Positions 1 through 64,000 of a stretch of 64,000 bases of DNA are shown piece by piece. Position 1 is the stretch's first letter; the number at the start of each line of letters is the position of its first letter. Origin of the DNA: Leucosporidium creatinivorum (taxonomy: Eukaryota > Basidiomycota > Microbotryomycetes > Leucosporidiales > Leucosporidiaceae); the NCBI GenBank assembly GCA_001600635.1, contig BCKL01000015.1:1-64000 (forward strand), read 5' to 3'. A program made the position numbers and the translations under genes. Below the pieces are notes generated by a model. That model was not told the DNA's origin and did not search any database. It saw only the letters and a list, made by a program, of their open reading frames with translations.

Positions 1-90
1 AACCCTAACCCAACCCTAACCCAACCCTAACCCTAACCCTAACCCAGTCTCGACCCAACCCCCTAGTCCTCTAACCCTAACCCAACCCAC
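1..90. repeat. Telomeric repeat tract (chromosome end)
   Basis: The window opens with CCCTAA units (G-strand TTAGGG), several separated by an extra CCCAA so that units alternate between CCCTAA and CCCAACCCTAA. The tract is regular to about base 45, then breaks up (a CCCTAA/CCCAA patch recurs at about 76-88). The C-rich strand reading into the window is the orientation expected for a left chromosome end. The tract is short, probably because of assembly or clipping. Confidence 0.93.
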
Positions 91-1186
91 TCGAGTTGAG
101 CGGGCGAGCTTAGACCGAGTCGGTTTCCGCACAGCCGGTGGAGCGTGACCTGTAGTCAAACAGTCTCAAGTCGTAGTAGAGTACGGTTTGAGCTCCCCCA
201 ACTCTGTAGCGCAGTACTTGGTCAGTCTGCACTCTTCCAGCGTCCCGCGCAGGTCCAAGTTTCGGTTTCCGCTTCGTCGAGTTGCCAAGTCGTGCCGCCT
301 ACTGTCGAGTGAAAAGTTGCAAGTGGAGTCCAGTGTAGACTTCAGCCTGGAGCAGAACACTCGGGGAGCAAGAAACCGGTCTCTGCAGCTTGTGTGCTGG
401 CTCCGTTGACTCGCAGCGGCAGCTCCAACCCTAGTGCGAGTTCACCGAGCCGAGCCGGGGCTCCCTCCCCCTGCACCAAGTGTCTGCAGCTGCAGTCGAG
501 TGGTTCGAGCTGAAAGAGTCATCGTTGCCGTTCTGTGAACTGCCTCTGTAGCTGAGTACCCCCCCTCAGCCAGTCTTTGAAACTTGCGCCGAGCCAAGTC
601 CGGCGTTGGCAAGACAAGTGGCCGCGTGAGCTGTAGACCAGCCGTCTGCTGCACCCTCTGCCCCACTGCTCTGCACTTCCCCGTTCTCTCTCTACGTCTT
701 GCGCAACTCGGCATGCGCCGAGCGGCGGGCGACGATGAACAGCTGCCGCGTGAAGCACCTCGAACAAGCGATGTTCATCTCCACTCTTCAAGCTTAACCA
801 ACACAGCTGACAAAGCTTCGACGACACCTGATGACCTACATTCGCCCCTTTGCTTGGCTCCCCGCATCCTCAGGCGCGCCTGCAAAGCCAACTTCGCCGA
901 GAGGCTCGGTCGAGGTTGCGCGAGCTCAGCAAGCTACCAATGGCGATATCTACCTAGACCCGAAACCTGCAGCACCTTGACTGGCTTTCCTGCACGAGAC
1001 GAGGCCGTCCCAAATTTAACTTTTGTGCGTCCTCGGCGCCCTGACCCCGCCAACTTGCTCCGCCTCAAACGTCAGACTGAAGGTGAACAGCTTTGCTTCT
1101 CACCACCCATTAGCAACACTTCCTTGACTTGAAGCTACAGCTCCATCAATTCAGCAGAAGCCCGGCCTCGAAGGCTCTGCTCGGCG
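91..1186. other. Subtelomeric non-genic stretch
   Basis: About 1.1 kb between the telomere and the first credible gene. Several frames are open (for example 584-1132 on +), but the translations are low-complexity, show no domain and have open counterparts on the other strand, as expected of GC-rich sequence. I see no transposon protein, tRNA or tandem array. Confidence 0.6.
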
Positions 1187-2177
1187 ATGATTCCCTTTCC
1201 CCTTTTCTTGCTCGCGGCGCTTCTTCCAACATTCATTTCCGCGGCCAGTCTGCCAACAGGAGCAGCTCCTCAAGCACCAAGCTGCTCGCCTCGGTTCTCT
1301 GGTCTCCAACAATACATCAAGGTCGGCCGAGGTGAGCTAACGCGTTCTCGGCGGCTTTCGAGGCGAGGCGATGAAGATAACACTGATCCCCGGCTCTCTT
1401 AACCTTTCACCCTGGTACAGACCAGCTCGCATGGAAGTCCGTACCGTCAATAGGAGCTGCTGGATCTGGCGGTGTCAAGCTGGTGAGCGCTACAGACCGT
1501 TTGTTCGAGGGAGCTGAGCGCACACGCTGACCTCGGTCTTTTCGTTTCATGCAGGCGTCGCTTCCCAAGAACCCCAACGCTGCTTTCGAGTTCATCATCG
1601 AGCGGAAAGGAGAGGGTTTCGCAGTCTCGCAAGTCCCTTGCACCTCGAACGAGCGAGATCGGCAGCTCGATGAACGCTCGGCGCTGACCATTCTCTCAAC
1701 TTCAGCCCCGCCAGCGCTGCAGGTGCAACATGTAGCTCGGCCGACTCACAGCTACAACACCCGCTGGCGGCATCTTGTACACCAACCCACTCTGTAAGCC
1801 TCTCACGCCTCCAACTCCCTGCGCGCTGGCTGCGGCCCTTCTCCCATATCGCCGAATCTGACCAAGTCGCCTCTCCACAGTTCCGCATCATCTGCCAGGA
1901 CTGCGACGACCACGACGACGCCGCTTCGGGATGCCAACTTCGTCTCGACCCGGGCAGCAAGAGCAGTCATGCGGGACAGTGCATCGAAGCTGGCGAGGGG
2001 AAGTCGCCGAAGCTGAGCTGGACCGAGTGCGTTTCCGGCAACAAGAAGGGCGAGGTCAAGGGGAGGGATAAGGTGAGTGTTATGGTGCGAGTCGCCTATA
2101 AGGACCTGGCTGACACCTCCGCTCGACCACAGGAGAGAAGGCTGGCCCGACAACTTTTCGAGATTTCGCCATCATGA
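1187..2177 (+). CDS. Small secreted cysteine-containing protein (hypothetical)
   Basis: A hand-spliced model of five to six exons. The start at 1187 gives a strong signal peptide: a hydrophobic MIPFPLFLLAALLPTFIS followed by Ala/Ser-rich residues that suit signal peptidase. Exons I place: 1187-1331, 1421-1482, 1555 to about 1636, about 1751-1794, about 1884-2084 and 2133-2177 (stop TGA). Introns begin GTGAGC, GTAAGC or GTGAGT and carry a CTGAC-like branch motif; one donor near 1637 (GTCCCT) is non-consensus, so that junction is the weak point. The mature protein would be about 170 residues with about eight cysteines, including a CQDC motif, and a basic C-terminus. I recognise no family. Its place within 1.2 kb of a telomere fits the usual location of fast-evolving secreted proteins, but a role cannot be inferred from sequence alone. 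Confidence 0.5.
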
Positions 2178-2512
2178 CATGGAGACTACCTTGCTCAAAG
2201 ACACTTCTATGGACCCTCACAGACACTTCAATAGACCCTCTATATCTCATTAGATCCCCTAATTACCCTTTCCCTCCTTATCTATCCGACAGACACTCCA
2301 CCTGTCGTTATTCCTCGGCGTTGGGCTCAGCGGCCTAGGCGAGATCTCTTGTAGCTTATCACATGTGCTACAAATACGAGCATCTTGTTTTGCTAGACTC
2401 GACAACCTTTGCCCTCGAGAATGAGGCCTTCGGAGCGGCTCGGGAGCAGGCAACTCGCAAGGCCTCTCACTCGCGACGACGACTGCTACACTAAGCGAAT
2501 ACATAGCAGAAT
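2178..2512. other. Convergent intergenic region
   Basis: This is the 3' space between the secreted-protein gene (+) and the P5B ATPase (-). It contains a short imperfect repetition of a motif like AGACACTTCTATGGACCCTC at about 2200-2245. No coding potential or RNA gene is seen. Confidence 0.5.
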
Positions 2513-5500
2513 CTAATCCTCCATCGAGCGTTGTACCGCCTTGTATACTTTGTTGTCGTTCGTCCTTCGAATACCCCTTATCTTGCGCCACTTCTTCATC
2601 TGATCGCCGATGAAGCGAGCGACTGTCTGTGCGCCGTACTCCTCGAAGGACCAGCTGAGGACAACGTTGGCGATGAGGAGGAGAAGCAGCTCGAGGTGGA
2701 ACTCTCGAGGGAGGGTCATGAGTTGAAGAAGGTCGAAGACGGGTCCGGAGGTGGTGAAGAGGGTGTAGAGGGAGAAGACGGTGAGCGAGCCGATGGCGAG
2801 GACGAGCCAGCCTATTGCCAGGGGAAAGAGTCAGTTTTGCGCTCAAAGTGGAGCAGCAGCACGATCGCACGCACGATTGGTCCACAGCGGCTTGCGGTAA
2901 GGAGGACCGACGCAGAAGATGGCGGCGACGAGGATGTACTGGAAGGAAGAGACGAGGAAGAGGGCCGTGTTTTCGAAGCTGACAATGTCGAGCTCGTCGG
3001 GGTCGATCTCGGGTGGGATGTACCTTCGTAGGAGCGTGGAAGGTCAGCCTCGGCGATTCGGAGAGCGCGATTACAGGGACTCGCCAAGACTGAGACCGCA
3101 CGAAGAAGAAGGTGAAGAACTGGACAGCGCTCGAGATGACGATTTGGCCGATGAGCGAGGTGAGGACCTTCTTTGAGATGAGCGAGGCGGTCGGGCGCTT
3201 GGGGACGATCCGTTGGAAGGCCTCGGTTCGGCCCACTGAAGAGGTAAAGTTCAGCGCTGCGAGTGAGAGATGAAGACGAGGGTGACATACTGGTGACGGC
3301 GATGGGAAGGATGAGGAAGAGGTCGATGTAGAGGAACTGGAAGTCGCCGAGCGTACTCGCGATGGCGTAGAGCAGCGTGACCGTGGTGAATTGGATCAGC
3401 GAGTAGAGGGCCCTGTCAATGAGTAGAAACGGTCAGCAACTGTCGATGAATTCCGATTACGGGACTTACATGAACTTGAAGCAACTGAAGCTGGTGACGA
3501 GGGCGGCTCGACCCTCCTTGATGACCTCGATGAAGCAGCGAATGTCGGGCTGACGACTGGTGAAGGGCGCGGCGACACTTGCCTCGGCCTCGGAGAGACT
3601 GAGCCCGACGTCGGCGGCCTTGAGAGCTCCACAATCGTTGGCGCCGTCTCCACAGAAGCCGACGGTGTAGCCGAGGGACTGTAGCCGTTCGACGAGCTCG
3701 TGCTTCTCGTCGGGCGACATGCGAGCAAAGATGACACCCTTGACGAGCATCTGAGGAGGGGCGCACAAATTAGCGGCGAGTAACGACCGAGGGGGAGAGA
3801 GGACGAACCCGCTGCAACGTCTCGAGAGCGCCAAAGTCCATCATCCACCTGAACACGTCGCCCGAGATGGCGAGGTGGTACTCACGCGACTCGTCCGAGT
3901 AGCCGCTGAACACGCTAGCAGTGTCGGTCTCAAGAGGCTGCGAATAGGAAGCGAGATCAGCGAGCGTCGAAGAGGACGACCGTCGAGCGAGCTCACCTTG
4001 AGAGAGTAAGGGTCGAGCTTGCGACTCTCGTCTTCCACATCTGTCCATTCGATCGTTGAGCGAGGTGTCGACGAGTTGCCTGCGCATAGAAGAGAGTTCA
4101 GCGGTCGAGAACAAGAGTAAGCCGATCATTGAGAGACGAACCCTTGAGGAAGGTCGGTAGGAAGATGCGAGCCATCGGCTGAATCATGCCACACTCGCGT
4201 CCGACGCTGATAGCCGTGCGAACGTTGTCTCCGGTCACCATGCGCGTCGGGATGTGAGCCGAGCGGAGAGTAGCGATGGCGGGGGCGGTTCCGGGCTTGA
4301 GCTTGTTCTCGAAGACGATGATACCAAGGAAGCGCAGATCCGACTCGACGACCTCACTGTAGTCGTGAAGAAGAGTCAGCGGGGTCGCGAGCGGGAGAGA
4401 CAACGAAAAACGCACCGCTTGAGGCGCTGAGCCTTGATCCAAGTTAGGCCGGGCATACTCTTTCCAGCCAGGGCGATGACACGGTAGCCGTGCTTGGTGT
4501 AGTAGGCGAGCATCTCATCGTAGTCCTCGGGCACTGTGAGGGTCGGTCAGAGTCAGCGGGCGCCGAGAAGCGAGTAAGGCCTGCGACTTACGAGTTGAAG
4601 GATCGCAAATCTCCTGCATGACCTCGGGAGCTCCCTTGACATATGCCTCGACCGAGTTGGATTTGAGCTTCTTGACGAGGACACTCATGCGACGGAGCGA
4701 GGAGACGAAATCGAAAGTGCGAAGGACTCCGAGCTCGAGGAAGTGGGCGTGCTGGATGTGACGACTCGAGATCAGCAAGGCTCTGAGCGGCCGACGAGCG
4801 CAACACACCTTGCTACCAGCTTTCAAAGCATCCTCGAGCTTGAACGACTCGCCTCCAGGAGGACGAACGACCGTCTGCACGAGGGTAGCCGCTCGCTCGG
4901 GGACCTTGGACGAGGAGGCTGCTCCCGTCGCCTTCTTCTTCGAATCAGCAGCAGGCTTCTTCGCGCCTTCCTTGCCTTCCTCGAGGGTCCACCCGGTGAA
5001 CTCGAACATGCGCATGTCGAGAGGGTCGCCTATGACCTCGCCGTCGACGATCTTGAGGGCATGGCAGGTGGTGAGGGCGTGCAGCAGAGGCGTCTTGGCG
5101 TCGGCGGCTCCAAAGATGGGTACATTGTCGGCGTCGTGCTCAATCTCGGCGAACTTGTTCGAGGAGCGGACGACGCTGCGAACGCCGAGCACGTCGAGTC
5201 CTTCCTCGGTGAGCGTTCCCGTCTTGTCGAAGCAGACGATATTGACCTTGCCACCGATGTTGACTCTGCTCGGCGAGATGCAGAAGATACCGATCTTGCG
5301 GAGGCGAGCGATGGCGAACGAGGTGCCGATGGACATGGTGGCGGGAAGAGCGGGAGGGACGACGATGGTGACCAGATCGAGCGCGCGAATGACGATGACG
5401 GACCAGGCGATCTATGAGCGAGAGGGTCAGCCTTACCCTTCGAGTCGAGAGAGATAAACGCACTCCGAGCTTGATGAAATTGACCGAACTGGCGAGGAAG

Positions 5501-8281
5501 CCGAGAATGGCGACGATGGCGAGCACTCCGATGAAGCGGAATGAGTCGCGATAGAAGGCGAATCTGCCAGCGAGGAGGTTAGAAGGAGATTCTCAAGCAG
5601 AAGGAGCAGAGAGGCTCACCCGAAGGGCTTGGGGAACAGCATTGAGCGAACGAGCGCTCCCTTGGTCGTGTTGAAGCCTGTGAGAAGCGAGGGTTAGCAG
5701 CTACTCAGCAGAACAGGAAGAGGGCTACTGACCAGTACGCATGACCATGGCGACAGCCTCTGGCTCTCCTCCACCAATGCTGATCGGCGACGTCTTGCGG
5801 ATGCGAATAATCTTGGTGCCGCTGAAGACGACGTGCCGCGAGAGGTCGGGCGAGATCTCGGCGCCGGGCGTGCTGATCTGAGAAACGTCCGCCTGCTCCA
5901 CAGGGTACTTTGAGACGGGGACGGACTCTCCCGTGAGCATCGACTCGTTGACGATGGCATCGCCAGAGAGCAGGACGAGGTCGGCGGGGAAGGTGTTGAG
6001 CGCAGGGTCGGAGATGTCGACAATGTCGCCCGGTACGAGCGAGTCGGAGATGTCGTCAGTCCCTGCAAATGAAGAGAGGTCAGCTTTCCGAGCGAAACGA
6101 ATCGGCGCCGAGACGGCTCACATTCCGAGTTGCGCATGACCTTGACGGGGCACGAGAAGCGAGACATTTCGCGCATCCTCTCGACGTTCTGTAAGGAGTG
6201 GGTGTATCAGCGAAGCGCGAGAAGAGTGGTGCGAAAGGCTACGCACGCCCTTGGTCTCGATGAGAGTCGAGATGATGCTGACGACTGAGATGATGGCGAT
6301 CGCAAACGCGTAGTCTGTAGTGAAGCAATTGTCAGCTAAAGCTCATGAGAAAAGCTCAGCTTCAAACTCACAGTAGTAGTCGTCGAAAGCCCAGAGGATG
6401 ATGGAGAAGACCTGGAAGATGTAGAAGGGGTGCAAGACCTCGTCCATGAGGAGCTGAAAGGTAGTCCGGCTGGCGATGTCGATAGCGTTGCCGCCAAAGA
6501 GCGTGGTGCGAATCTCCGCCTCGGAATCCGACAGGCCTCGGCGAAGAGAGATCATGGACGTCCACATCGGGTCTTTCCATTCGCTGCGAATGAGGAGCAG
6601 GTCAACTCCGAGCAGCAGAGCAGCACAGACGGGGAGTGCAGCACTCACCGGACCATGCGGAACTCGCCCTCGGGGTGCAAGAGGAAGCGGTAGTAGCGGT
6701 AATCGACGTATTTGAGCGTGTCGACGAGCGGTCCCTTCCCCTTCTTGGGCTTCGTGGCCGTGCCGTTGACGCCGCTAGTTCCATTGGGAGTGACGGTGCC
6801 CGACGGGGGTGCGGTGGAAATGATGGTGGTGGTCTCGGCTGTCTCCTCCTCGGCCTCGGGGTCCTTGGGGTGAGGAAGGTCGTCGCGATGAGCGGGAGGA
6901 GTGGTGATGGAGGGGGGGAAGATGGTCGAAAGCGGGAGAGGCTTGGACAGCTTGAGCGTCCTCAACGGAAGGATTTGAGGATCGTGGTGGAAAGTCTAGG
7001 AGCGGGAAAGAGCGGTCAGCGGCGATAGCGAGCGAGTGAGCGCCAAGAGCTCACCTCAACGACAACGTAGGAAGCCTCGTCAAACTCGCCGGGCCGGCCG
7101 ACGCTCTTGAGCCAGAGGCTGGGCATCCATCGACCGAGCAGCCAAAGGGACCCGCCCGAGGCGACGCAGGCGGTGGTCCAAAGTGCGAGCTTGACGTTAG
7201 AGACCGAGAGGCCGTGGAAGCGGAGAGGGAGATCCTCGTCGGGAATGTAGATGGACTGATGAGCGTTGGAGCCCTTGCGATGTCCATCCTCCGAGTCACC
7301 CAGCGAGGAAGTCTCGTCGTCGTCGTAATCGTCAAAGTCGATGCGCGACTCGCCGAACATGTGGTCGCCGCCTACGCCCGGGAATCCCATGAAGCCTCCT
7401 CCTCCTCGCCGCCGACGAGGTCCATCCTCTTGCGAAGACCCCGATTGCGTAGTCGAAGTCGAGTTGGTGTCCGAAGATCCATAAGGGCCGTACGGATCGT
7501 CGTCGTCGCCCTCGCCGACCTCAGATTCGGTGCGAACCGATACGGCGTCCGAATCGTAGTCGCTCGAGCGTCGGTTGAGCTTCCCTCGAGTCGAGCCGGC
7601 GCGTGAGGCGGCGCGCGAAGAGGTGGTCGAGTCTTGACGGTCCATCGACGGGCGACCGCGAAGGGCGTCCGAGAGGCCTTGAAAGAAGCCAGGACGTTCT
7701 GCTTCCTCGTCCGATGTCGATGGCGACTGAGGGCGAGAGGCCCGAACGCGAGGTCGAGTAGACTCAGTAGCGGTGCTCTTCCTGCGCGATCTGCGAGGGG
7801 TGTCGCGCCGAGAGGGAGCGGTCGAGTCGGCCTCACTCTCGGCGCCAGTGGTGGTGGCATCACTCCCTCGTCGCGAGCGACTCCTGCTCGACTTCCGGCG
7901 ACTGCTCTTCTTGCTGCGCCGACTCCTGCCTCCCACGCTCTTGCCGTCGTCGCTCCCTTCCTCCTCCTCCTCATCCTCGCGCTGGCGGTTCAAATCGCGC
8001 GACATGCGATCGAGCTCGCCTCGGGACCTCGCGCGCATGCGAAAGGTGGATACCGAGGTAGGAACAGACCGAGCGGCGGGTCCCGAGAAGATGCCGCCGT
8101 CCGGATCGTCGTAGTCGTCGAGCTCTCCCGGGTCCTTGGCCGTGCGAATAGGCAGGGAAGCGATGGGAGGGCGCTCCTCCGTCGGGAAGAATTGCGCATC
8201 GGTGTTTCCTGATTCGTCGTAAGCCGAGGTGGATTTGAGGATGGAGGTCGAGTTGGAGGGGGTGTCCTCGTTGTCGGCCAT
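2513..8281 (-). CDS. YPK9: P5B-type cation-transporting P-type ATPase (YPK9/ATP13A2-like)
   Basis: A large multi-exon gene read from ATG at 8281 to TAG at 2513. Diagnostic P-type motifs are all visible: actuator loop [11 protein letters not shown] (about 5.9 kb), phosphorylation motif [17 protein letters not shown] (about 5.2 kb), KGAPE in the nucleotide-binding domain (about 4.65 kb), TGDN (about 4.2 kb) and [16 protein letters not shown] (about 3.6 kb). The M4 motif [15 protein letters not shown], just before DKTG, is the P5B signature; P5A pumps such as Spf1 have PPELP. Family knowledge: P5B pumps sit in vacuolar/lysosomal membranes, and ATP13A2 exports polyamines from the lysosome. The N-terminus is unusually long (over 350 residues before the membrane domain), Ser/Arg/Asp-rich and probably disordered. 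The last exon encodes a membrane segment and a basic tail ending RSMED. The many short introns look intact. Confident in family, less so in every splice site. Confidence 0.93.
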
Positions 8282-9412
8282 CTTGCTGTTGAAGGGAAGG
8301 AGCGAGAGGGTCAGCGAGCGGTCTACGACATGTCCCGGCTTTCTTCTTGGAAACCTCGCAAGCCCTTGAGCCTTTCGTACAGAGCAAAGGACCTCGTGCT
8401 CGGAGGAACAGGATCGGGAGAGCGCAACTCGTTGAGGCGCGAAAGCTGCACCGAAGCCGGCATGCTACACATGGAGCGTATTCTTTAGTCCCTTAGAGCT
8501 CCGTCCATCCCTCCCGAGCCCTTTAGGTCGCCCTTCGCCGTTCCCTGACATCACAGCACGAGCGACTCCCTCCTCGTTTCTGCCGGCCGACAGAACGGCG
8601 AGACGGCTGAATCGATCGTCAAAGCACCTCGGAGATGCACTGTGATGTACCACGATGCCCTCCTAGTCCTGCAGCATGCCACCGACTTCCGGCAGCATGA
8701 CCCGCGCGGAACCGCCTCCTCCCCCTCGAGCAAACAAGCCTTCCCAGCTGAGGACGAGCCACGACGTACAATATCAGGTCTTATCCCTGTAGTTTCCCTG
8801 CTTCTACTGCTTTGCCAGCCGTCGAGGGCGGGCTGAAGACGAGGAGAGGCGAGTTGAAGCGACCGCGTGCTAGTTTCGACGAGCGAGTTTCCTCCGAGTC
8901 GACGAGCTAGCTGCTTGCAGGAGAGCAGAAGCAAGTAGGTCGAGGATGAGCGCCTATCCGTGTCCTACGATGTCGAAAAGGAGAGACGAGGTGAGGGTAG
9001 ACCGCAACCCGTCGAATTCAGCGTGAGCCGCTCTTCGTCTCCGAGCCTCCTCTCGTGAAGGTGCCGCTTCGTGTGAGACCAGCTTCGGGGGGAGGCAAAG
9101 GTGTCTCATTTTACGGGACTCCTGATCGCCGGCTCTTCACGCAAGCCACTCACAAATCCGACCTCGACGCCCTGCTCGGCGATGGCGAAGGCGGCGCCCT
9201 TAGCTCGTCAACGTGGTAGGCGTCTGCTCGACTCGCCTCGGCCTACCACGTTGACATCACCTGACTCTGGCTGCGATCTTGGATATAGTCAAGGGTCAGG
9301 CTTACGAGCCTCCCGGTGCTCTTTTCCAAATCTCAGCCGAGCGTCGGTCTTGCTACTTGCTCTGCTCTCTCCCTCTTCTGACACCTTGCAAATCCCGGTC
9401 CTAAAGACGTCC
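8282..9412. other. Intergenic region with 5' leader of the P5B ATPase
   Basis: About 1.1 kb between the ATPase start and inverted-repeat copy A. Immediately upstream of the ATPase ATG (- strand) is an intron-like 3' end with a CTGACC branch motif and TTCAACAG, so a 5'-UTR intron is likely. A 46-codon upstream ORF (MPASVQLSRLNELR..., complement 8323-8463) lies in the same leader and may be partly spliced out. A perfect 15-bp hairpin lies at 9207-9255 (listed separately). I see no convincing gene. Confidence 0.5.
9207..9255. repeat. Perfect 15-bp inverted repeat (hairpin)
   Basis: GTCAACGTGGTAGGC at 9207-9221 and its exact reverse complement GCCTACCACGTTGAC at 9241-9255 are separated by 19 nt. 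There are no mismatches in the stem, and pairing stops sharply on both sides. It could be a transcript hairpin, a protein-binding palindrome or the remnant of a small inverted-repeat element. It lies about 200 bp outside inverted-repeat copy A. Confidence 0.75.
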
Positions 9413-10978
9413 AAATACATCACTATACAACAAGACTACTGCAACTGATCCGAGCGCGACGACGCTTAAAAATAGGGAGGTGGGGAAAAGCGAAGGGTGG
9501 GTTCGTTCGGTGAAGAGGCGAAGAGAGAAAGAGGGGGAGGGGAATCCAGGTGGTAGGGCTCCGGGGATTGAAGGTGAAGTCTTTGAATTGAGGGGTGCTG
9601 TGAGCGTCCACACGCATGCGGTCTTGCGAGCGAGGAGGGAGGGAGGTTCGGCGATGAAGGAGGAGGGTCCGCGAGGAGTAGGAAGGGGATGGATCCAGTG
9701 CGATGCGCCTTGAGGTCTAAACAAAAGCAGCGTCAGCGTTCTGTACTCCATCAGCTGTCAGCACACGCAAGAGACGAGCAGCCATGCCCTCGGGACGTTC
9801 CCCAGCCTCCCTCCTCAACCGCTCGAACGCCGAATCATAGAGCTTGCCAGCGCATTCCCCAGCTCGACGACCCGCTGCAGCACGAAGATCACAGATATTG
9901 TGTCGCCGGAGCTGACTCTCGATCATACGAACTCCAGGGATGTAGCTAGCGCTCACTGCCACTCGCTGAGCAGCATCGTAGCCGAGCCGTCCCTTCTCAT
10001 CTGCCCAGGCTACGAAAGCCTCACGGGTCTCGAGAGCATCCTTCAGCTCGTAGTAAAAGCTTCGTAGATCAGTGAGTGAGAGCCCCCGAAGCCAAGAGTG
10101 GAAAGCAGCACCCTCTTCCGCCGCCCGCCCGAGCACTCCCGATCGCCGAATCAACTCCCAAAAGCCCGAGCAGAGAGACTTGACGAGCTGCACCATATCC
10201 TTCAGATACTTGGTGAGCGTAGGACGGTCAGCCTGGTCCACTCCAATGCCCAAGACCTCCAGCAGATGGTCGACAGCGCGCTCGGCGGCCTGCTCCTTTG
10301 CACCATCGGCCGACTTGCAACCTCGAGAGCTATGAAACACGCGAGGGAGATAGGTGTGGAAGGGAGAGCCTGCAGAGAATGTGATAGTCAGCTCAGCGTG
10401 ATAGAACTTGACTGCTCGAGTGGGAAGGAGAGCGATGAGGAATCCGGCGGGTCGAAGCAAAAATCGGCGAAAGGTCAGCGCCGGGCTTGCTACTTCGCTA
10501 CGGAAAGCGGAAGCTCACGAGAACAAGCTTTGTGGTAGATGACCCTGTAGCTGATCTTGATGCTGTTGTCCTTGTCGACGAGGCGTTTGAGGTAATCTTG
10601 CGAGCGAGAGTAGGGCTTCGAGTCGCGCGCCGAGGTGCGAGAGTTGCGAGTGGGTGCCATTCTGTAGTCGAACTTGGGGTTGCGAGTTCGAGGGAGGTAG
10701 TCGAGGCTCTCAATGAGTGTGAGGATGGAAGACAAGAGAGGTGGCGAGCGAGAGGGCTCTTCACTCGTCGTTCGTCTGAGTTCAACGGCTCGCTTGCTCT
10801 CGGAGCATTCAGAGCGCTCACGAAGGCAGGTGGCTGGCTCGATCGCAAGGGAAATTCGTCTGATGAGACGGGTACAGAGAGAGTCGGTGCTGCTTGAAAG
10901 TAGCAGCAGGCGGCTGAAGAGGGCTTGCAAGCGGAGGCGACCAACATGCTCGGCGATGGCTTCGGCAGCGCTGTCGGG
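9413..10978 (-). repeat. Inverted segmental duplication, copy A
   Basis: This segment matches 34690-36262 in the opposite orientation. The match starts in a shared GACAGCGCTG...GCCATCGCCGAGCAT block upstream, runs through the whole orphan gene and ends just past a shared downstream block containing GCGTCGTCGCGCTCGGATCA. Identity is very high over the 5' leader, exon 1, the intron and the first part of exon 2, then falls towards the 3' end and is patchy downstream, where copy B also carries insertions. Confidence 0.92.
9717..10660 (-). CDS. Orphan two-exon gene, copy A (paralogue of 35011-35954)
   Basis: Exon 1 is 10519-10660 (ATG, MAPTRNSRTSARDS...), the intron is 10370-10518 (149 nt, GTGAGC...CTGCAG) and exon 2 is 9717-10369 (TAG stop), giving 264 residues. 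Reading through the intron hits a stop, so splicing is needed. The product is mostly helical in composition, with a basic Ser/Arg-rich N-terminus, no signal peptide and no membrane segment. I recognise no domain. It differs from copy B at 11 residues, all in exon 2 and mainly in its last third. The frame stays open upstream of the ATG in both copies, so an earlier start or upstream exon cannot be excluded; the ATG was chosen because it is the first shared in-frame methionine. Two near-identical intact copies make a functional gene more likely than a chance ORF. Confidence 0.75.
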
Positions 10979-11050
10979 CTCGATCTCTACGCCGCAGGCT
11001 CAAAGGGTACACTAGATCGAACAAAATGCTGCAATACATTGACCTCGACT

Positions 11051-14000
11051 CTACTCGTCCGAAAGCCCATCCACAATCTTCTCCACCAGCGCCCGAATGT
11101 CATCAGCCCTCTTTGCCGAGACGTCAAGAACCTGCGAAGCGCCTCGGAGCTGGTGAGCGAATCGTCCTCCTCTCCTATGCCCACTCGTGAACTCACCTCC
11201 TGATGACTGGCTACTTCCTCCTCCTTCACCCCCGTCTCCGACTCGCTCAAGGGCTCCTTCTCTCCACGCTCCTCTGCCTGGAAAGCAGCCTCGGCGCTGC
11301 GGTAGGGAGCGTTGACCACGATGTTGGTGACGAGGGAGAGGACGAGGACGCGTACGCCGGCGTGGCGGGCGGCGATGACTTCGGGTACAGTGCTGTTGAA
11401 GGTGAGGATTGAGGAAGTCGGGAGGAGCGAGGGACAGTGAGAGGAGGGAGAAGAAGGGCGGAAGAAGGCGAGAAGGAAGAACATCAGTGAGAGAAGCTCG
11501 GCACGGCTCGAGCAAGCGAGCTCACCTCATGCCGACGACATCAGCGCCCGCAGCTCGGAGGAAACGCTGCTCGGCCTTGGTCTCGTAAGTCGGTCCAGCG
11601 ACCCTGCGATGTGAAAAGATCAGCCATGAGCTCAGTCCACGATCGAGTTTTGTAGCGAAATACTCACCAAGCGTAGACCCCCTCCTTAAGCGTTCCTTTC
11701 TTGAAGCCGAGCTCCTTGGCAGCGCGGAAGGCGGCGAGTCGGAGGTCAAAGTCGTAGGCTGGTCGAGTAGGGAGGAGCTTCCGATCAGACTGTGACTCCT
11801 CCCGAGCGAACGACCGCCACTCACCATCAGACATGGGAGGGAAACGAGGGCCGAGGGTATCGCGGTTGCGGCCGATCAGAGGGTTCATGGATGTCTGTTC
11901 CAGATGGGAAGAGGTCAGCTCGGCGCCCGCACTTCTTGCGAAGTACTCAAGCTCACCAAGCTAGGCAGCGAGATGTGATCCTGCAGCGCAATGATCGTGC
12001 CGACCTCTCCTTGCGGGTCGAGTCCTCCAGCAGCGTTGGTGATGATGGCGACCGAGATGCCGAGGAGCTTCATGATGCGGATGGGGTACTGTTTCGAGAA
12101 GGTGGATGAGCTCATGCGAAGACAGGGAGGCGAGAAGGACGAACGGCAACCTGCTCGAGAGCGAATCCTTCGTAGGCGTGGAACCTGTGGACGATGCAGG
12201 GTGATCAGTCGATGGCCTTCGAGTTAGGGATTCTGGTACAATTGTCGCTAGCGGGGTTCGGGTCGACAAGGTAGTGAGGTCGCCCAAGCGAAAGCTCGCC
12301 CGAGCTGACTTCGCGACGGCGCTGAGCGAGCTTGCGAAACAAAATGCCTCAAAGAGTGAACCGGGGCCTCAGAGGTACGCGACCGAACGAGCGCAGCGCC
12401 GTACAAGCCATGCTCAGTGAGGACCGCTGGTCCTGACGCAAGCTCGGCGTGGAACTGCTCTTCTGGTGAGCGCGGTCCTGGCTTTCAGCTCAACCCAAGC
12501 AGGCCCAGCTGCAGAGGTGTGCACCATCAAGCACGAGAAGCTTCTGGGCTATGGCTCAGCCACTCCAAGCGCGAAGACGAGCTGGCCGCCGCTCGGCGAA
12601 ACCTCGGCGATGCCGGTCCGCTACACCGTGTAGCACAGGGTGATGAGGGTGATGAGGAGGCGGAACTAAGGTCAAGGAACAACTGAGGCGCAGCCCAGCC
12701 ACCCCCTGCGCAAAGGCAGCCTCTCACCGCCCACCGAGCAGCTCCTTCTGAGCAGGGAGATAGCGGAAGCGGGCTTGCAGCGGCGACGCGTAGTGTTGAC
12801 GCAGCTGTATGGTCGAGTACAGCTACAGCGTACACAGTCGTCGGATGCGGACCACCTCGGCATCCACTCTACGGCAGCTGCCATGAGCGCCGAAGACAGC
12901 CCAGCCCGTCTCCTTCGACCAGGAAGAGCAAGCAAGAGCTCGGCGCTCAGCGGAGCCGAGCAAGACCACGTAGCACGTAGCATATGTTGCAGAGCGTTGC
13001 AACCTTCCAGCAAGCTGGCTCGACTTGGTCTAAGCAAACATCTGAAGCGACGGCGAGCCAGCTTCCGGCCTCTGTTGTGCCACATGCGACGCGCTGATTG
13101 AGGCTACAAAGGAGAATCCGGTCTATCCATCTTAGCGTCCGCTAGTCATGCTCATCGAGCACGGCGGGGTCGAACGCAAAGGTCGGCGCTCGGCGATCCC
13201 TCTCCAACACTCCCTCGTTAAGCCGAGCCTGCACAGAGAACTTGTCTGCAGGCAAAAGCGCTCAAAGATCACCGAGCTACAACTCAGCGACCTTCGAGCG
13301 CAGAGCGTAGGCAGGCCCCTCGAGCGAGAGCTCGGCGAAGCTGGCTCTCAGCCTATCCCGTCTCCCCACCAAGACGAGCGAGATGCAGATCTCCCCCATG
13401 CAGCTCAGGCGCCGAGCGAGCAGAGTACTTGTCCATCACCTGCACGGAGAGAAACCTCTGGCGCCCGGCTCGACCGAGGCAGTCTGAGCTCGAGAGGGCG
13501 CCGGTGAAACGACGCTCGCCGGCGATAATGCGCAAGCAGCTGGACCAGCTGGTACAGCCACACAACGCAAAGCCGAAGAGTCCCGCCGCTTCCGCTCCCC
13601 TCCCCTGCTCCACAGCTTCCTCCGACCCTCTCTCGCCTCGTCGCCCAGCTCCCGCCCTCGCATGCTGGGAAGCTCACCTGCCCAGCTGACACACCACAGG
13701 CGTGCGCTTCGATCCCAAAAATCCGAAAGCAAGAGCGGATTGATGTCCTCGTACTGTAAGGGAAGCGAGAGAGGGCTATCAGCAACGCGTCGTCCTCTCG
13801 CTCAGCCGGAGAGGGGTACAGCGCACCAGTGCTCTCCCCGAACCCTTCAATATCGGCATAGTTGACCTCTACCCGATCCTGTAGCAGTTCGGCCAGCCCT
13901 TGCAAGCCTGAACCGCAGACGATGCCGATCTGTTCAGCGAGCGCTCGTCGTCAGCTCTTTCTCATCTACCAGACTACAGAGAGAGTAACAGACACACCTT

Positions 14001-14156
14001 GGGTACCCTCAATTCTTTAGGCAGCCTCGACCTGACATCTATCAATGCTTGAGTGTAGGTTGCGGTGAGTTGGTCCAAGTGGGGCGTGGAGGAAGGGGAA
14101 GGGACTGGGTCGGCTAGACGGGGGAGAGCAGAGATATCGGCGGGCTGGGCTGTCAT
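11051..14156 (-). CDS. PNP1: Purine nucleoside phosphorylase (inosine/guanosine type)
   Basis: Reads from ATG at 14156 to TAG at 11051. Exon products in order: an N-terminal leader (MTAQPADISALPRL); GIVCGSGLQGLAE, the phosphate-binding loop; RGHQSALAFGFLGS...VVCQLGR; FHAYEGFALEQ; YPIRIMKLLG...ITNAAGGLDP; NPLIGRN...GPRFPPMSD; VAGPTYETKAE...GADVVGM; STVPEVIAARH and VTNIV. These are the family-2 trimeric PNP landmarks (HxxYEG, TNAAGG, GPTYET, MSTVPE). Known role: reversible phosphorolysis of inosine and guanosine in cytosolic purine salvage. The C-terminus carries an acidic, Glu-rich insert (about 40 residues) after the usual SLVTN core. The striking feature is the intron at 12185-13677, 1,493 nt, against 50-150 nt for the others. 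The start is divergent from the next regulator gene, with a 306-bp shared upstream region. Confidence 0.92.
12185..13677 (-). other. 1,493-nt intron of the PNP gene (possible insertion)
   Basis: Bounded by a normal donor (GTGAGC, complement of 13672-13677) and a normal acceptor (CCACAG) that join ...VVCQLGR to FHAYEGF in frame. The inside has open frames on both strands (for example complement 12672-13085 and 13148-13507) with no recognisable protein. I could not find terminal repeats or target-site duplications by eye, and no clear match to repeats R1/R2. Confidence 0.8.
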
Positions 14157-14462
14157 TGCTTTCTGTAGGCTTGTAGGTCGGTAGGTCGGAGCTGAGACGA
14201 GACGAGGCGAACGTGGTAGAAGAGAGAGAGAGGGAACAGAGCCGAGGCGGGCGAGTTGGGCTCGGCGGAGAGGGGAGAGGGGTTGTAGGGGATTGTAATG
14301 TAGCTCAAGCAGATTCAATTCGGACTAGTCTGCTGTCACCCTGCTCTTACTTCACAATACAACTCCTATTTGCTTCTCAAGGCTACATCATCGTTCTAGG
14401 CGCCCCGCGCTCTCTTCTGCCTTGTCCCGCTCTCTTCTCTCGCCTTTCAAGCTCTGCTACAA
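14157..14462. promoter_or_regulatory. Divergent promoter region, PNP / Zn2Cys6 factor 1
   Basis: The two ATGs face away from each other across 306 bp. The strand switches from GA-rich to CT-rich near 14220-14260, as is common in fungal upstream regions. Co-regulation of purine salvage with the adjacent transcription factor is possible, but nothing in the sequence shows it. Confidence 0.5.
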
Positions 14463-17400
14463 ATGTCGAATCGACACGCTCCATACAGTGTACCAGATCG
14501 ACCTACAGCTTCCACTTCTACTACTGCTATACACCATTACTCGCCTTCCAACGATTCAAACCACTCGTCCACCGCGACCAATTCAACTTCAACTCGTCCT
14601 GCTCAACTAGCTCACTCCGGTACAGACCCAGTCTTCTTGGAACCGCCTACAAAGTTACAACAGACTACAGATAAGAGCTGCGTAGTCTGTAGGGAACGAC
14701 GAGTCCGGTCAGTTCTCTCTCTCTCATCTTTCAACCTCGAACTCGAACGACCCGAAGAAACGCGTGCTGAAACCGAGGTCGACTTCGCAGATGCTCGAGG
14801 GAATGGCCGAGATGTACTAGATGTGTCAAGAGGAGGGAGGAATGTGTCTATGGAGATGGCATCACCGTCGAGACGAAAGAGACGGCAGTGGTCGATCCCA
14901 GGGTCAAGCAGTTGGAAGCCAAACTCGGTCAGTCTTCTGTACTCCTTCCTTCCGATGAGCTACAGCAGCAATAGCTAACATATCTATGACACGATAAAGC
15001 CACCCTCGAATCCCAACTCGCCTCCTCCTCGACCGGCTCCCCTCCCTTGAATCTCCCCCTCCTCTCCAACGCCGGCACTTCCACACCAGCTCTCGCTCAT
15101 TCGATCCAAGCAGCTTTCCCTCCATTATCGGACTCTGAATCGGCTACTCTGTTGCACTATCTCGTCGGGCAGGCGGTCGGGCAGCAGAGGTTGGGAGAGA
15201 CGGAGAGCTTGGATTGGAGGTTGGCCAGGCCGAGGATGGGGGAACTGTTGACGATGCACTTGCTGGATGGTGTGTACACGTTGCTTTCTCAGTCCCAATC
15301 TCCGCCCTCGGCCCTCTCTCGCCTCTTACTCTCGAGCCAAAGCTAACCTCTCGGCGCTCTTCCCAACAGCCGCCCAGCAAGCCTGCTGTGCGCGCCTCCC
15401 CTCCCTCAAACCCCTAATGGCCCGCATCCCCTACCTCCAATCCGCCCTGCCGCACTCCTCACTCTCCCCCTCCAACCAAGCCGCCATCTGCATCCTCTCC
15501 GCCCTCGGCGCTCGCTCGTCTTCCCATTCTGCCGTTCTCGGGCTTGCGATCCCTGGATTGGCGGATGGGACGGCGGATCCGAAGGTGTATTTGACGGTCG
15601 GGAGTAGGAGGGAGAAGGCTTGTAGGGCGTTGTATGAACGAGCGGCCGAGGTTTGTTGGTTGGGGGGTGTTTTGAGTGAGAGCTCAACAGAGGGCTTGGA
15701 GACGCTCGTCGGGTTGGCACAGGTCATGATCTGTGAGTTCTTGTCCCTTAGTCGACTCTTTGGAGGCGGATCGCTGACTCTCAACCATCCAATTTCCTTT
15801 CTTCCTCCTCCCGTCTCCGCCGAACCCCCCCTCGCCTTCTCTCGCGCTGCTCACTACCCAGTCGAGGAAGTTCGACCACGGAAATCTCGCTTCTACCTCC
15901 GCAACGCCGTTGGCATGTACTCCGATATGCAGGCCGATCCGCACATCTCGCAGGAGGAGAAACTCGATTTGCGCAAGACGGTCGGGAATGCGCTTTATGT
16001 GAGTGTTGGTGGCTCTTCTTGCGTTCTCAGGAGGAGAGAGATGCATGAAGAGGCTTGAGACTGACCCTGCGACACAACACACAGCTCGACGACGCGATCC
16101 ACTCGGCCCAGCTCTCCAAACACCCTCTCATCCCGACCGAAGAGCTCCCCTCCTACTTCTCCTCCACGGGCCTCACCGTCCCCGATTTCACGCACAAGCA
16201 CCTGCACGAGCTATTGGAGGAGACGTTGATGCCGCATACGCAGATTGGGCGTGCAGGGGAAGGAGCGCCGGGGAGTGAGATGCCCGTGACGATGGAGCAG
16301 TTGGAGAAGGCGTTGGACGTTACGGGTGTCTGGGTCTGTTATCTGCAGAGGAGTTTTGCGAGGTTGACTACCGGTTTGTCTTGTGCTTGATTCCTTTCCT
16401 TCTCTCCGAGTTGGAAGAGTGAGGAGCTGATTCCTCGTCTCTTGCCCCCGTCTCGCCTCGCTCTACCTCTCCACTTCGCCCTTCTCCACCACTACAGCTC
16501 GCCGACCAGCCGCTCCTTCCATCCTCTCCTCCCTCCAAACCCTCTGGACCCAAATCGACGTCGTCCATTCCTCGGTGCAACGCCTCCAAAACTACTTTGT
16601 CAACCTCCAACACTCGGCCCAACCCCCACCACAGCACCACACCTCCAGCACACCAACCCCAAACTTCGGCCTCGGTACAGGCAACCGCGGTACGCCCGAC
16701 ACGCCTTCCAACCTACCGAAAGGAGCGGGCGATCCTTGGACTTCGGATCATTTCGTGCTCCTCGCGGTCAGGGCTGATACGAGGTTGGTGGATCTCGTGA
16801 ACTTGATTCATGGGTTCTTGCGGAGAGAGGATATTGTCGAGATTTGGGGGCAGGGGGAGAAGGGGAGCGAGAAGGAGCAATGGGAGGTGGTTGAGAGGTT
16901 GAGGGAGGAGAGTGAGATGAGGGTGAGGAAGTGCTTGAAGTTGGTTGCGTGAGTTGGTGGTTTCTGTTCTCTCTTCCTTCCTTCTTCTTCATCGTCGTGA
17001 AGTCGAGTCGCGCCGAGCCGAGCTGACCTCTGCCTTTGTCAACGTTAAACAGCTTTTACTCTCGCCTGTACCTCTCCTCCATGGACAAGCACGTCGTCCA
17101 CCACCTCACCATGCAGCTTGAGCTTCTTCCATCATGGACGACATTCGCCGTGCAGACGGTCGGTCAACCAGGAGGACCGTCGAGCGTCGAATTTGAGGTC
17201 AGCAACGAGGAGCTCGATTGGTGAGTCGTCTTGCTCGGCACACTACGCGGGATCCACACTGATGGCGTGTTCTATCACAGGCTACTTTCGGCGCTTCGAC
17301 TCGCTCTCTTCTACACCCCCAAGGCGGCGACTCGATTGAACGAGCTCATAGAGGGAAAGGCGAAACGCTCCAACTCGTCTTCGGGAACGCCTTCTCGTGA

Positions 17401-18296
17401 GCTTTGACGATCTTGCTTCCTTCAATAGCGCTGACTGACTCGCTCGTCTCCTCCCAGTCTCCCACTCTCGTGTTGCTTCTCCTCCTTCGCCCGAGTTCCC
17501 TCACGGCCCTCTCCCTGGGAACCCCTCCTTCCCCCATCTCACTGCACCGCTCGCGCAAAACGGAGACACCTCTTCCCACACTGGCAGCACTCCCAACGGT
17601 CTCACACGCGCAAGCGACGACTACTTCCCTGGGCAGGAGTCGGCGGCGGCGCCGTTGCTCGGCCTCGAGCTGGACCAGTCTCAATATCGTCTCCCACCAT
17701 CCCAGCAGCAACAGTACAAGCAACCACAAACCAGCAGCAACGACTACACAGCATACGCCGCCTCTGCACCACAACAGCAGTACTCCCTTCCCGCATCCTC
17801 CCACGCCATCCCCGAGTTCCTCGCCGCCAACCCGACTCCTCCGTCCTCCTCCATCCCCAGCGTTCCCTCTCAGCACCTCTCACTACCCGCCAACTCCCCT
17901 TCTCTTCACGCCTCGACCCCCTACTCGCCTTACCGCCCCGGCACTTCCTCTCTCCCCTCGGCTTCCTACCCCTCCCAATGGGCCTTCAACGCCTATGGCT
18001 TCCCGTCCATCTCGCCACAGTATGAGAAGCAGGATCCCTTCTCGCTGGGACAAGGGGAGATGGAGAATTGGGTTGGAGGAGGTGGGAGTTGGGCGGTCAG
18101 CGGTGGAGGAGGAGGAGGAGCGGGAGCCATGAGCGCAGGCGGTGGATGGGACGAGCAGCAGGGTCAGTCGTTTGATGATCAGGGACAAACGCAGTGGGTG
18201 CAGCAGCAGGATGTGGGAGCAGCGGGAGGAGCGAAGGAGTGGAATCAGAGGGGCAACGAGGGAACGCCGGGAGTCGATGGGCATGGGCTTTGGTGA
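14463..18296 (+). CDS. Zn(II)2Cys6 transcription factor 1
   Basis: ATG at 14463, stop TGA at 18294-18296. Exon 1 (14463-14707) ends inside the zinc cluster. After a short intron, exon 2 (from 14791) continues it, giving CVVCRERRVRC-SREWPRCTRC-VKRREEC, a complete Cys6 binuclear cluster near residue 75-105. A short coiled coil follows (VKQLEAKLATLESQLA), the usual dimerisation element, then a fungal-specific transcription-factor domain containing SLDWRLARPRMGELL. About 200 residues at the C-terminus (17.6-18.3 kb) are Gln/Pro/Ser/Gly-rich, a plausible activation region. At least eight exons are visible. It resembles its downstream neighbour in the middle domain (SLDWRLARPRM versus SVDWRLATPQM), so the two look like tandem paralogues. 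Nuclear regulator; target pathway unknown. Confidence 0.85.
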
Positions 18297-18723
18297 AGGC
18301 TTGACGAGGGCTTTGTTCGGGTTTCCCCTCTGCAGGGTGTTGTAAGTCTATTTAGCTACATATATTCCCCCTTTTTGTCTTCTCACTCGGAGCGAGCTTC
18401 AATACACGCTGAAGCCCGTTTCGCACTTTGCCTTCGAGAAGCGCCGAGAAGCGAGCTAGGGAGCTTTTCGCCGAGTTGAGCTTTCGCCGAGGTCAGCGAG
18501 CGAATCTTTAATTGGTGCAGAGGGTACGCCACGCCTGAGCTGCATTACAAGCGTGCCGGAACCCCATCGGAATCGACTCGTTTATCTCTGCCCGAATTAT
18601 CGAAGATCCTCGACTTGCCAGCCGAAATTCGGCTTTCGCTCTTCCCCCACCGACGTCGTCCCGTCTTCTTTCTCGTTGCAGCAGACCGACAGAGCGAGAG
18701 CTAAACGGAGCGACTCCATAAAG
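18297..18723. other. Intergenic region between tandem regulators
   Basis: 427 bp holding the 3' end of factor 1 and the promoter/leader of factor 2. It has several GCCGAG-rich short repeats and CT-rich stretches before the ATG, and no gene. Confidence 0.5.
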
Positions 18724-21700
18724 ATGGGCGACCGCTACAACCCTCCTCCACAACAACCTCATCCTCATCCTCATCCTCATCAGCCCTCGAGCGCTTACGC
18801 GCCGGCGCCGTTCTACGGCTACCAGCAGCAGCAGGAGCAGCAGCAGCCAATCCTCTCCCCTCAGGAGTACTCCAACTACCCCTACAGCACCTACGGCCAG
18901 CCTGCTCTGCTTCGCATGGAGCAGCAGCAGCAGCAGCAGCATCCTCAGCAACAGGTCCCTCACGCTCGTCCACTTCCCCCTCCTCTCGCTCCTCCTCCCC
19001 CGCCGGCGTTCCAGCAGACCTTCGAGCAGCAGTCGTACCAACCGCAGCAGCAGCAGCAGCAATGGGACGACAAGACTTCGCCCGAGCAGCAGAGCCCGCG
19101 CGATGGGAATCCCACCAAGCGCAAGAGGGTCATTAGGGCCCGCTCGCCGCCGCCGCCAGGAGTGGTCATTACGGAGAAGTCGTGCATTCGGTGTCGGGTT
19201 CGCAAAGGTGAGCTCTACTGTCCTGCAGTTGGACAGCTGGCGAGGGAGCGTTTGATACAGGGGCGGCACGCGCGGAGTTGGAGCTTCGGCTGAACGAGCT
19301 GCTGATGGGCGATAGAGAGCCTAGGAGGTTTGAGCTTACGCCACAGAGCTATGAGGATGTACATCGTACCCTCTGTGCTCTCAGCTGAGCTTCACGGGCG
19401 GCAACAGCCAGTTCGCTCTTACACCGAGGCTGGGGGAGGCGCGTCTAGTCCAGCATCGGCTGTAGCGTTTTCTTTGCTCGAGTCAACACCAGACTTGGCA
19501 TGATTTCCTACATCGATTCGGGCTTGGTCGTTGACAGATGCACATGGGTGTAGTCATATAGATGAAAGCAAAGCCGATGCGGAGGAGAGGCTCGGTGACC
19601 TTGCTCCGAGCCATGGCCGGATCATGCTTCGGCTGCCAAGTCACTCAAGCTGGCCCTCGTGACCGCTTGCCTGCTGACTTTTTTATCACCTACAGTGAAA
19701 TGCGACCGGCAGTACCCCAAATGCCACAACTGTGAGCTTCGCAACGAAGAGTGCGATCTCATCTCGCTCCACCCGGACGACAAGCGGTGAGTAGTAGCTT
19801 TCCTGCTCCATACAAGCCCAGTACTGATCTTTACTACTGCAGATCGGCTTCGGCTCGTGATGCGGCCGACTCGGCGAGGATTGCTCGACTCGAGGCTCGC
19901 CTGGGTGAGTGCACGAGCTCTCTTCGGATTCATAGAGTGTCTGGCTGATGGGTGCTCTCCTCTCGCTACCCCTTCCTTCGCACAGCCGAGCTCGAAGGCG
20001 CCGCTGTGACTGGAAGCTCGACCACCTCTTCGGCGACCTCGGGCGCTGCTCCTGCCAATGGCTCAGAGGAAGCCCACATCGCTGGAGACGATCGCCTCGT
20101 CGCTGCATCCTCGACTGCCGGAAGTGTCGCCGGCAACCTCTCCCCTCGACTCGCACTCGCTCAGCTCAAAGCCATCGGCGACGACCTCGGTCCCGGCTCG
20201 GTCGACTGGCGTTTGGCTACTCCTCAGATGGCCAAGAGCCTCAGTCAACATCTCTGCGACGCCTTCTTCACCAGCTGCTGCGTGCTGTTACCCGCCTTCT
20301 CCTACTATCGCGAGAAGATGCCTCAGTATCATGGCGAGAAAGACTTGCCGAGCTCGACCAAGGTGAGCGGAGGTTCTTGCTTTCTTGCCGGACTCCAACT
20401 GACATCACTCTCCACTACAGGTCGCCATCGCCTCCTTCTGCGCCGTAGGAGCTCGCGCTTCTCCTCACTCGGTGCGCCATCTCCTAGCGCCGAGCGTACA
20501 ATCAAGCTGAAAGGCTGACCCTTTCTACTCACCGCAGGCTCTCCTCGGTATCGAAGCTTTCCCCTCCGACGCTCGCGACCACCCCGAAGCACCCCTTCTC
20601 AGCGCCGGCACTCGGCGCCAGTCCGCCTGCTCCACCCTCCTTCAGCAAGCGCACACGCTCGGCTTCGAGCACGGCCTGATGGACGAGCCGACGGTCGATA
20701 ACCTCGCCGGCATTCTCGCACTGTACCAGATGATCACCTTCTCGGAGCTGCAGCCCAAGAAGTCGAGGGCGCTGCTGAGGGCGGCTGTCGGGCATTACAA
20801 GGAGCTGCAGGATGCCGCTTTGTCGAGGGAAGAGGCGGATGAAGTACAGAGGCTGTTTGGTTTGGCTATATACGTAGGTCTGAGTGGTTCTTCCGTCTGA
20901 AGCTCGCGCTGACCTTTCCACTCGCAGACGGCCGACTCACTCAACTCGGCGTACGCTCGTCGCACTCCCCTCCTCACCGACGTCGATGTCTCTCAGTACT
21001 TCCACCACGCCGGCATCGTCATCCCTAACATCCCTGGAGACGACCTCGTAGCGGTTCTTCCTGTCCTGCTCGTCGACCCCGTCAACCGCCAGGCGAACCT
21101 CAAGACCGCGCTCCACCTAATCCAGTGCTGGTCGGCAGCATGTCAGAGGATCTTTGCCAAGTTGGCGGCTCGTGAGTGCGAGCGCTGGTCAGATTGAGCG
21201 TTCTGCTGACCCTTCTCGCCGTCGCGCGCAGCAACTCATCGCTCGGTGGAAGAGCTCGTCGGCGGCGTTCACAACCTCTTCGCAGCCGTCGATGCGACCC
21301 GATCGTCCATTCTCTACGTCCAGTCGCTCGTCTACTCCCCCTCAGCCCACTCGCATACGCACTCGCATCACGACTCGAGCGACAAGGCCAACCACTCCCA
21401 CTCCCACGCCGAGGATCACCTCGCCCTCGTCATTCGCAACGACCGCGACCTCCTCGACCTCTTCGGCATGACCTTCCCTCTGCTCAAGAGTGCCAAGGAT
21501 CGAGGGACAGGGTCGGCGTGCCCCGTGTTGAACGAGATGCTCGCCAACTGTGAGAGCAGGATGAGGAAGGCGCTCAAGGTCAATGCTTTTTACGCCAAGA
21601 TGTACACGCAAGGTGCCGACGGTCACATGGTCTTCCATACGGCCTTTCAGCTGGAGCTCACTCCCGATTGGACGTCTCTCGCGCTGCAGAAGGTCGGCGA

Positions 21701-22325
21701 TGTGGGAGGACCGGCGACGAAGGAAGACGAGGTCACCGAGACGGAACTGAGTTGGTGAGTAGGAGTCGTTGAGTGATCGTACTCCTAGAGCTGATACTTA
21801 CACTTTTCACAGGCTCGTCGAAGCGCTGCAAATCGCTTGCTACTACACGCCCTCGGCCGAACGCCGTCTCGCTGAGCTCTCGCCCCGCTTCGTCTCACTC
21901 GAAACGCCTCCCATCCCTCTCAATCCGTTCCCCGCGGCCGTCAAGATTGGCAATTCACACGCTACCCCTCCAAGGCCCACCTCGGCGCACACCCGTAAGC
22001 TGGTACTCCCTGGCCTCGGCGAGCGTTGAGCTGACCTCGCACGCTGTTCCCAGCTCCGCCCGGCTTCTCCCTCGACTCCTACACCGAATCTCCAGCGCAA
22101 TCGCACGCCCCACCTCCCCAGCACTACTCGCACGCTCCTCCCGATCCTCAGTCCTACTACAGCACCGCGCCTCCTTCGCGCCCCTCGACGGCTCCCAACG
22201 GCTCGGGGCATACGCCTTTCCTCGACGCTGGTGCTTATGGCTGGAGTAACGGAGCACAGATTCAGCAGTTGAGCGAGGAGCAGGAGAATGGAAGTTGGGC
22301 GGCGGCGGCGAGGTATCAGATTTGA
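18724..22325 (+). CDS. Zn(II)2Cys6 transcription factor 2
   Basis: ATG at 18724 and TGA at 22323-22325. The N-terminus (about 140 residues) is very rich in Gln, Pro, His and Tyr, with CAG/CAA runs. The zinc cluster is CIRCRVRKVKC-DRQYPKCHNC-ELRNEEC, split by an intron of about 490 nt (about 19209-19696) just before the third cysteine. A short helical linker (ARIARLEARLAELE) is followed by the fungal transcription-factor domain (SVDWRLATPQMAKSL, FGLAIYTADSLNSAYARRTPLL). A His-rich patch (HSHTHSHHDSSD...HSHSH) lies in the 21.3-21.4 kb exon. The tail is Pro/Ser/Tyr-rich. It has at least ten exons and the same architecture and orientation as the upstream factor. Nuclear regulator of unknown targets. 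Confidence 0.87.
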
Positions 22326-22622
22326 GGACGGGGACTGAGGGAGAGAAATAATGTAGTAGTGCTAGCTTATGTTTTCCGGAATTTAGCTTGTTGTTGTCTT
22401 GTGTGAGCCGGTCATAAGAAAGGCCATGTACGATAGCTCGGCGTCTGCTGCTCGCTCGCTCGCTTCATTCGAAAGAGCTCGCGAGGCATGACGAACGGTA
22501 GTAAGAAAACACACATCAGTATTAAGTAAAGCAGTGAACCCCTCCCGCGTCGTCCCATCTCAGCCACCCGCTCTAGCGCCTTCCCAACTCGTCGACGCCG
22601 AGCCTCCCTCCTCTCCTCGCGC

Positions 22623-25265
22623 TCAAACCTGGTTGATCATAGTCATCAAACCCTCCCTATAATCGCCGCTCGTCTCTCCCATCACGGCCATGCTCAGCTC
22701 CTTGGTGTACTTGGCCTTGTAGGCCTGCTTGACTTGAGCAAAGTGGGCGCGATCCCAGTGGGCGCGGACAACGCTGTGGGAGAGGGCAGGTCAGCAGGGA
22801 CGCGAGAAGTAAAAATGGCGAGAGGACGAACCGCATGATGAGCAAGAGATCTTTGGTACCCATTCCGGCCATGGACTTGTGGATGAGCTTGGCGTCGCGC
22901 CCTATTCGGTTCGGCGCAGTCAGCCCTCGTCCTTCAACCTCCGCGTTAGACAGTCGAGAGACTCACAGGCTCCAGTGGTGTCCTTCTTCCCACCCTCCAA
23001 CGCATGGAGGTACATCTCCTTCAAGTGGCCGTCGATGGACTGCTTGATCTGGCGCGTGAGGGGGCGCTTCTTGGATTGGAGGTAGGCGGCTTGGAGGGCG
23101 TTGAGGTGTGTGGGCGAGCGGGCGAAGATGATGGAGGAGCTGTGGTGGGTTGAACGGGAGGGGTCAGCGAGGGAGAGAAGAGAAAGCAAGTGAGGACGGG
23201 ACGGACAGAAGCTGTTGGTCCGTGTCCATGCCGAAGCATTTGGAGAGGGACTGTAGAGGCGAGCAATGTCAGCTGGCGCTCCTGCACGCGAAGAGGAATA
23301 TAAGGCTCACCTGAAGATCCTGCTGCACCATCTGCTGATTCACCTGCGCCTGGCCCATGCCTCCTCCCGCTCCACCAAACCCACCAACCGCTCCAACCCC
23401 ACTCTCCGTCCTCCCTCCCATCGGCTGATCCTTCCAATCCCCCAACAAAGCGACCTGCATAGCTCCCTTCGTCTTGAAGGACAACTCGTCGAGCACGGTC
23501 TTGTCGAGCGGTTTGGAGTAGCGCGCTTGGAAGGCGGACCGGAGGAGGTCGTAGGAGAGGGGTGGGCGGCCGATCAGGATCTCGGTGAGGAGGGTCTGCG
23601 TTCGGTAGGAGGGGGTACGGAGTGAGTAGGCGAGGGGAGAGAGGGAAGGGCGACGAGAATCAGCGATCAGCGTTCGCCCAGACCCGTCGTCGAGAATCGT
23701 CGCCGAGCGGTAGAAGAGCGAGCAACGCACCTCGTTCGTTCCGAGTCCCTTGCAAGCCTCGTAGATGTTCTCGAGGTCGGCGTAAAGCGGTCCTTGGACG
23801 ACCTGTTGTGTTGAGAGAAGGGAGAGAGAAGTTAGCTCATCGCCGAGGAAGCGAGAAAGCGAGCCGAGTATCATACTTGAAGGACGAGCGTCTCGTAGTT
23901 ACCTGTAGAGTATCGAAAAGGGAGGTCAGCTACTTGCTGGACCAAAGAGAGAGGCGCAAAACTCACCTCCCAGCTCCTTCTCCAATAGCTTCTCGAGATC
24001 CTTGCCCTCGCGAGCCTTGTAAGCGTACTTGAGCACGGGGAGGCGAACAGCGGGCATAGGCATGATGATAGAAGTAATCTTGGCCTCGTCGGTCTGTTCA
24101 ACACCTCTCGAACAATCAGCTACCTCCCTTCGGCTCTAAACCTCCTGGCCGAAAGCGAGAGAACTCACCCCAAATCCTTTACAAGCCTTCTTGATAGCCT
24201 GTACATCTGCATCGGGGTTGTAGCCGTCCACAGCTGTGCCCTCGCGGACCTTCTCATGGGCAGGAAGGAGGGGGTTCTCAGCGGGGTGGATGGGCGAGCC
24301 GAGGTAGGTGCGAGGAATGGGAGGAGGGCCGCCGAAGTTCTGCTGCTGGGGCTGCTGGGGGTAGCCTTGAGGTTGACCGTAGGCTCCTTGAGGAGGAGGA
24401 GGGCCGCCGAATTGGGGCTGTCCGGGCGCGCCGAATTGGCCTGGAGGAGGAGGAGCGCCGTAGCCCTGCTGCTGCTGCTGAGGCGGTTGGCCGTAGCCCT
24501 GGTTAGGCGTAGGGGGACCGCCGTATTGTGGTTGATAGCCGCCTTGGCCGTAACCTTGGGCAGGGGGAGGGGCGCCGTATCCGCCTGCTCGGTGAGGGGG
24601 GTCAGCGATCGCCGAGATGGGAGGAGAGCCGGCGAGGGTTGAGCATACCGGGAGCAGGAGCGCCGTATTGACCCTGAGGAGGGGGAGGCGCACCATACCC
24701 CTGTTGAGGAGCGTATTGGCCTTGACCTTGAGGAGGTTGCCCGTCTGAGCGGAGATACGAGCGGTCAGCTGGAACTTGGGTGAGCGAGAGGGGGGGAGCG
24801 TACAGGGAGGTTGCTGGCCTGGAGCGCCGTATTGCTGCTGAGGTTGCCCGTACTGGCTCGGAGGAGGAGCGCCGGCGTCTGTTGAAGGAGAGGGGCATGA
24901 CGGTGAGCGGTGTACGAGGGCGGATGGAGTCGGACCAGCAGCGCAGTCCCGCAACCCTCGACTGCAAAGCTACATCTGCACTTCGTTCGTCTCCCTTCGC
25001 CAGCTCCTGAACCGTCTCCCCTCTTCCCTGCGGGAGGCTCGAGGACTCTGGGAACGTTGGCTGTATGGGAGCAGCATGAGTAGCATCGTAACAGCGCAGA
25101 AGCCCGCCTGTATTAATGACGAGCTCTCGCCGCTGTCTGATCTGCTCCAGCTGCTCCCATTGAACTCGCCCTTCCCGCTTCCCTGGATCACCAGCGACAC
25201 ACTCCTGTACACCAAGCAGAACAGCGAGCAGTCGACTCACTGTATTGAGGTTGATAGTTGGCCAT
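22623..25265 (-). CDS. Annexin with Pro/Gly/Gln/Tyr-rich N-terminus
   Basis: ATG at 25265 (MANYQPQYS), stop at 22623. The first ~200 residues are repeats of YGAPPPPxQ, GYGxPPQQ and GGYQPQYGGPP type. Four annexin repeats follow: repeat 1 ADVQAIKKACKGFGTDEAKI; repeat 2 ADLENIYEACKGLGTNE; repeat 3, LNALQAAYLQSKKRPL...IDGHLKEMYLHALEGG; repeat 4 DAKLIHKSMAGMGTKD. Repeats 1, 2 and 4 keep the GxGT type-II calcium site, while repeat 3 looks degenerate. A Gly/Met/Gln-rich linker (GGFGGAGGGMGQAQVNQQM) sits between repeats 2 and 3. Known role: calcium-dependent binding to acidic phospholipids in membrane organisation. The N-terminus resembles annexin A7/A11 and fungal ANXC types. Multiple small exons; the end ...MTMINQV matches the usual annexin C-terminus. 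Confidence 0.93.
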
Positions 25266-25499
25266 TGTGTTCGACTCAGAGAGCGATGTGGCGGGAAGCA
25301 GAGAGTTGAGGAGGGATTCCAACTCGAAGGGGATCGGAGGCGGTGCTCGAGCTCGACCCCACATCTTGGCGAAAGAGGAGGCGGGGTCGTTTTGCAGACG
25401 AGTATATGAGGAGGCAGAACGACGTGAGAGAGGGGACTGCAAGAGTAAGATGCAGAGAGCGAGTCGCTCCTTTTCTCGGCGCTCGGCGTTCAGAGGGTG
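25266..25499. other. Upstream region of the annexin gene
   Basis: Leader and promoter of the minus-strand annexin, ending where repeat R1 becomes recognisable. No gene seen. Confidence 0.4.
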
Positions 25500-27150
25500 A
25501 GGCAAGTCCGAGCCTTCGGAGGGGCGTTGCAGCTGCAGAGCAGTGTGTCCGAATCGTCAGCCATCCCAGACGACATCAGATAAAGTGTCGCAGACTCAAG
25601 CAGATAGGCTGACCCGCCCTCCTCCGCAGAAGAGGGAGAAGCTCGACTAACTCGGCTCGGCGATCGCTCTTCAGCTCGCGTCGGCTGCCTTGTGGCCGGG
25701 GAACGGCTCGATTACCCTGCCACCAGCGCTCCCAGTCATGTAAAGCTCACTACAGTGTCAGCAAAAGTTGCACTCTCACCTGCCGCCTGCAGAAGTCCGC
25801 GAGCTCGGCGAGGGCCTCGCCCTTCCGGATGCTGCAAATTCCCAGTCGAGCGTTTTGGACCAACAAGAGGTTGCCCTTGTCTACTCGCATGCCGGATCTG
25901 TTGGCTAGACCAACAGACACGACAGGCGTAGGGCGGGAGCATGAGCCTGCTAGGGCTTCGGCGATCGCGTTCGAGCGCAAGGCTTAACATGTAGGAATCA
26001 TGCGCCGTTTTCGGCAGAGTTGCATGTGAGCGAGTCGTTATCCACTTCTATCGAAGCCGGATGAGTGCCACCACTAGCTGTCCTACAGCTTGCGAAAGAA
26101 GGAGGATCTGCCGCCGAGCTGGGGCCGTAGCGCGACGCTTAACGAGGAGTGGCTCATAGAGAATCAGCTCAATGAGCACAATCCGTGTCATTCCCAGAGG
26201 TGTAGAGCTGAGGTCTGGCTCAATTAGCAGAGCCCTAGCAAAGCGAGCAGCTCCGCCGAGGACGTCGCGATGAGCTCGGTGCAGCCTCTTGCCCAAATGC
26301 TGCTTTCAACAGACATCGTGGGCGATCGCCGTTCAGCTCGCTTCAGGATCGATAGCCTCACAGCCAACACGAGCATCGCTCGTCTCGACCGAGAAGCGAG
26401 TTTACTCCGTCGCCGAAGCCGAGCCATGCCTCATCCTACTTGGCTACTTTAGTCTGCTGTATCGCACAGGAAAGGCTGGATGTTTGAGACCCGATGCGTG
26501 ATGGCTTCCCTCCAGTCAGCGGCAACGACGCCCTGGAGCGCGCCGTCGCCGAATGACACGGGGAAGCTGAAACTCGGCGCACGACAGGACGGTCGAGGGT
26601 ACCAGCTGATACCCGAGAGAGAGAGCAACATCTGCTGTTTTACCAAGCCGACACTTGAGAAGACCGCCGAGAGTAACCTATGCAAGAAGATGACGAGTGC
26701 AAGCTTCAACCAAACTCGGCGCTCGCCGTCACATGCAGAGGCTGGCGGCGATCTCAGAGCGACTTGAGGGTAGAGCAGCCACAGCACAGTAGCGCAAATC
26801 CCCCAAAAGGCGCACAGAGCCCGCCAGAGCCGCTCACTGCAGCTCCAGCGACACCCTGTCGCCTCGCGAGCGGCTCGCCTTCGCCTCGGTTTAGCTGGGC
26901 TCCGGCACCGGAGGTGGACGAAGAGGCTCCAGATACAGCTAGATGGCCACATCGCCGGAGCTGTCTAGGGGCTCATCTGAACCTTGATGGCGAGCGATGG
27001 CGGCCCCTAGAATCGTGTTGAAATTAATCCAAGCCCCCCCTGGACTATAGCGAGAGTGCCAGCAGACTTCGGTCCGCCGAAGCAAGAAGCGACGGCTCCG
27101 AACCTTCGCCGAGCAGTCGACGGAGGCTCAGATTGCCTGCAGCCCTTTGC
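25500..27150. repeat. Degenerate dispersed repeat, copy R1
   Basis: Blocks of this stretch match 47.57-48.96 kb in the same order and orientation: GCAGCTGCAGAGCAGT (25.53 / 47.60 kb), CTGCAGAAGTCCGCGAGCTC (25.79 / 47.86 kb), CAAAGCGAGC-GCTCCGCCGAGG (26.24 / 48.19 kb), GTCTCGACCGAGAAGCGAGT (26.38 / 48.35 kb), GACGGTCGAGGGTACCAGCT (26.59 / 48.51 kb) and CCCGCCAGAGCCG...GCAGCTCCAG (26.82 / 48.73 kb). The matches are separated by indels and diverged sequence. No transposase, reverse transcriptase or terminal repeat can be recognised, so the family is unknown. Frames inside (for example complement 26449-26952) lack any known domain. Confidence 0.75.
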
Positions 27151-27405
27151 AGAGCAGCAGAGGCATCTTGGTATACAGCTCGAGAGGTCTAGGTGCTTTT
27201 ATTTGCCTTCACCAGCGCCGAAACGCCCTTCGCCCGGGCAGAGGTTGGTAGGCGGCTCGCTCCTCTGCTCTTCTCAGGCTTCTGTGCTACCCTACAGACA
27301 TTTATGACGTCCTCAATGTACCCAAAAAAAAACCTCCCTCGCCCACGCCTCCAGCCGTGCACCACCCCTTCCCTTCCTCTCCCAATTCTCTCAACCCGCT
27401 CGGCG

Positions 27406-27486
<81 letters not shown>

Positions 27487-27491
27487 TTACT
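27151..27491. other. Intergenic tract containing a 77-nt poly-C run
   Basis: It holds the tail of R1, a short A-rich block and the homopolymer at 27407-27483. The long proline ORF on + and the glycine ORF on - across this tract are artefacts of the homopolymer. Confidence 0.7.
27407..27483. repeat. Poly-C (poly-G on minus) homopolymer, 77 nt
   Basis: 77 uninterrupted C residues, nine bases beyond the stop codon of the minus-strand mitochondrial-protein gene. On that gene's sense strand it is a poly-G run at the start of the 3' UTR, a strong G-quadruplex former. The true length is likely to vary or be mis-assembled. Confidence 0.9.
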
Positions 27492-28270
27492 TCAAACCCT
27501 CCCACTTCCCCCGACCTCGCCCGCCCCAGCCCCCGTACTAACCAACAGAGGGAGGACTTCCCCTTCCTTGACTGCAATCTCCTCTGCCGTGTCGGGGACG
27601 AGGTAGTCACCGCCGTAGAGCCCTAGGAGACCGACGGCGAAGAGGGAGAGGGAGAGGTAGAGGCGCGTTTTGGGGGGGAGGACTGTGGGAGTGTAGGAGA
27701 GTCAGTTTGAGCTCTTTGAGAGGGTGGAGGAGTATGGGAACAGCGAGATCTGAAGTGGCATCTGAGCTGGCCTGCGATGCGAAGCCGAGCTCGGCCTCAG
27801 TGAAAGAGCGAAAGAGACTGACCCAAGTAGGATTCCCATAGGTTCCTCTGTTTGACAGTCTTTCCCCTGGCTTTAGCGACCAAAGGAGGTTCGGCCCATG
27901 ATCCCTTGTGTAGTGATTCCCTCCAAGTGTCGTCTGAGAGAGGGAGAGCTTTCGTCAAATTTGACGAGCTGAGTGGGCTCAAATTTGACGCCTCACAAGC
28001 TTTCCCTTTGCCCTTGGGGTCTTGGGGCTGTACGAGAGTGGATGAGCCTGGAATGGTGGATGAAGGGGTAGCAGCTGAGATGGCTGCTGGATGGGAGTAT
28101 AAGGGAGAGGGAGAAGCGGATAAGGGTGCCGTGTGAGTCGTGCAGGGAGGTGGTCGAGCGGGAGCTGATGGAGCTGCTGCTGATGATGGCCGTCCTTTGC
28201 GAGCTTTTGAGGCTACAGAGTAGTATCGTAAAGTGGAAGTAGATGCTCGGCTGCTAGCAACGGATAGCAT
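27492..28270 (-). CDS. Small mitochondrial membrane protein (hypothetical)
   Basis: Two exons: about 27824-28270 (ATG at 28270) and 27492-27682 (TGA stop), joined ...NLWESYL to VLPPKTRL. Product about 210 residues. The N-terminus (MLSVASSRASTSTLRYYSVASKAR) is Arg/Ser-rich without acidic residues, a typical matrix-targeting presequence. A Pro/Ser/Ala-rich linker follows, then a conserved-looking block (LPLSDDTWRESLHKGSW and TVKQRNLWESYL), one hydrophobic segment (LYLSLSLFAVGLLGLYGG) and a short acidic-to-Gly/Val tail. I do not recognise a named family; an inner-membrane protein or assembly factor is likely. It shares a 165-bp divergent promoter with the sideroflexin gene. Confidence 0.7.
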
Positions 28271-28435
28271 CGTAGCTGTAGTCGAATATGGTCAAGTTTC
28301 AACCCGCGACTTCGCGCGCATCTTCCCACCTCTCTCTCCGCCTTTCTCGTCGCGCTTCGTTTGGCTTCTGCTCCTGCTTCTTCGAGGGTTCGGTAGATTG
28401 GTATCAGGCATAGATTAGGATCACTCGCTACAACC
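28271..28435. promoter_or_regulatory. Divergent promoter between two mitochondrial-protein genes
   Basis: Only 165 bp separate the start codons of the minus-strand small mitochondrial protein and the plus-strand sideroflexin. A CT-rich block (TCTCTCCGCCTTTCTCGTCG) lies in the middle. The short shared region suggests coordinated expression of two mitochondrial membrane proteins. Confidence 0.55.
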
Positions 28436-30629
28436 ATGGCCGCCAACGACGTCAACCACAGCGCCAACAAGAACAAGGACTTGAACACTCCGCCCGTCGA
28501 CATTAGTGAGTCAACCCGAGCTGTAGCGTGTTGAACGCGATCGGAGGATGCGCATATGGAGCAGTGGAGCTCTCGAGGGTGGATGGTGCTCTGCCGTAGC
28601 TTGGAGAGCTGTGTTCGCGCCGTGGCGAGTGGCAGAACTCGTTCACCAGCTTCAGAGGGGCGTAGAGGGTGCAGAACGACCTGATGGCTATTCGAGGGTC
28701 ACGAATGCTGTCGAGGTAGCTGTATCGCCGTTTCTGAGCGCGCCCTCCCAAGCATCGTCCAGCTCGCAGCGCCATCGCCGAAGGACCGAGCGCTGACCTT
28801 CTCCTCCTTTTCCCTTCGCTGACCTCGAACAGCTCAATCCCGCTATGACACCAAAACCTACAGTGCGTACCCATCACCTCCTTCCCCACCCCTCCCTACT
28901 AACCCCCCTCCCCTCTGATCCAACAGTCGGCCGCCTCCGTCATTTCGCCTCCATCACCTCCCCCCTCACCCTCCTCGCCTCGTCTGCCGAGTTGGTCGAG
29001 GCACAAAAGTTCTTGAAGGAGTATCAGGAGGGCGTTGGTAGGGGACGGGAGGCCTGGGGGCGGGAGGAGGAGTGTGGAGTGTGGAGGAAGAAGCAGTTGG
29101 TCGACTCGAGCTTGCACCCTGGTGCGTTCGTTCATCTGGCTGGCTGGCTGGCTGCTTTCCCTCCCTCGGCCTGAGGCCAACTACTAACCTTGGGGATCCC
29201 CTATCGCTCTTCACGCGCCGTTACACACACCACAAAACAGACACCGGCCTCCCCGTGCCCCTCCCTTTCCGCCTCTCGGCCTTTGTGCCCACCAACCTCC
29301 TCATCGTAGGCGGCATGCTCATGCCCAACCCTACACTCAAGAGCGTCATCTTTTGGCAGTGGGCGAACCAGAGTTTGAATGGTGCGTTTTGGTGTTCTCT
29401 GGGAAAGAGGGAGAGAGGGTGAGGAGGGAGAGAGCTGACGCAGGTGGGACTGGGGTCGAACAGTGTGCGTCAATTATTCGAATGCGAATAAGAGTATCGA
29501 GATGAGTAATGGGGAGATTGCTGGTGGTGAGTCCTTGGGTTCCTTCTCTCTCGGTTTCGCCGAAGTGAGAAGCTCGACTGACCCTTCCTGCCTACTTCCC
29601 TTCCGCTCCCTCTCCTCTTGTCTTCATCTTCATCTCCATCGAAAAAACCACACTCGCTCTACCACCCCAACAGCCTACGTCGCCGCCACCGTAGCCTCAT
29701 GCTCCATCGCCGTGGGCCTGTCGACCCTCGTCCCCCGCCTGCGCGGTCTGCAGCCTACCACCAAGGCTTTGTTGTCCAAGTTCATCCCTTTCGCTTCCGT
29801 GGCGAGTGCGGGAGTGGTCAATATTGGCTTGATGAGGTGGAAGGAGATTAGGGATGGTGAGTTGCGAGGGAGGGCGGGAGGGAGGGAGGAGAGCGGCAGA
29901 GGCTGACGATCCCTCTTGTCTCCCTCTCTCGCTCCGCATCTTTCAACTTGATTCGAAACAGGCATCTCGGTCTACCCTCCCGCGGATGAGAAGACGGGCC
30001 GCCTTAACACCCAGGAGCTGGGCAAGTCGTCCACTGCCGGAGGGTACGCCATTGGCCAAACAGCCGCAAGTCGGGTGTTTACCAACATGTGCGTATCTCT
30101 CTCTCTCTCTCTTCTGCCTTCTTTGCTTTGAGCGAGCAAGGAATGAAAAAAAAGCTGAGCCTTCCCCAACCCCCGCCGCGCCGAACTCGCAACGCAGCCC
30201 GACGTTGATCCTCCCGCCGGTGATTATTACTCTCCTCGAGAGGAGGGGGGCGTTCAAGGGACCTAATGGGGCGAGGTTGAACACTGCGACCAACCTTGGT
30301 GAGTCGTTGCTTTCCTTCTCTGAGGAGAGGAGCTGTGAGAGAGTGTTCGGCGTTGAGCTGACCTCTCGCTTTCTTCCCTCTTCTTTCCCTTTCCTTCTCC
30401 CCCTCCCTACCCTGTCACCTTATCAACACCTACCTTTTTTCTCCGCTATTCCTCTCCCGCCCGCCCCGCCCCGGTTACCACTCTAGGCCTCATCGGCGTC
30501 TCGCTGTTGGCCTTCCTGCCCCCCGCCATCGCCGTGTATCCTCAACGCGGGTCGATTGACCCCAAGAAGTTGGAGGTGAGGTTTAGGGAGTTGGAGTACC
30601 AGAGGGTCGAGTTTAATAAGGGGTTGTAG
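28436..30629 (+). CDS. FSF1: Sideroflexin (mitochondrial amino-acid carrier, Fsf1-like)
   Basis: ATG at 28436 (MAANDVNHSANKNKDLN), TAG at 30627-30629. Spliced product about 330 residues, the usual sideroflexin length. Family marks in order: RYDTKTYVGRLRHFASITSP; the HPDTG motif (HPDTGLPVPLPFRLSAFVP) followed by a hydrophobic VPTNLLIVGGMLMP; FWQWANQSLNVCVNYSNANK; a membrane segment AYVAATVASCSIAVGLSTL; FIPFASVASAGVVNIGLMR; GISVYPPADEKTG; and the C-terminal LLAFLPPAIAVYPQRGSID. Known role: inner-membrane transport of serine and related amino acids for mitochondrial one-carbon metabolism. Eight or more exons with 60-200 nt introns. No break seen. Confidence 0.94.
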
Positions 30630-30887
30630 TTGCTGCTCTATTAGAGGGAGTGGAAGGAATAGAAGGGGGAGCGCCGAGCTTGGACAGGGGAAAGAGAGAG
30701 ATGTAGGGGAGCAGTGGAGGCGAGCTTGGAGGGTTCTCAGAGTTACAGACTTCTCTATAGTCCTACATACGGCTCTTCCGACATTCAAAGATTGTTCCCC
30801 GCAGTGTTGCCCCCCTCCTCTTCTGCCAGCTCGAGCAGAGCGTCACCTTTCCTTCCTCCTTGTCGTCTCGTCTCGTCTCCAACAGCG

Positions 30888-33800
30888 ATGGCGCCGTTCC
30901 CAACTCGACGACCTTCACAACAATCTTCACTATTACCTACAGCACACACTCCCGCTTACCCTCCCGCACCTTATCCCACCACTACTCCTACATCTCAGCA
31001 CAACTCACCCTCTCCCTCCCCTTCGGGCTCACCTCGTCGTTCCCCTTCCCCTGCTCCCATTTCAACCCTCAGTCCTACACAGCTGTTTGGAGAGGTACAG
31101 ACTCCCACTGCTGGGGTGTCAGGCGGACTGGGCAGGACTGCTAAGAGTACAGAAACCGTCAGAAGGTTGCTCGAGGTGAGTGATGGCGCGTGCGGGGGGA
31201 ACGAACAAACGCGAGTAGTAGGGGGAGGGATGGGGTACAGCAGATATGGGGCTGAATGAGGAGCTGTAGGAATGTGTCCAGTCGCCTGCAGAGGCGCCCT
31301 GCTCGAGTACAACTCTCAGCGGACCGAGGGGCAGCAGCTCCACTCGCATCTCGCCGTCTCAGCTCTCTCTTTTCAGCAGAGGGGAGGGTCGGGCTGCTGA
31401 ATCGGGTGTAGTGGATGCTTGTCCTGCAGCTCTTGAGGCTACATGCTCCGTCTTGCTCCTCGTTCAGCGCTGGCTGGACGACGTAGAGGACGCTTCAATT
31501 CGCCGTCACGAGGCTAGGAGCTCTGCTGTTCGCTGCGGGGCTGTATCTAGCTCGGGGGTGCAACAGTTAAACAGAGCTGCTAGGGCTACGACCGCCCCTG
31601 TAGCTCTTCACAGCGGAGATTCCGCTCGAGCCACCGTTGTCGATGCGCACAGCTCGCTTTCTCGGCTGGATCAACAGACGTACGAGCTGTAGTCTGTTGC
31701 AGTTGATGTTCGGCGATGTTGATGTACCGGATCCAAAAGGCTTGAGCTGAACCCCCCTCTCCCATCACACAGGACAACCACCTCAAGTGAGCTCTGTCCT
31801 CGCTGCTTTCGCTCTCGCGGCGCCCGAGGCCGCCAAGCGATGACCGACCTGCTAACTCTTTTCCCTGCGCTCTGCACTTGCGCGCCTATTCACAGCCGAC
31901 ACATCTTTTTCAACGAGGATGTGAGCTCTCTGCGTTCCCTCGTGCTGTAGGCCGTCCTCGCTGACGCTCAAATTCAAATCACACGCAGGGCTTCCACAAC
32001 CACGCCTCGCATCACTGTGCGTTGTAGTGATGTAGTTGGCACGAGCAAGGCTGATCATCCTCTCTATTGTAGTACTCGCCTCCTACGCACTCGGCGCTGG
32101 ACCAACGTTGCTCAAAGAGATCTACGAGCTTCACTCCAAGCAGCAGGCCGTACGTTCTCCGAGCTCATCTGGCCTCGATTTGGAGTAATGCTGACATTCC
32201 ACACTGCCAACAGAAACCCATGCTACCCCTCCAACCCGCCACCATCAACGAGAGCAACTGGCTCGAGTTTCTCGGCGAGGAGCAGTGAGCTCGGCGTTCG
32301 CCTCTTTCCCCTCCAACTCACCAACTGACCTACTGCCCACCATCAGATACTACCCCAACTACCTCGCCTTCTTTCACCGCTTGATCTCTGCACCACCTAT
32401 CGCGCCGAGCCCTTACGCCGGACAGAAGACGAGCGTCGTGCCCGTCGTCGAGAAGTACTTGCTCGGCGGACAGGGAGATATGCTCACTCGGTAAGCAGTC
32501 AAGATCTACTCGCTTCCTGATTCCCGCTGACCTCGCCCTCACCGAACAGTGCCGTCTCGGGCGCAATTCACGGCCTCATCAACATCGGCTTTGGAATCGA
32601 GTTCGGCGTCTACGCCATCGTGGCTGAAGGCCTCGCCCAAAGCGCCGTCACCGACGCTCGTCTCACCTCCCTCTTCCCCTCCGCCTGGCCACCCATGCCT
32701 CCCCGCCCCTCGCCATTCCAGTCGACCCTCTCGTCCGCCTTCTCCTCGTTCAAATTCGGCGGCGGCATGGGCAAACGAGTCGCTTCTTCCGTGCCCTTCC
32801 TCTCCGGCCTTCCTATCGCTTCGCCTACCGACTCGTTTGCCAACACGGCCGCTTCCCTCCCCCGCGAGCGTCGGATTCCCCGCGCCGGCCTCGGGGGGTT
32901 CACCATCCTCGATCGCATCCTCCATGATCCTTACCTCGCTGCAGGGAGAGCAGGCAGGATGGACGATTTCCCCAAGTTGGATAGAGTGCTCGAGAGGGAG
33001 TCGAGGAGGATTGTGAAATGGTGTGAGGAGTGGAGGTTTGAGGGGGATGACAAGGCGAGGGGGGAGTGGGATGAGGATGGCGAGAGGGAGAGGGCCAAGA
33101 GTGTGGGAGAGGGGTTTGCGCCCAAGAGCCCCAGTTGGGAGGAGTGCGTCGAGAAGTGCGAGGAACTGATTTGGATGGCGACGGTGAGTTTTTCGCCTTC
33201 GACTCGAGCTGAAGGGGAGAGTCTGAGCTGACAGTGAACGGAGACAGGTCATCTACGCCGCTTCAAGTCGACCGGGATACGAGAATGTCAAGCTCGACTT
33301 TTTCCTGTGCGATTGGAGTCTCGAGCTGAACCTTTCGCCGAGCTGTTAGCTGACCCTCCCTCGCTCCACAGCATGCACGGCCTCACTTCCGTCCTCTTCC
33401 TTCCTTCCATCCTCCAAGTCATCTCCCCTCATCTTCGCCCATACGTCCTCTACTCGCACTTCCGCGTCATGGTCGGCTACTGGATCTCACGAGGCCGGTG
33501 AGTCGCTGCTCGGCGTTTACTCTCCGCTTCTCGTCGCTGATCTCTGCTCGCTCCGTCCCAACAGACCCGACCTCCACATCTGCGACACTCTCATGTCCGC
33601 TACCTCGACTCCCCTCCCTCCCAACCTCACCCCCGCCACCTCTTCCGCCATCTCGACCGCCCTCGCCCAGCTCGCCGAGAAGCAGACCTCGGATGAGCCC
33701 GAATCGCCGAAAACGCCTCAGGCCAGTAGCAATGGGAGGTTGAGGGATCTTAGCGAGGAGAGCGAGAGGGACGAGCCCGAGAACCCGGTCGAGAACGCTT

Positions 33801-34557
33801 GGCCGAGGATTCTCGCGAGTGCGGTCGACCATCCTGATGATCATTTCGCCAAGGTGTGTTCCGAGCTCAGGAGGGAAGACGACTCGAGCTGACGCTCCTG
33901 TGCTGCCTCCATAGGTCATTCGCTCCCTCGCCTTCGCCGCCGCGCACTTTGGGCACTCGCCGAAAGGCATCTACCACTCGGCGCTGCCTGGGACCGAGGT
34001 CATGGATGGTACCATCTTCGTCCGAGGTGCGTTATCCCCTTACTCTTCTCCACCTCGGCTCCGCTGATCATCACTCTCGCTCCACAGCCGCCGGCCTCAC
34101 CTTCCGCTCGCTCGGCTGGGCACACGAGGGCGAAACTCCCGGCGCGTGGGATCGCTCAGTACTCGGCTACGACGAGGCATGGGAGTCGGAGACCCGCCTT
34201 CCCGGCTTCGAGGACAAGGGCAAAGGCCGAGCTCGCAGCGGCACCGAGACGGAGGAGACGTACCTCAATTCCCAGCACCCCGGCTCGCGCGCTCGTTCGC
34301 CGCCCATTATCGTCAGCCCGAGTCCTATCAACCCGACGAATGTGGCGGGGGCGGGATGGTACCAGAGCTCGACGCCCGAGAGGGTGCGCTCGCCCGAGAG
34401 TGGGATGGCCGAGACGAGGATTGGGTTTGGCGGTGGTGGTGGTGGGGATGTCGAGCAGGGCGAGTCGAGGTATGGGGAGTTGAGGGAGAGGGAGGATGAG
34501 GATGAGAGGACCAGGAGGGAGAAGGAGGATGATGATGAGCGCGAGTTGATGGCTTGA
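30888..34557 (+). CDS. Questin-oxidase-like protein (DUF4243 family)
   Basis: Start chosen at 30888 (MAPFPTRRPSQQSS); an in-frame ATG exists at 30714. Stop at 34555-34557. A Pro/Ser-rich N-terminus is followed by a 600-nt intron (31176-31772), a 14-nt exon (31773-31786) and short exons that join to DNHLNRHIFFNEDG and FHNHASHHVLASYALGAGP, then NWLEFLGEEQYYPNYLAFF, AVSGAIHGLINIGFGIEFG and, near the C-terminus, AVDHPDDHFAKVIRSLAFA. The conserved histidines (FHNHxxHH, IHGL, HPDDH) and the order match the questin oxidase family, which includes Baeyer-Villiger-type enzymes such as AflY/GedK of fungal polyketide pathways. No polyketide synthase lies nearby, so a secondary-metabolite role is not supported here. 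The C-terminus is an added charged Gly/Glu/Arg-rich tail of about 80 residues. Confidence 0.85.
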
Positions 34558-34689
34558 GCTGTTACATTCGAGATAGAAACCGTTGGATCTAGTGCTTGTG
34601 CTTGTGCTTTGAATACGAACTGCGCGGGGCGGATAGCTGGAATAGCGATAGCTGCTTGTCTCCCCTTCCTTCCGCTGAGCTGTGAAGAG

Positions 34690-36262
34690 CGAGGTCGACA
34701 GCGCTGGAGCCATCGCCGAGCATCTTCGAGCCGCCTCGGCCTTCGAGCCATCTTTGCTTGGTCTCTACTCTTCGACAGCGGGCCCGAGCTTCTCTGTAGC
34801 CGTCCCATCAGGCGAACTCACCTTGCGATCGAGCCAGCAGCCGGCCTTCGTGCGCGCTCTGAATGCTCCGAGAGCAAGCGAGCCGTTGAACTCAGACGAA
34901 CGACGAGTGAAGAGCCCTCTCGCTCGCCACCTCTCTTGTCTTCCTTCCTCACACTCATTCGGAGCCTCGAATCCCTCCCTCGCACTCGCAACCCCAAGTT
35001 CGACTACAGAATGGCACCCACTCGCAACTCTCGCACCTCGGCGCGCGACTCGAAGCCCTACTCTCGCTCGCAAGATTACCTCAAACGCCTCGTCGACAAG
35101 GACAACAGCATCAAGATCAGCTACAGGGTCATCTACCACAAAGCTTGTTCTCGTGAGCTTCCGCTTTCCGTAGCGAAGTAGCAAGCCCGGCGCTGACCTT
35201 TCGCCGATTTTTGCTTCGACCCGCCGGATTCCTCATCGCTCTCCTTCCCACTCGAGCAGTCAAGTTCTATCACGCTGAGCTGACTATCAAATTCTCTGCA
35301 GGCTCTCCCTTCCACACCTATCTCCCTCGCGTGTTTCATAGCTCTCGAGGTTGCAAGTCGGCCGATGGTGCAAAGGAGCAGGCCGCCGAGCGCGCTGTCG
35401 ACCATCTGCTGGAGGTCTTGGGCATTGGAGTGGAGCAGGCTGACCGTCCCACGCTCACCAAGTATCTGAAGGATATGGTGCAGCTCGTCAAGTCTCTCTG
35501 CTCGGGGTTCTGGGAGCTGGTTCGGCGATCGGGAGTGCTCGGGCGGGCGGCGGAAGAGGGTGCTGCTTTCCACTCTTGGCTTCGGGGGCTCTCACTCACT
35601 GATCTACGAAGCTTTTACTACGAGCTGAAGGATGCTCTCGAGACCCGTGAGGCTTTCGTAGCCTGGGCAGATGAGAAGGGACGGCTCGGCTACGATGCTG
35701 CTCAGCGAGTGGCAGTGAGCGCTAGCTACATTACGGGTGTTCACATGATCGAGAGTCAGCTCCGCCGACACAAGATCTGTGATCTCCGTGGCGCAGTGGG
35801 TCGCCGAGCTGGAGAATGCGCTCGCAAGCTCTACGATTCGGCGTTCGAGCGATTGAGGAGGGAGGCTGGGGAACGTCCCGAGGGCATGGCTGCTCGTCTC
35901 TTGCGTGTGCTGACAGCTGATGGAGTACCGAACGCTGACGCTGCTCTTGCTTAGACCTCAAGATGCATCACTGTGGATCCTTCCCCTTTCTCCTCCTCGG
36001 CGACCCTCCTCCCTCATCGCCGAGCCTTTCTTCCTCCCTCTTCCCTCCTCACTCGCAAGACCTCAAGCTCACGTTTTCAAAAGGGCGGTCTCTCAAGCCT
36101 ACCACCCCATACTCAAGCTTGGATCTCCATCTCCCCGTCTCCCTCTCTCTCCTCATCACTCCGCCGCACCCACCCCTTCGCCTTTCTCCACCTCCCTCCT
36201 TTATAAGCGTCGTCGCGCTCGGATCATTTACAGTGATATTGTTGTATAGTGATGGATTTGAT
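34690..36262 (+). repeat. Inverted segmental duplication, copy B
   Basis: Reverse-complement partner of 9413-10978. It contains the whole orphan gene plus about 320 bp of upstream and 300 bp of downstream similarity. The downstream part has extra CT-rich sequence relative to copy A. The facing orientation puts a block of about 23.7 kb between the two copies. Confidence 0.92.
35011..35954 (+). CDS. Orphan two-exon gene, copy B (paralogue of 9717-10660)
   Basis: Exon 1 35011-35152, intron 35153-35301, exon 2 35302-35954 (TAG), 264 residues. Exon 1 encodes exactly the same 47 residues as copy A, and the 149-nt intron differs from copy A at one base. Exon 2 differs at 11 of about 217 residues, concentrated after residue ~175. 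Visible features: basic N-terminus, a central helical region with SLTDLRSFYYELKDALETR and EAFVAWADEKGRLGYDAAQ, and an Arg-rich C-terminal third. No signal peptide, membrane segment or known domain. It lies between the questin-oxidase-like gene and the damaged MFS gene and reads outward from the 23.7-kb block, mirroring copy A. Confidence 0.75.
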
Positions 36263-36491
36263 TTAGGTGGAAGACGGGATCTGAGCGGTGAGAGCAGAGA
36301 GCGACAAAAAGCGCGTGTGGTGAAGGCCGAAGCTCGGCGATCCTGTTGCGGCGCTTCTGCTTCTCTTCTCTCCATCTCTCCGCCTCTGCGGCAATCCAGC
36401 ACGCATCCCAGTGTAAGAGTGAGTCTAGATTATCACTCCGCGTAACGCCAAGCTCGTCTCCCCTTCTAATCAGTCCACTTCGACCTGCTCC

Positions 36492-39232
36492 TCAGCACCC
36501 TCCGTAGCGCATGAGAGCCTGCATAGCAACACATCGAGAGATCAGCGTTCAGCGATGAGAAAAGAAGCTCAAGAGAAGGTTGAGCTCACCCAAAGAGCAG
36601 GGATCATCAGCATCGAGACGCCAGCGAGCAGCGAGCATCCGCCGCCGAGGCCGAGCGCTCGGAACATGGCGACTCCGAAAAGCCTGCTTCGAAGAGAGGG
36701 GTCAGACGAGTCACAGAAGGCAAACACAGACGACCCACGGAAATGCCGAAGCAAATGTTGAGCGAATGAAGTCGTTCCCAGCGAGAATGCTAGCCGCGAC
36801 TCGGCCATATCCTACAATCACGTACAGCAGCACGCCTTGGAAGCTGAGATATATTCCTGGGAGGTAGAGCGCCGCGCCGATGCAGGGTACGATCCAATGC
36901 ACACCTTCCCTGGCGCTCCAGCCGAAGAGGAAGAGCGAGATGGGGGTGAACAGCGAGCCGATGAAAGCGACCTCGAGTCGGATCTCGGGGGTGAAGCTCT
37001 TGGTACCCATCATCGGTTCGATCCGCTTCTTTTGGTAAAGGATGTAGAGGGGGAACTGTGGAGACCTGAGCTCAGCTTGGACCCACCTAGAGAGGGGAAG
37101 AACGGCTCACGGTGATGATGGCGCCGACAATGAAAGAGAGGTAGGGAAGTCCTCCTATACCGAGCCCGAAGCCGTGGATCTCGTTGAAGGTGATGAAGAA
37201 CGATCCGAAGAAGGTGTAGACTGAAGGTGAGGGAGAGGAGTGTCAGGTTTGTCGACTCGGCGATGAGGAAGGCTGAGACGACTCACGGATGGCGTAGACG
37301 AGAGCAATGTACATGTGCGCGCAGGCGATGGCGGGCTCCAAACACAGCTGAAAAGCCCTCACAATGTACTCGTACATCATATCGCCGATCCCAGTGTCGC
37401 CGTTGAGCAGCTCGGCGGGAGCTTTGAGGAGGTCGTTGCCCGTAAGCTTGCGAAGTCGTTGAGCTCGGCGGAGGAGAATCGTATCGGCGAGTGTTTCGGG
37501 CAGTAGGGCGAAGATGACGATCCAGGTGAAGGCCGAGATCCAGAGTAGCTCCCAGAATGGCCATTTCCACCCGTTGGCTTGGGCGGCGAAACCTCCCTGC
37601 GAGCGTCGAAGGGAGGTCAGGGTACACTTTTAGAGGTCGAGTCGGAGCCTGAGACTCACTACTACAGGTCCGAAAACTGGTCCACACATCGCTGTCCGAG
37701 CATAGGCATTCGCACCTCTATCGCTTCACCATTCCATGTACGATATATCAGCACTCATTTCAGTACTTGCTCGACCTCGCTACGACTCGCCCTTCGCTCC
37801 TCCCTCAACTCGCTCGACCTCCCTTCGGCTCGGCTTTCGCTCGTCCCAGCTCGGAACGACATCTCTCCCTCGATGGGCTCAGGAGAGATGGATAGGACCG
37901 ACCGTACGGTTGGTAGGGATTGGAGNGANGAGGAGGGATTAGGAGGAGTAGATCGGGATGTANGAGAGTAGAGTCNAGGAGCGGGCTTTAGGCTGAGGGA
38001 GCGGCTATCATCTGTTGGCTTTAGACTTCTCACGAGCTCTGAGCCACAGGTGAGCATGGGTAGCAGTCTTCATGTATTACAGACTTCTCACGAGCTCTGA
38101 GCCACAGCCCGACTCGAGAGCCGACTCTGTTAATCGCACCCATCGCCCAAGCGCCAATCCCAGCCGGCAGAGCCTTCGGCGGAAAGACGTCGGCGATGGT
38201 TGCTCCTCCCGTTGCGAGCGCGGGGGATCCAACGAAGCCAGCGAGGAAGCGGAAAGCGAGGATAGTTCCAATGTTGGGAGCAAAGACGCAGGGGAGCTGG
38301 AAGATGACGAAGAGGGTGAGGGAGATGATGTAGACGGGGTTGCGGCCAAGGACGGCGGTTTCTTGGAGAGGCGAGAGGAGCACTGTGGGTGAGCTGAGCG
38401 TCAGTGGGAGGGGAAGAGATGCGAGTGCTACCATACATACTGGGTCCGATTCCGTAAGCGCAGACGAAGAGCGAGAGGCCGAGAGTAGCGACCACTCGGG
38501 AGACGTGAAACTCGGCGATGATGCCAGGGATCGAGGCGACGTAGATGGCCGAGCCAAGGTAGACGCTACAGAGCTTGGCAATCAGCTGAGTTCCCGTTCC
38601 GCCATCCAGTCGACCGCCCAAGTCGCTTGAAGCTAGCGAGGCCGTCGACCCAGCGCCGAGAATGGATCCGGCAAGCACTTCACCTGAAAGTGAGCAAGCA
38701 GATCATTCCGGCGACGAAGACTCGTTTGTTACGACTCCACTGCCTGTTGGAGAAGAGATCGAGGTCAGACGATCCTCTTCGTTCAACTCTCGGCGCCGAA
38801 AGTTAACCTCGGGTCGTCCGAGTCGACCTCATCGAAAGTGACGAGCCATCGATACTCCTTCTCCTTCTCCTGCTCTGGAGCGCACACCTTCCTCTCTCCA
38901 CCGTAAATGGCTGAGCCAGCAACTCCCTGAGCGATCCCACGGCTCTCGATGAGCGAGAGAGCGACCGAGCTCTGCCTCGAAAGGTGAGGGAAGTCGGCGG
39001 GTGGACGAGAGCGGAAGGGAGTGAGAGGAGGGAGAGTGTCTCCAGTTTCCTCTAGCTACTCTCCTTGAGCGTTTTGAGCGTTTTGAGTGGCATCAGATTC
39101 GAGGGTGCGACGAGGAGTGTAGCGAGCTGGGAGGATGTAGCCTGGTCGCTGATCGGCGTAGGGGAGTAGTCGACCGCCGGAGAAGTAGTTGATGAGCTGA
39201 CCGAGCGTAGAGTCACGGAAGATGTCGAGCAT
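36492..39232 (-). pseudogene. DHA1-type MFS transporter, apparently damaged or mis-assembled
   Basis: ATG at 39232 (MLDIFRDSTLGQLINYFSGG), stop at 36492. MFS landmarks: SAIYVASIPGIIAEFHVS; FRFLAGFVGSPALATGGATIAD; CGPVFGPVVGGFAAQANGWK; PFWELLWISAFTWIVIFALL; TFFGSFFITFNEIHGFGLG; LEVAFIGSLFTPISLFLFGW; LFGVAMFRALGLGGG. This is the 12-TM drug:H+ antiporter-1 layout. Three problems: an in-frame TAG at 39056-39058 in the N-terminal leader; a one-base frame change near 38690 between LLTF and VLAGSILG; and a ~400-bp stretch (about 37715-38115) between WAMG and CGPVFG. That stretch holds four ambiguous bases and a 27-bp direct repeat, and could be an odd intron (GTGCGA donor) or an insertion. The rest of the reading frame is well preserved, so recent inactivation or sequencing error are both possible. 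Confidence 0.75.
38023..38107. repeat. 27-bp direct repeat in the damaged MFS gene
   Basis: Identical 27-bp copies at 38023-38049 and 38081-38107 (start AGACTTCTCACGAGC), 31 bp apart. Ambiguous bases at 37926, 37929, 37963 and 37976 lie nearby, so this may be an assembly joint rather than a biological duplication. Confidence 0.85.
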
Positions 39233-39509
39233 CGTGGAATGGCAGGAGGGGAAGAGTTCGGTTCGAGCTCGGCGAAGGCGAACGCCGAAGCTCGGCTTTA
39301 GTCAGCCGGGGACGGATTGGGAAGCTACAGCATGCGAATAGCAGCTGAGATACCTCTCAACCTTTTGTACTGGTCTGCAGAGCCCAAGACCCGAAAGGAG
39401 GCACTTCGCCTCTCTCGAATCGGCGCCGGCCTCACGCGACTTGACTTGCACCACATCGTCTTCTCGCTCTCAGCACTCTCATTCAAAAGGCCCAGCTACT
39501 CCGGCAATA
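39233..39509. promoter_or_regulatory. Divergent upstream region, MFS / PP5
   Basis: 277 bp between the start codons of the minus-strand MFS gene and the plus-strand phosphatase. No distinctive operator is seen. Confidence 0.4.
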
Positions 39510-42500
39510 ATGGCCCCCTCCCTCTTCGACGACACGAGCTCGCCTACAGAGGCCCTCCCTCACGCCGCCCCAGCCGCTTCCTCCTCATCCGAATCCGATT
39601 CTGCTTCCGACAGCGGCAGCGAGTACAGCCCTACATCAGAGTACTGCGCACCTCTCGGCGGACATGCACCGGATCCCAGCATCGACGGTACCAGCGTAGG
39701 CGGAGGAGAGGGAGGAATTCGAGCAGACAAGGCAAAGGATGTTAGCGACGCAGACAGGCAGGTGAGTCAGTACAGAAGAGCTGGTGAGGTCAGGAGATGT
39801 CTGGAAGCCGGTGCTGAGCTGCTAGGACTGCTGGTCTGCAGCTCTACAGCTGAGCCGGCAGGACGGGCTCACTTTCGCTCAACCTCGCCCCCACCGGTTG
39901 AGCTTCTCGGCTGGATGGACGGGGGTGATGGGCGTGAGAGCTGGTGCTCTGCTAGTCTTATACAGCTGCGTGCTATCCCGGAAGGCTCTTAGAAGTAGCT
40001 TCTTTGGCGCCGAAAGACGCAATGCGACCGCGAGCGAGGCCTCTGTAGGCCTTGCAGCGGTCGCTTCTTGCAGATCGAAGTAGCCAGCGTGCGCAATTTG
40101 CGTTCTGCTAGCTGTCCGCGGCTCCATGCTAGCCTAAGGGCGACGCTGACTCTTTCCACGCCCTTCGCAGACGGCTCTTCGGATCAAGAGCGAGGCCAAT
40201 GCTCTGTTCTCGGGTGAGCTGAGCTTCTCACCGTTACACAGACGATCAAAGCTGACCGCTCGACGCCTACAGCCTCCAAGTACCGGCCCTCGCTCGACAT
40301 GTACACCGCCTCGCTGAACAAGAACCCCTTCGATCCTATCGTCTGGAGCAACCGTGAGCTGCAATTGAGCTCTGCGATCCCTATGTTATGTGCTGACGAT
40401 TATGATCACAGGTGCCGCCGTTCGGCTGAAGCTCGAGGAGCACGGTCTCGCCATCGCCGACGCCAGTAAGTTCGCCGAGCCTTTGCCCTTTTGCTGCCGA
40501 CCTTGCTAACAGCCTTTACCTCTCACAGCTCGTGCCATTGAGCTTGATTCGCGTGCTGTTAAGGTCGGTCTAGCCTCGCCTCGGCCCCTCGAGCTAAGCT
40601 CACTTCAGTTTTGATAGGCTTACTTCCGCCGAGGACTCGCCAACATCGCCATCATGAAGCCCAAGGCCGCTGTCACCGATTTGAAGAAGGTGGGTCATAG
40701 GCGAGCAGTGTTTGAGCGCTCATGCTGACTTCGCTCTCCACAGGTCCTCTTGCTCGACCCCCAGAACGGACCGGCCAAGGCTCAGCTCGATGCGACTCAG
40801 AAGCTCCTCCGCCGGCTGCAGTTCGAGGCTGCCATCTCCTCGAAGGACGAGATTGCCACCAGTGTCAAGGTATGTGCTGCCAGCTCTCGTGATCTACCCG
40901 CAAGACTGACCTCGCCTTCCTCAGATTGCCGACCAGCTCGCTCAGGGCGCCTCCCCCATCGAGGCCGACTACAAGGGCCCTCAACTGCCCGAGGACGGCA
41001 AGCCAACAGCCGAGTTTGTTGATGCGCTTATTGAGTGGTTCAAGGATGGCAATGTCGTCCCTCGCCGGATCGCATGGCAGATCGTGCTCGGCGCTTACGA
41101 GGTGCTGAAGAAGGAGCCCTCTCTCGTCGACGCGTTCGTCCCCGAGGGCGAGACTATCAATGTGTGAGCTCTTGGTCGCTGGGCGGGCCAGTGAGAGTGA
41201 AGAGCTGATCCGCTTCCTTCTCGCAGCATCGGAGACACCCACGGCCAATTCTACGACTTCTACCATCTCCTCTCGCTCACTGGACGCCCCTCAGCAACTC
41301 ACGCACTGCTCTTCAACGGTGACTTTGTCGACCGTGGATCCTGGTCGACCGAGATTGTCATTGTCCTCTTCGCCTACAAGTGTTCGTCGTCTCGTCGCCT
41401 TTCGCTCTCTAACTCTTCGGCTCACCCATCTTGCTGCTGATGTAGGGCTCTACCCCGGCAAAATCTTCTTGAACCGTGGTAACCACGAGACTGCCGACAT
41501 GAACAAGGTAGGCTCTGCGACACACTTTGCTCGCCGCCGAACAATGAGCTGATCATGTCCATCGCTCAGGTCTACGGCTTCGAGGGCGAGACCAAGAAGA
41601 AGTACAGCGAGCTTACTTACAAGCTCTTCGAGGAGGTCTTCACTGCCCGTACGTCGATCTGTCCCTTCTCGTCTCGGCCAAAGCTAACTTCTCGGCGTTG
41701 CATCGCAGTTCCTCTCTCCACCCTCATCACCGCCGCCAAGCCCCCAAGAGCAGACGCCGCACCCAACCCCAAGAACCCCACTCTCCACCACGGCGTCAAG
41801 CGTCACTTCGTCGTCCACGGCGGTCTCTTCAGTCGGGAGGATGTCATGCTCGATGAGATTCGCAAGATCCCGAGGCTGACGCAGAAGCAGCCCGGGCATG
41901 AGGGTCTGATGGTGAGCTGGTGCTAGATGGTCGAGCTGTAGTGCCGTAGCTGACCGAGCCCGACGTCGACAGTGCGAGATGCTATGGACCGATCCTCAAG
42001 ATGCTCACGGTCGAGGACCGAGCAAACGGGTGCGTTTAGCTTCGTATTATGCTCCATAGACCCTGAGCTTATCCACTCCCTCTTCTTGCAGGGTGTCGGA
42101 ATCGGTTTCGGACCCGACGTGACTCGTCGCTGGACAGAAAAGAACGAGGTGACCGCTATCATCCGCTCTCACGAGGTTCGGCAAGGAGGGTACTCGGTCG
42201 AGCACGATGGACTATGCATCACTGTCTTCTCAGCTCCTAATTATGTAGGCTTCGGTCTCGCAGTTTCGCCGAGCGCCGAGTGTAGCTGACCCCTTCCCGC
42301 TTCGCAGGTTGATCAAGTAGGCAACCTCGCCGCCTTTGCTACCATCGACGACACTGGAGATATCCAATACACCACCTTCTCCGAGCAGCCCCATCCTGTA
42401 CGTCCTCGTCGCCGCCTTCGGGTTTGAGTCGGCCGAGCTGACCTCGACGGTTCCTTCTCTGCGCTTCTCGTCTTACAGCCTATTCGAGCAATGGTCAGTC

Positions 42501-42599
42501 ATCGTCTCTCCTGTTTATTACGTGTGTATGCTAACGTGTGAATGCTCACCTCTCTCTGTACCTCAACAGGCCTACGCTGGCGGAGTCGGCGGATTCTAA
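39510..42599 (+). CDS. PPT1: Serine/threonine protein phosphatase 5 (TPR-PPP, Ppt1-like)
   Basis: ATG at 39510, TAA at 42597-42599. Exon 1 encodes an acidic Ser-rich extension of about 84 residues absent from most PP5 proteins. After an intron of about 410 nt comes the TPR domain: ALRIKSEANALFSASKYRPS, AAVRLKLEEHGLAIADATRA and AYFRRGLANIAIMKPKAA. Then a PP5-type linker and the PPP catalytic core: GDTHGQ, GDFVDRG, GNHE, VHGGLFS, WTDPQDAHG, IIRSHEV and APNYVDQVGN. The metal ligands and catalytic histidine are all present, and the C-terminus is the short ...MAYAGGVGGF. Known role: Hsp90-associated phosphatase that dephosphorylates Cdc37/Hsp90 clients, autoinhibited by the TPR domain. At least twelve exons. 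No damage seen. Confidence 0.95.
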
Positions 42600-42991
42600 A
42601 CTATCGACCACCGCACGCAGAGCCCACCGAGGGAAGCCAGCGAGATCGAGTATACCAGGCGTACTTAGCACTTGCATACATAGCAACGACGACGGCGCGT
42701 TATTATCGATCACGAGCGGGAGAGAACGGAAGCGAACAGCGCTGAAGTCCAAAGCTCGGCGCTCCCCTCTCCTCGTCCATGTGGGCCGGAACTTCTCCCC
42801 CGTCCCCCGCTAATCTCCCAAGCCACATCAGCACAGCAGCACCTCTCTCCACTCACCGCTTGCGTCTATTATCACCCAAAAGCAGCACTTCGGCCATCTC
42901 ACTGCGCCTCCTCCGAGCTGCGGAACAGACGCTTGTAGCGAACGGAACGGCCGACGCACCTTGTCTGTTCTCTCTTTCTCGTTCTCTCAAG
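42600..42991. other. Intergenic region
   Basis: 392 bp with the PP5 3' UTR and the promoter/leader of the GH26-like gene. No coding potential. Confidence 0.5.
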
Positions 42992-45220
42992 ATGCTCTGT
43001 GCTGCTGCCTCTCTGCTACTAGCAGCTTGGATTGCCAGCAACGCCCCAGCAGCGGAGGGAGCAGCTGTCCTTGAGCCGGCGTTCGTCTCTTCCTCCTTTC
43101 CGCTGCCTGCGCACTCGTTAAACGAGACGCCGCTCGCTGACATCCAGTGCTACTCAACAGGGATGGAACAGTTTGCTTTGGCGCTTGGCTCAACATGTCG
43201 GATGACACGCCGCTGGCGTTCAACAAGAGGTGAGTCTGACTTCGGCGATGGAACTTGAGCAAGCTGAGAGCTAATTGTGATCGTTTAACAGAATGGGCTT
43301 CAACGCAAGTTCGTTCCAGATGTCACAGAACATCCCTCTTAATACCTAGTAAGCTTTAACACCCGTCATTCCCTCTCGCTCCCAAATCTTTGCCGAGCTC
43401 ACCTCTCCTTCCCGCTTCAGCGACTACGTGACCGGCTCAGGCGGTCAGATCGACGAGACTCTCCTGGAAGCAACTCAAACAAACGCTTCTCTCTTCCTGA
43501 CCGTCTACCCCACCACTACGCTCGACCTGATCAACTCGACTTCGCTCACCATGCTCGGCGAGCAAATCCTCGAGTACCAAAGCAGTCCTTACAATCGCTC
43601 GGTCTTCTTGAGATATGCGCCGGAGATGCAGGGCGATTGGTAATTCAGCTCTCGAAGCAGGAGAGTATCGACGATGACCTCAGGAGCAACGACTGACTCG
43701 GCGTTCGGCTCGACGGCGCAGGTTCGTCTACGGCCTTGCTCCTACCTCCTTCCTCGCCGGCTGGAAGACTATGTACACCACGATCAAGTCCATTGCACCG
43801 GACACCGTGGTCGTCTGGTCGCCGAGTGAGCCTTTTCTACCCTCTGCTCTCAAGTTCGGCGCTCACCGACTCCTCGCCGAGCAGACAACGCCTTCGGCTA
43901 CCCATGGGGATACTCACTCTCTCAGGCAGCTACTACTGAGGATCAAACACTGCTCGACACGAATGGTGATGGGCAGTACACGAGCGCCGACGACGCCTGT
44001 ACGTTGCGCGGAGCTGGTCCGCTTCTACTCAGGCTGCGCGCCGAGCTGACCCGTTTCCTCGTTTCTCAACACTGAAGACTCGCCATATTATCCTGGAGAC
44101 GATTATGTGGACTGGGCAGGGTTCTCATACTGTGAGTGTCCACATAGCGTTCCCCGCTGAGCCACAAGGCTGACTTTGCAATCGCCGAGCAGACGAGAAA
44201 GGCCTGACTTACCCCTACGTCAACAATGTGTGACTGGTCAATTCGTTCAGATAGCTCTTAGGGTCTCACTAACGACTGCCTGTATCTCACAGGTCGCCAT
44301 GCCCAATGGCTCATTCGAAACGGCATGGATCGGCGACAATTCGACTGTCGTTACACCTTTTTGTACGACTCTTCGACCTTCCCACTGTGCCGTTCTTAAC
44401 TTGATTCGTCTACAGACTCCACCTACTGCAAAACGCCCGCTCGACCATGTGTAGTCAGTGAGGCAGGAGCGGTCCGTCTCTCCGTGTCGCTCGGCGCTCA
44501 TTCAAAGCTGATTCTTCGACTGGCCGGACAGGCTTTCCATGTCAACACGACTGCAGGTGACGGTGAGATTCTTGTTTCTCTGACATCCCTCCAACTTTTA
44601 CTCAAGCCCTCTCCACCTCTCCGACCCTTCGTCCCCTCCCCTGACATCTCGGCGCAGGTATCGGGCAACTCGCCCTCGAGCAGCTCTGGTGGCTGGACAG
44701 CTGGGCCAACGCCACTTTCTTCGCTGCGTATCCTCTGGTCAAGATGGTGCAACTATTCGAGTTCGCCAAAGTGGAGGAGGAGGAGCAGAGGGGTAAGTTC
44801 AAGCTGGCTTTTCGCCGAGAACGTTTGACTGGGCGCCGAGTGAAGAGCGCCAGTAGCTGACCTGGCTGACGAACGAGCAACAGATTATCGAATCACATAC
44901 AACGCCACTCTCCTCTCCGTACGTCGTCTTCCTCCTTCCACCCCACCGGTGCTCTCGCTGAATCTCGGCGCCCGCTCAAACAGGCCTTCACCTCCTCCCT
45001 CTCCTCCCTCGTTCCTAATCTCTACCAACGCCCCGTCTACCAGGCCGACTCATCTGTATCCTCGGACTCGGGCACAGGAGCAGACGCCAGTGCAAGTGCG
45101 GCGGGCTCCAGCTCGACAAGCCCGAGCTTGTTCGGCGCTGGTGAGGGGAGGAGAGTGAGGTGGGAGGTGCTGCTGTCTGGCGTGCTTGCTGTGGTAGGGG
45201 TTGGAGCCGCGCTTCGATAG
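42992..45220 (+). CDS. Secreted GH26-like glycoside hydrolase, probably GPI-anchored
   Basis: ATG at 42992 gives a signal peptide (MLCAAASLLLAAWIASNAPA). Splicing joins VLEPA to DGTVCFGAWLNMSDDTPLAF, then FFLRYAPEMQGDWFVYGLAP-like sequence (RYAPEMQGDW at about 43.62 kb), MYTTIKSIAPDTVVVWSPN, NAFGYPWGYS, YYPGDDYVDWAGFSYY and PARPCVVSEAGA. RYAPEMxGDW, VWSPN and the downstream SEAG glutamate match the layout of GH26 (mannanase-type, clan GH-A) proteins of fungi, with acid/base and nucleophile glutamates in RYAPEM and SEAG. The C-terminal Ser/Gly/Ala-rich stretch ends in a hydrophobic VLLSGVLAVVGVGAALR, typical of a GPI-anchor signal. Many N-glycosylation sequons. Stop TAG at 45218-45220. Likely a cell-wall or extracellular glycan-active protein; the substrate is not certain. 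Confidence 0.8.
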
Positions 45221-45456
45221 AGAAGAGCCAGAGAACCGACATTGAACATGGCTTTCAGCTAGCCCCAGGACGAGAACGCCGAGCAGCGGAGGAAGTGAGC
45301 GGGGAGGCGAGAGCGGAGAGGCGAGCTGACGAGGTACAGAAGAGCGCTATTCCTTCCATTCAGCTTCCGAGATCCAAGCTATCCTCCTACATTCCTTCTG
45401 CTTCTCCCGCGATTTTCCTTCTGCGAGATTTGCTCCTCGCTCGCGGTCAGAGCCCT

Positions 45457-45847
45457 TCACTTCTTCTTGAGGTTGTCCTATATAGGCCAGCAGCACTTGG
45501 TCAGGTCGCGCATGATCCGCTGCCCCCTCCCCCTTTCCCAGCGAGCCCGCTATCCCGCTCTCCCTCTACAGCCCGAGCGGATCAGCTCACCTCCTTGTTA
45601 GCGTAGTACAAGACAGCCGCTCCGAGCGCCGCGATCCCTCCGATTGTCCAGTACAAGCGGTCGCGCTCCTTCTTCTCGTCCTGAGGGCTCTTGAAGCCGT
45701 TGAGACGACGAGGGGTGGAGGAGAACTGGTGTCGGGCAGCGAGACGAAGAACGTCAGCGCTCGGCGTGGAGCTGTAGGAGAGCTGTGGGGGTGTAGAGAG
45801 AGCAGACGTACGGAGCGAGAGGAGCGGAGCGCGGTGCGAGCGAGCAT
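45457..45847 (-). CDS. Very small mitochondrial membrane protein (hypothetical)
   Basis: Three exons: 45812-45847 (MLARTALRSSRS), about 45598-45730 and about 45457-45477 (TGA). Product about 63 residues: an Arg/Ser presequence, a FSSTPRRL cleavage-like site, a charged block (SPQDEKKERDRLYW), one membrane span (IGGIAALGAAVLYYA) and a basic end NKEDNLKKK. If the last intron is not removed the protein instead ends ...NKEVS. The architecture is that of tiny respiratory-chain or ATP-synthase accessory subunits, but I cannot name it. Confidence 0.6.
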
Positions 45848-46025
45848 GTTTGGAGTTGCGAGCGAGCGAGGGAAGTTGTGGCGGGAGGAAGAGAAGCGAA
45901 GCGATTCTCTCGGCTGAGTCTTTCCCCTCGCTTCGAGAACTCGGACGGGGTGCAGAGTGGTGGGGGGCTCTCTTGCACAATCTATAACATCAGAGTCCCT
46001 TTTATGCATCTCCTCCCAGTTAGAC

Positions 46026-46671
46026 CTAAGCAGAGGAGAAGAACTTGTCGTCCTCCTTGAGGGCCACCTCGGACTCTGCTCGCTCCTCCTTGAGAGCATC
46101 CTCAACGGCAGCAATGAGCTCGTCGTCGTCCAGCTCATCCTCGGCGTCGGTGTCTGTTGAAGCGCAAGTGGTCAGTCGAGTGGTCCAGAGCTGATGAGAA
46201 GGTTTAAACGGCCAGCCCCGAGCAGCTCATCTGCTTGGGCCCGGCGTTGTCTTTCTCCTCCAAGCTGGATCCCAGAGACAAAACCACTCACCACCATAAA
46301 TCTCAGGATACTTCCTGAAGCACTCCTGCATCCCCCTAAACTTCTCGACACAATCCACGCCCTTGACCTCCTCCTCCGAGTGAACAAAGCAGCTAAACGC
46401 GGCCTTGAACTCTTCTCCACAAGGTCCATCAGCCATGCCACCGAGGCAAGGGCACGCCCAGTTGATCTCGCCGGTGACGGGGTCGTAGGCTGCTGATTGG
46501 GATTCGCCGTCCGAGGAGGTGGTGTCGGAGGGGGCGGTCGGCTCGGCGGGGAGGGAGTCGTCGGCGGAAGGGAGAGGTGTTGGTGGGGCGGCGACTGCTT
46601 GTAGGCGTAGGACGATAGGGGAGAGCGTAGTAGGAAGTCGGAGATGGGAGGAGGACCGAGTTGGTCAGCAT
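46026..46671 (-). CDS. MIA40: Mia40/CHCHD4 intermembrane-space import oxidoreductase
   Basis: The core exon encodes the redox CPC motif ([10 protein letters not shown]) followed by twin CX9C pairs: [11 protein letters not shown] and [11 protein letters not shown], ending [10 protein letters not shown] last exon adds an acidic tail ([20 protein letters not shown] ... KFFSSA) and stops at 46026-46028. Known role: oxidative folding and trapping of small cysteine-rich proteins in the mitochondrial intermembrane space, with Erv1. The N-terminal part is Pro/Ser-rich. The start codon is uncertain: the ATG at 46671 is not obviously in frame with the core exon without another small intron, so the 5' end given is approximate. 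Confidence 0.88.
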
Positions 46672-46846
46672 CGGTCTTCGCCTAGCGAGACTGGCTGTAG
46701 GAGGAAGCGCGGGAGGCTGCAGAAAGTCCTGCAGAACCTCCCCAAGCTTTCTCCACTGCTGTGGCGAAATCGGAGGCCCCAGTGTGCTGCAACCAGCTGG
46801 CCGGCTCAGGACGCGCTGAGCTTCTCGAACCGGCCCAGCGAGCACC

Positions 46847-47217
46847 CTACGGCTTCCGAGCTCTCAGCTGTAGCTCTGTAGCACTCTCAAAGCTGATGTC
46901 CTGCTCCACCAGCTTTGTGCAGCCCTCCAATCCCGCGCGCAGCTCCGCCAACCACCTCTCCTCGAATCCTGCTCTGGCCCTGCACCCGACCACAAACTCA
47001 CCCTTAGCGTGATGCTCCTTCTTAGCCGGCCTCGCTACACTGAAGAAGACAGCACTCCATCCCAACAGCGCAGCCAATCCGAGAGACGAAGCCTGGATAC
47101 CCGACATCTTTTGGGAGGCGTAGGCCTTGGATGAGCCATGGCGGGCGTAGATGGGCGAAGGGGTGGAACGAGGAAGAGAGCGAAAGGAAGCGCGAAGAGG
47201 AGCGCGGGCGAACGACA
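46847..47217 (-). CDS. Small mitochondrial membrane protein (hypothetical)
   Basis: ATG at 47217 gives MSFARAPLRASFRSLPRSTP, an Arg/Ser presequence, followed by YARHGSSKAYASQKMSGI, one hydrophobic segment (SSLGLAALLGWSAVFFSV) and a basic His-rich stretch (ARPAKKEHHAKG). The open frame runs to 46847, but a GTGAGT donor directly after HHAKG suggests the coding part ends in a further small exon I could not fix. I recognise no family. It lies next to Mia40 and another tiny mitochondrial protein on the same strand. Confidence 0.55.
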
Positions 47218-47569
47218 TGGCGAGATGAGGTGAGATGAGGTGAAGAGAGAGGGCTGAGAGACGCGCGCGAAGTTGCTCTCGGGGGTCGATTCGGAGGGGC
47301 CGAATCTGGCCAAGTGTGGCTGATGAGGTACAGAAGGGCTCAGGACTCCAGACTACACTACGTGCAGCAAACCGTGCAGGACGAGTTGCTCCGCGCGCAC
47401 AAGACGTCAGACGTCGACCGAGGCTTCGCACGCTCTTCGCCTTTCGCCGGGCTCGTCTGTGGTACAGCGCGAGCTGTGATGAGTTTGTAGCTTATCTCCG
47501 TGTACTCAGCTACCCTAAATGCTCTGCCGCGCCGAGTACAGTCACCATCGAAGCCGACCTTGCCCTTCG
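47218..47569. other. Upstream region of the small mitochondrial gene
   Basis: Promoter/leader sequence running into repeat R2. No gene is seen. Confidence 0.4.
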
Positions 47570-48960
47570 CAAGAGCAAGTCCGAGTTTTCGAAGGGACGT
47601 GGCAGCTGCAGAGCAGTATGTCCATCGTGCGAGCCATCGTATATGCAACAGAGAGCGATTCAGCTTCTCTACACACCCTAGGCAGACCCGCCCTTCTCGG
47701 CAGGAGGAGGGCAAGGTCAACCAGCTTCGTTCGGCGATTACTTTGCGGCTTCGCTTGAGCTGCCTTGTCGATTGTGCACAACACTCGTGACGCCCAGCTG
47801 TACACGGCGTCGAGGGGAGATTACTACAGTGCGAGAGAGGAGTCTCAGCCTCGCCAGCCGTCTGCAGAAGTCCGCGAGCTCGGCGCCGCGCTTGGCTATC
47901 TTCGGCGATTGCTGTAGGGGGACTCCTTGGCACGAAGAGGCCTTGCGCCGTTCTGGACACGAACACCTGAGGCAAGATCTTCGAGGCGTACAGTATCCCA
48001 GCCACAGGACTGCTGCCAGAAGCTGCCCCGTAGCCTGCGAAAGCGGCAAAAAGTCCGGCCCCGAATTGGGCGCTCTCACTCCGCCTCAGCGAGGGATCGC
48101 TGAGTAGTGTAGTGCTGAGGTACGTATTTTTTAAATAGTTTCGAACCTGAGCGAAGGGACCAGGTTCAACTCAACAAGCAACGCTCTCAGCAAAGCGAGC
48201 TGCTCCGCCGAGGTCGTCGCTATTTGCTCGGTGCAGCCTCTGATCTGCAAACTGACCTCCAAGGCGCTCGTCTCGGACCGATACGTCCCCGTTGCCGCAG
48301 GCCTGGCGGGACAACATCCTCACAGCCAAGACGAGCACCGCTCGCCTCGACCGAGAAGCGAGTCAGCTTTAAGGTGATGTAGAGGCAATGCTGCAGCTAA
48401 TAGGTTCCTTACCGATGGTCACCGTTCGCCACACGCCCAACGTCGACAACGCCCCTCGAGCGCGCCTTCGCCGAACGACAGAGCAAGCTGCAACTCGGCG
48501 CAGAGCGGGACGGTCGAGGGTACCAGCTGAGAGCTGAGAGAGTGGGCAACATCGGCTGTTGTATCAAACCGACATTCGGGAAGACTACCGAGAGCTCTCT
48601 CTGCGATAAGACGACGAGTCCAAGCTCGCGCCGAGCTCGGATCTCGCGGTCAACTGCCGGAGCGCTCTCGATGGCTTGCGCGAGCACTACAGACGGCAGA
48701 GAAGATGACCCGCGCCTACAAATCCCGCCAGAGCCGTCAGATGCAGCTCCAGCGCGACCCTGTCGCCTCGAGAGCAGCTTCCCCTGGCTTCTTCCGGCGG
48801 TGCTGCAGCGCAGCAGGACTCAGCCATGAGGGCCAGTTACCGTGAGGGCTTGATGCAGTACGTCATTACCATGGGACCATACTTGACGTCCCCCTCCCGC
48901 TCTGCCTAAGGGGGAAGACGAGCTCGAGAGATGAGAGGCTCGGCGAGCGCTTTGCAATCG
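47570..48960. repeat. Degenerate dispersed repeat, copy R2
   Basis: Partner of R1 (25.5-27.15 kb): at least six blocks of 15-20 bases in the same order and orientation, with diverged spacers. A minus-strand frame (complement 48409-48687) shares SWYPRPS and nearby residues with a frame in R1, but no known domain. The family and mechanism are unknown; no terminal repeats were found by eye. Confidence 0.72.
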
Positions 48961-49406
48961 ACTGCAGGGGTACAGGTGAGCTGCAGCATTCCCCCCGCGA
49001 AAATGTGAGCCGAAGCAAAACATCTTTGGAGTACATGGAGCAGGAAAGAGCAAGCGAGGTGAACGGCAGAAGGGCAAGAGCGAACTCGAGCTGCCGGCTC
49101 GACTTTGGCCCCAGAGATCAATCCTCGAGTAGGCTGTTCCACGACCGAGAGCTACCTTCAGCAATCCCCGACAGTATTCGCGCCTATGCATCACTGAAGC
49201 TGAAGCTATAGCGAGTCATCTCTCGCTCGCCACCCCCTCCTCGCTCACCGCTCAAGTCCCGAGACGAAGCAATGCTTTGCAATCCGAGAGGCTCGAGAGC
49301 GTACTAAGGACACTAATGAAGATGAAAAGGGAAGGCGATGCGATAGTGTGTAACAGAAAACATGGAAGCTAAGACTGAATGAAAGCCGAGACTCGGCGAA
49401 CCCTCC
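48961..49406. other. Intergenic region downstream of R2
   Basis: 446 bp, including the 3' UTR of the ArfGEF gene on the minus strand. No gene is seen. Confidence 0.5.
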
Positions 49407-52400
49407 TCAAACCGACTGCTTCTCGACGAAGGAGACGTTGGGATAGGTTTCGCCGTTAGTGGAGGGGAGAGGAGGGAGTTGGAAGGCGGAGCCCTGGGAT
49501 GACATGGGGAGGGGAGCGGCCTGCGAAGGAAGAGAGGTCAGCTCGGCGCTCGACGAAAAATAGCGAGACAACTCACCGGTAATCCAGCGCCCAAGAACGA
49601 CAACACCAAAGGCAGAAGACTATTCTGCTCCGTGGTCACGACAATGTCGGATCCCTTCTTGGTGAACGGACTCGCCGCCAATGCAGCCATCGCCGCATTC
49701 TCATCCCTGCTACCTCTGCGCTGAATGCCGGCGACGGTAGCTGCACTCAGCCCAGCTCCCCCACTCTGCTTCTTGACATCGGGCGCCAGATCCGCCTCGA
49801 CCTTGAAGTGATGAGCGTATATCTTGGAGAAGGAGTTGCTGCGAACGAGGGCGCCCGGTCCAGCTCGAGTAGGGGTACCGAGTCGCGAGCGAGGAGGATG
49901 GGCGACGGCGCTGGGGGTGCCGAACTTTGGTGCAGCGGTGTTGGGACGAGGAGAAGGGGCGGCGGAAGGAGTGGCGCCGAGAGGAGCCTCCTCGGGAGGG
50001 ATGAGCGAGTCGCAGAGGACTTGAACGGCGACGGCTTGGGCGGCTTGGAGGGCGGCACTTGGCGGAGGAGGGGTTTGGAGACAGGCGTTGATCCGATCGC
50101 GGACGGCGCGGAGCCAGGTCGTCCGGACCGAGGCGTCGAGAGTCGAGAACATGTACTTGCGCTTGACGTCGAGGTGGTTGGTGAAGGAGACCTGCGAAGG
50201 GAGCGGGTCAGCTAGAGCTCGAGCGAAGAAGGAGGCGACTGCGACTCACCTGGAAGGTGTGCTGCATGAAAGCTCGCTCGATGCTGAAGACCTTGTTGAG
50301 CGGCAAGCCTTGGTATCTCGGCGCGTTGGCTCCGACCTTGATGAGGACCATGCACTTGGAGCCGAGCGCAGTTCCGGTGACCCTAAACGTCTGCGTCGAC
50401 GACTTGGCGAACGAGAGAAGAGGAGGGTCAAACTTGAGGTCGGTGCCGTGCAGCTTGATGGAGAACTTGGGGTCGGGCTCGGGGATCGAGATGGTGATGG
50501 GCTCCGACTGAGCGCGGTAGGTGAGGCAGAGGGGAAGGCGTGAGGGTGACATGCTGGCTTCGATATCGGGCGTCATGCTGAAGATGCTGTTGTCCGAAGC
50601 TTGCTCGATGCGCTCGCGCCGAACCGAGGCGTAGATGCGAGTGAGGAGATCTTCGGGGACGAGAAAGCGAGGGTCGAGCTCGCGGAAGGAGGCGATAAAG
50701 TCGTCCACCGAGAGTGTCCTGTTGCAAACGGAAGGTCAGCTCCAATCTCGGCAGCAGTGAAGGGAGACAGACTCACGGATTAGGCATGCTGAAGACTCCA
50801 TCATTGCCGTTCATGCCCGAATGCAGCGCATCGCTCAGCCTCATCACAGCGAGAACAAGGTTGGTTGTAAGGCTAGGATCGAATCCATTCGAGCCGTTGA
50901 CGTCGGTCCACTGGTGAGCGACAACGCCGAGGACGTGCTCGGCCACCTCGAGGTTGTTGGGAAGGCGCAGCGACATGAGGAACATGCGAAGAGCGTCATC
51001 GACGCGCACGCCCGAGAAGCGGAAGCGCTCGATGTAGGCGCGGAGGATGTGGCGGTTGTCCTTCTCGGCAAAGTAGGCGCCGACTTGGTTGCGGTTGAGC
51101 TCGGGGTTCTTGAAGACTGTCGAGAGGCATAGGGTCAGCAGAGATCGACTCGGAGCAGGAAAGGAGGAGACTGACTGAGATGAGCGATCGTCTGCGCATC
51201 GTTCGAGAGGTTGCCTCGCTGGATGAGAGCGCCGATGGCCTTCTTGGGGTCGTTGGCGAAGCGGTCGATGAAGGAGACGAGGAGGGGATGACGCTTCTGA
51301 TCCTTCTCGCGATGTTCGACGGGGTCCGCCGCAGCAAGGAGGTGCAGATGGTTGAGCTCGACGACACTCTTGACGACGAAGGGGGTGTCGAGGGTAACGG
51401 GGAGAGGAGCGCCAGTCTCGGGGTCGTCTTCGATGAGCGGCTTGGTGATGAGGAGCAAGTCGTTGAAGAGGAAGAGGTGACGATCCTTGACCGTGTTGGC
51501 ATTGACGACCTGAAGGACGGGCGTGTGCAGCAGTAGCTTGCGAGGAGGGTTGTCGAGGGCGGTGGAGCTCTCCTCACTAGCGGGAGCGAGGAAAGAGTCG
51601 AGTCGGGCGAGAATCTTGTTGGAAGGGAGGTCCTCTGGTGGCATCGGGTGATGGCGAGGCAGAACGGGAAGGAAGGACTCCAAGCTCGAGCTGGAGTGAT
51701 CCCTCCGCATCTCAGTCGACGACGAGTAATTGCTGCCCACCGACTTGGGCGTTCCGGGCGCCTCGACGACGGTAGACTGGCCCGTTGCTCCTCCTCCTCC
51801 TCCGCCGCCGAGCGTCGACTTGGTCGACCGGTTCGAATCCTGCCGCTGCATCTCGCTCGATCCTCCACCGACCTTGGTCTTGTTCATCGCAGCGGCGAAC
51901 CATCTCCGCTTGCTCGACTCGGAGCTTGCTGTCCGCTCGAGCGGTTGCGAAGTAGCGGAGGTCGAAGGAGCGGGAGGAGGCGGACCGCCGAGCTGGTGGT
52001 GAGGTGCATCGGGATTGAGTGTCGTCGGCGAGAGAGGCTCGCGGTTGAGAATGGGTGAAGTGAGGATGGGAGATTGCCCTGCTGGAAGGGAGAGGGGCAT
52101 GTAGGTGGGAAGGAAGGGAGAGGTGGCGGAGGGGAGGAAGGGCGAAGTGCGAGCTCGGGAGCGGTTCGAACCGAGCTTGTCGAAGAGGCTGCGCGAGTAG
52201 CAAGTCAGCGGATGCTCAGGTTTGAAAGCGGAAGGGAAAGACTCACCCTTGAGCTTCCTGCGTAGGCGACGTGCTCGGCGATCCTTCGTCGGTCGACTCT
52301 CGCGGGCTCTGCTCGACATACCAATGATCAGCAGCACTCTCGGCAGCAGCGCAAGGAAGCACAACTCACCCCAATAGTCGGACTCGGGAACTGATNCCCC

Positions 52401-54445
52401 TCATCCGGCGGCGGGAACGCCCCCTCCTTACTCCTGGCCAAACCCGCCTCCCTCTTCCTCTCGACCTTCGCCGCAAGTCTCTGCTCCCTCAGTCCCTCTC
52501 CCCACCTCCTCTCCTCAACATCAACATCAACAACCTCGACCTCCTCCTCGCGCTTGACCTCCCCCCTCTCCTCAACAGGCGTCACACTCCCACTAGTACT
52601 CAACCCCACTCCCAAACCCATCATCTCACTCCCGACGCTCCCCTCCCTCCCTCCCAACGTGCCCGCGCTCCCCTGCCCCCTCCTCGCATCAAGGAAAGCC
52701 ACACTACTACTCGCGCTACTCCCTCTCCTCCTTACATCACTCTCCGTCTCCTCGACCGCTCGGATCCCGAATGAAGGTGGTGGAGGTTGCCGATGAGCGG
52801 CGGATGCGGGGAGGCCGAGCGAGGAGGTGGCGATGGCTGATCCACCGTGCGCGACGAGGGGGGGCGGCTGGGGCGAGCGGGATGGGCGAACGTGCTCTGG
52901 GATCGAGCCTCTACGGAGGACGATGGGCACAGCGCCAGCGAGTGGGTAGTTCTCGGCCGCTAGAGCACGATGCGAATTGGCCGCTGCTGCTGCTGCTGCT
53001 GCTCGGGCGGCTGCTGCTCGAGGGTCAAAGATGAAGGCTTGTTCGGCTGTTTGAGGTTCCTCGCCATGCTCGTTGACGCGAAGGGGGGACTCCTTGGGCG
53101 TGGGAGTGCGCGTGCGGAATTGCCCCGAGGTGGCAGTTTGGTCCTGAGGCGGCCGAGGGGTGACCATCTCCCATCCTTCTTCCTCGTCGTCCTCTTCTGC
53201 TCCATCGACATCGACAGTCTTGCCGAGCGAAGGAGGAACGCCCGCCTGACTCCTCCTGATCACCTCCTCCTCCTCCTGCCCACCCTCCTCAGCCAACGAC
53301 TCCTCAAACTCCCACGCCCGCTCCCCCTCGCCCTCACCCTCACCCCCCTGCCTCGCCATCAAACTCTCCTCTCTCTCCGCCCTGCACACGCCCTCGCTCC
53401 TCCCACTCATACTAGTCGCCGACCGGTCGCTCTCGATGCGAGTGGTCGAAGAGTGGTCGACTTGGGCCAAAGTCGAGGAGGTGTCGAGTGGGAGTGGGGG
53501 AGGAGCAGACGCCGCTGCCGCTGATGCGCAAGGAAGGCTCGGTACAGCGGGCACCTCCTCCCTCTCCTCCCTCTCCCCTCCCTCCGGCGCTCCCAACCTC
53601 CAATCCACCCCACCACCCAAACTCCCACTCCTCGGCCTGGCTTTCCCCCTCCTGCCCACTGCACCCGCTTCTCCCCTCTCCCTCTCCCGCTCCCTCTCAG
53701 GCGACGAATCCGAAGGCGCGGGCGATTCCAGCCGCCGAGAAGAGAGTTTGCGCATGAGGTTCACTCTGGCTTCCGCTCGATCGAGGGCGGGGGCGAGGGG
53801 AATGGGCTGGTCGTCGTCGTCCTGCGCCGAGGTCGAGGGTGCGAGAGCGGGGTCCACGACCGACATGCCCAAGCCCACGGGCGAGCTCCTCGCGGCCCCT
53901 CCTACGCCCGTGACCGTATGATTCCTCCTCAACCTCGCTCCACCATCTCCCGTCGGACTTCCTCCTCCTCCCGCAGCAGCCCTCGCTCTGGCCCTCTCCC
54001 TCAACTCCTCCAAGCTAGGCAGCGGCTGCGAGCCCGCGAACCCGCCCTGCCCAATCGGCGGCGAATAGAAGCTCGGGGGAGGAGTTGGCGGCGCCTTTCC
54101 CGTGAGTTTCGCGAGCGCCGTCGAGCGAGCGAGGAGGGATGCCGTACGTTCGAGGGAGGTGGAGCCGGGTGAGGGGGAGAGGAAGAGGGTCGTATCTTCT
54201 GAGGTGGTATGCCGGTGTGAAGAGGGGGAGGGGGAGGGCGAGGGCGAGGGCGAGGGAGGAGCGAGGGAAGGAGAGCCGTTCCGGGCGGTGGGAGAGCCTG
54301 AGCCTGAACGAGAGGGCGACTCGCGGTTCGAGGCGGCGCGGCGGAGCATGGCGACGGCTTGGGAGCGGGGGGTTGTCGGATCGTTTTGCGAATGGCTGGA
54401 GGAGGAGGACGCCGAGCGGGTCATTGAGGAGGATGAGGGTTCCAT
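49407..54445 (-). CDS. PH-Sec7 domain Arf guanine-nucleotide exchange factor (Syt1-like)
   Basis: ATG at 54445, TGA at 49407. Exon 1 (to about 52365) encodes about 690 residues of Ser/Pro/Glu-rich, probably disordered sequence, including one ambiguous base at 52396. A linker of about 340 residues leads to a first PH-like region (VKDRHLFLFNDLLLITKPLI). The Sec7 domain follows: DRFANDPKKAIGALIQRGNL, VFKNPELNRNQVGAYFAEKD, VDDALRMFLMSLRLPNNLEV and NLVLAVMRLSDALHSGM. A second PH-like region (MVLIKVGANAPRYQGLPLNK, then HLDVKRKYMFSTLDA) is followed by a C-terminal tail. Known role of the family: GDP/GTP exchange on Arf GTPases in Golgi/endosome traffic. The residue aligned with the catalytic glutamate of RLPGEAQ is asparagine here, so activity is not assured. 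Confidence 0.85.
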
Positions 54446-55783
54446 GGCGGGGGATGGGAGCTGTAGGAGGGCAGAGGGTCAGCTGCTGAGGCGCTGCGCC
54501 GAAGTTGGAGATGCGGGAGGTCATCTACGCCTAGAAGACACCGAGCTCGACTGCCACCGCCCGAACAACGTAGGCGAACACCGAGATGATGTTGCAGCTC
54601 CGGCACGGGGAGCACCTTCAACGAAGGCCGCCTGCGAGAAAGCGAGACCCAATCATCTACACCAAGCTGAGCAGCGCAGCGCTCTCAAGAGCACCTCGCC
54701 CACCTCAGCGCGTCGAAGAGCAAGTCCCGCTCCGCGTGCACAGCTGGACGATTGCTGGCGCTGGCAAGAGCTCCACGACAGCAACGGTTCCAATGCCTCC
54801 TCGAAGCACCAGCAGCCTCACAGCGAGCTTTGACCGACGCCGACTCCACCCAGAGCAGCGGGGCGACAACACTGAAGCGCGAGCTCTCGAACAAGAAGAA
54901 CGAGAAGCCCGCCCGTACCGAGCTACAGCCCAGCCCAGACAGCACGTCCGTCCGGTGAAGCTGCCCGCACTCCTTTTACTGCCCTACATCCCCCTCGAAA
55001 CGAGATCACAGCGCGCGGTTCCAGCCTCTCAGCTGTCTTGGGCTCGTTTGACCGTTCTACAGCCTAGCCAGTCTGTGTAGCAGAGCAGTACTCACGAGAC
55101 GAGCTCCTGTAACCTGATGTAGTGTGCTCTAGTCCTGTGGAGTCGATGCGAGGTGCCGGAAAGCGAGAAGCGAGGAGCGTGTCGAGCGTGGCGCAGTGGG
55201 GATGCTGTAGCTGAGTAGGGTGCGCTGGAAGGGGAAGGGGAAATGTAGCTGAGTATATCTGTACCCTGATAGTAAGTAGTGTCGACGAGAGAGCAGAGAC
55301 GAGTGAATGGACGGAGGGCAACCCTTTGGACTTCGCAACGGCGAGCCTCGAACCTCTCTTCGGCGCCGATCCTCTGAGGGGGCTGCTTTGGTACAGCAGG
55401 AGGCCAGAGATAGCACTAGCTGGATTCAGTAGCTGACAGTTTTGCTTCTCGTGCTCCGTTGACATCTGTAGCCTATTCACTCTCAGACTGGACCCCTCGG
55501 CGCCGAGCTCCTTTTCCGAGCATCTCCCCTGCGAACTCGTCTAGGAGCTTTTATTCGGGTTCTAGAGCACTACAGATGCCCGTCTGCTTCGCTGCTGCTC
55601 TGCCAAGCTGTTCTGTAACAGCTCGACCCCGCCCTCTGCTGAGCGAAGGCGTGATGTCGAAGACGCTCCATCATTCGCTGCTTGCTCTCCCTCCCACATC
55701 GCTCATTCAGTTACAACTTCGTCTCTGCTCCTTCTCCACCTAATACACACTACTACTACTACTACTACTGCTACCTACAACCA
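54446..55783. other. Long intergenic region with no recognised gene
   Basis: About 1.3 kb between the divergently transcribed ArfGEF (-) and APS kinase (+). Open frames at 54586-55080 (+) and 55064-55480 (-) have no domain and are offset on both strands, typical of non-coding GC-rich sequence. A TAC trinucleotide run lies at about 55750-55769, just before the APS kinase ATG. Confidence 0.55.
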
Positions 55784-56803
55784 ATGTCCGCCTCCGACTC
55801 GCACACGTTGACTGGCCCTAATGGCGAGACTCAAGTCGTCTCGCAGAACATTGTCTTCCACGAGGGAGTCACCCAACAGCAGCGCGAGTTGCTCGTAGGT
55901 CAAAAAGGTGTCACCGTTTGGTTCACTGGCCTCTCTGGTACGCTCTCCCTTTCCCCCTGCTCTTTCTCGCTGGAGCTGAGCTGATCTGGCGTTAACGCTG
56001 CTGCACCAGGATCCGGCAAGTCGACTCTGGCCTGCGCTCTCGAGCTCGAGCTATTGGAGAAGGGCAAGCGCGCCTTCCGCCTCGATGGCGATAACGTCCG
56101 CTTCGGCTTGAACAAGGATTTGGGCTTCTCGCCGAAGGACCGCGAGGAGAACATTCGTCGTGTGGGCGAGGTCAGTCCTCCCCTTCTTCTTTGCCACCCC
56201 TACCGTTTGCTGACTGTAGTCGAGTCATGTGAACAGGTCGCCAAACTCGTAGCCTCCTCCGCTACGACCACTCTCACCGCCTTCATCTCCCCTTACCTGG
56301 CGGACCGTCAACTCGCCCGTACCATCCACGAGGAGAGCAAGATCCCCTTTGTGGAGGTGTATGTTGATGCTCCTTTGGAGGAGGTCGAGAAGCGCGACCC
56401 CAAGGGATTGTACAAGAAGGCCAGGGCGGGGATTATCAAGGGTGAGCCTGTGCTGAGGAGGCGCGCCGAGGGTGGCTGTGAGATGGCCCGAGTGCTGATC
56501 TATCTTTTCTCCTATCCTATCCTCTCTCCTCCCTTCTCCCTGCCTTTCTCGCCCGTCACCCTCCCTCTCTTCCCCCCTCCCCATCTCATGCTCGGCCCTC
56601 CTTCCTCTCCTCTCCCCTCTCCCCTCTCGCTCCCTCCCTCTGTCTTGGATTCCCCTCCCTCGCCCACACCAGAGTTCACCGGCATCTCCGCTCCCTACGA
56701 GGCCCCCACCGCCCCCGAGCTACACATCAAGACGGCCGAAACCGACATTCTCGGCGGCGTCAAGCAGATTGTCGCTTACTTGGAGGAGAACAAGCTCATC
56801 TAA
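55784..56803 (+). CDS. MET14: Adenylylsulfate (APS) kinase
   Basis: ATG at 55784 ([20 protein letters not shown]), TAA at 56801-56803. Four exons give about 200 residues, the normal APS kinase length. Motifs: [15 protein letters not shown]-loop [15 protein letters not shown] (split by an intron within the loop); [85 protein letters not shown]; and a C-terminal [18 protein letters not shown]. It phosphorylates APS to PAPS in cytosolic sulfate assimilation. The third intron (about 56440-56671) is the longest and extremely CT-rich. Confidence 0.96.
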
Positions 56804-57226
56804 GCTTAAGGATGAACACCAAGGGAAATATAGAAGATTAGACCCATTGCATGCTGTCTCGCCGTAGAGCGTAGAGCCTCGCGTGGCGAGAAGAGGGGAG
56901 GTGAGAGAGCGGTGATGGCGAGCTTGCTCGGCGATGCTTTCCCCTGCCCCTTCCGACCCTCTCTCTCTCTCTCTCTCTCTGCTCCTTCGGAATAATGAAC
57001 AAAGTTTGACGTCCCTTGCATTTAGTGCGCAATGCACGCTCGACGAGAATTAGGGTAACTACAGAGAGACACGGAGCCCTAAAACGAGTGATTGAAACCT
57101 GCGCGCGAAAGCAAACCGAAACCTCCCCCCTCCCATCTCTCATCTCCTTGCCCTCCCCTACTGCCTCTCCGCTTCCCACCGAGTAGCGAACCAGTCGCGT
57201 ACTCGCGAGATCGAGGTCGGCACGAA
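56804..57226. other. Convergent 3' intergenic region
   Basis: 423 bp between the ends of APS kinase (+) and G-alpha 1 (-). It holds a CT dinucleotide run (about 56959-56980). No gene. Confidence 0.5.
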
Positions 57227-59416
57227 CTATAGCAGCCCGACTTCGTTGAGGAGGGAGTTGAGAACCTGTCGTCGTCGGGGAGGGGAGGGGAGGGGACGAG
57301 CAGCGGGGAGGGGAGGGGAGGGCGAGGATAGTGAGCGAGGGAGGGAGGGAGCGACACGAGAGTTGATACAGTACGAGAGAGCTCACAGTGTCCAGCACAG
57401 CGGCCATGACGACTTTGACCTGATCGGTATCTGCTCGGCGTCTCCTCCTTGGTCAGCCTTCCCTCTCTCCCCTGCCCCCCTCCCTCCCCATCGCGGACTC
57501 ACCAGTTGCACACGAAAAATGACAATAAAGCTGCCTCCCCCTTCCCGCTCCCCCACCAGCGACACTCTGCTTGTCCAACGAAACGAAAGTCTTCTTGAGG
57601 AACCGTTTCGCTTCGTCTACATTGCCATCCAGCTCGGTAGGGAAGGCGGGGAAGTAGGAGGAGAGGGGCGAGGTGCCGGATTGGAGTTTGAGGAGGAAGA
57701 GATCGGTTTTGTTGAGGCTTCGTAGGGGAAGGGGGATTAGGGAGTGGAGAAGGAGCGGTCAGCGATTCAAGCTCGGCGAGCACTGAGGTGCTGAGCATTC
57801 TTCGATGAGCAGGGGAAAGTCACGACCTACAGAAGTACGAACGCACTCTTCTCGAACCACCTCGAACTGGCGATCGACTCGAAGAGCTGCTCAAGTCACA
57901 AGCCGGGTCAGCTTCGGCGATCGGCTCTTACCTCGTCTAGCGACTCACCATCAGCGCCTCGGACATGCGGTTGACGCTCTCGTCCTCCCAGAGGTTTTGA
58001 TCGTACTCGTTGATGGCCGCGACGAAGCTGTGAGCGAGATGGAGACGTGAGCTGGCGAGCGGGGAAAAGGTCACAGGGGGCGGGAGGTGAACGAACATGA
58101 GGACTTGAACGTTCTCGAAGCACTGGGAGGACAGAGCAAGGTCAGCAGAGCTTACACAGAAAGGCTTGTCAGCTTGATACTCACATGGATCCTGCATGTC
58201 AAAGAATCAGCGATCAGCTTCCACTTCCACCCTCGGCGCTCGACGCTCTCGCCCGCAGCTCGACTCACCACTTTTTCCTCTCACTCCTCTGTCCTCCCAC
58301 ATCAAACACACGCACCGTATACTGCTTGACCATGAAGACCTCCTCGCTGATCCCCGTGCTCCGTACACGAGTGCGCAGGATGTCCTGATCGGTCGGGACG
58401 TAGGAGGGAGCGCCGATTCGGGTGATGTTGTCGAAGAAGCTGTGTTCAGGCGGGTGAGTGGTCGGTCAGCTGAAGAGGGGTGTGTGTGAGATGAAGTAGG
58501 GGCGACTCACTACTGCGCCGAGTCATTCAACTGGAAGCTCGCCGCTCGTTCAACGACCTTCTTGCACCCCTCCTCCCTCCAAAGCCTCTCAATCGCCTCC
58601 ACGCACTGCCTATCCATCCTATCCTCCCTCTCATTGTGCAGGTCCTCAGGATCCAGCTTGAGGAGGTAGTCGGCGTCGGCGAACCGGTCCTTCGGGAGAG
58701 GGATGGCGAGGAGGTCAAAACCCTTGATCACGGCGGCCATGGATTGGAGGGCGTTGGCGAAGACGACTTCGCGGTAGCTGAGGCGTTCGGAGGGGGTGTA
58801 GGGAGCGTCGGTCTTGTAGCTGTTTCAGAGGGGAGAGGCGCGAGGGTCAGCAGTCGAAACCGGGCTCGCCGCGGCCGAGCAGTTAAAATCGGGCGGAGGA
58901 CTCACATCAATCGCATTTGCTGTTGTGCGAATAGGCGAGAGGATCAGCTTGTATCCTCTGCAAGCTCCCCCTACTCAGTCACAGCTACTCACCTTCAGCA
59001 GGGTCGATTTCCCCGATTCACCGGCGCCGAGCAACAAGAGCTTCACGGTGGTCCTGTAAACCATCAGGAGCGGTAAAGAGCGTCAGCGAGTATCCTCATT
59101 CCTCTTTGTAGCCCGTCACATCGACTCAAGTCCCCGCGGCCTGACGGCACGTCAGCTGAGCTCCCTCTCGCGCGCCTCGACTGCTCGGCTCCCTCCCGCT
59201 GTTGTACAGCTTCAGCTAGCTGCCCTACCACCCTAAACCCTGCTCCTTACACACTCGAAGCTCCCACCAACACGCCAAGTCACGAAACACGCACCTCATC
59301 AACTCCTTGTCCTTCCTCAACTGGGCGTCAATCTCCCTATTCGCCTTCCTCCTCTCCTCTGCCCCTGCACCACTCTCACCGCCCGCTGCTGTAGGAGTAC
59401 TCTGTGCACAGCCCAT
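57227..59416 (-). CDS. Heterotrimeric G-protein alpha subunit 1
   Basis: ATG at 59416 gives [10 protein letters not shown], an N-myristoylation (Gly2) and palmitoylation (Cys3) signal. G motifs: P-loop [15 protein letters not shown]; switch [16 protein letters not shown]; switch [30 protein letters not shown]; and [12 protein letters not shown]. The helical domain (58.5-58.8 kb) includes [13 protein letters not shown]. The C-terminus reads [11 protein letters not shown] with stop at 57227-57229. Serine occupies the position of the Mg2+-binding threonine in switch I (RVRSTG versus the usual RVKTTG). About ten exons. Known role: signalling downstream of seven-helix receptors at the plasma membrane (pheromone, nutrient or cAMP pathways). 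Which fungal class (GPA1/2/3) is not decided by eye. Confidence 0.93.
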
Positions 59417-60055
59417 GTTTCGTCCAATCGAGTCGAGATGTTTGGCGTGGCGGGAAAAGAGCGCGGTTCCGGTCCCGGCGGAAAGTTGGGCGGTGGACAA
59501 GGGAGAGTGAGGTCTGTGCGCCGATGGAAAGAAGGTGAGTAAAAGTTGAGCGATACATGCTTCAGAATGGGTGTCAAGAACAATGCGAACGTTCTGTACC
59601 GTCAGCAGCTACGTGCAAGGACTACAGAGCGCGAGAGAGACCATCGCCGAGCTCAGGCGTTTCGGTCAGGGTGCGAAGCGCCTGAGCGCTCGGTTGTTCC
59701 CTGCGCGCTTGCAAGATGAGCGAGTGCTGACCGTGGGGTACATCTCGCCATCAGCTCGGCCTCATCGCGAGCTGTAGCGCGAAGTCTTCCCATCCTTTTC
59801 GCCTTGGCCGAGCACCAAATTCAACCATATAAACCTAAGGTGGCAGATTACAAGCGAGCAAGAAGCGAGGGAAAAGAAATAAAGAGAGTGAGCCGATATG
59901 AGGAGGGAGAGATAAGCATGACATGGCTAAGCCTAAGCGTCGGCAGACTAAGCCGATGAAGGAGGGACGGGGAAGGGAGAGGACTTTGGCGCCTAAATAG
60001 TGGCGGATGCATAGTGTGAGAGAGAACCCAAGACGGAAGTGTGTGGTTTGCGAGC
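59417..60055. other. Intergenic region between the two G-alpha genes
   Basis: 639 bp containing the promoter of G-alpha 1 and the 3' UTR of G-alpha 2. No gene. Short GCCTAA/CCTAAG repetitions occur near 59930-60000. Confidence 0.5.
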
Positions 60056-61989
60056 TTAGAGCATGCCCTGCAGTGAGAAGGAGGGGTCAGCGACATACTC
60101 GGCGCCCGTTTCTCGGCGCAGGCACAACTCACCAACTCCTCGATCGAAGCAGCCATGATGCTCTGTTCCACGGCGTTGAAAACGACCTTGAGCTGCTCAG
60201 TATCAGTGGCGCCTGTAGTCGCGCAAGACGGGTCAGCCACGGCTCATCTCGGCGTCGATCCACCGCAAACGAGCTCCACCTCGACCACGCGACACTTCGA
60301 GCAACTCACAAGTAAAGTGCACATGCAAAGGCCTAGCCTCGTGATTCCTGTACAGCGGCGTGAACTTGCTCTGCATGTACGCCGAGGCCGTCGCGTAATC
60401 GCTCGCGCCCTCAAAATCCGAGTAGTACTCGTAGATGGGCGAGGTGATGAGTTTTGCCTTGAACAGATCCGTCTTGTTGAGGAAGAGGATGACCGAGGAT
60501 TGGGCGAACCAGCTGTTTCGACGAGGGAGAGCACGGGAGTCAGCTTTGGCCGAGGAGGGGCAGGAAATAGGGAGAGTCGAACACACCGAGAGTTGGAGAT
60601 GCTCTCAAAGAGACCGGCGGCCTCGTTCATGCGGTTGATATCCGAGTCCTCGTACAGGGTTTGGTCGTACTCGGAGATGGCGACGAGGAAGATGAGGACG
60701 TTGACGTTCTCGAAGCAGTGAATCCTGTGGGTCGTGTCATCAGCTCTGCAATATAGACAGCGAGATCGCATATAAGTACTCACCACTTCTTGCGCTCACT
60801 GCGCTGTCCTCCGACGTCGAACACAACGTATTGCAGCTGTTCGGCGCAAGTGAGGTCAGCTCTGGCTCTCCTCGGGCTCGGAAGTATCATCACAAGCTCA
60901 CCAATCCAACCTGGAACCGCTCCTCGGTCAATCCAGTAGTCTTGACACGCGAGCGGAGGATGTCCTGGTCGGTCGGGACATAGTCGTGGGCGCCTATCCG
61001 TGCCGCTGCGTCGAAGTAGCTGTTGGTGAGACGCACGCAATGCAAAACCGATCATCAGCTCTGTGTCCTACCCACCACCTCCACGCCGACGTGAAGATCG
61101 TCCTCTCTGCGCCAGAAACTCACTAGCTAGCCGAATCGTTGAGCTGGAACTCCCTCGACTTGGTGACGCAAGCCTTGGTAGTCGGCTCCGCCCAAAGAGC
61201 GATGAGCGCCTGGGTAACGAGGCGGTCGAGCATGGGCGGGCAAGGGTCGTGAGCCGAGACGCGGATAGACATAATGTAGGCCGCCTTGTCGCGGAGATGA
61301 GGGGCGAGGGGCATGTTGAGGTCGTGCAGAGCTTCAATGACGACTTGCATCGATTGGATCTGGATCGTCAGAGGAGCAGAGTCAGCCAACTGAGCGCGAA
61401 AGACGAGCGACGACCCAAGTGTGGGTCGCAGCTCAGCTCGGAGGGGTGAGCTCACCAAGTTGGCGTAGACGATCTCGCGGTAGCCGTCGCGCTCCTCGTC
61501 GGTGTATCCTCCTACATGATGCAGGCGCATCTGCTTGAGAATAGTCGACTGTAGGCCAAGTGGACAGCGGGTCAGCTCTCTAAACCTTATAAGCGGGAGG
61601 GCGGCGAAAACGCACCTTGCCCGACTCTCCCGTACCGAGCAGCAGGAGCTTGACGGCTCGCCTGTAGTGTAGTGTAAGATGTAGATGGTCAGCTAGCTAA
61701 TCCCGATGCTCCGCGGGGATTGGAGAGCGCTCGGAGATGGGGGTGGTGGTAGATCCCCCTCGCCCCCCTCCTCGTGGTTCATCTAATCTTGATGATCCCA
61801 GCTGCCTACAGAACCGTCTGCAGCGATCTGCTAAGCCTGTAACCTGCTCCGCTGCGCCGTAGCACTTCCAAGACCACCCCAGCGAGGACGATCAACGCAC
61901 CTAGCGACGACCTTCTCCTCCTCCTGCTTGCGCTCCTTGACGGCAGTCTGGTAATCGGCCTCTGCGGCCTTTGATCCACCGCAACCCAT
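60056..61989 (-). CDS. Heterotrimeric G-protein alpha subunit 2
   Basis: ATG at 61989 ([14 protein letters not shown], myristoylation/palmitoylation signal), TAA at 60056-60058. Motifs: [19 protein letters not shown]; helical domain [40 protein letters not shown]; switch [16 protein letters not shown]; switch [49 protein letters not shown]; and C-terminus SIEELGML. All catalytic residues are canonical (Arg in switch I, Thr for Mg2+, Gln in GGQ). It lacks an extended insert and is about 355 residues. It sits directly upstream of G-alpha 1 on the same strand; the two share the core motifs but differ clearly in the helical domain, so they are old paralogues rather than a recent duplicate. Confidence 0.94.
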
Positions 61990-63337
61990 CTGTAGTAGTG
62001 TGTAGTGCTAAAGAGCTTTTAACGAGCGTCGGTAGTCGAGAGAGAGTAGCTGGCGAGAGCTGAGAGAGAGAGGGTCGACGAGAGGCTGGAGGGTGGTGGT
62101 GGCGCAGCTGGGATTGGAGAGGTGCAGAAGTGCTGTACGAGCTGGCTGGCGGAGGGAGCTGATGCTGTAGCGGTGTCCTCAGAGGCGACGAGCTACGAAG
62201 ACGACGAGGAGCGAGCGAGGAGGAGGAAGGAGGAAGAGAGAAGGCGGGGCAGGCGTTTCGAAGGCAAGGGAGAGGGCGAGAAACGGCGCTAAGAAGGGGC
62301 GGCAATAGGTGGTTCTGAGGGTGCAGTTGAACTCTGTAGGTCAACAGCAACAGCTCTCGTATCAGCGCTCGTTCACCTGGCAGCTGGTTCGACCTCTCCC
62401 TCCTCCAAAGGCCGAGAGCGAGCAAGCTGCGCCGATTCCAACTCACCGACCGAGATGTGATATTCCGGTGCTGTAAAGTGGTGCAGAGAGGCTCGGGGGT
62501 TGGGAATCGAAGAACACAGGTGAAGAGGAGAAGAGCAACCGAGCGAAAGACAAGGCTTGCGCAGTTCGACCCGTCGCCGCCGGAGGGGGAGGGTTCCAAC
62601 CCAGGCTTCGACTGAGTCTCGACTCTCGAGCAGGGGAATTCGACTCGCTGATGCGAAGGACCACAATCGCAGGGTACCTATCTTCAGCGCTGATCTCGTA
62701 CAGAAGCTGCCTGTCCAACGTCGCCCCCTCTCTGACCGAGCATCGGGGGATAGCAAAAGAAGCGCCGAGCAGACCAATCGCCACTTTCCCGACCTCAGCT
62801 CGGCTTTCTCGGATAGCGAAACTCAGCTACTACTATTCTGCAAAACTCCCACTGCCGCACCGAGCAGCTCCGATGCTCAGAAGCAGCCTGATCCTCCCCG
62901 CCGAGCACGTTTCCTTCCCTTCTTCCGTTCCTCAGCAGCTGCCCGCTCCCTTCCATCAAATGCCCTACTCACCTACATCTCCAAACACCTGACAAGCAGC
63001 AGCGTGACCTCAAAACCTCATCCTCCCCCTCACCTCCCGCTTCGGGCCAAACCGACAACCCCAGAGGCTCTCGGTTCCTCGCTCGCTCGCCATTTGCAGA
63101 AGACTCTCCTTCTCCTCGTCGTCGAAGCCGAGCAAATCGCCGCTCGCTGGCAAGCTGGGCGCCCAGTCTTTGAGTACGGGTGGCAAACGCTTGGGATTGC
63201 GAGATGGGTGGTACAAAGTCGGCTGCCGAAGGACCGAGCGAGAGAGGGAGGGGAGGCAGGAAAAGGAGGCGTCAGTTTTGCTCGTCTCGGGATCAGTGAA
63301 GGTTACTGGCGCTCACCTATAATCGAGGAAGGATCGT
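61990..63337. other. Intergenic region with a possible unknown gene
   Basis: Contains the CT/GA-rich leader of G-alpha 2 (to about 62.6 kb) and an open plus-strand frame (62557-63501, listed separately). No RNA gene or mobile element is seen. Confidence 0.45.
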
Positions 63338-63501
63338 CTACTTCTTGCCCTTCTTTGCGCTCTTCTGAGGTCCACTGCAGAACAAGAGAGCGAGGGAGAG
63401 GTCAGCTCAGCTCGGCGCCGCTCCAGCCTCCAAATCAACCCGGGGCACGCAGACTCACACAATATCCCTCTTCCCCAGCGCCGTCCCAGGGCTCTGGGTA
63501 G
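62557..63501 (+). CDS. Long unidentified ORF (doubtful)
   Basis: An uninterrupted 314-codon frame. Its middle part (residues ~90-230, including NALLTYISKHLTSSSV, LARHLQKTLLLLVVEAEQIA and WQTLGIARWVVQSRL) has a more protein-like composition than most shadow frames here. It overlaps the 3' half of bL31m on the opposite strand, lacks a clear family, and the first 80 codons are Arg/Ser-rich like 5' leader sequence. If real, the gene probably ends or is spliced before 63300. Confidence 0.25.
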   Translation: MRSSTRRRRRGRVPTQASTESRLSSRGIRLADAKDHNRRVPIFSADLVQKLPVQRRPLSDRASGDSKRSAEQTNRHFPDLSSAFSDSETQLLLFCKTPTAAPSSSDAQKQPDPPRRARFLPFFRSSAAARSLPSNALLTYISKHLTSSSVTSKPHPPPHLPLRAKPTTPEALGSSLARHLQKTLLLLVVEAEQIAARWQAGRPVFEYGWQTLGIARWVVQSRLPKDRAREGGEAGKGGVSFARLGISEGYWRSPIIEEGSSTSCPSLRSSEVHCRTRERGRGQLSSAPLQPPNQPGARRLTQYPSSPAPSQGSG

Positions 63502-63772
63502 TAACTCCCTCCAAAAAGCTCAAATCGCTCTCCACGCCAAACTGTCCCTCCTTCCCCTTCGTCCCCTCTCCCTCGACCGGCGCGCCCCCAAACCTGCTCG
63601 CAAACCTCGCCAATCGCCCCGACTCGTCCTTCTCGACCTGGCGAGAGCCTTTAGCGTCTGCTGCTGGCGGGTTCCACAGCTTGTGGTTTGTGGGAGAGTT
63701 GGTGAGGGGGATTAAAGGGCGAGGGGCGGTCGTGTAGATGAGCTGGTGAGAGCCCGAGAGGGTGGTGGCGGG
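63338..63772 (-). CDS. Mitochondrial ribosomal protein bL31m (yeast Mrpl36-like), 5' end missing
   Basis: Two exons: about 63459-63772 and 63338-63374 (TAG), joined ...GKRDIV to GPQKSAKKGKK. The block TTLSGSHQLIY...PTNHKLWNP followed by ESGRLARFASRFGG parallels yeast Mrpl36 (ELSDGS...NNPLWNP...LDRFNKRY), and the end is likewise Lys-rich. Known role: component of the mitochondrial large ribosomal subunit. The exon begins at an acceptor-like CCACACAG, so the start codon and targeting sequence lie in an upstream exon I could not place; it may be beyond the window. Confidence 0.6.
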
Positions 63773-64000
63773 CTGTGTGGAGGCGAGGGTGGTCAGTTGA
63801 CAACTCTTTGCGATGGATTCGGTGCTGTAGGCGGTCAGGCCAGGACGTTCGAGCAAGCTTTATCGAGCGAGTTCGTCTTCTCGGCGAAGACTGGCAGGCC
63901 TCGAAGCTACGAAGAGCCGGCTCCTGTGCATAGAGCTCGAAAGGACAGAGGTATATTACGGCCACTCCTCCGTCATGGCAGAGCACAGCACCCCTTCTGG
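63773..64000. other. Window edge, upstream part of the bL31m gene
   Basis: 228 bp that should contain the intron and possibly the 5' exon of the bL31m gene. No start codon can be chosen with confidence. Confidence 0.35.

Follow-up and report, generated by a model that had tools for sequence, protein, structure and literature searches.

Inverted duplicate genes with a mosaic of identical and divergent tracts near a contig end of Leucosporidium creatinivorum

The closest described system is the flip/flop region of Saccharomyces chromosome XIV, in which 4.2-kb inverted repeats lie 24 kb apart, are homogenised by conversion and have undergone recurrent inversion (PMC9731477). In the same account, about 53,800 mitoses and 950 meioses yielded no flip (PMC9731477). 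Inverted-repeat gene pairs are also described in Caenorhabditis; here the paralogs stay similar within a species, and conversion has been proposed (PMC1803023). In C. elegans, paralogs that face the same way are reported to be likelier partners for conversion, which also becomes rarer as their distance grows from 1 to 8 kb (PMC3966223, citing Semple and Wolfe); this trend speaks against conversion taking place easily between copies that are inverted and 24 kb apart. Finally, mating-type switching in Hansenula/Ogataea polymorpha works by inversion of a stretch of chromosome that lies between two related loci (PMC4238957).

With these systems in mind, an inverted gene pair of the basidiomycete Leucosporidium creatinivorum is considered here. 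The assembly comprises 27.7 Mb in 63 contigs. The window, that is, the whole stretch of 64,000 nucleotides analysed, forms the left-hand end of contig C15 (702,072 bp); C2, C3 and similar labels denote contigs of the same assembly. The genome searches score the best candidates only, so that the absences reported from them are not absolute.

The inverted copies, their gene and the block between them

The earlier note had described two inverted copies, each with a two-exon gene read outward, around a block of about 23.7 kb, and both the layout and the length are borne out (Table 1). The copies, A on the left and B on the right, share 1402 of 1589 columns in a global alignment (88.2%), with intact predicted genes on both sides. 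Self-comparison of the window detected the arms independently (9634-10894 and 34777-36037, 95% over 1261 nt), together with an extra outer inverted piece of 61 nt (89%). A search of the whole genome with the DNA of copy B returned copy A (9412-10982, 89%) and copy B itself; no third DNA copy was found among the best candidates scored. An origin as a transposable element was rejected, since just two copies and one paralog of 30% identity were found among the best candidates scored, all on the same contig. A search for tRNAs and known RNAs at the repeat gave 0 matches in the window. The word GCCATCGCCGAGC, shared near the repeat ends, was set aside because it contains a word that is frequent across the whole 254 kb of C15. 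On C15 1-254000, TCGGCGAT and CGCCGAGC occur at about 8 times the first-order expectation, and the longer word ATCGCCGAGC near its Markov expectation.

Table 1. Positions of the copies, the predicted genes, the tracts and the block features in the window
Feature	Position	Strand	Basis or remark
Copy A, left arm of the inverted repeat	9412..10982	-	self-comparison, whole-genome DNA search, global alignment
Gene A exon 2, including stop (predicted)	9717..10369	-	
Gene A intron, 149 bp	10370..10518	-	1 difference from gene B
Gene A exon 1 (predicted)	10519..10660	-	
Block between the copies, 23,707 bp	10983..34689	.	holds one F2 family member
F2 family member inside the block	25502..26875	.	direct relative at 47.4-48.8 kb, inverted relative at 65.2-67.0 kb
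Sideroflexin gene	28797..30626	+	three ORFs match PF03820; Pfam, best 7e-24
Questin_oxidase-like gene, part	32521..33228	+	copy B side of the block; Pfam 4e-18
Right copy (B) of the inverted repeat	34690..36262	+	self-comparison, whole-genome DNA search, global alignment
91-bp identical tract, upstream of the gene	34854..34944	+	= A 10817-10727
Near-identical tract, 306 + 144 bp, one base differing	34984..35434	+	= A 10687-10237; putative gene-conversion tract
Gene B exon 1 (predicted)	35011..35152	+	
Gene B intron, 149 bp	35153..35301	+	
Gene B exon 2, including stop (predicted)	35302..35954	+	
211-bp identical tract	35521..35731	+	= A 10150-9940; putative gene-conversion tract
Putatively unconverted island, codons 191-231	35732..35852	+	6 non-synonymous differences, besides the synonymous ones given in the text

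The two predicted genes are both open and encode 264 amino acids, and their products differ at 11 residues. Gene A is the mirror image of gene B (10660 to 9717); both are read outward, with their 5′ ends on the side of the block. The twin gene has no Pfam family at E<=1, and its product resembles no PDB sequence at E<=10; the AlphaFold model of exon 2 has a pLDDT of 43 and is unusable. By eye, the sequence surrounding the intron was likened to a dsRNA-binding domain; this likeness has no Pfam support and was dropped. Pattern searches gave 15 matches among viral contigs (viral_contigs) and 77 among prokaryotic ones (genome_contigs), with 0 confirmed relatives in either set. One further locus, C15:123078-123614 (-), was returned by a protein search with exon 2. 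It is 30% identical to the twin gene, carries an intron in the same codon phase, as judged by eye, and contains a TGA ahead of the end of the homologous stretch. A member of the duplicate family F4 lies about 0.6 kb away from this paralog.

The gene content of the block had been read as PNP, two transcription factors, annexin, mitochondrial genes and a questin-oxidase-like gene, a list that stands in part. The Questin_oxidase and sideroflexin matches are clear, sideroflexin being a mitochondrial carrier family. The matches to PNP (Pfam 0.00095) and annexin (0.0019 and 3.9e-5 in two scans) are below the Pfam cut-offs. The two transcription factors have no Pfam match; their basis is a motif in the ORF at 18460-19290, seen by eye, which we take to be a partial Zn2Cys6-like motif. 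No mating-type gene was found among the ORFs scanned with Pfam or read by eye, in an annotation that is incomplete. Genes in the window are spliced and their introns are short, and a degenerate telomere-like repeat occupies positions 1-61, features indicative of a fungus. The F2 family represented in the block has three members (25502-26875, 47406-49109 and C15:65180-67283), with patchy identity and a weak coding signal. A run of 77 C at 27407-27483 is possibly an assembly or sequencing oddity, and the nearby stretch 27951-28015 has short near-identical matches on C2 (93% over 65 bp), C28 (100% over 47 bp) and C6 (98% over 45 bp).

Mosaic divergence between the copies

Substitutions between A and B are distributed very unevenly. 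They occupy 42 of 158 sites in the outer 5′ flank and 77 of 292 in the 3′ flank, as against 1 of 149 in the intron (Fisher P 8e-16). With outer flanks that differ at 26-27% of sites, a very recent duplication is ruled out. Within the coding sequence, the synonymous differences per sites are 0/65 for codons 1-91, 4/20.2 for 92-121, 0/54 for 122-190, 11/30.5 for 191-231 and 0/26.3 for 232-264, the limits of these five segments having been set after the differences were seen. A test that is free of such limits points the same way, as the densest 41-codon window of synonymous differences was equalled in 0 of 20,000 permutations; for the largest gap in the coding sequence without synonymous differences, P is 0.018. 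Perfect tracts of 91, 306, 144, 211 and 76 bp are interspersed with divergent stretches, and 0 of 2,000 shuffles produced a run as long as the longest of them (shuffled maxima 99 and 87 in two sets of shuffles). Exon 1, the intron and the first part of exon 2 are covered by the tract at 34984-35434, as is the sequence just 5′ of the start codon. In the islands that separate the identical tracts, 26 coding differences are called.

Selection on the protein does not account for an intron and silent sites that are near-identical right beside an island with 36% silent divergence. The putatively unconverted islands and the outer flanks hold old divergence, 20-36% at silent sites. The simplest account of the mosaic would be an old duplication that was later overwritten by several short tracts of gene conversion. 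Homogenisation of the arms by conversion is thus indicated by mosaic silent divergence in a single assembly, and such a signature implies that copies A and B pair and exchange.

Taken together, the locus is best explained by old inverted duplicates that undergo ectopic recombination, mostly as non-crossover gene conversion and possibly, in a minority of cases, as crossovers that flip the block; we would give this reading a probability of roughly three in four. According to it, an old duplicate gene pair would lie inverted, 23.7 kb apart, on one chromosome arm. In several short tracts, non-crossover conversion would have replaced exon 1 and the intron as well as promoter-proximal sequence and portions of exon 2. 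A minority of the same events might end as crossovers, by which the block would be flipped and the 5′ ends of the two genes exchanged.

Other duplicate pairs and alternative explanations

In a comparison of C15 1-254,000 with itself (aligned length at least 150, more than 300 bp apart), 28 chained pairs were obtained, of which 16 are inverted and 12 direct. The inverted share is 14/19 above 200 bits, 10/12 above 400 bits and 8/9 above 800 bits (three from one family); pairs within one family are not independent, and a single family makes up 14 of the 28. Grouping by overlapping intervals yields nine families of dispersed duplicates. Their best pair is inverted in seven (one-sided P 0.09), or in 8 of 10 families when the C3 pair described below is included (P=0.055, not significant). 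A hand-made grouping, under which the best pair was inverted in 9 of 11 families (P 0.033), gave way to the overlapping-interval rule. The excess of inverted best pairs is suggestive only.

A stretch of 50 kb of contig C3, chosen blind to its content, also contained one inverted pair. It lies at C3:321618-322847 and 325505-326739, with 97% identity over 1236 bp and a separation of 2.7 kb; a glutamate dehydrogenase-like gene is copied in part, and Ns occur at matching positions in both copies. Another inverted pair, C15:205088-206440 and 208924-210273, is 94% identical over 1356 bp, is 2.5 kb apart and includes an identical run of 493 bp; no other copy of it was found among the best candidates of a genome search. 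Segments of 0.4-4.4 kb within C3:330001-340000 have their six best matches elsewhere on C3 (79-93%, four inverted and two direct), and the off-contig matches of this query are short, on C45 and C46.

Genome searches with the twin gene, F2, the C3 pair, F4, F8, F7, the F5/F6/F10 region and F3 gave strong matches on the same contig only; the set of queries left out family F9 (183.8/188.1 kb). Off-contig matches in these searches are short, for example 50 bp on C16 (F7) and 57-76 bp on C4 and C22 (F3). Counter-examples to such local confinement are a 532-bp match between C3 and C15 (79.5%) and matches of other parts of the window to C23, C12, C4, C3, C2, C28 and others over about 50 to 470 bp. 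One duplicate family is F-box-like at E 0.0011, below the cut-off. When N is counted as a mismatch, the longest identical run beats all 2,000 shuffles in 6 of 7 profiled pairs, and that of the direct F4 pair is equalled by 6 of the 2,000; when N-N columns are counted as identical, all seven exceed all shuffles. Apart from the twin pair, coding constraint alone could give part of this patchiness, conversion and exon selection being unseparated in these pairs.

The arrangement at the left end of C15 had been held to resemble a flip substrate more than a random duplication. That contrast loses its force, for the arrangement is not singular: mirrored local pairs recur in the sampled part of the genome, and a dedicated flip substrate need not be invoked where ordinary duplication and subsequent gene conversion suffice.

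Two alternatives concern the origin of the pair and are compatible with later conversion. According to the first, an adjacent tandem pair was separated by one ordinary inversion with a breakpoint between the copies, which carried one copy 24 kb off and reversed it; the layout is then the scar of this single event and no recurrently flipping substrate. Such an inversion yields exactly the layout of A and B, dispersed inverted pairs are frequent on C15 as seen in the highest score class above, and in Dothideomycetes, changes of gene order are attributed mainly to inversions within chromosomes (PMC3516569). However, the mosaic silent divergence is left unexplained, and orientation is near even across all 28 chained pairs; this origin may be entertained tentatively, at rather less than even odds. 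According to the second, the duplicate was born inverted in one step, when a short segment was copied in reverse to a distant site during break repair or by template switching in replication. Newborn duplicates of C. elegans are described as often adjacent and inverted (PMC2728529), and the ends of duplicates can be arbitrary, as in the partial glutamate dehydrogenase-like copy on C3, whereas the twin pair is a copy of a whole gene. A birth of this kind is possible too, with odds that likewise fall short of even.

It could also be imagined that the assembler merged short reads from two copies that do diverge, the identical tracts being a shared consensus. Short-read assemblies tend to collapse such repeats (PMC9731477), and the F4 pair and the C3 pair each have Ns at places that correspond between their two copies, which suggests that the assembler probably failed to phase some repeat differences. 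Copies A and B, however, contain 0 N, their outer flanks diverge as described, and the 26 coding differences called between the tracts show that the copies were distinguished there. The tracts are therefore taken as real, an effect of assembly is quite unlikely, and the two copies are not one locus assembled twice, a possibility the earlier note had named as a refutation. A programmed or selected switch, in which a flip changes an expression state near the telomere as in the inversion-based mating-type switching of yeasts, has in its favour the telomere-like repeat and a block size comparable to the Saccharomyces example, but is most improbable. The recognised block genes are metabolic or mitochondrial (in the incomplete annotation), the possible regulators look Zn2Cys6-like and do not resemble the homeodomain genes of mating-type loci, the outer 3′ ends stay where they are in a crossover, and other inverted pairs lie far from the C15 telomere.

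Inversion of the block and comparison with known systems

Under the preferred reading of old inverted duplicates that recombine, the earlier proposal that recombination between the copies would flip the block is supported in part: the signature of past recombination between A and B is strong, and inverted perfect tracts of 306, 211 and 144 bp are a plausible substrate, although a single orientation is seen in the one assembly. Its corollary, that a flip swaps which copy is nearer the telomere, has to be given up, because a crossover inside the copies exchanges the block-side promoter and 5′ parts and keeps the outer 3′ ends in place; the copies would be recombined, not swapped. A flip of the block would be plausible on an evolutionary timescale, in view of the Saccharomyces region, which inverts recurrently and yet gave no flip in the mitoses and meioses cited above (PMC9731477).

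Taken alone, the A/B pair is a clean example of inverted paralogs in concerted evolution, with conversion tracts recognisable at intron and silent sites. It may be speculated further that young duplicates in this fungus generally stay on one chromosome and form mirrored pairs, with spacings of a few to tens of kb, that are homogenised by conversion; the dense set of such twins would be a distributed substrate for recombination, which would repeatedly flip small blocks and drive the shuffling of gene order within chromosomes. We regard this generalisation as rather unlikely. The frequency of mirrored pairs rests on about 304 kb sampled of 27.7 Mb. If the pattern were genome-wide and flips occurred, they would supply a cause, based on homology, for the frequent inversions within fungal chromosomes. 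For Dothideomycetes, the exact mechanism of such inversions is called unknown in the cited account, which links breakpoints to simple repeats (PMC3516569).

As in recurrently inverting regions, two inverted homologous arms surround a block of other genes. In Ogataea polymorpha, too, a block lies between two related loci, and there it is invertible (PMC4238957); unlike in that yeast, no mating-type gene was recognised in the Leucosporidium block, whose annotation is incomplete, and there is no evidence of regulation. Nothing supports a regulated or telomere-related switch. The Caenorhabditis pairs resemble A and B as inverted paralogous genes that stay similar within a species, with conversion proposed (PMC1803023), and differ from them in their short spacers (126 and 414 bp) and in resting on a three-species comparison (PMC1803023). 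The likeness to the Saccharomyces flip/flop region comprises a gene-bearing block of about 24 kb, inverted repeats on either side of it that contain entire genes and their promoters, the homogenisation of the copies, and repeat genes whose function was likewise long obscure (PMC9731477). The Saccharomyces repeats are 4.2 kb long, almost identical and near a centromere, and contain a tRNA gene besides two gene pairs (PMC9731477); the Leucosporidium repeat, with 1.57 kb, 88-89% identity, one gene and a place near a telomere, is shorter and less alike. Both orientations are documented in Saccharomyces (PMC9731477), whereas the Leucosporidium pair is known from one assembly. The layout of A and B belongs to a known kind, that of homogenised inverted repeats, and its less expected aspect is the frequency of mirrored local pairs in the sampled part of the genome.
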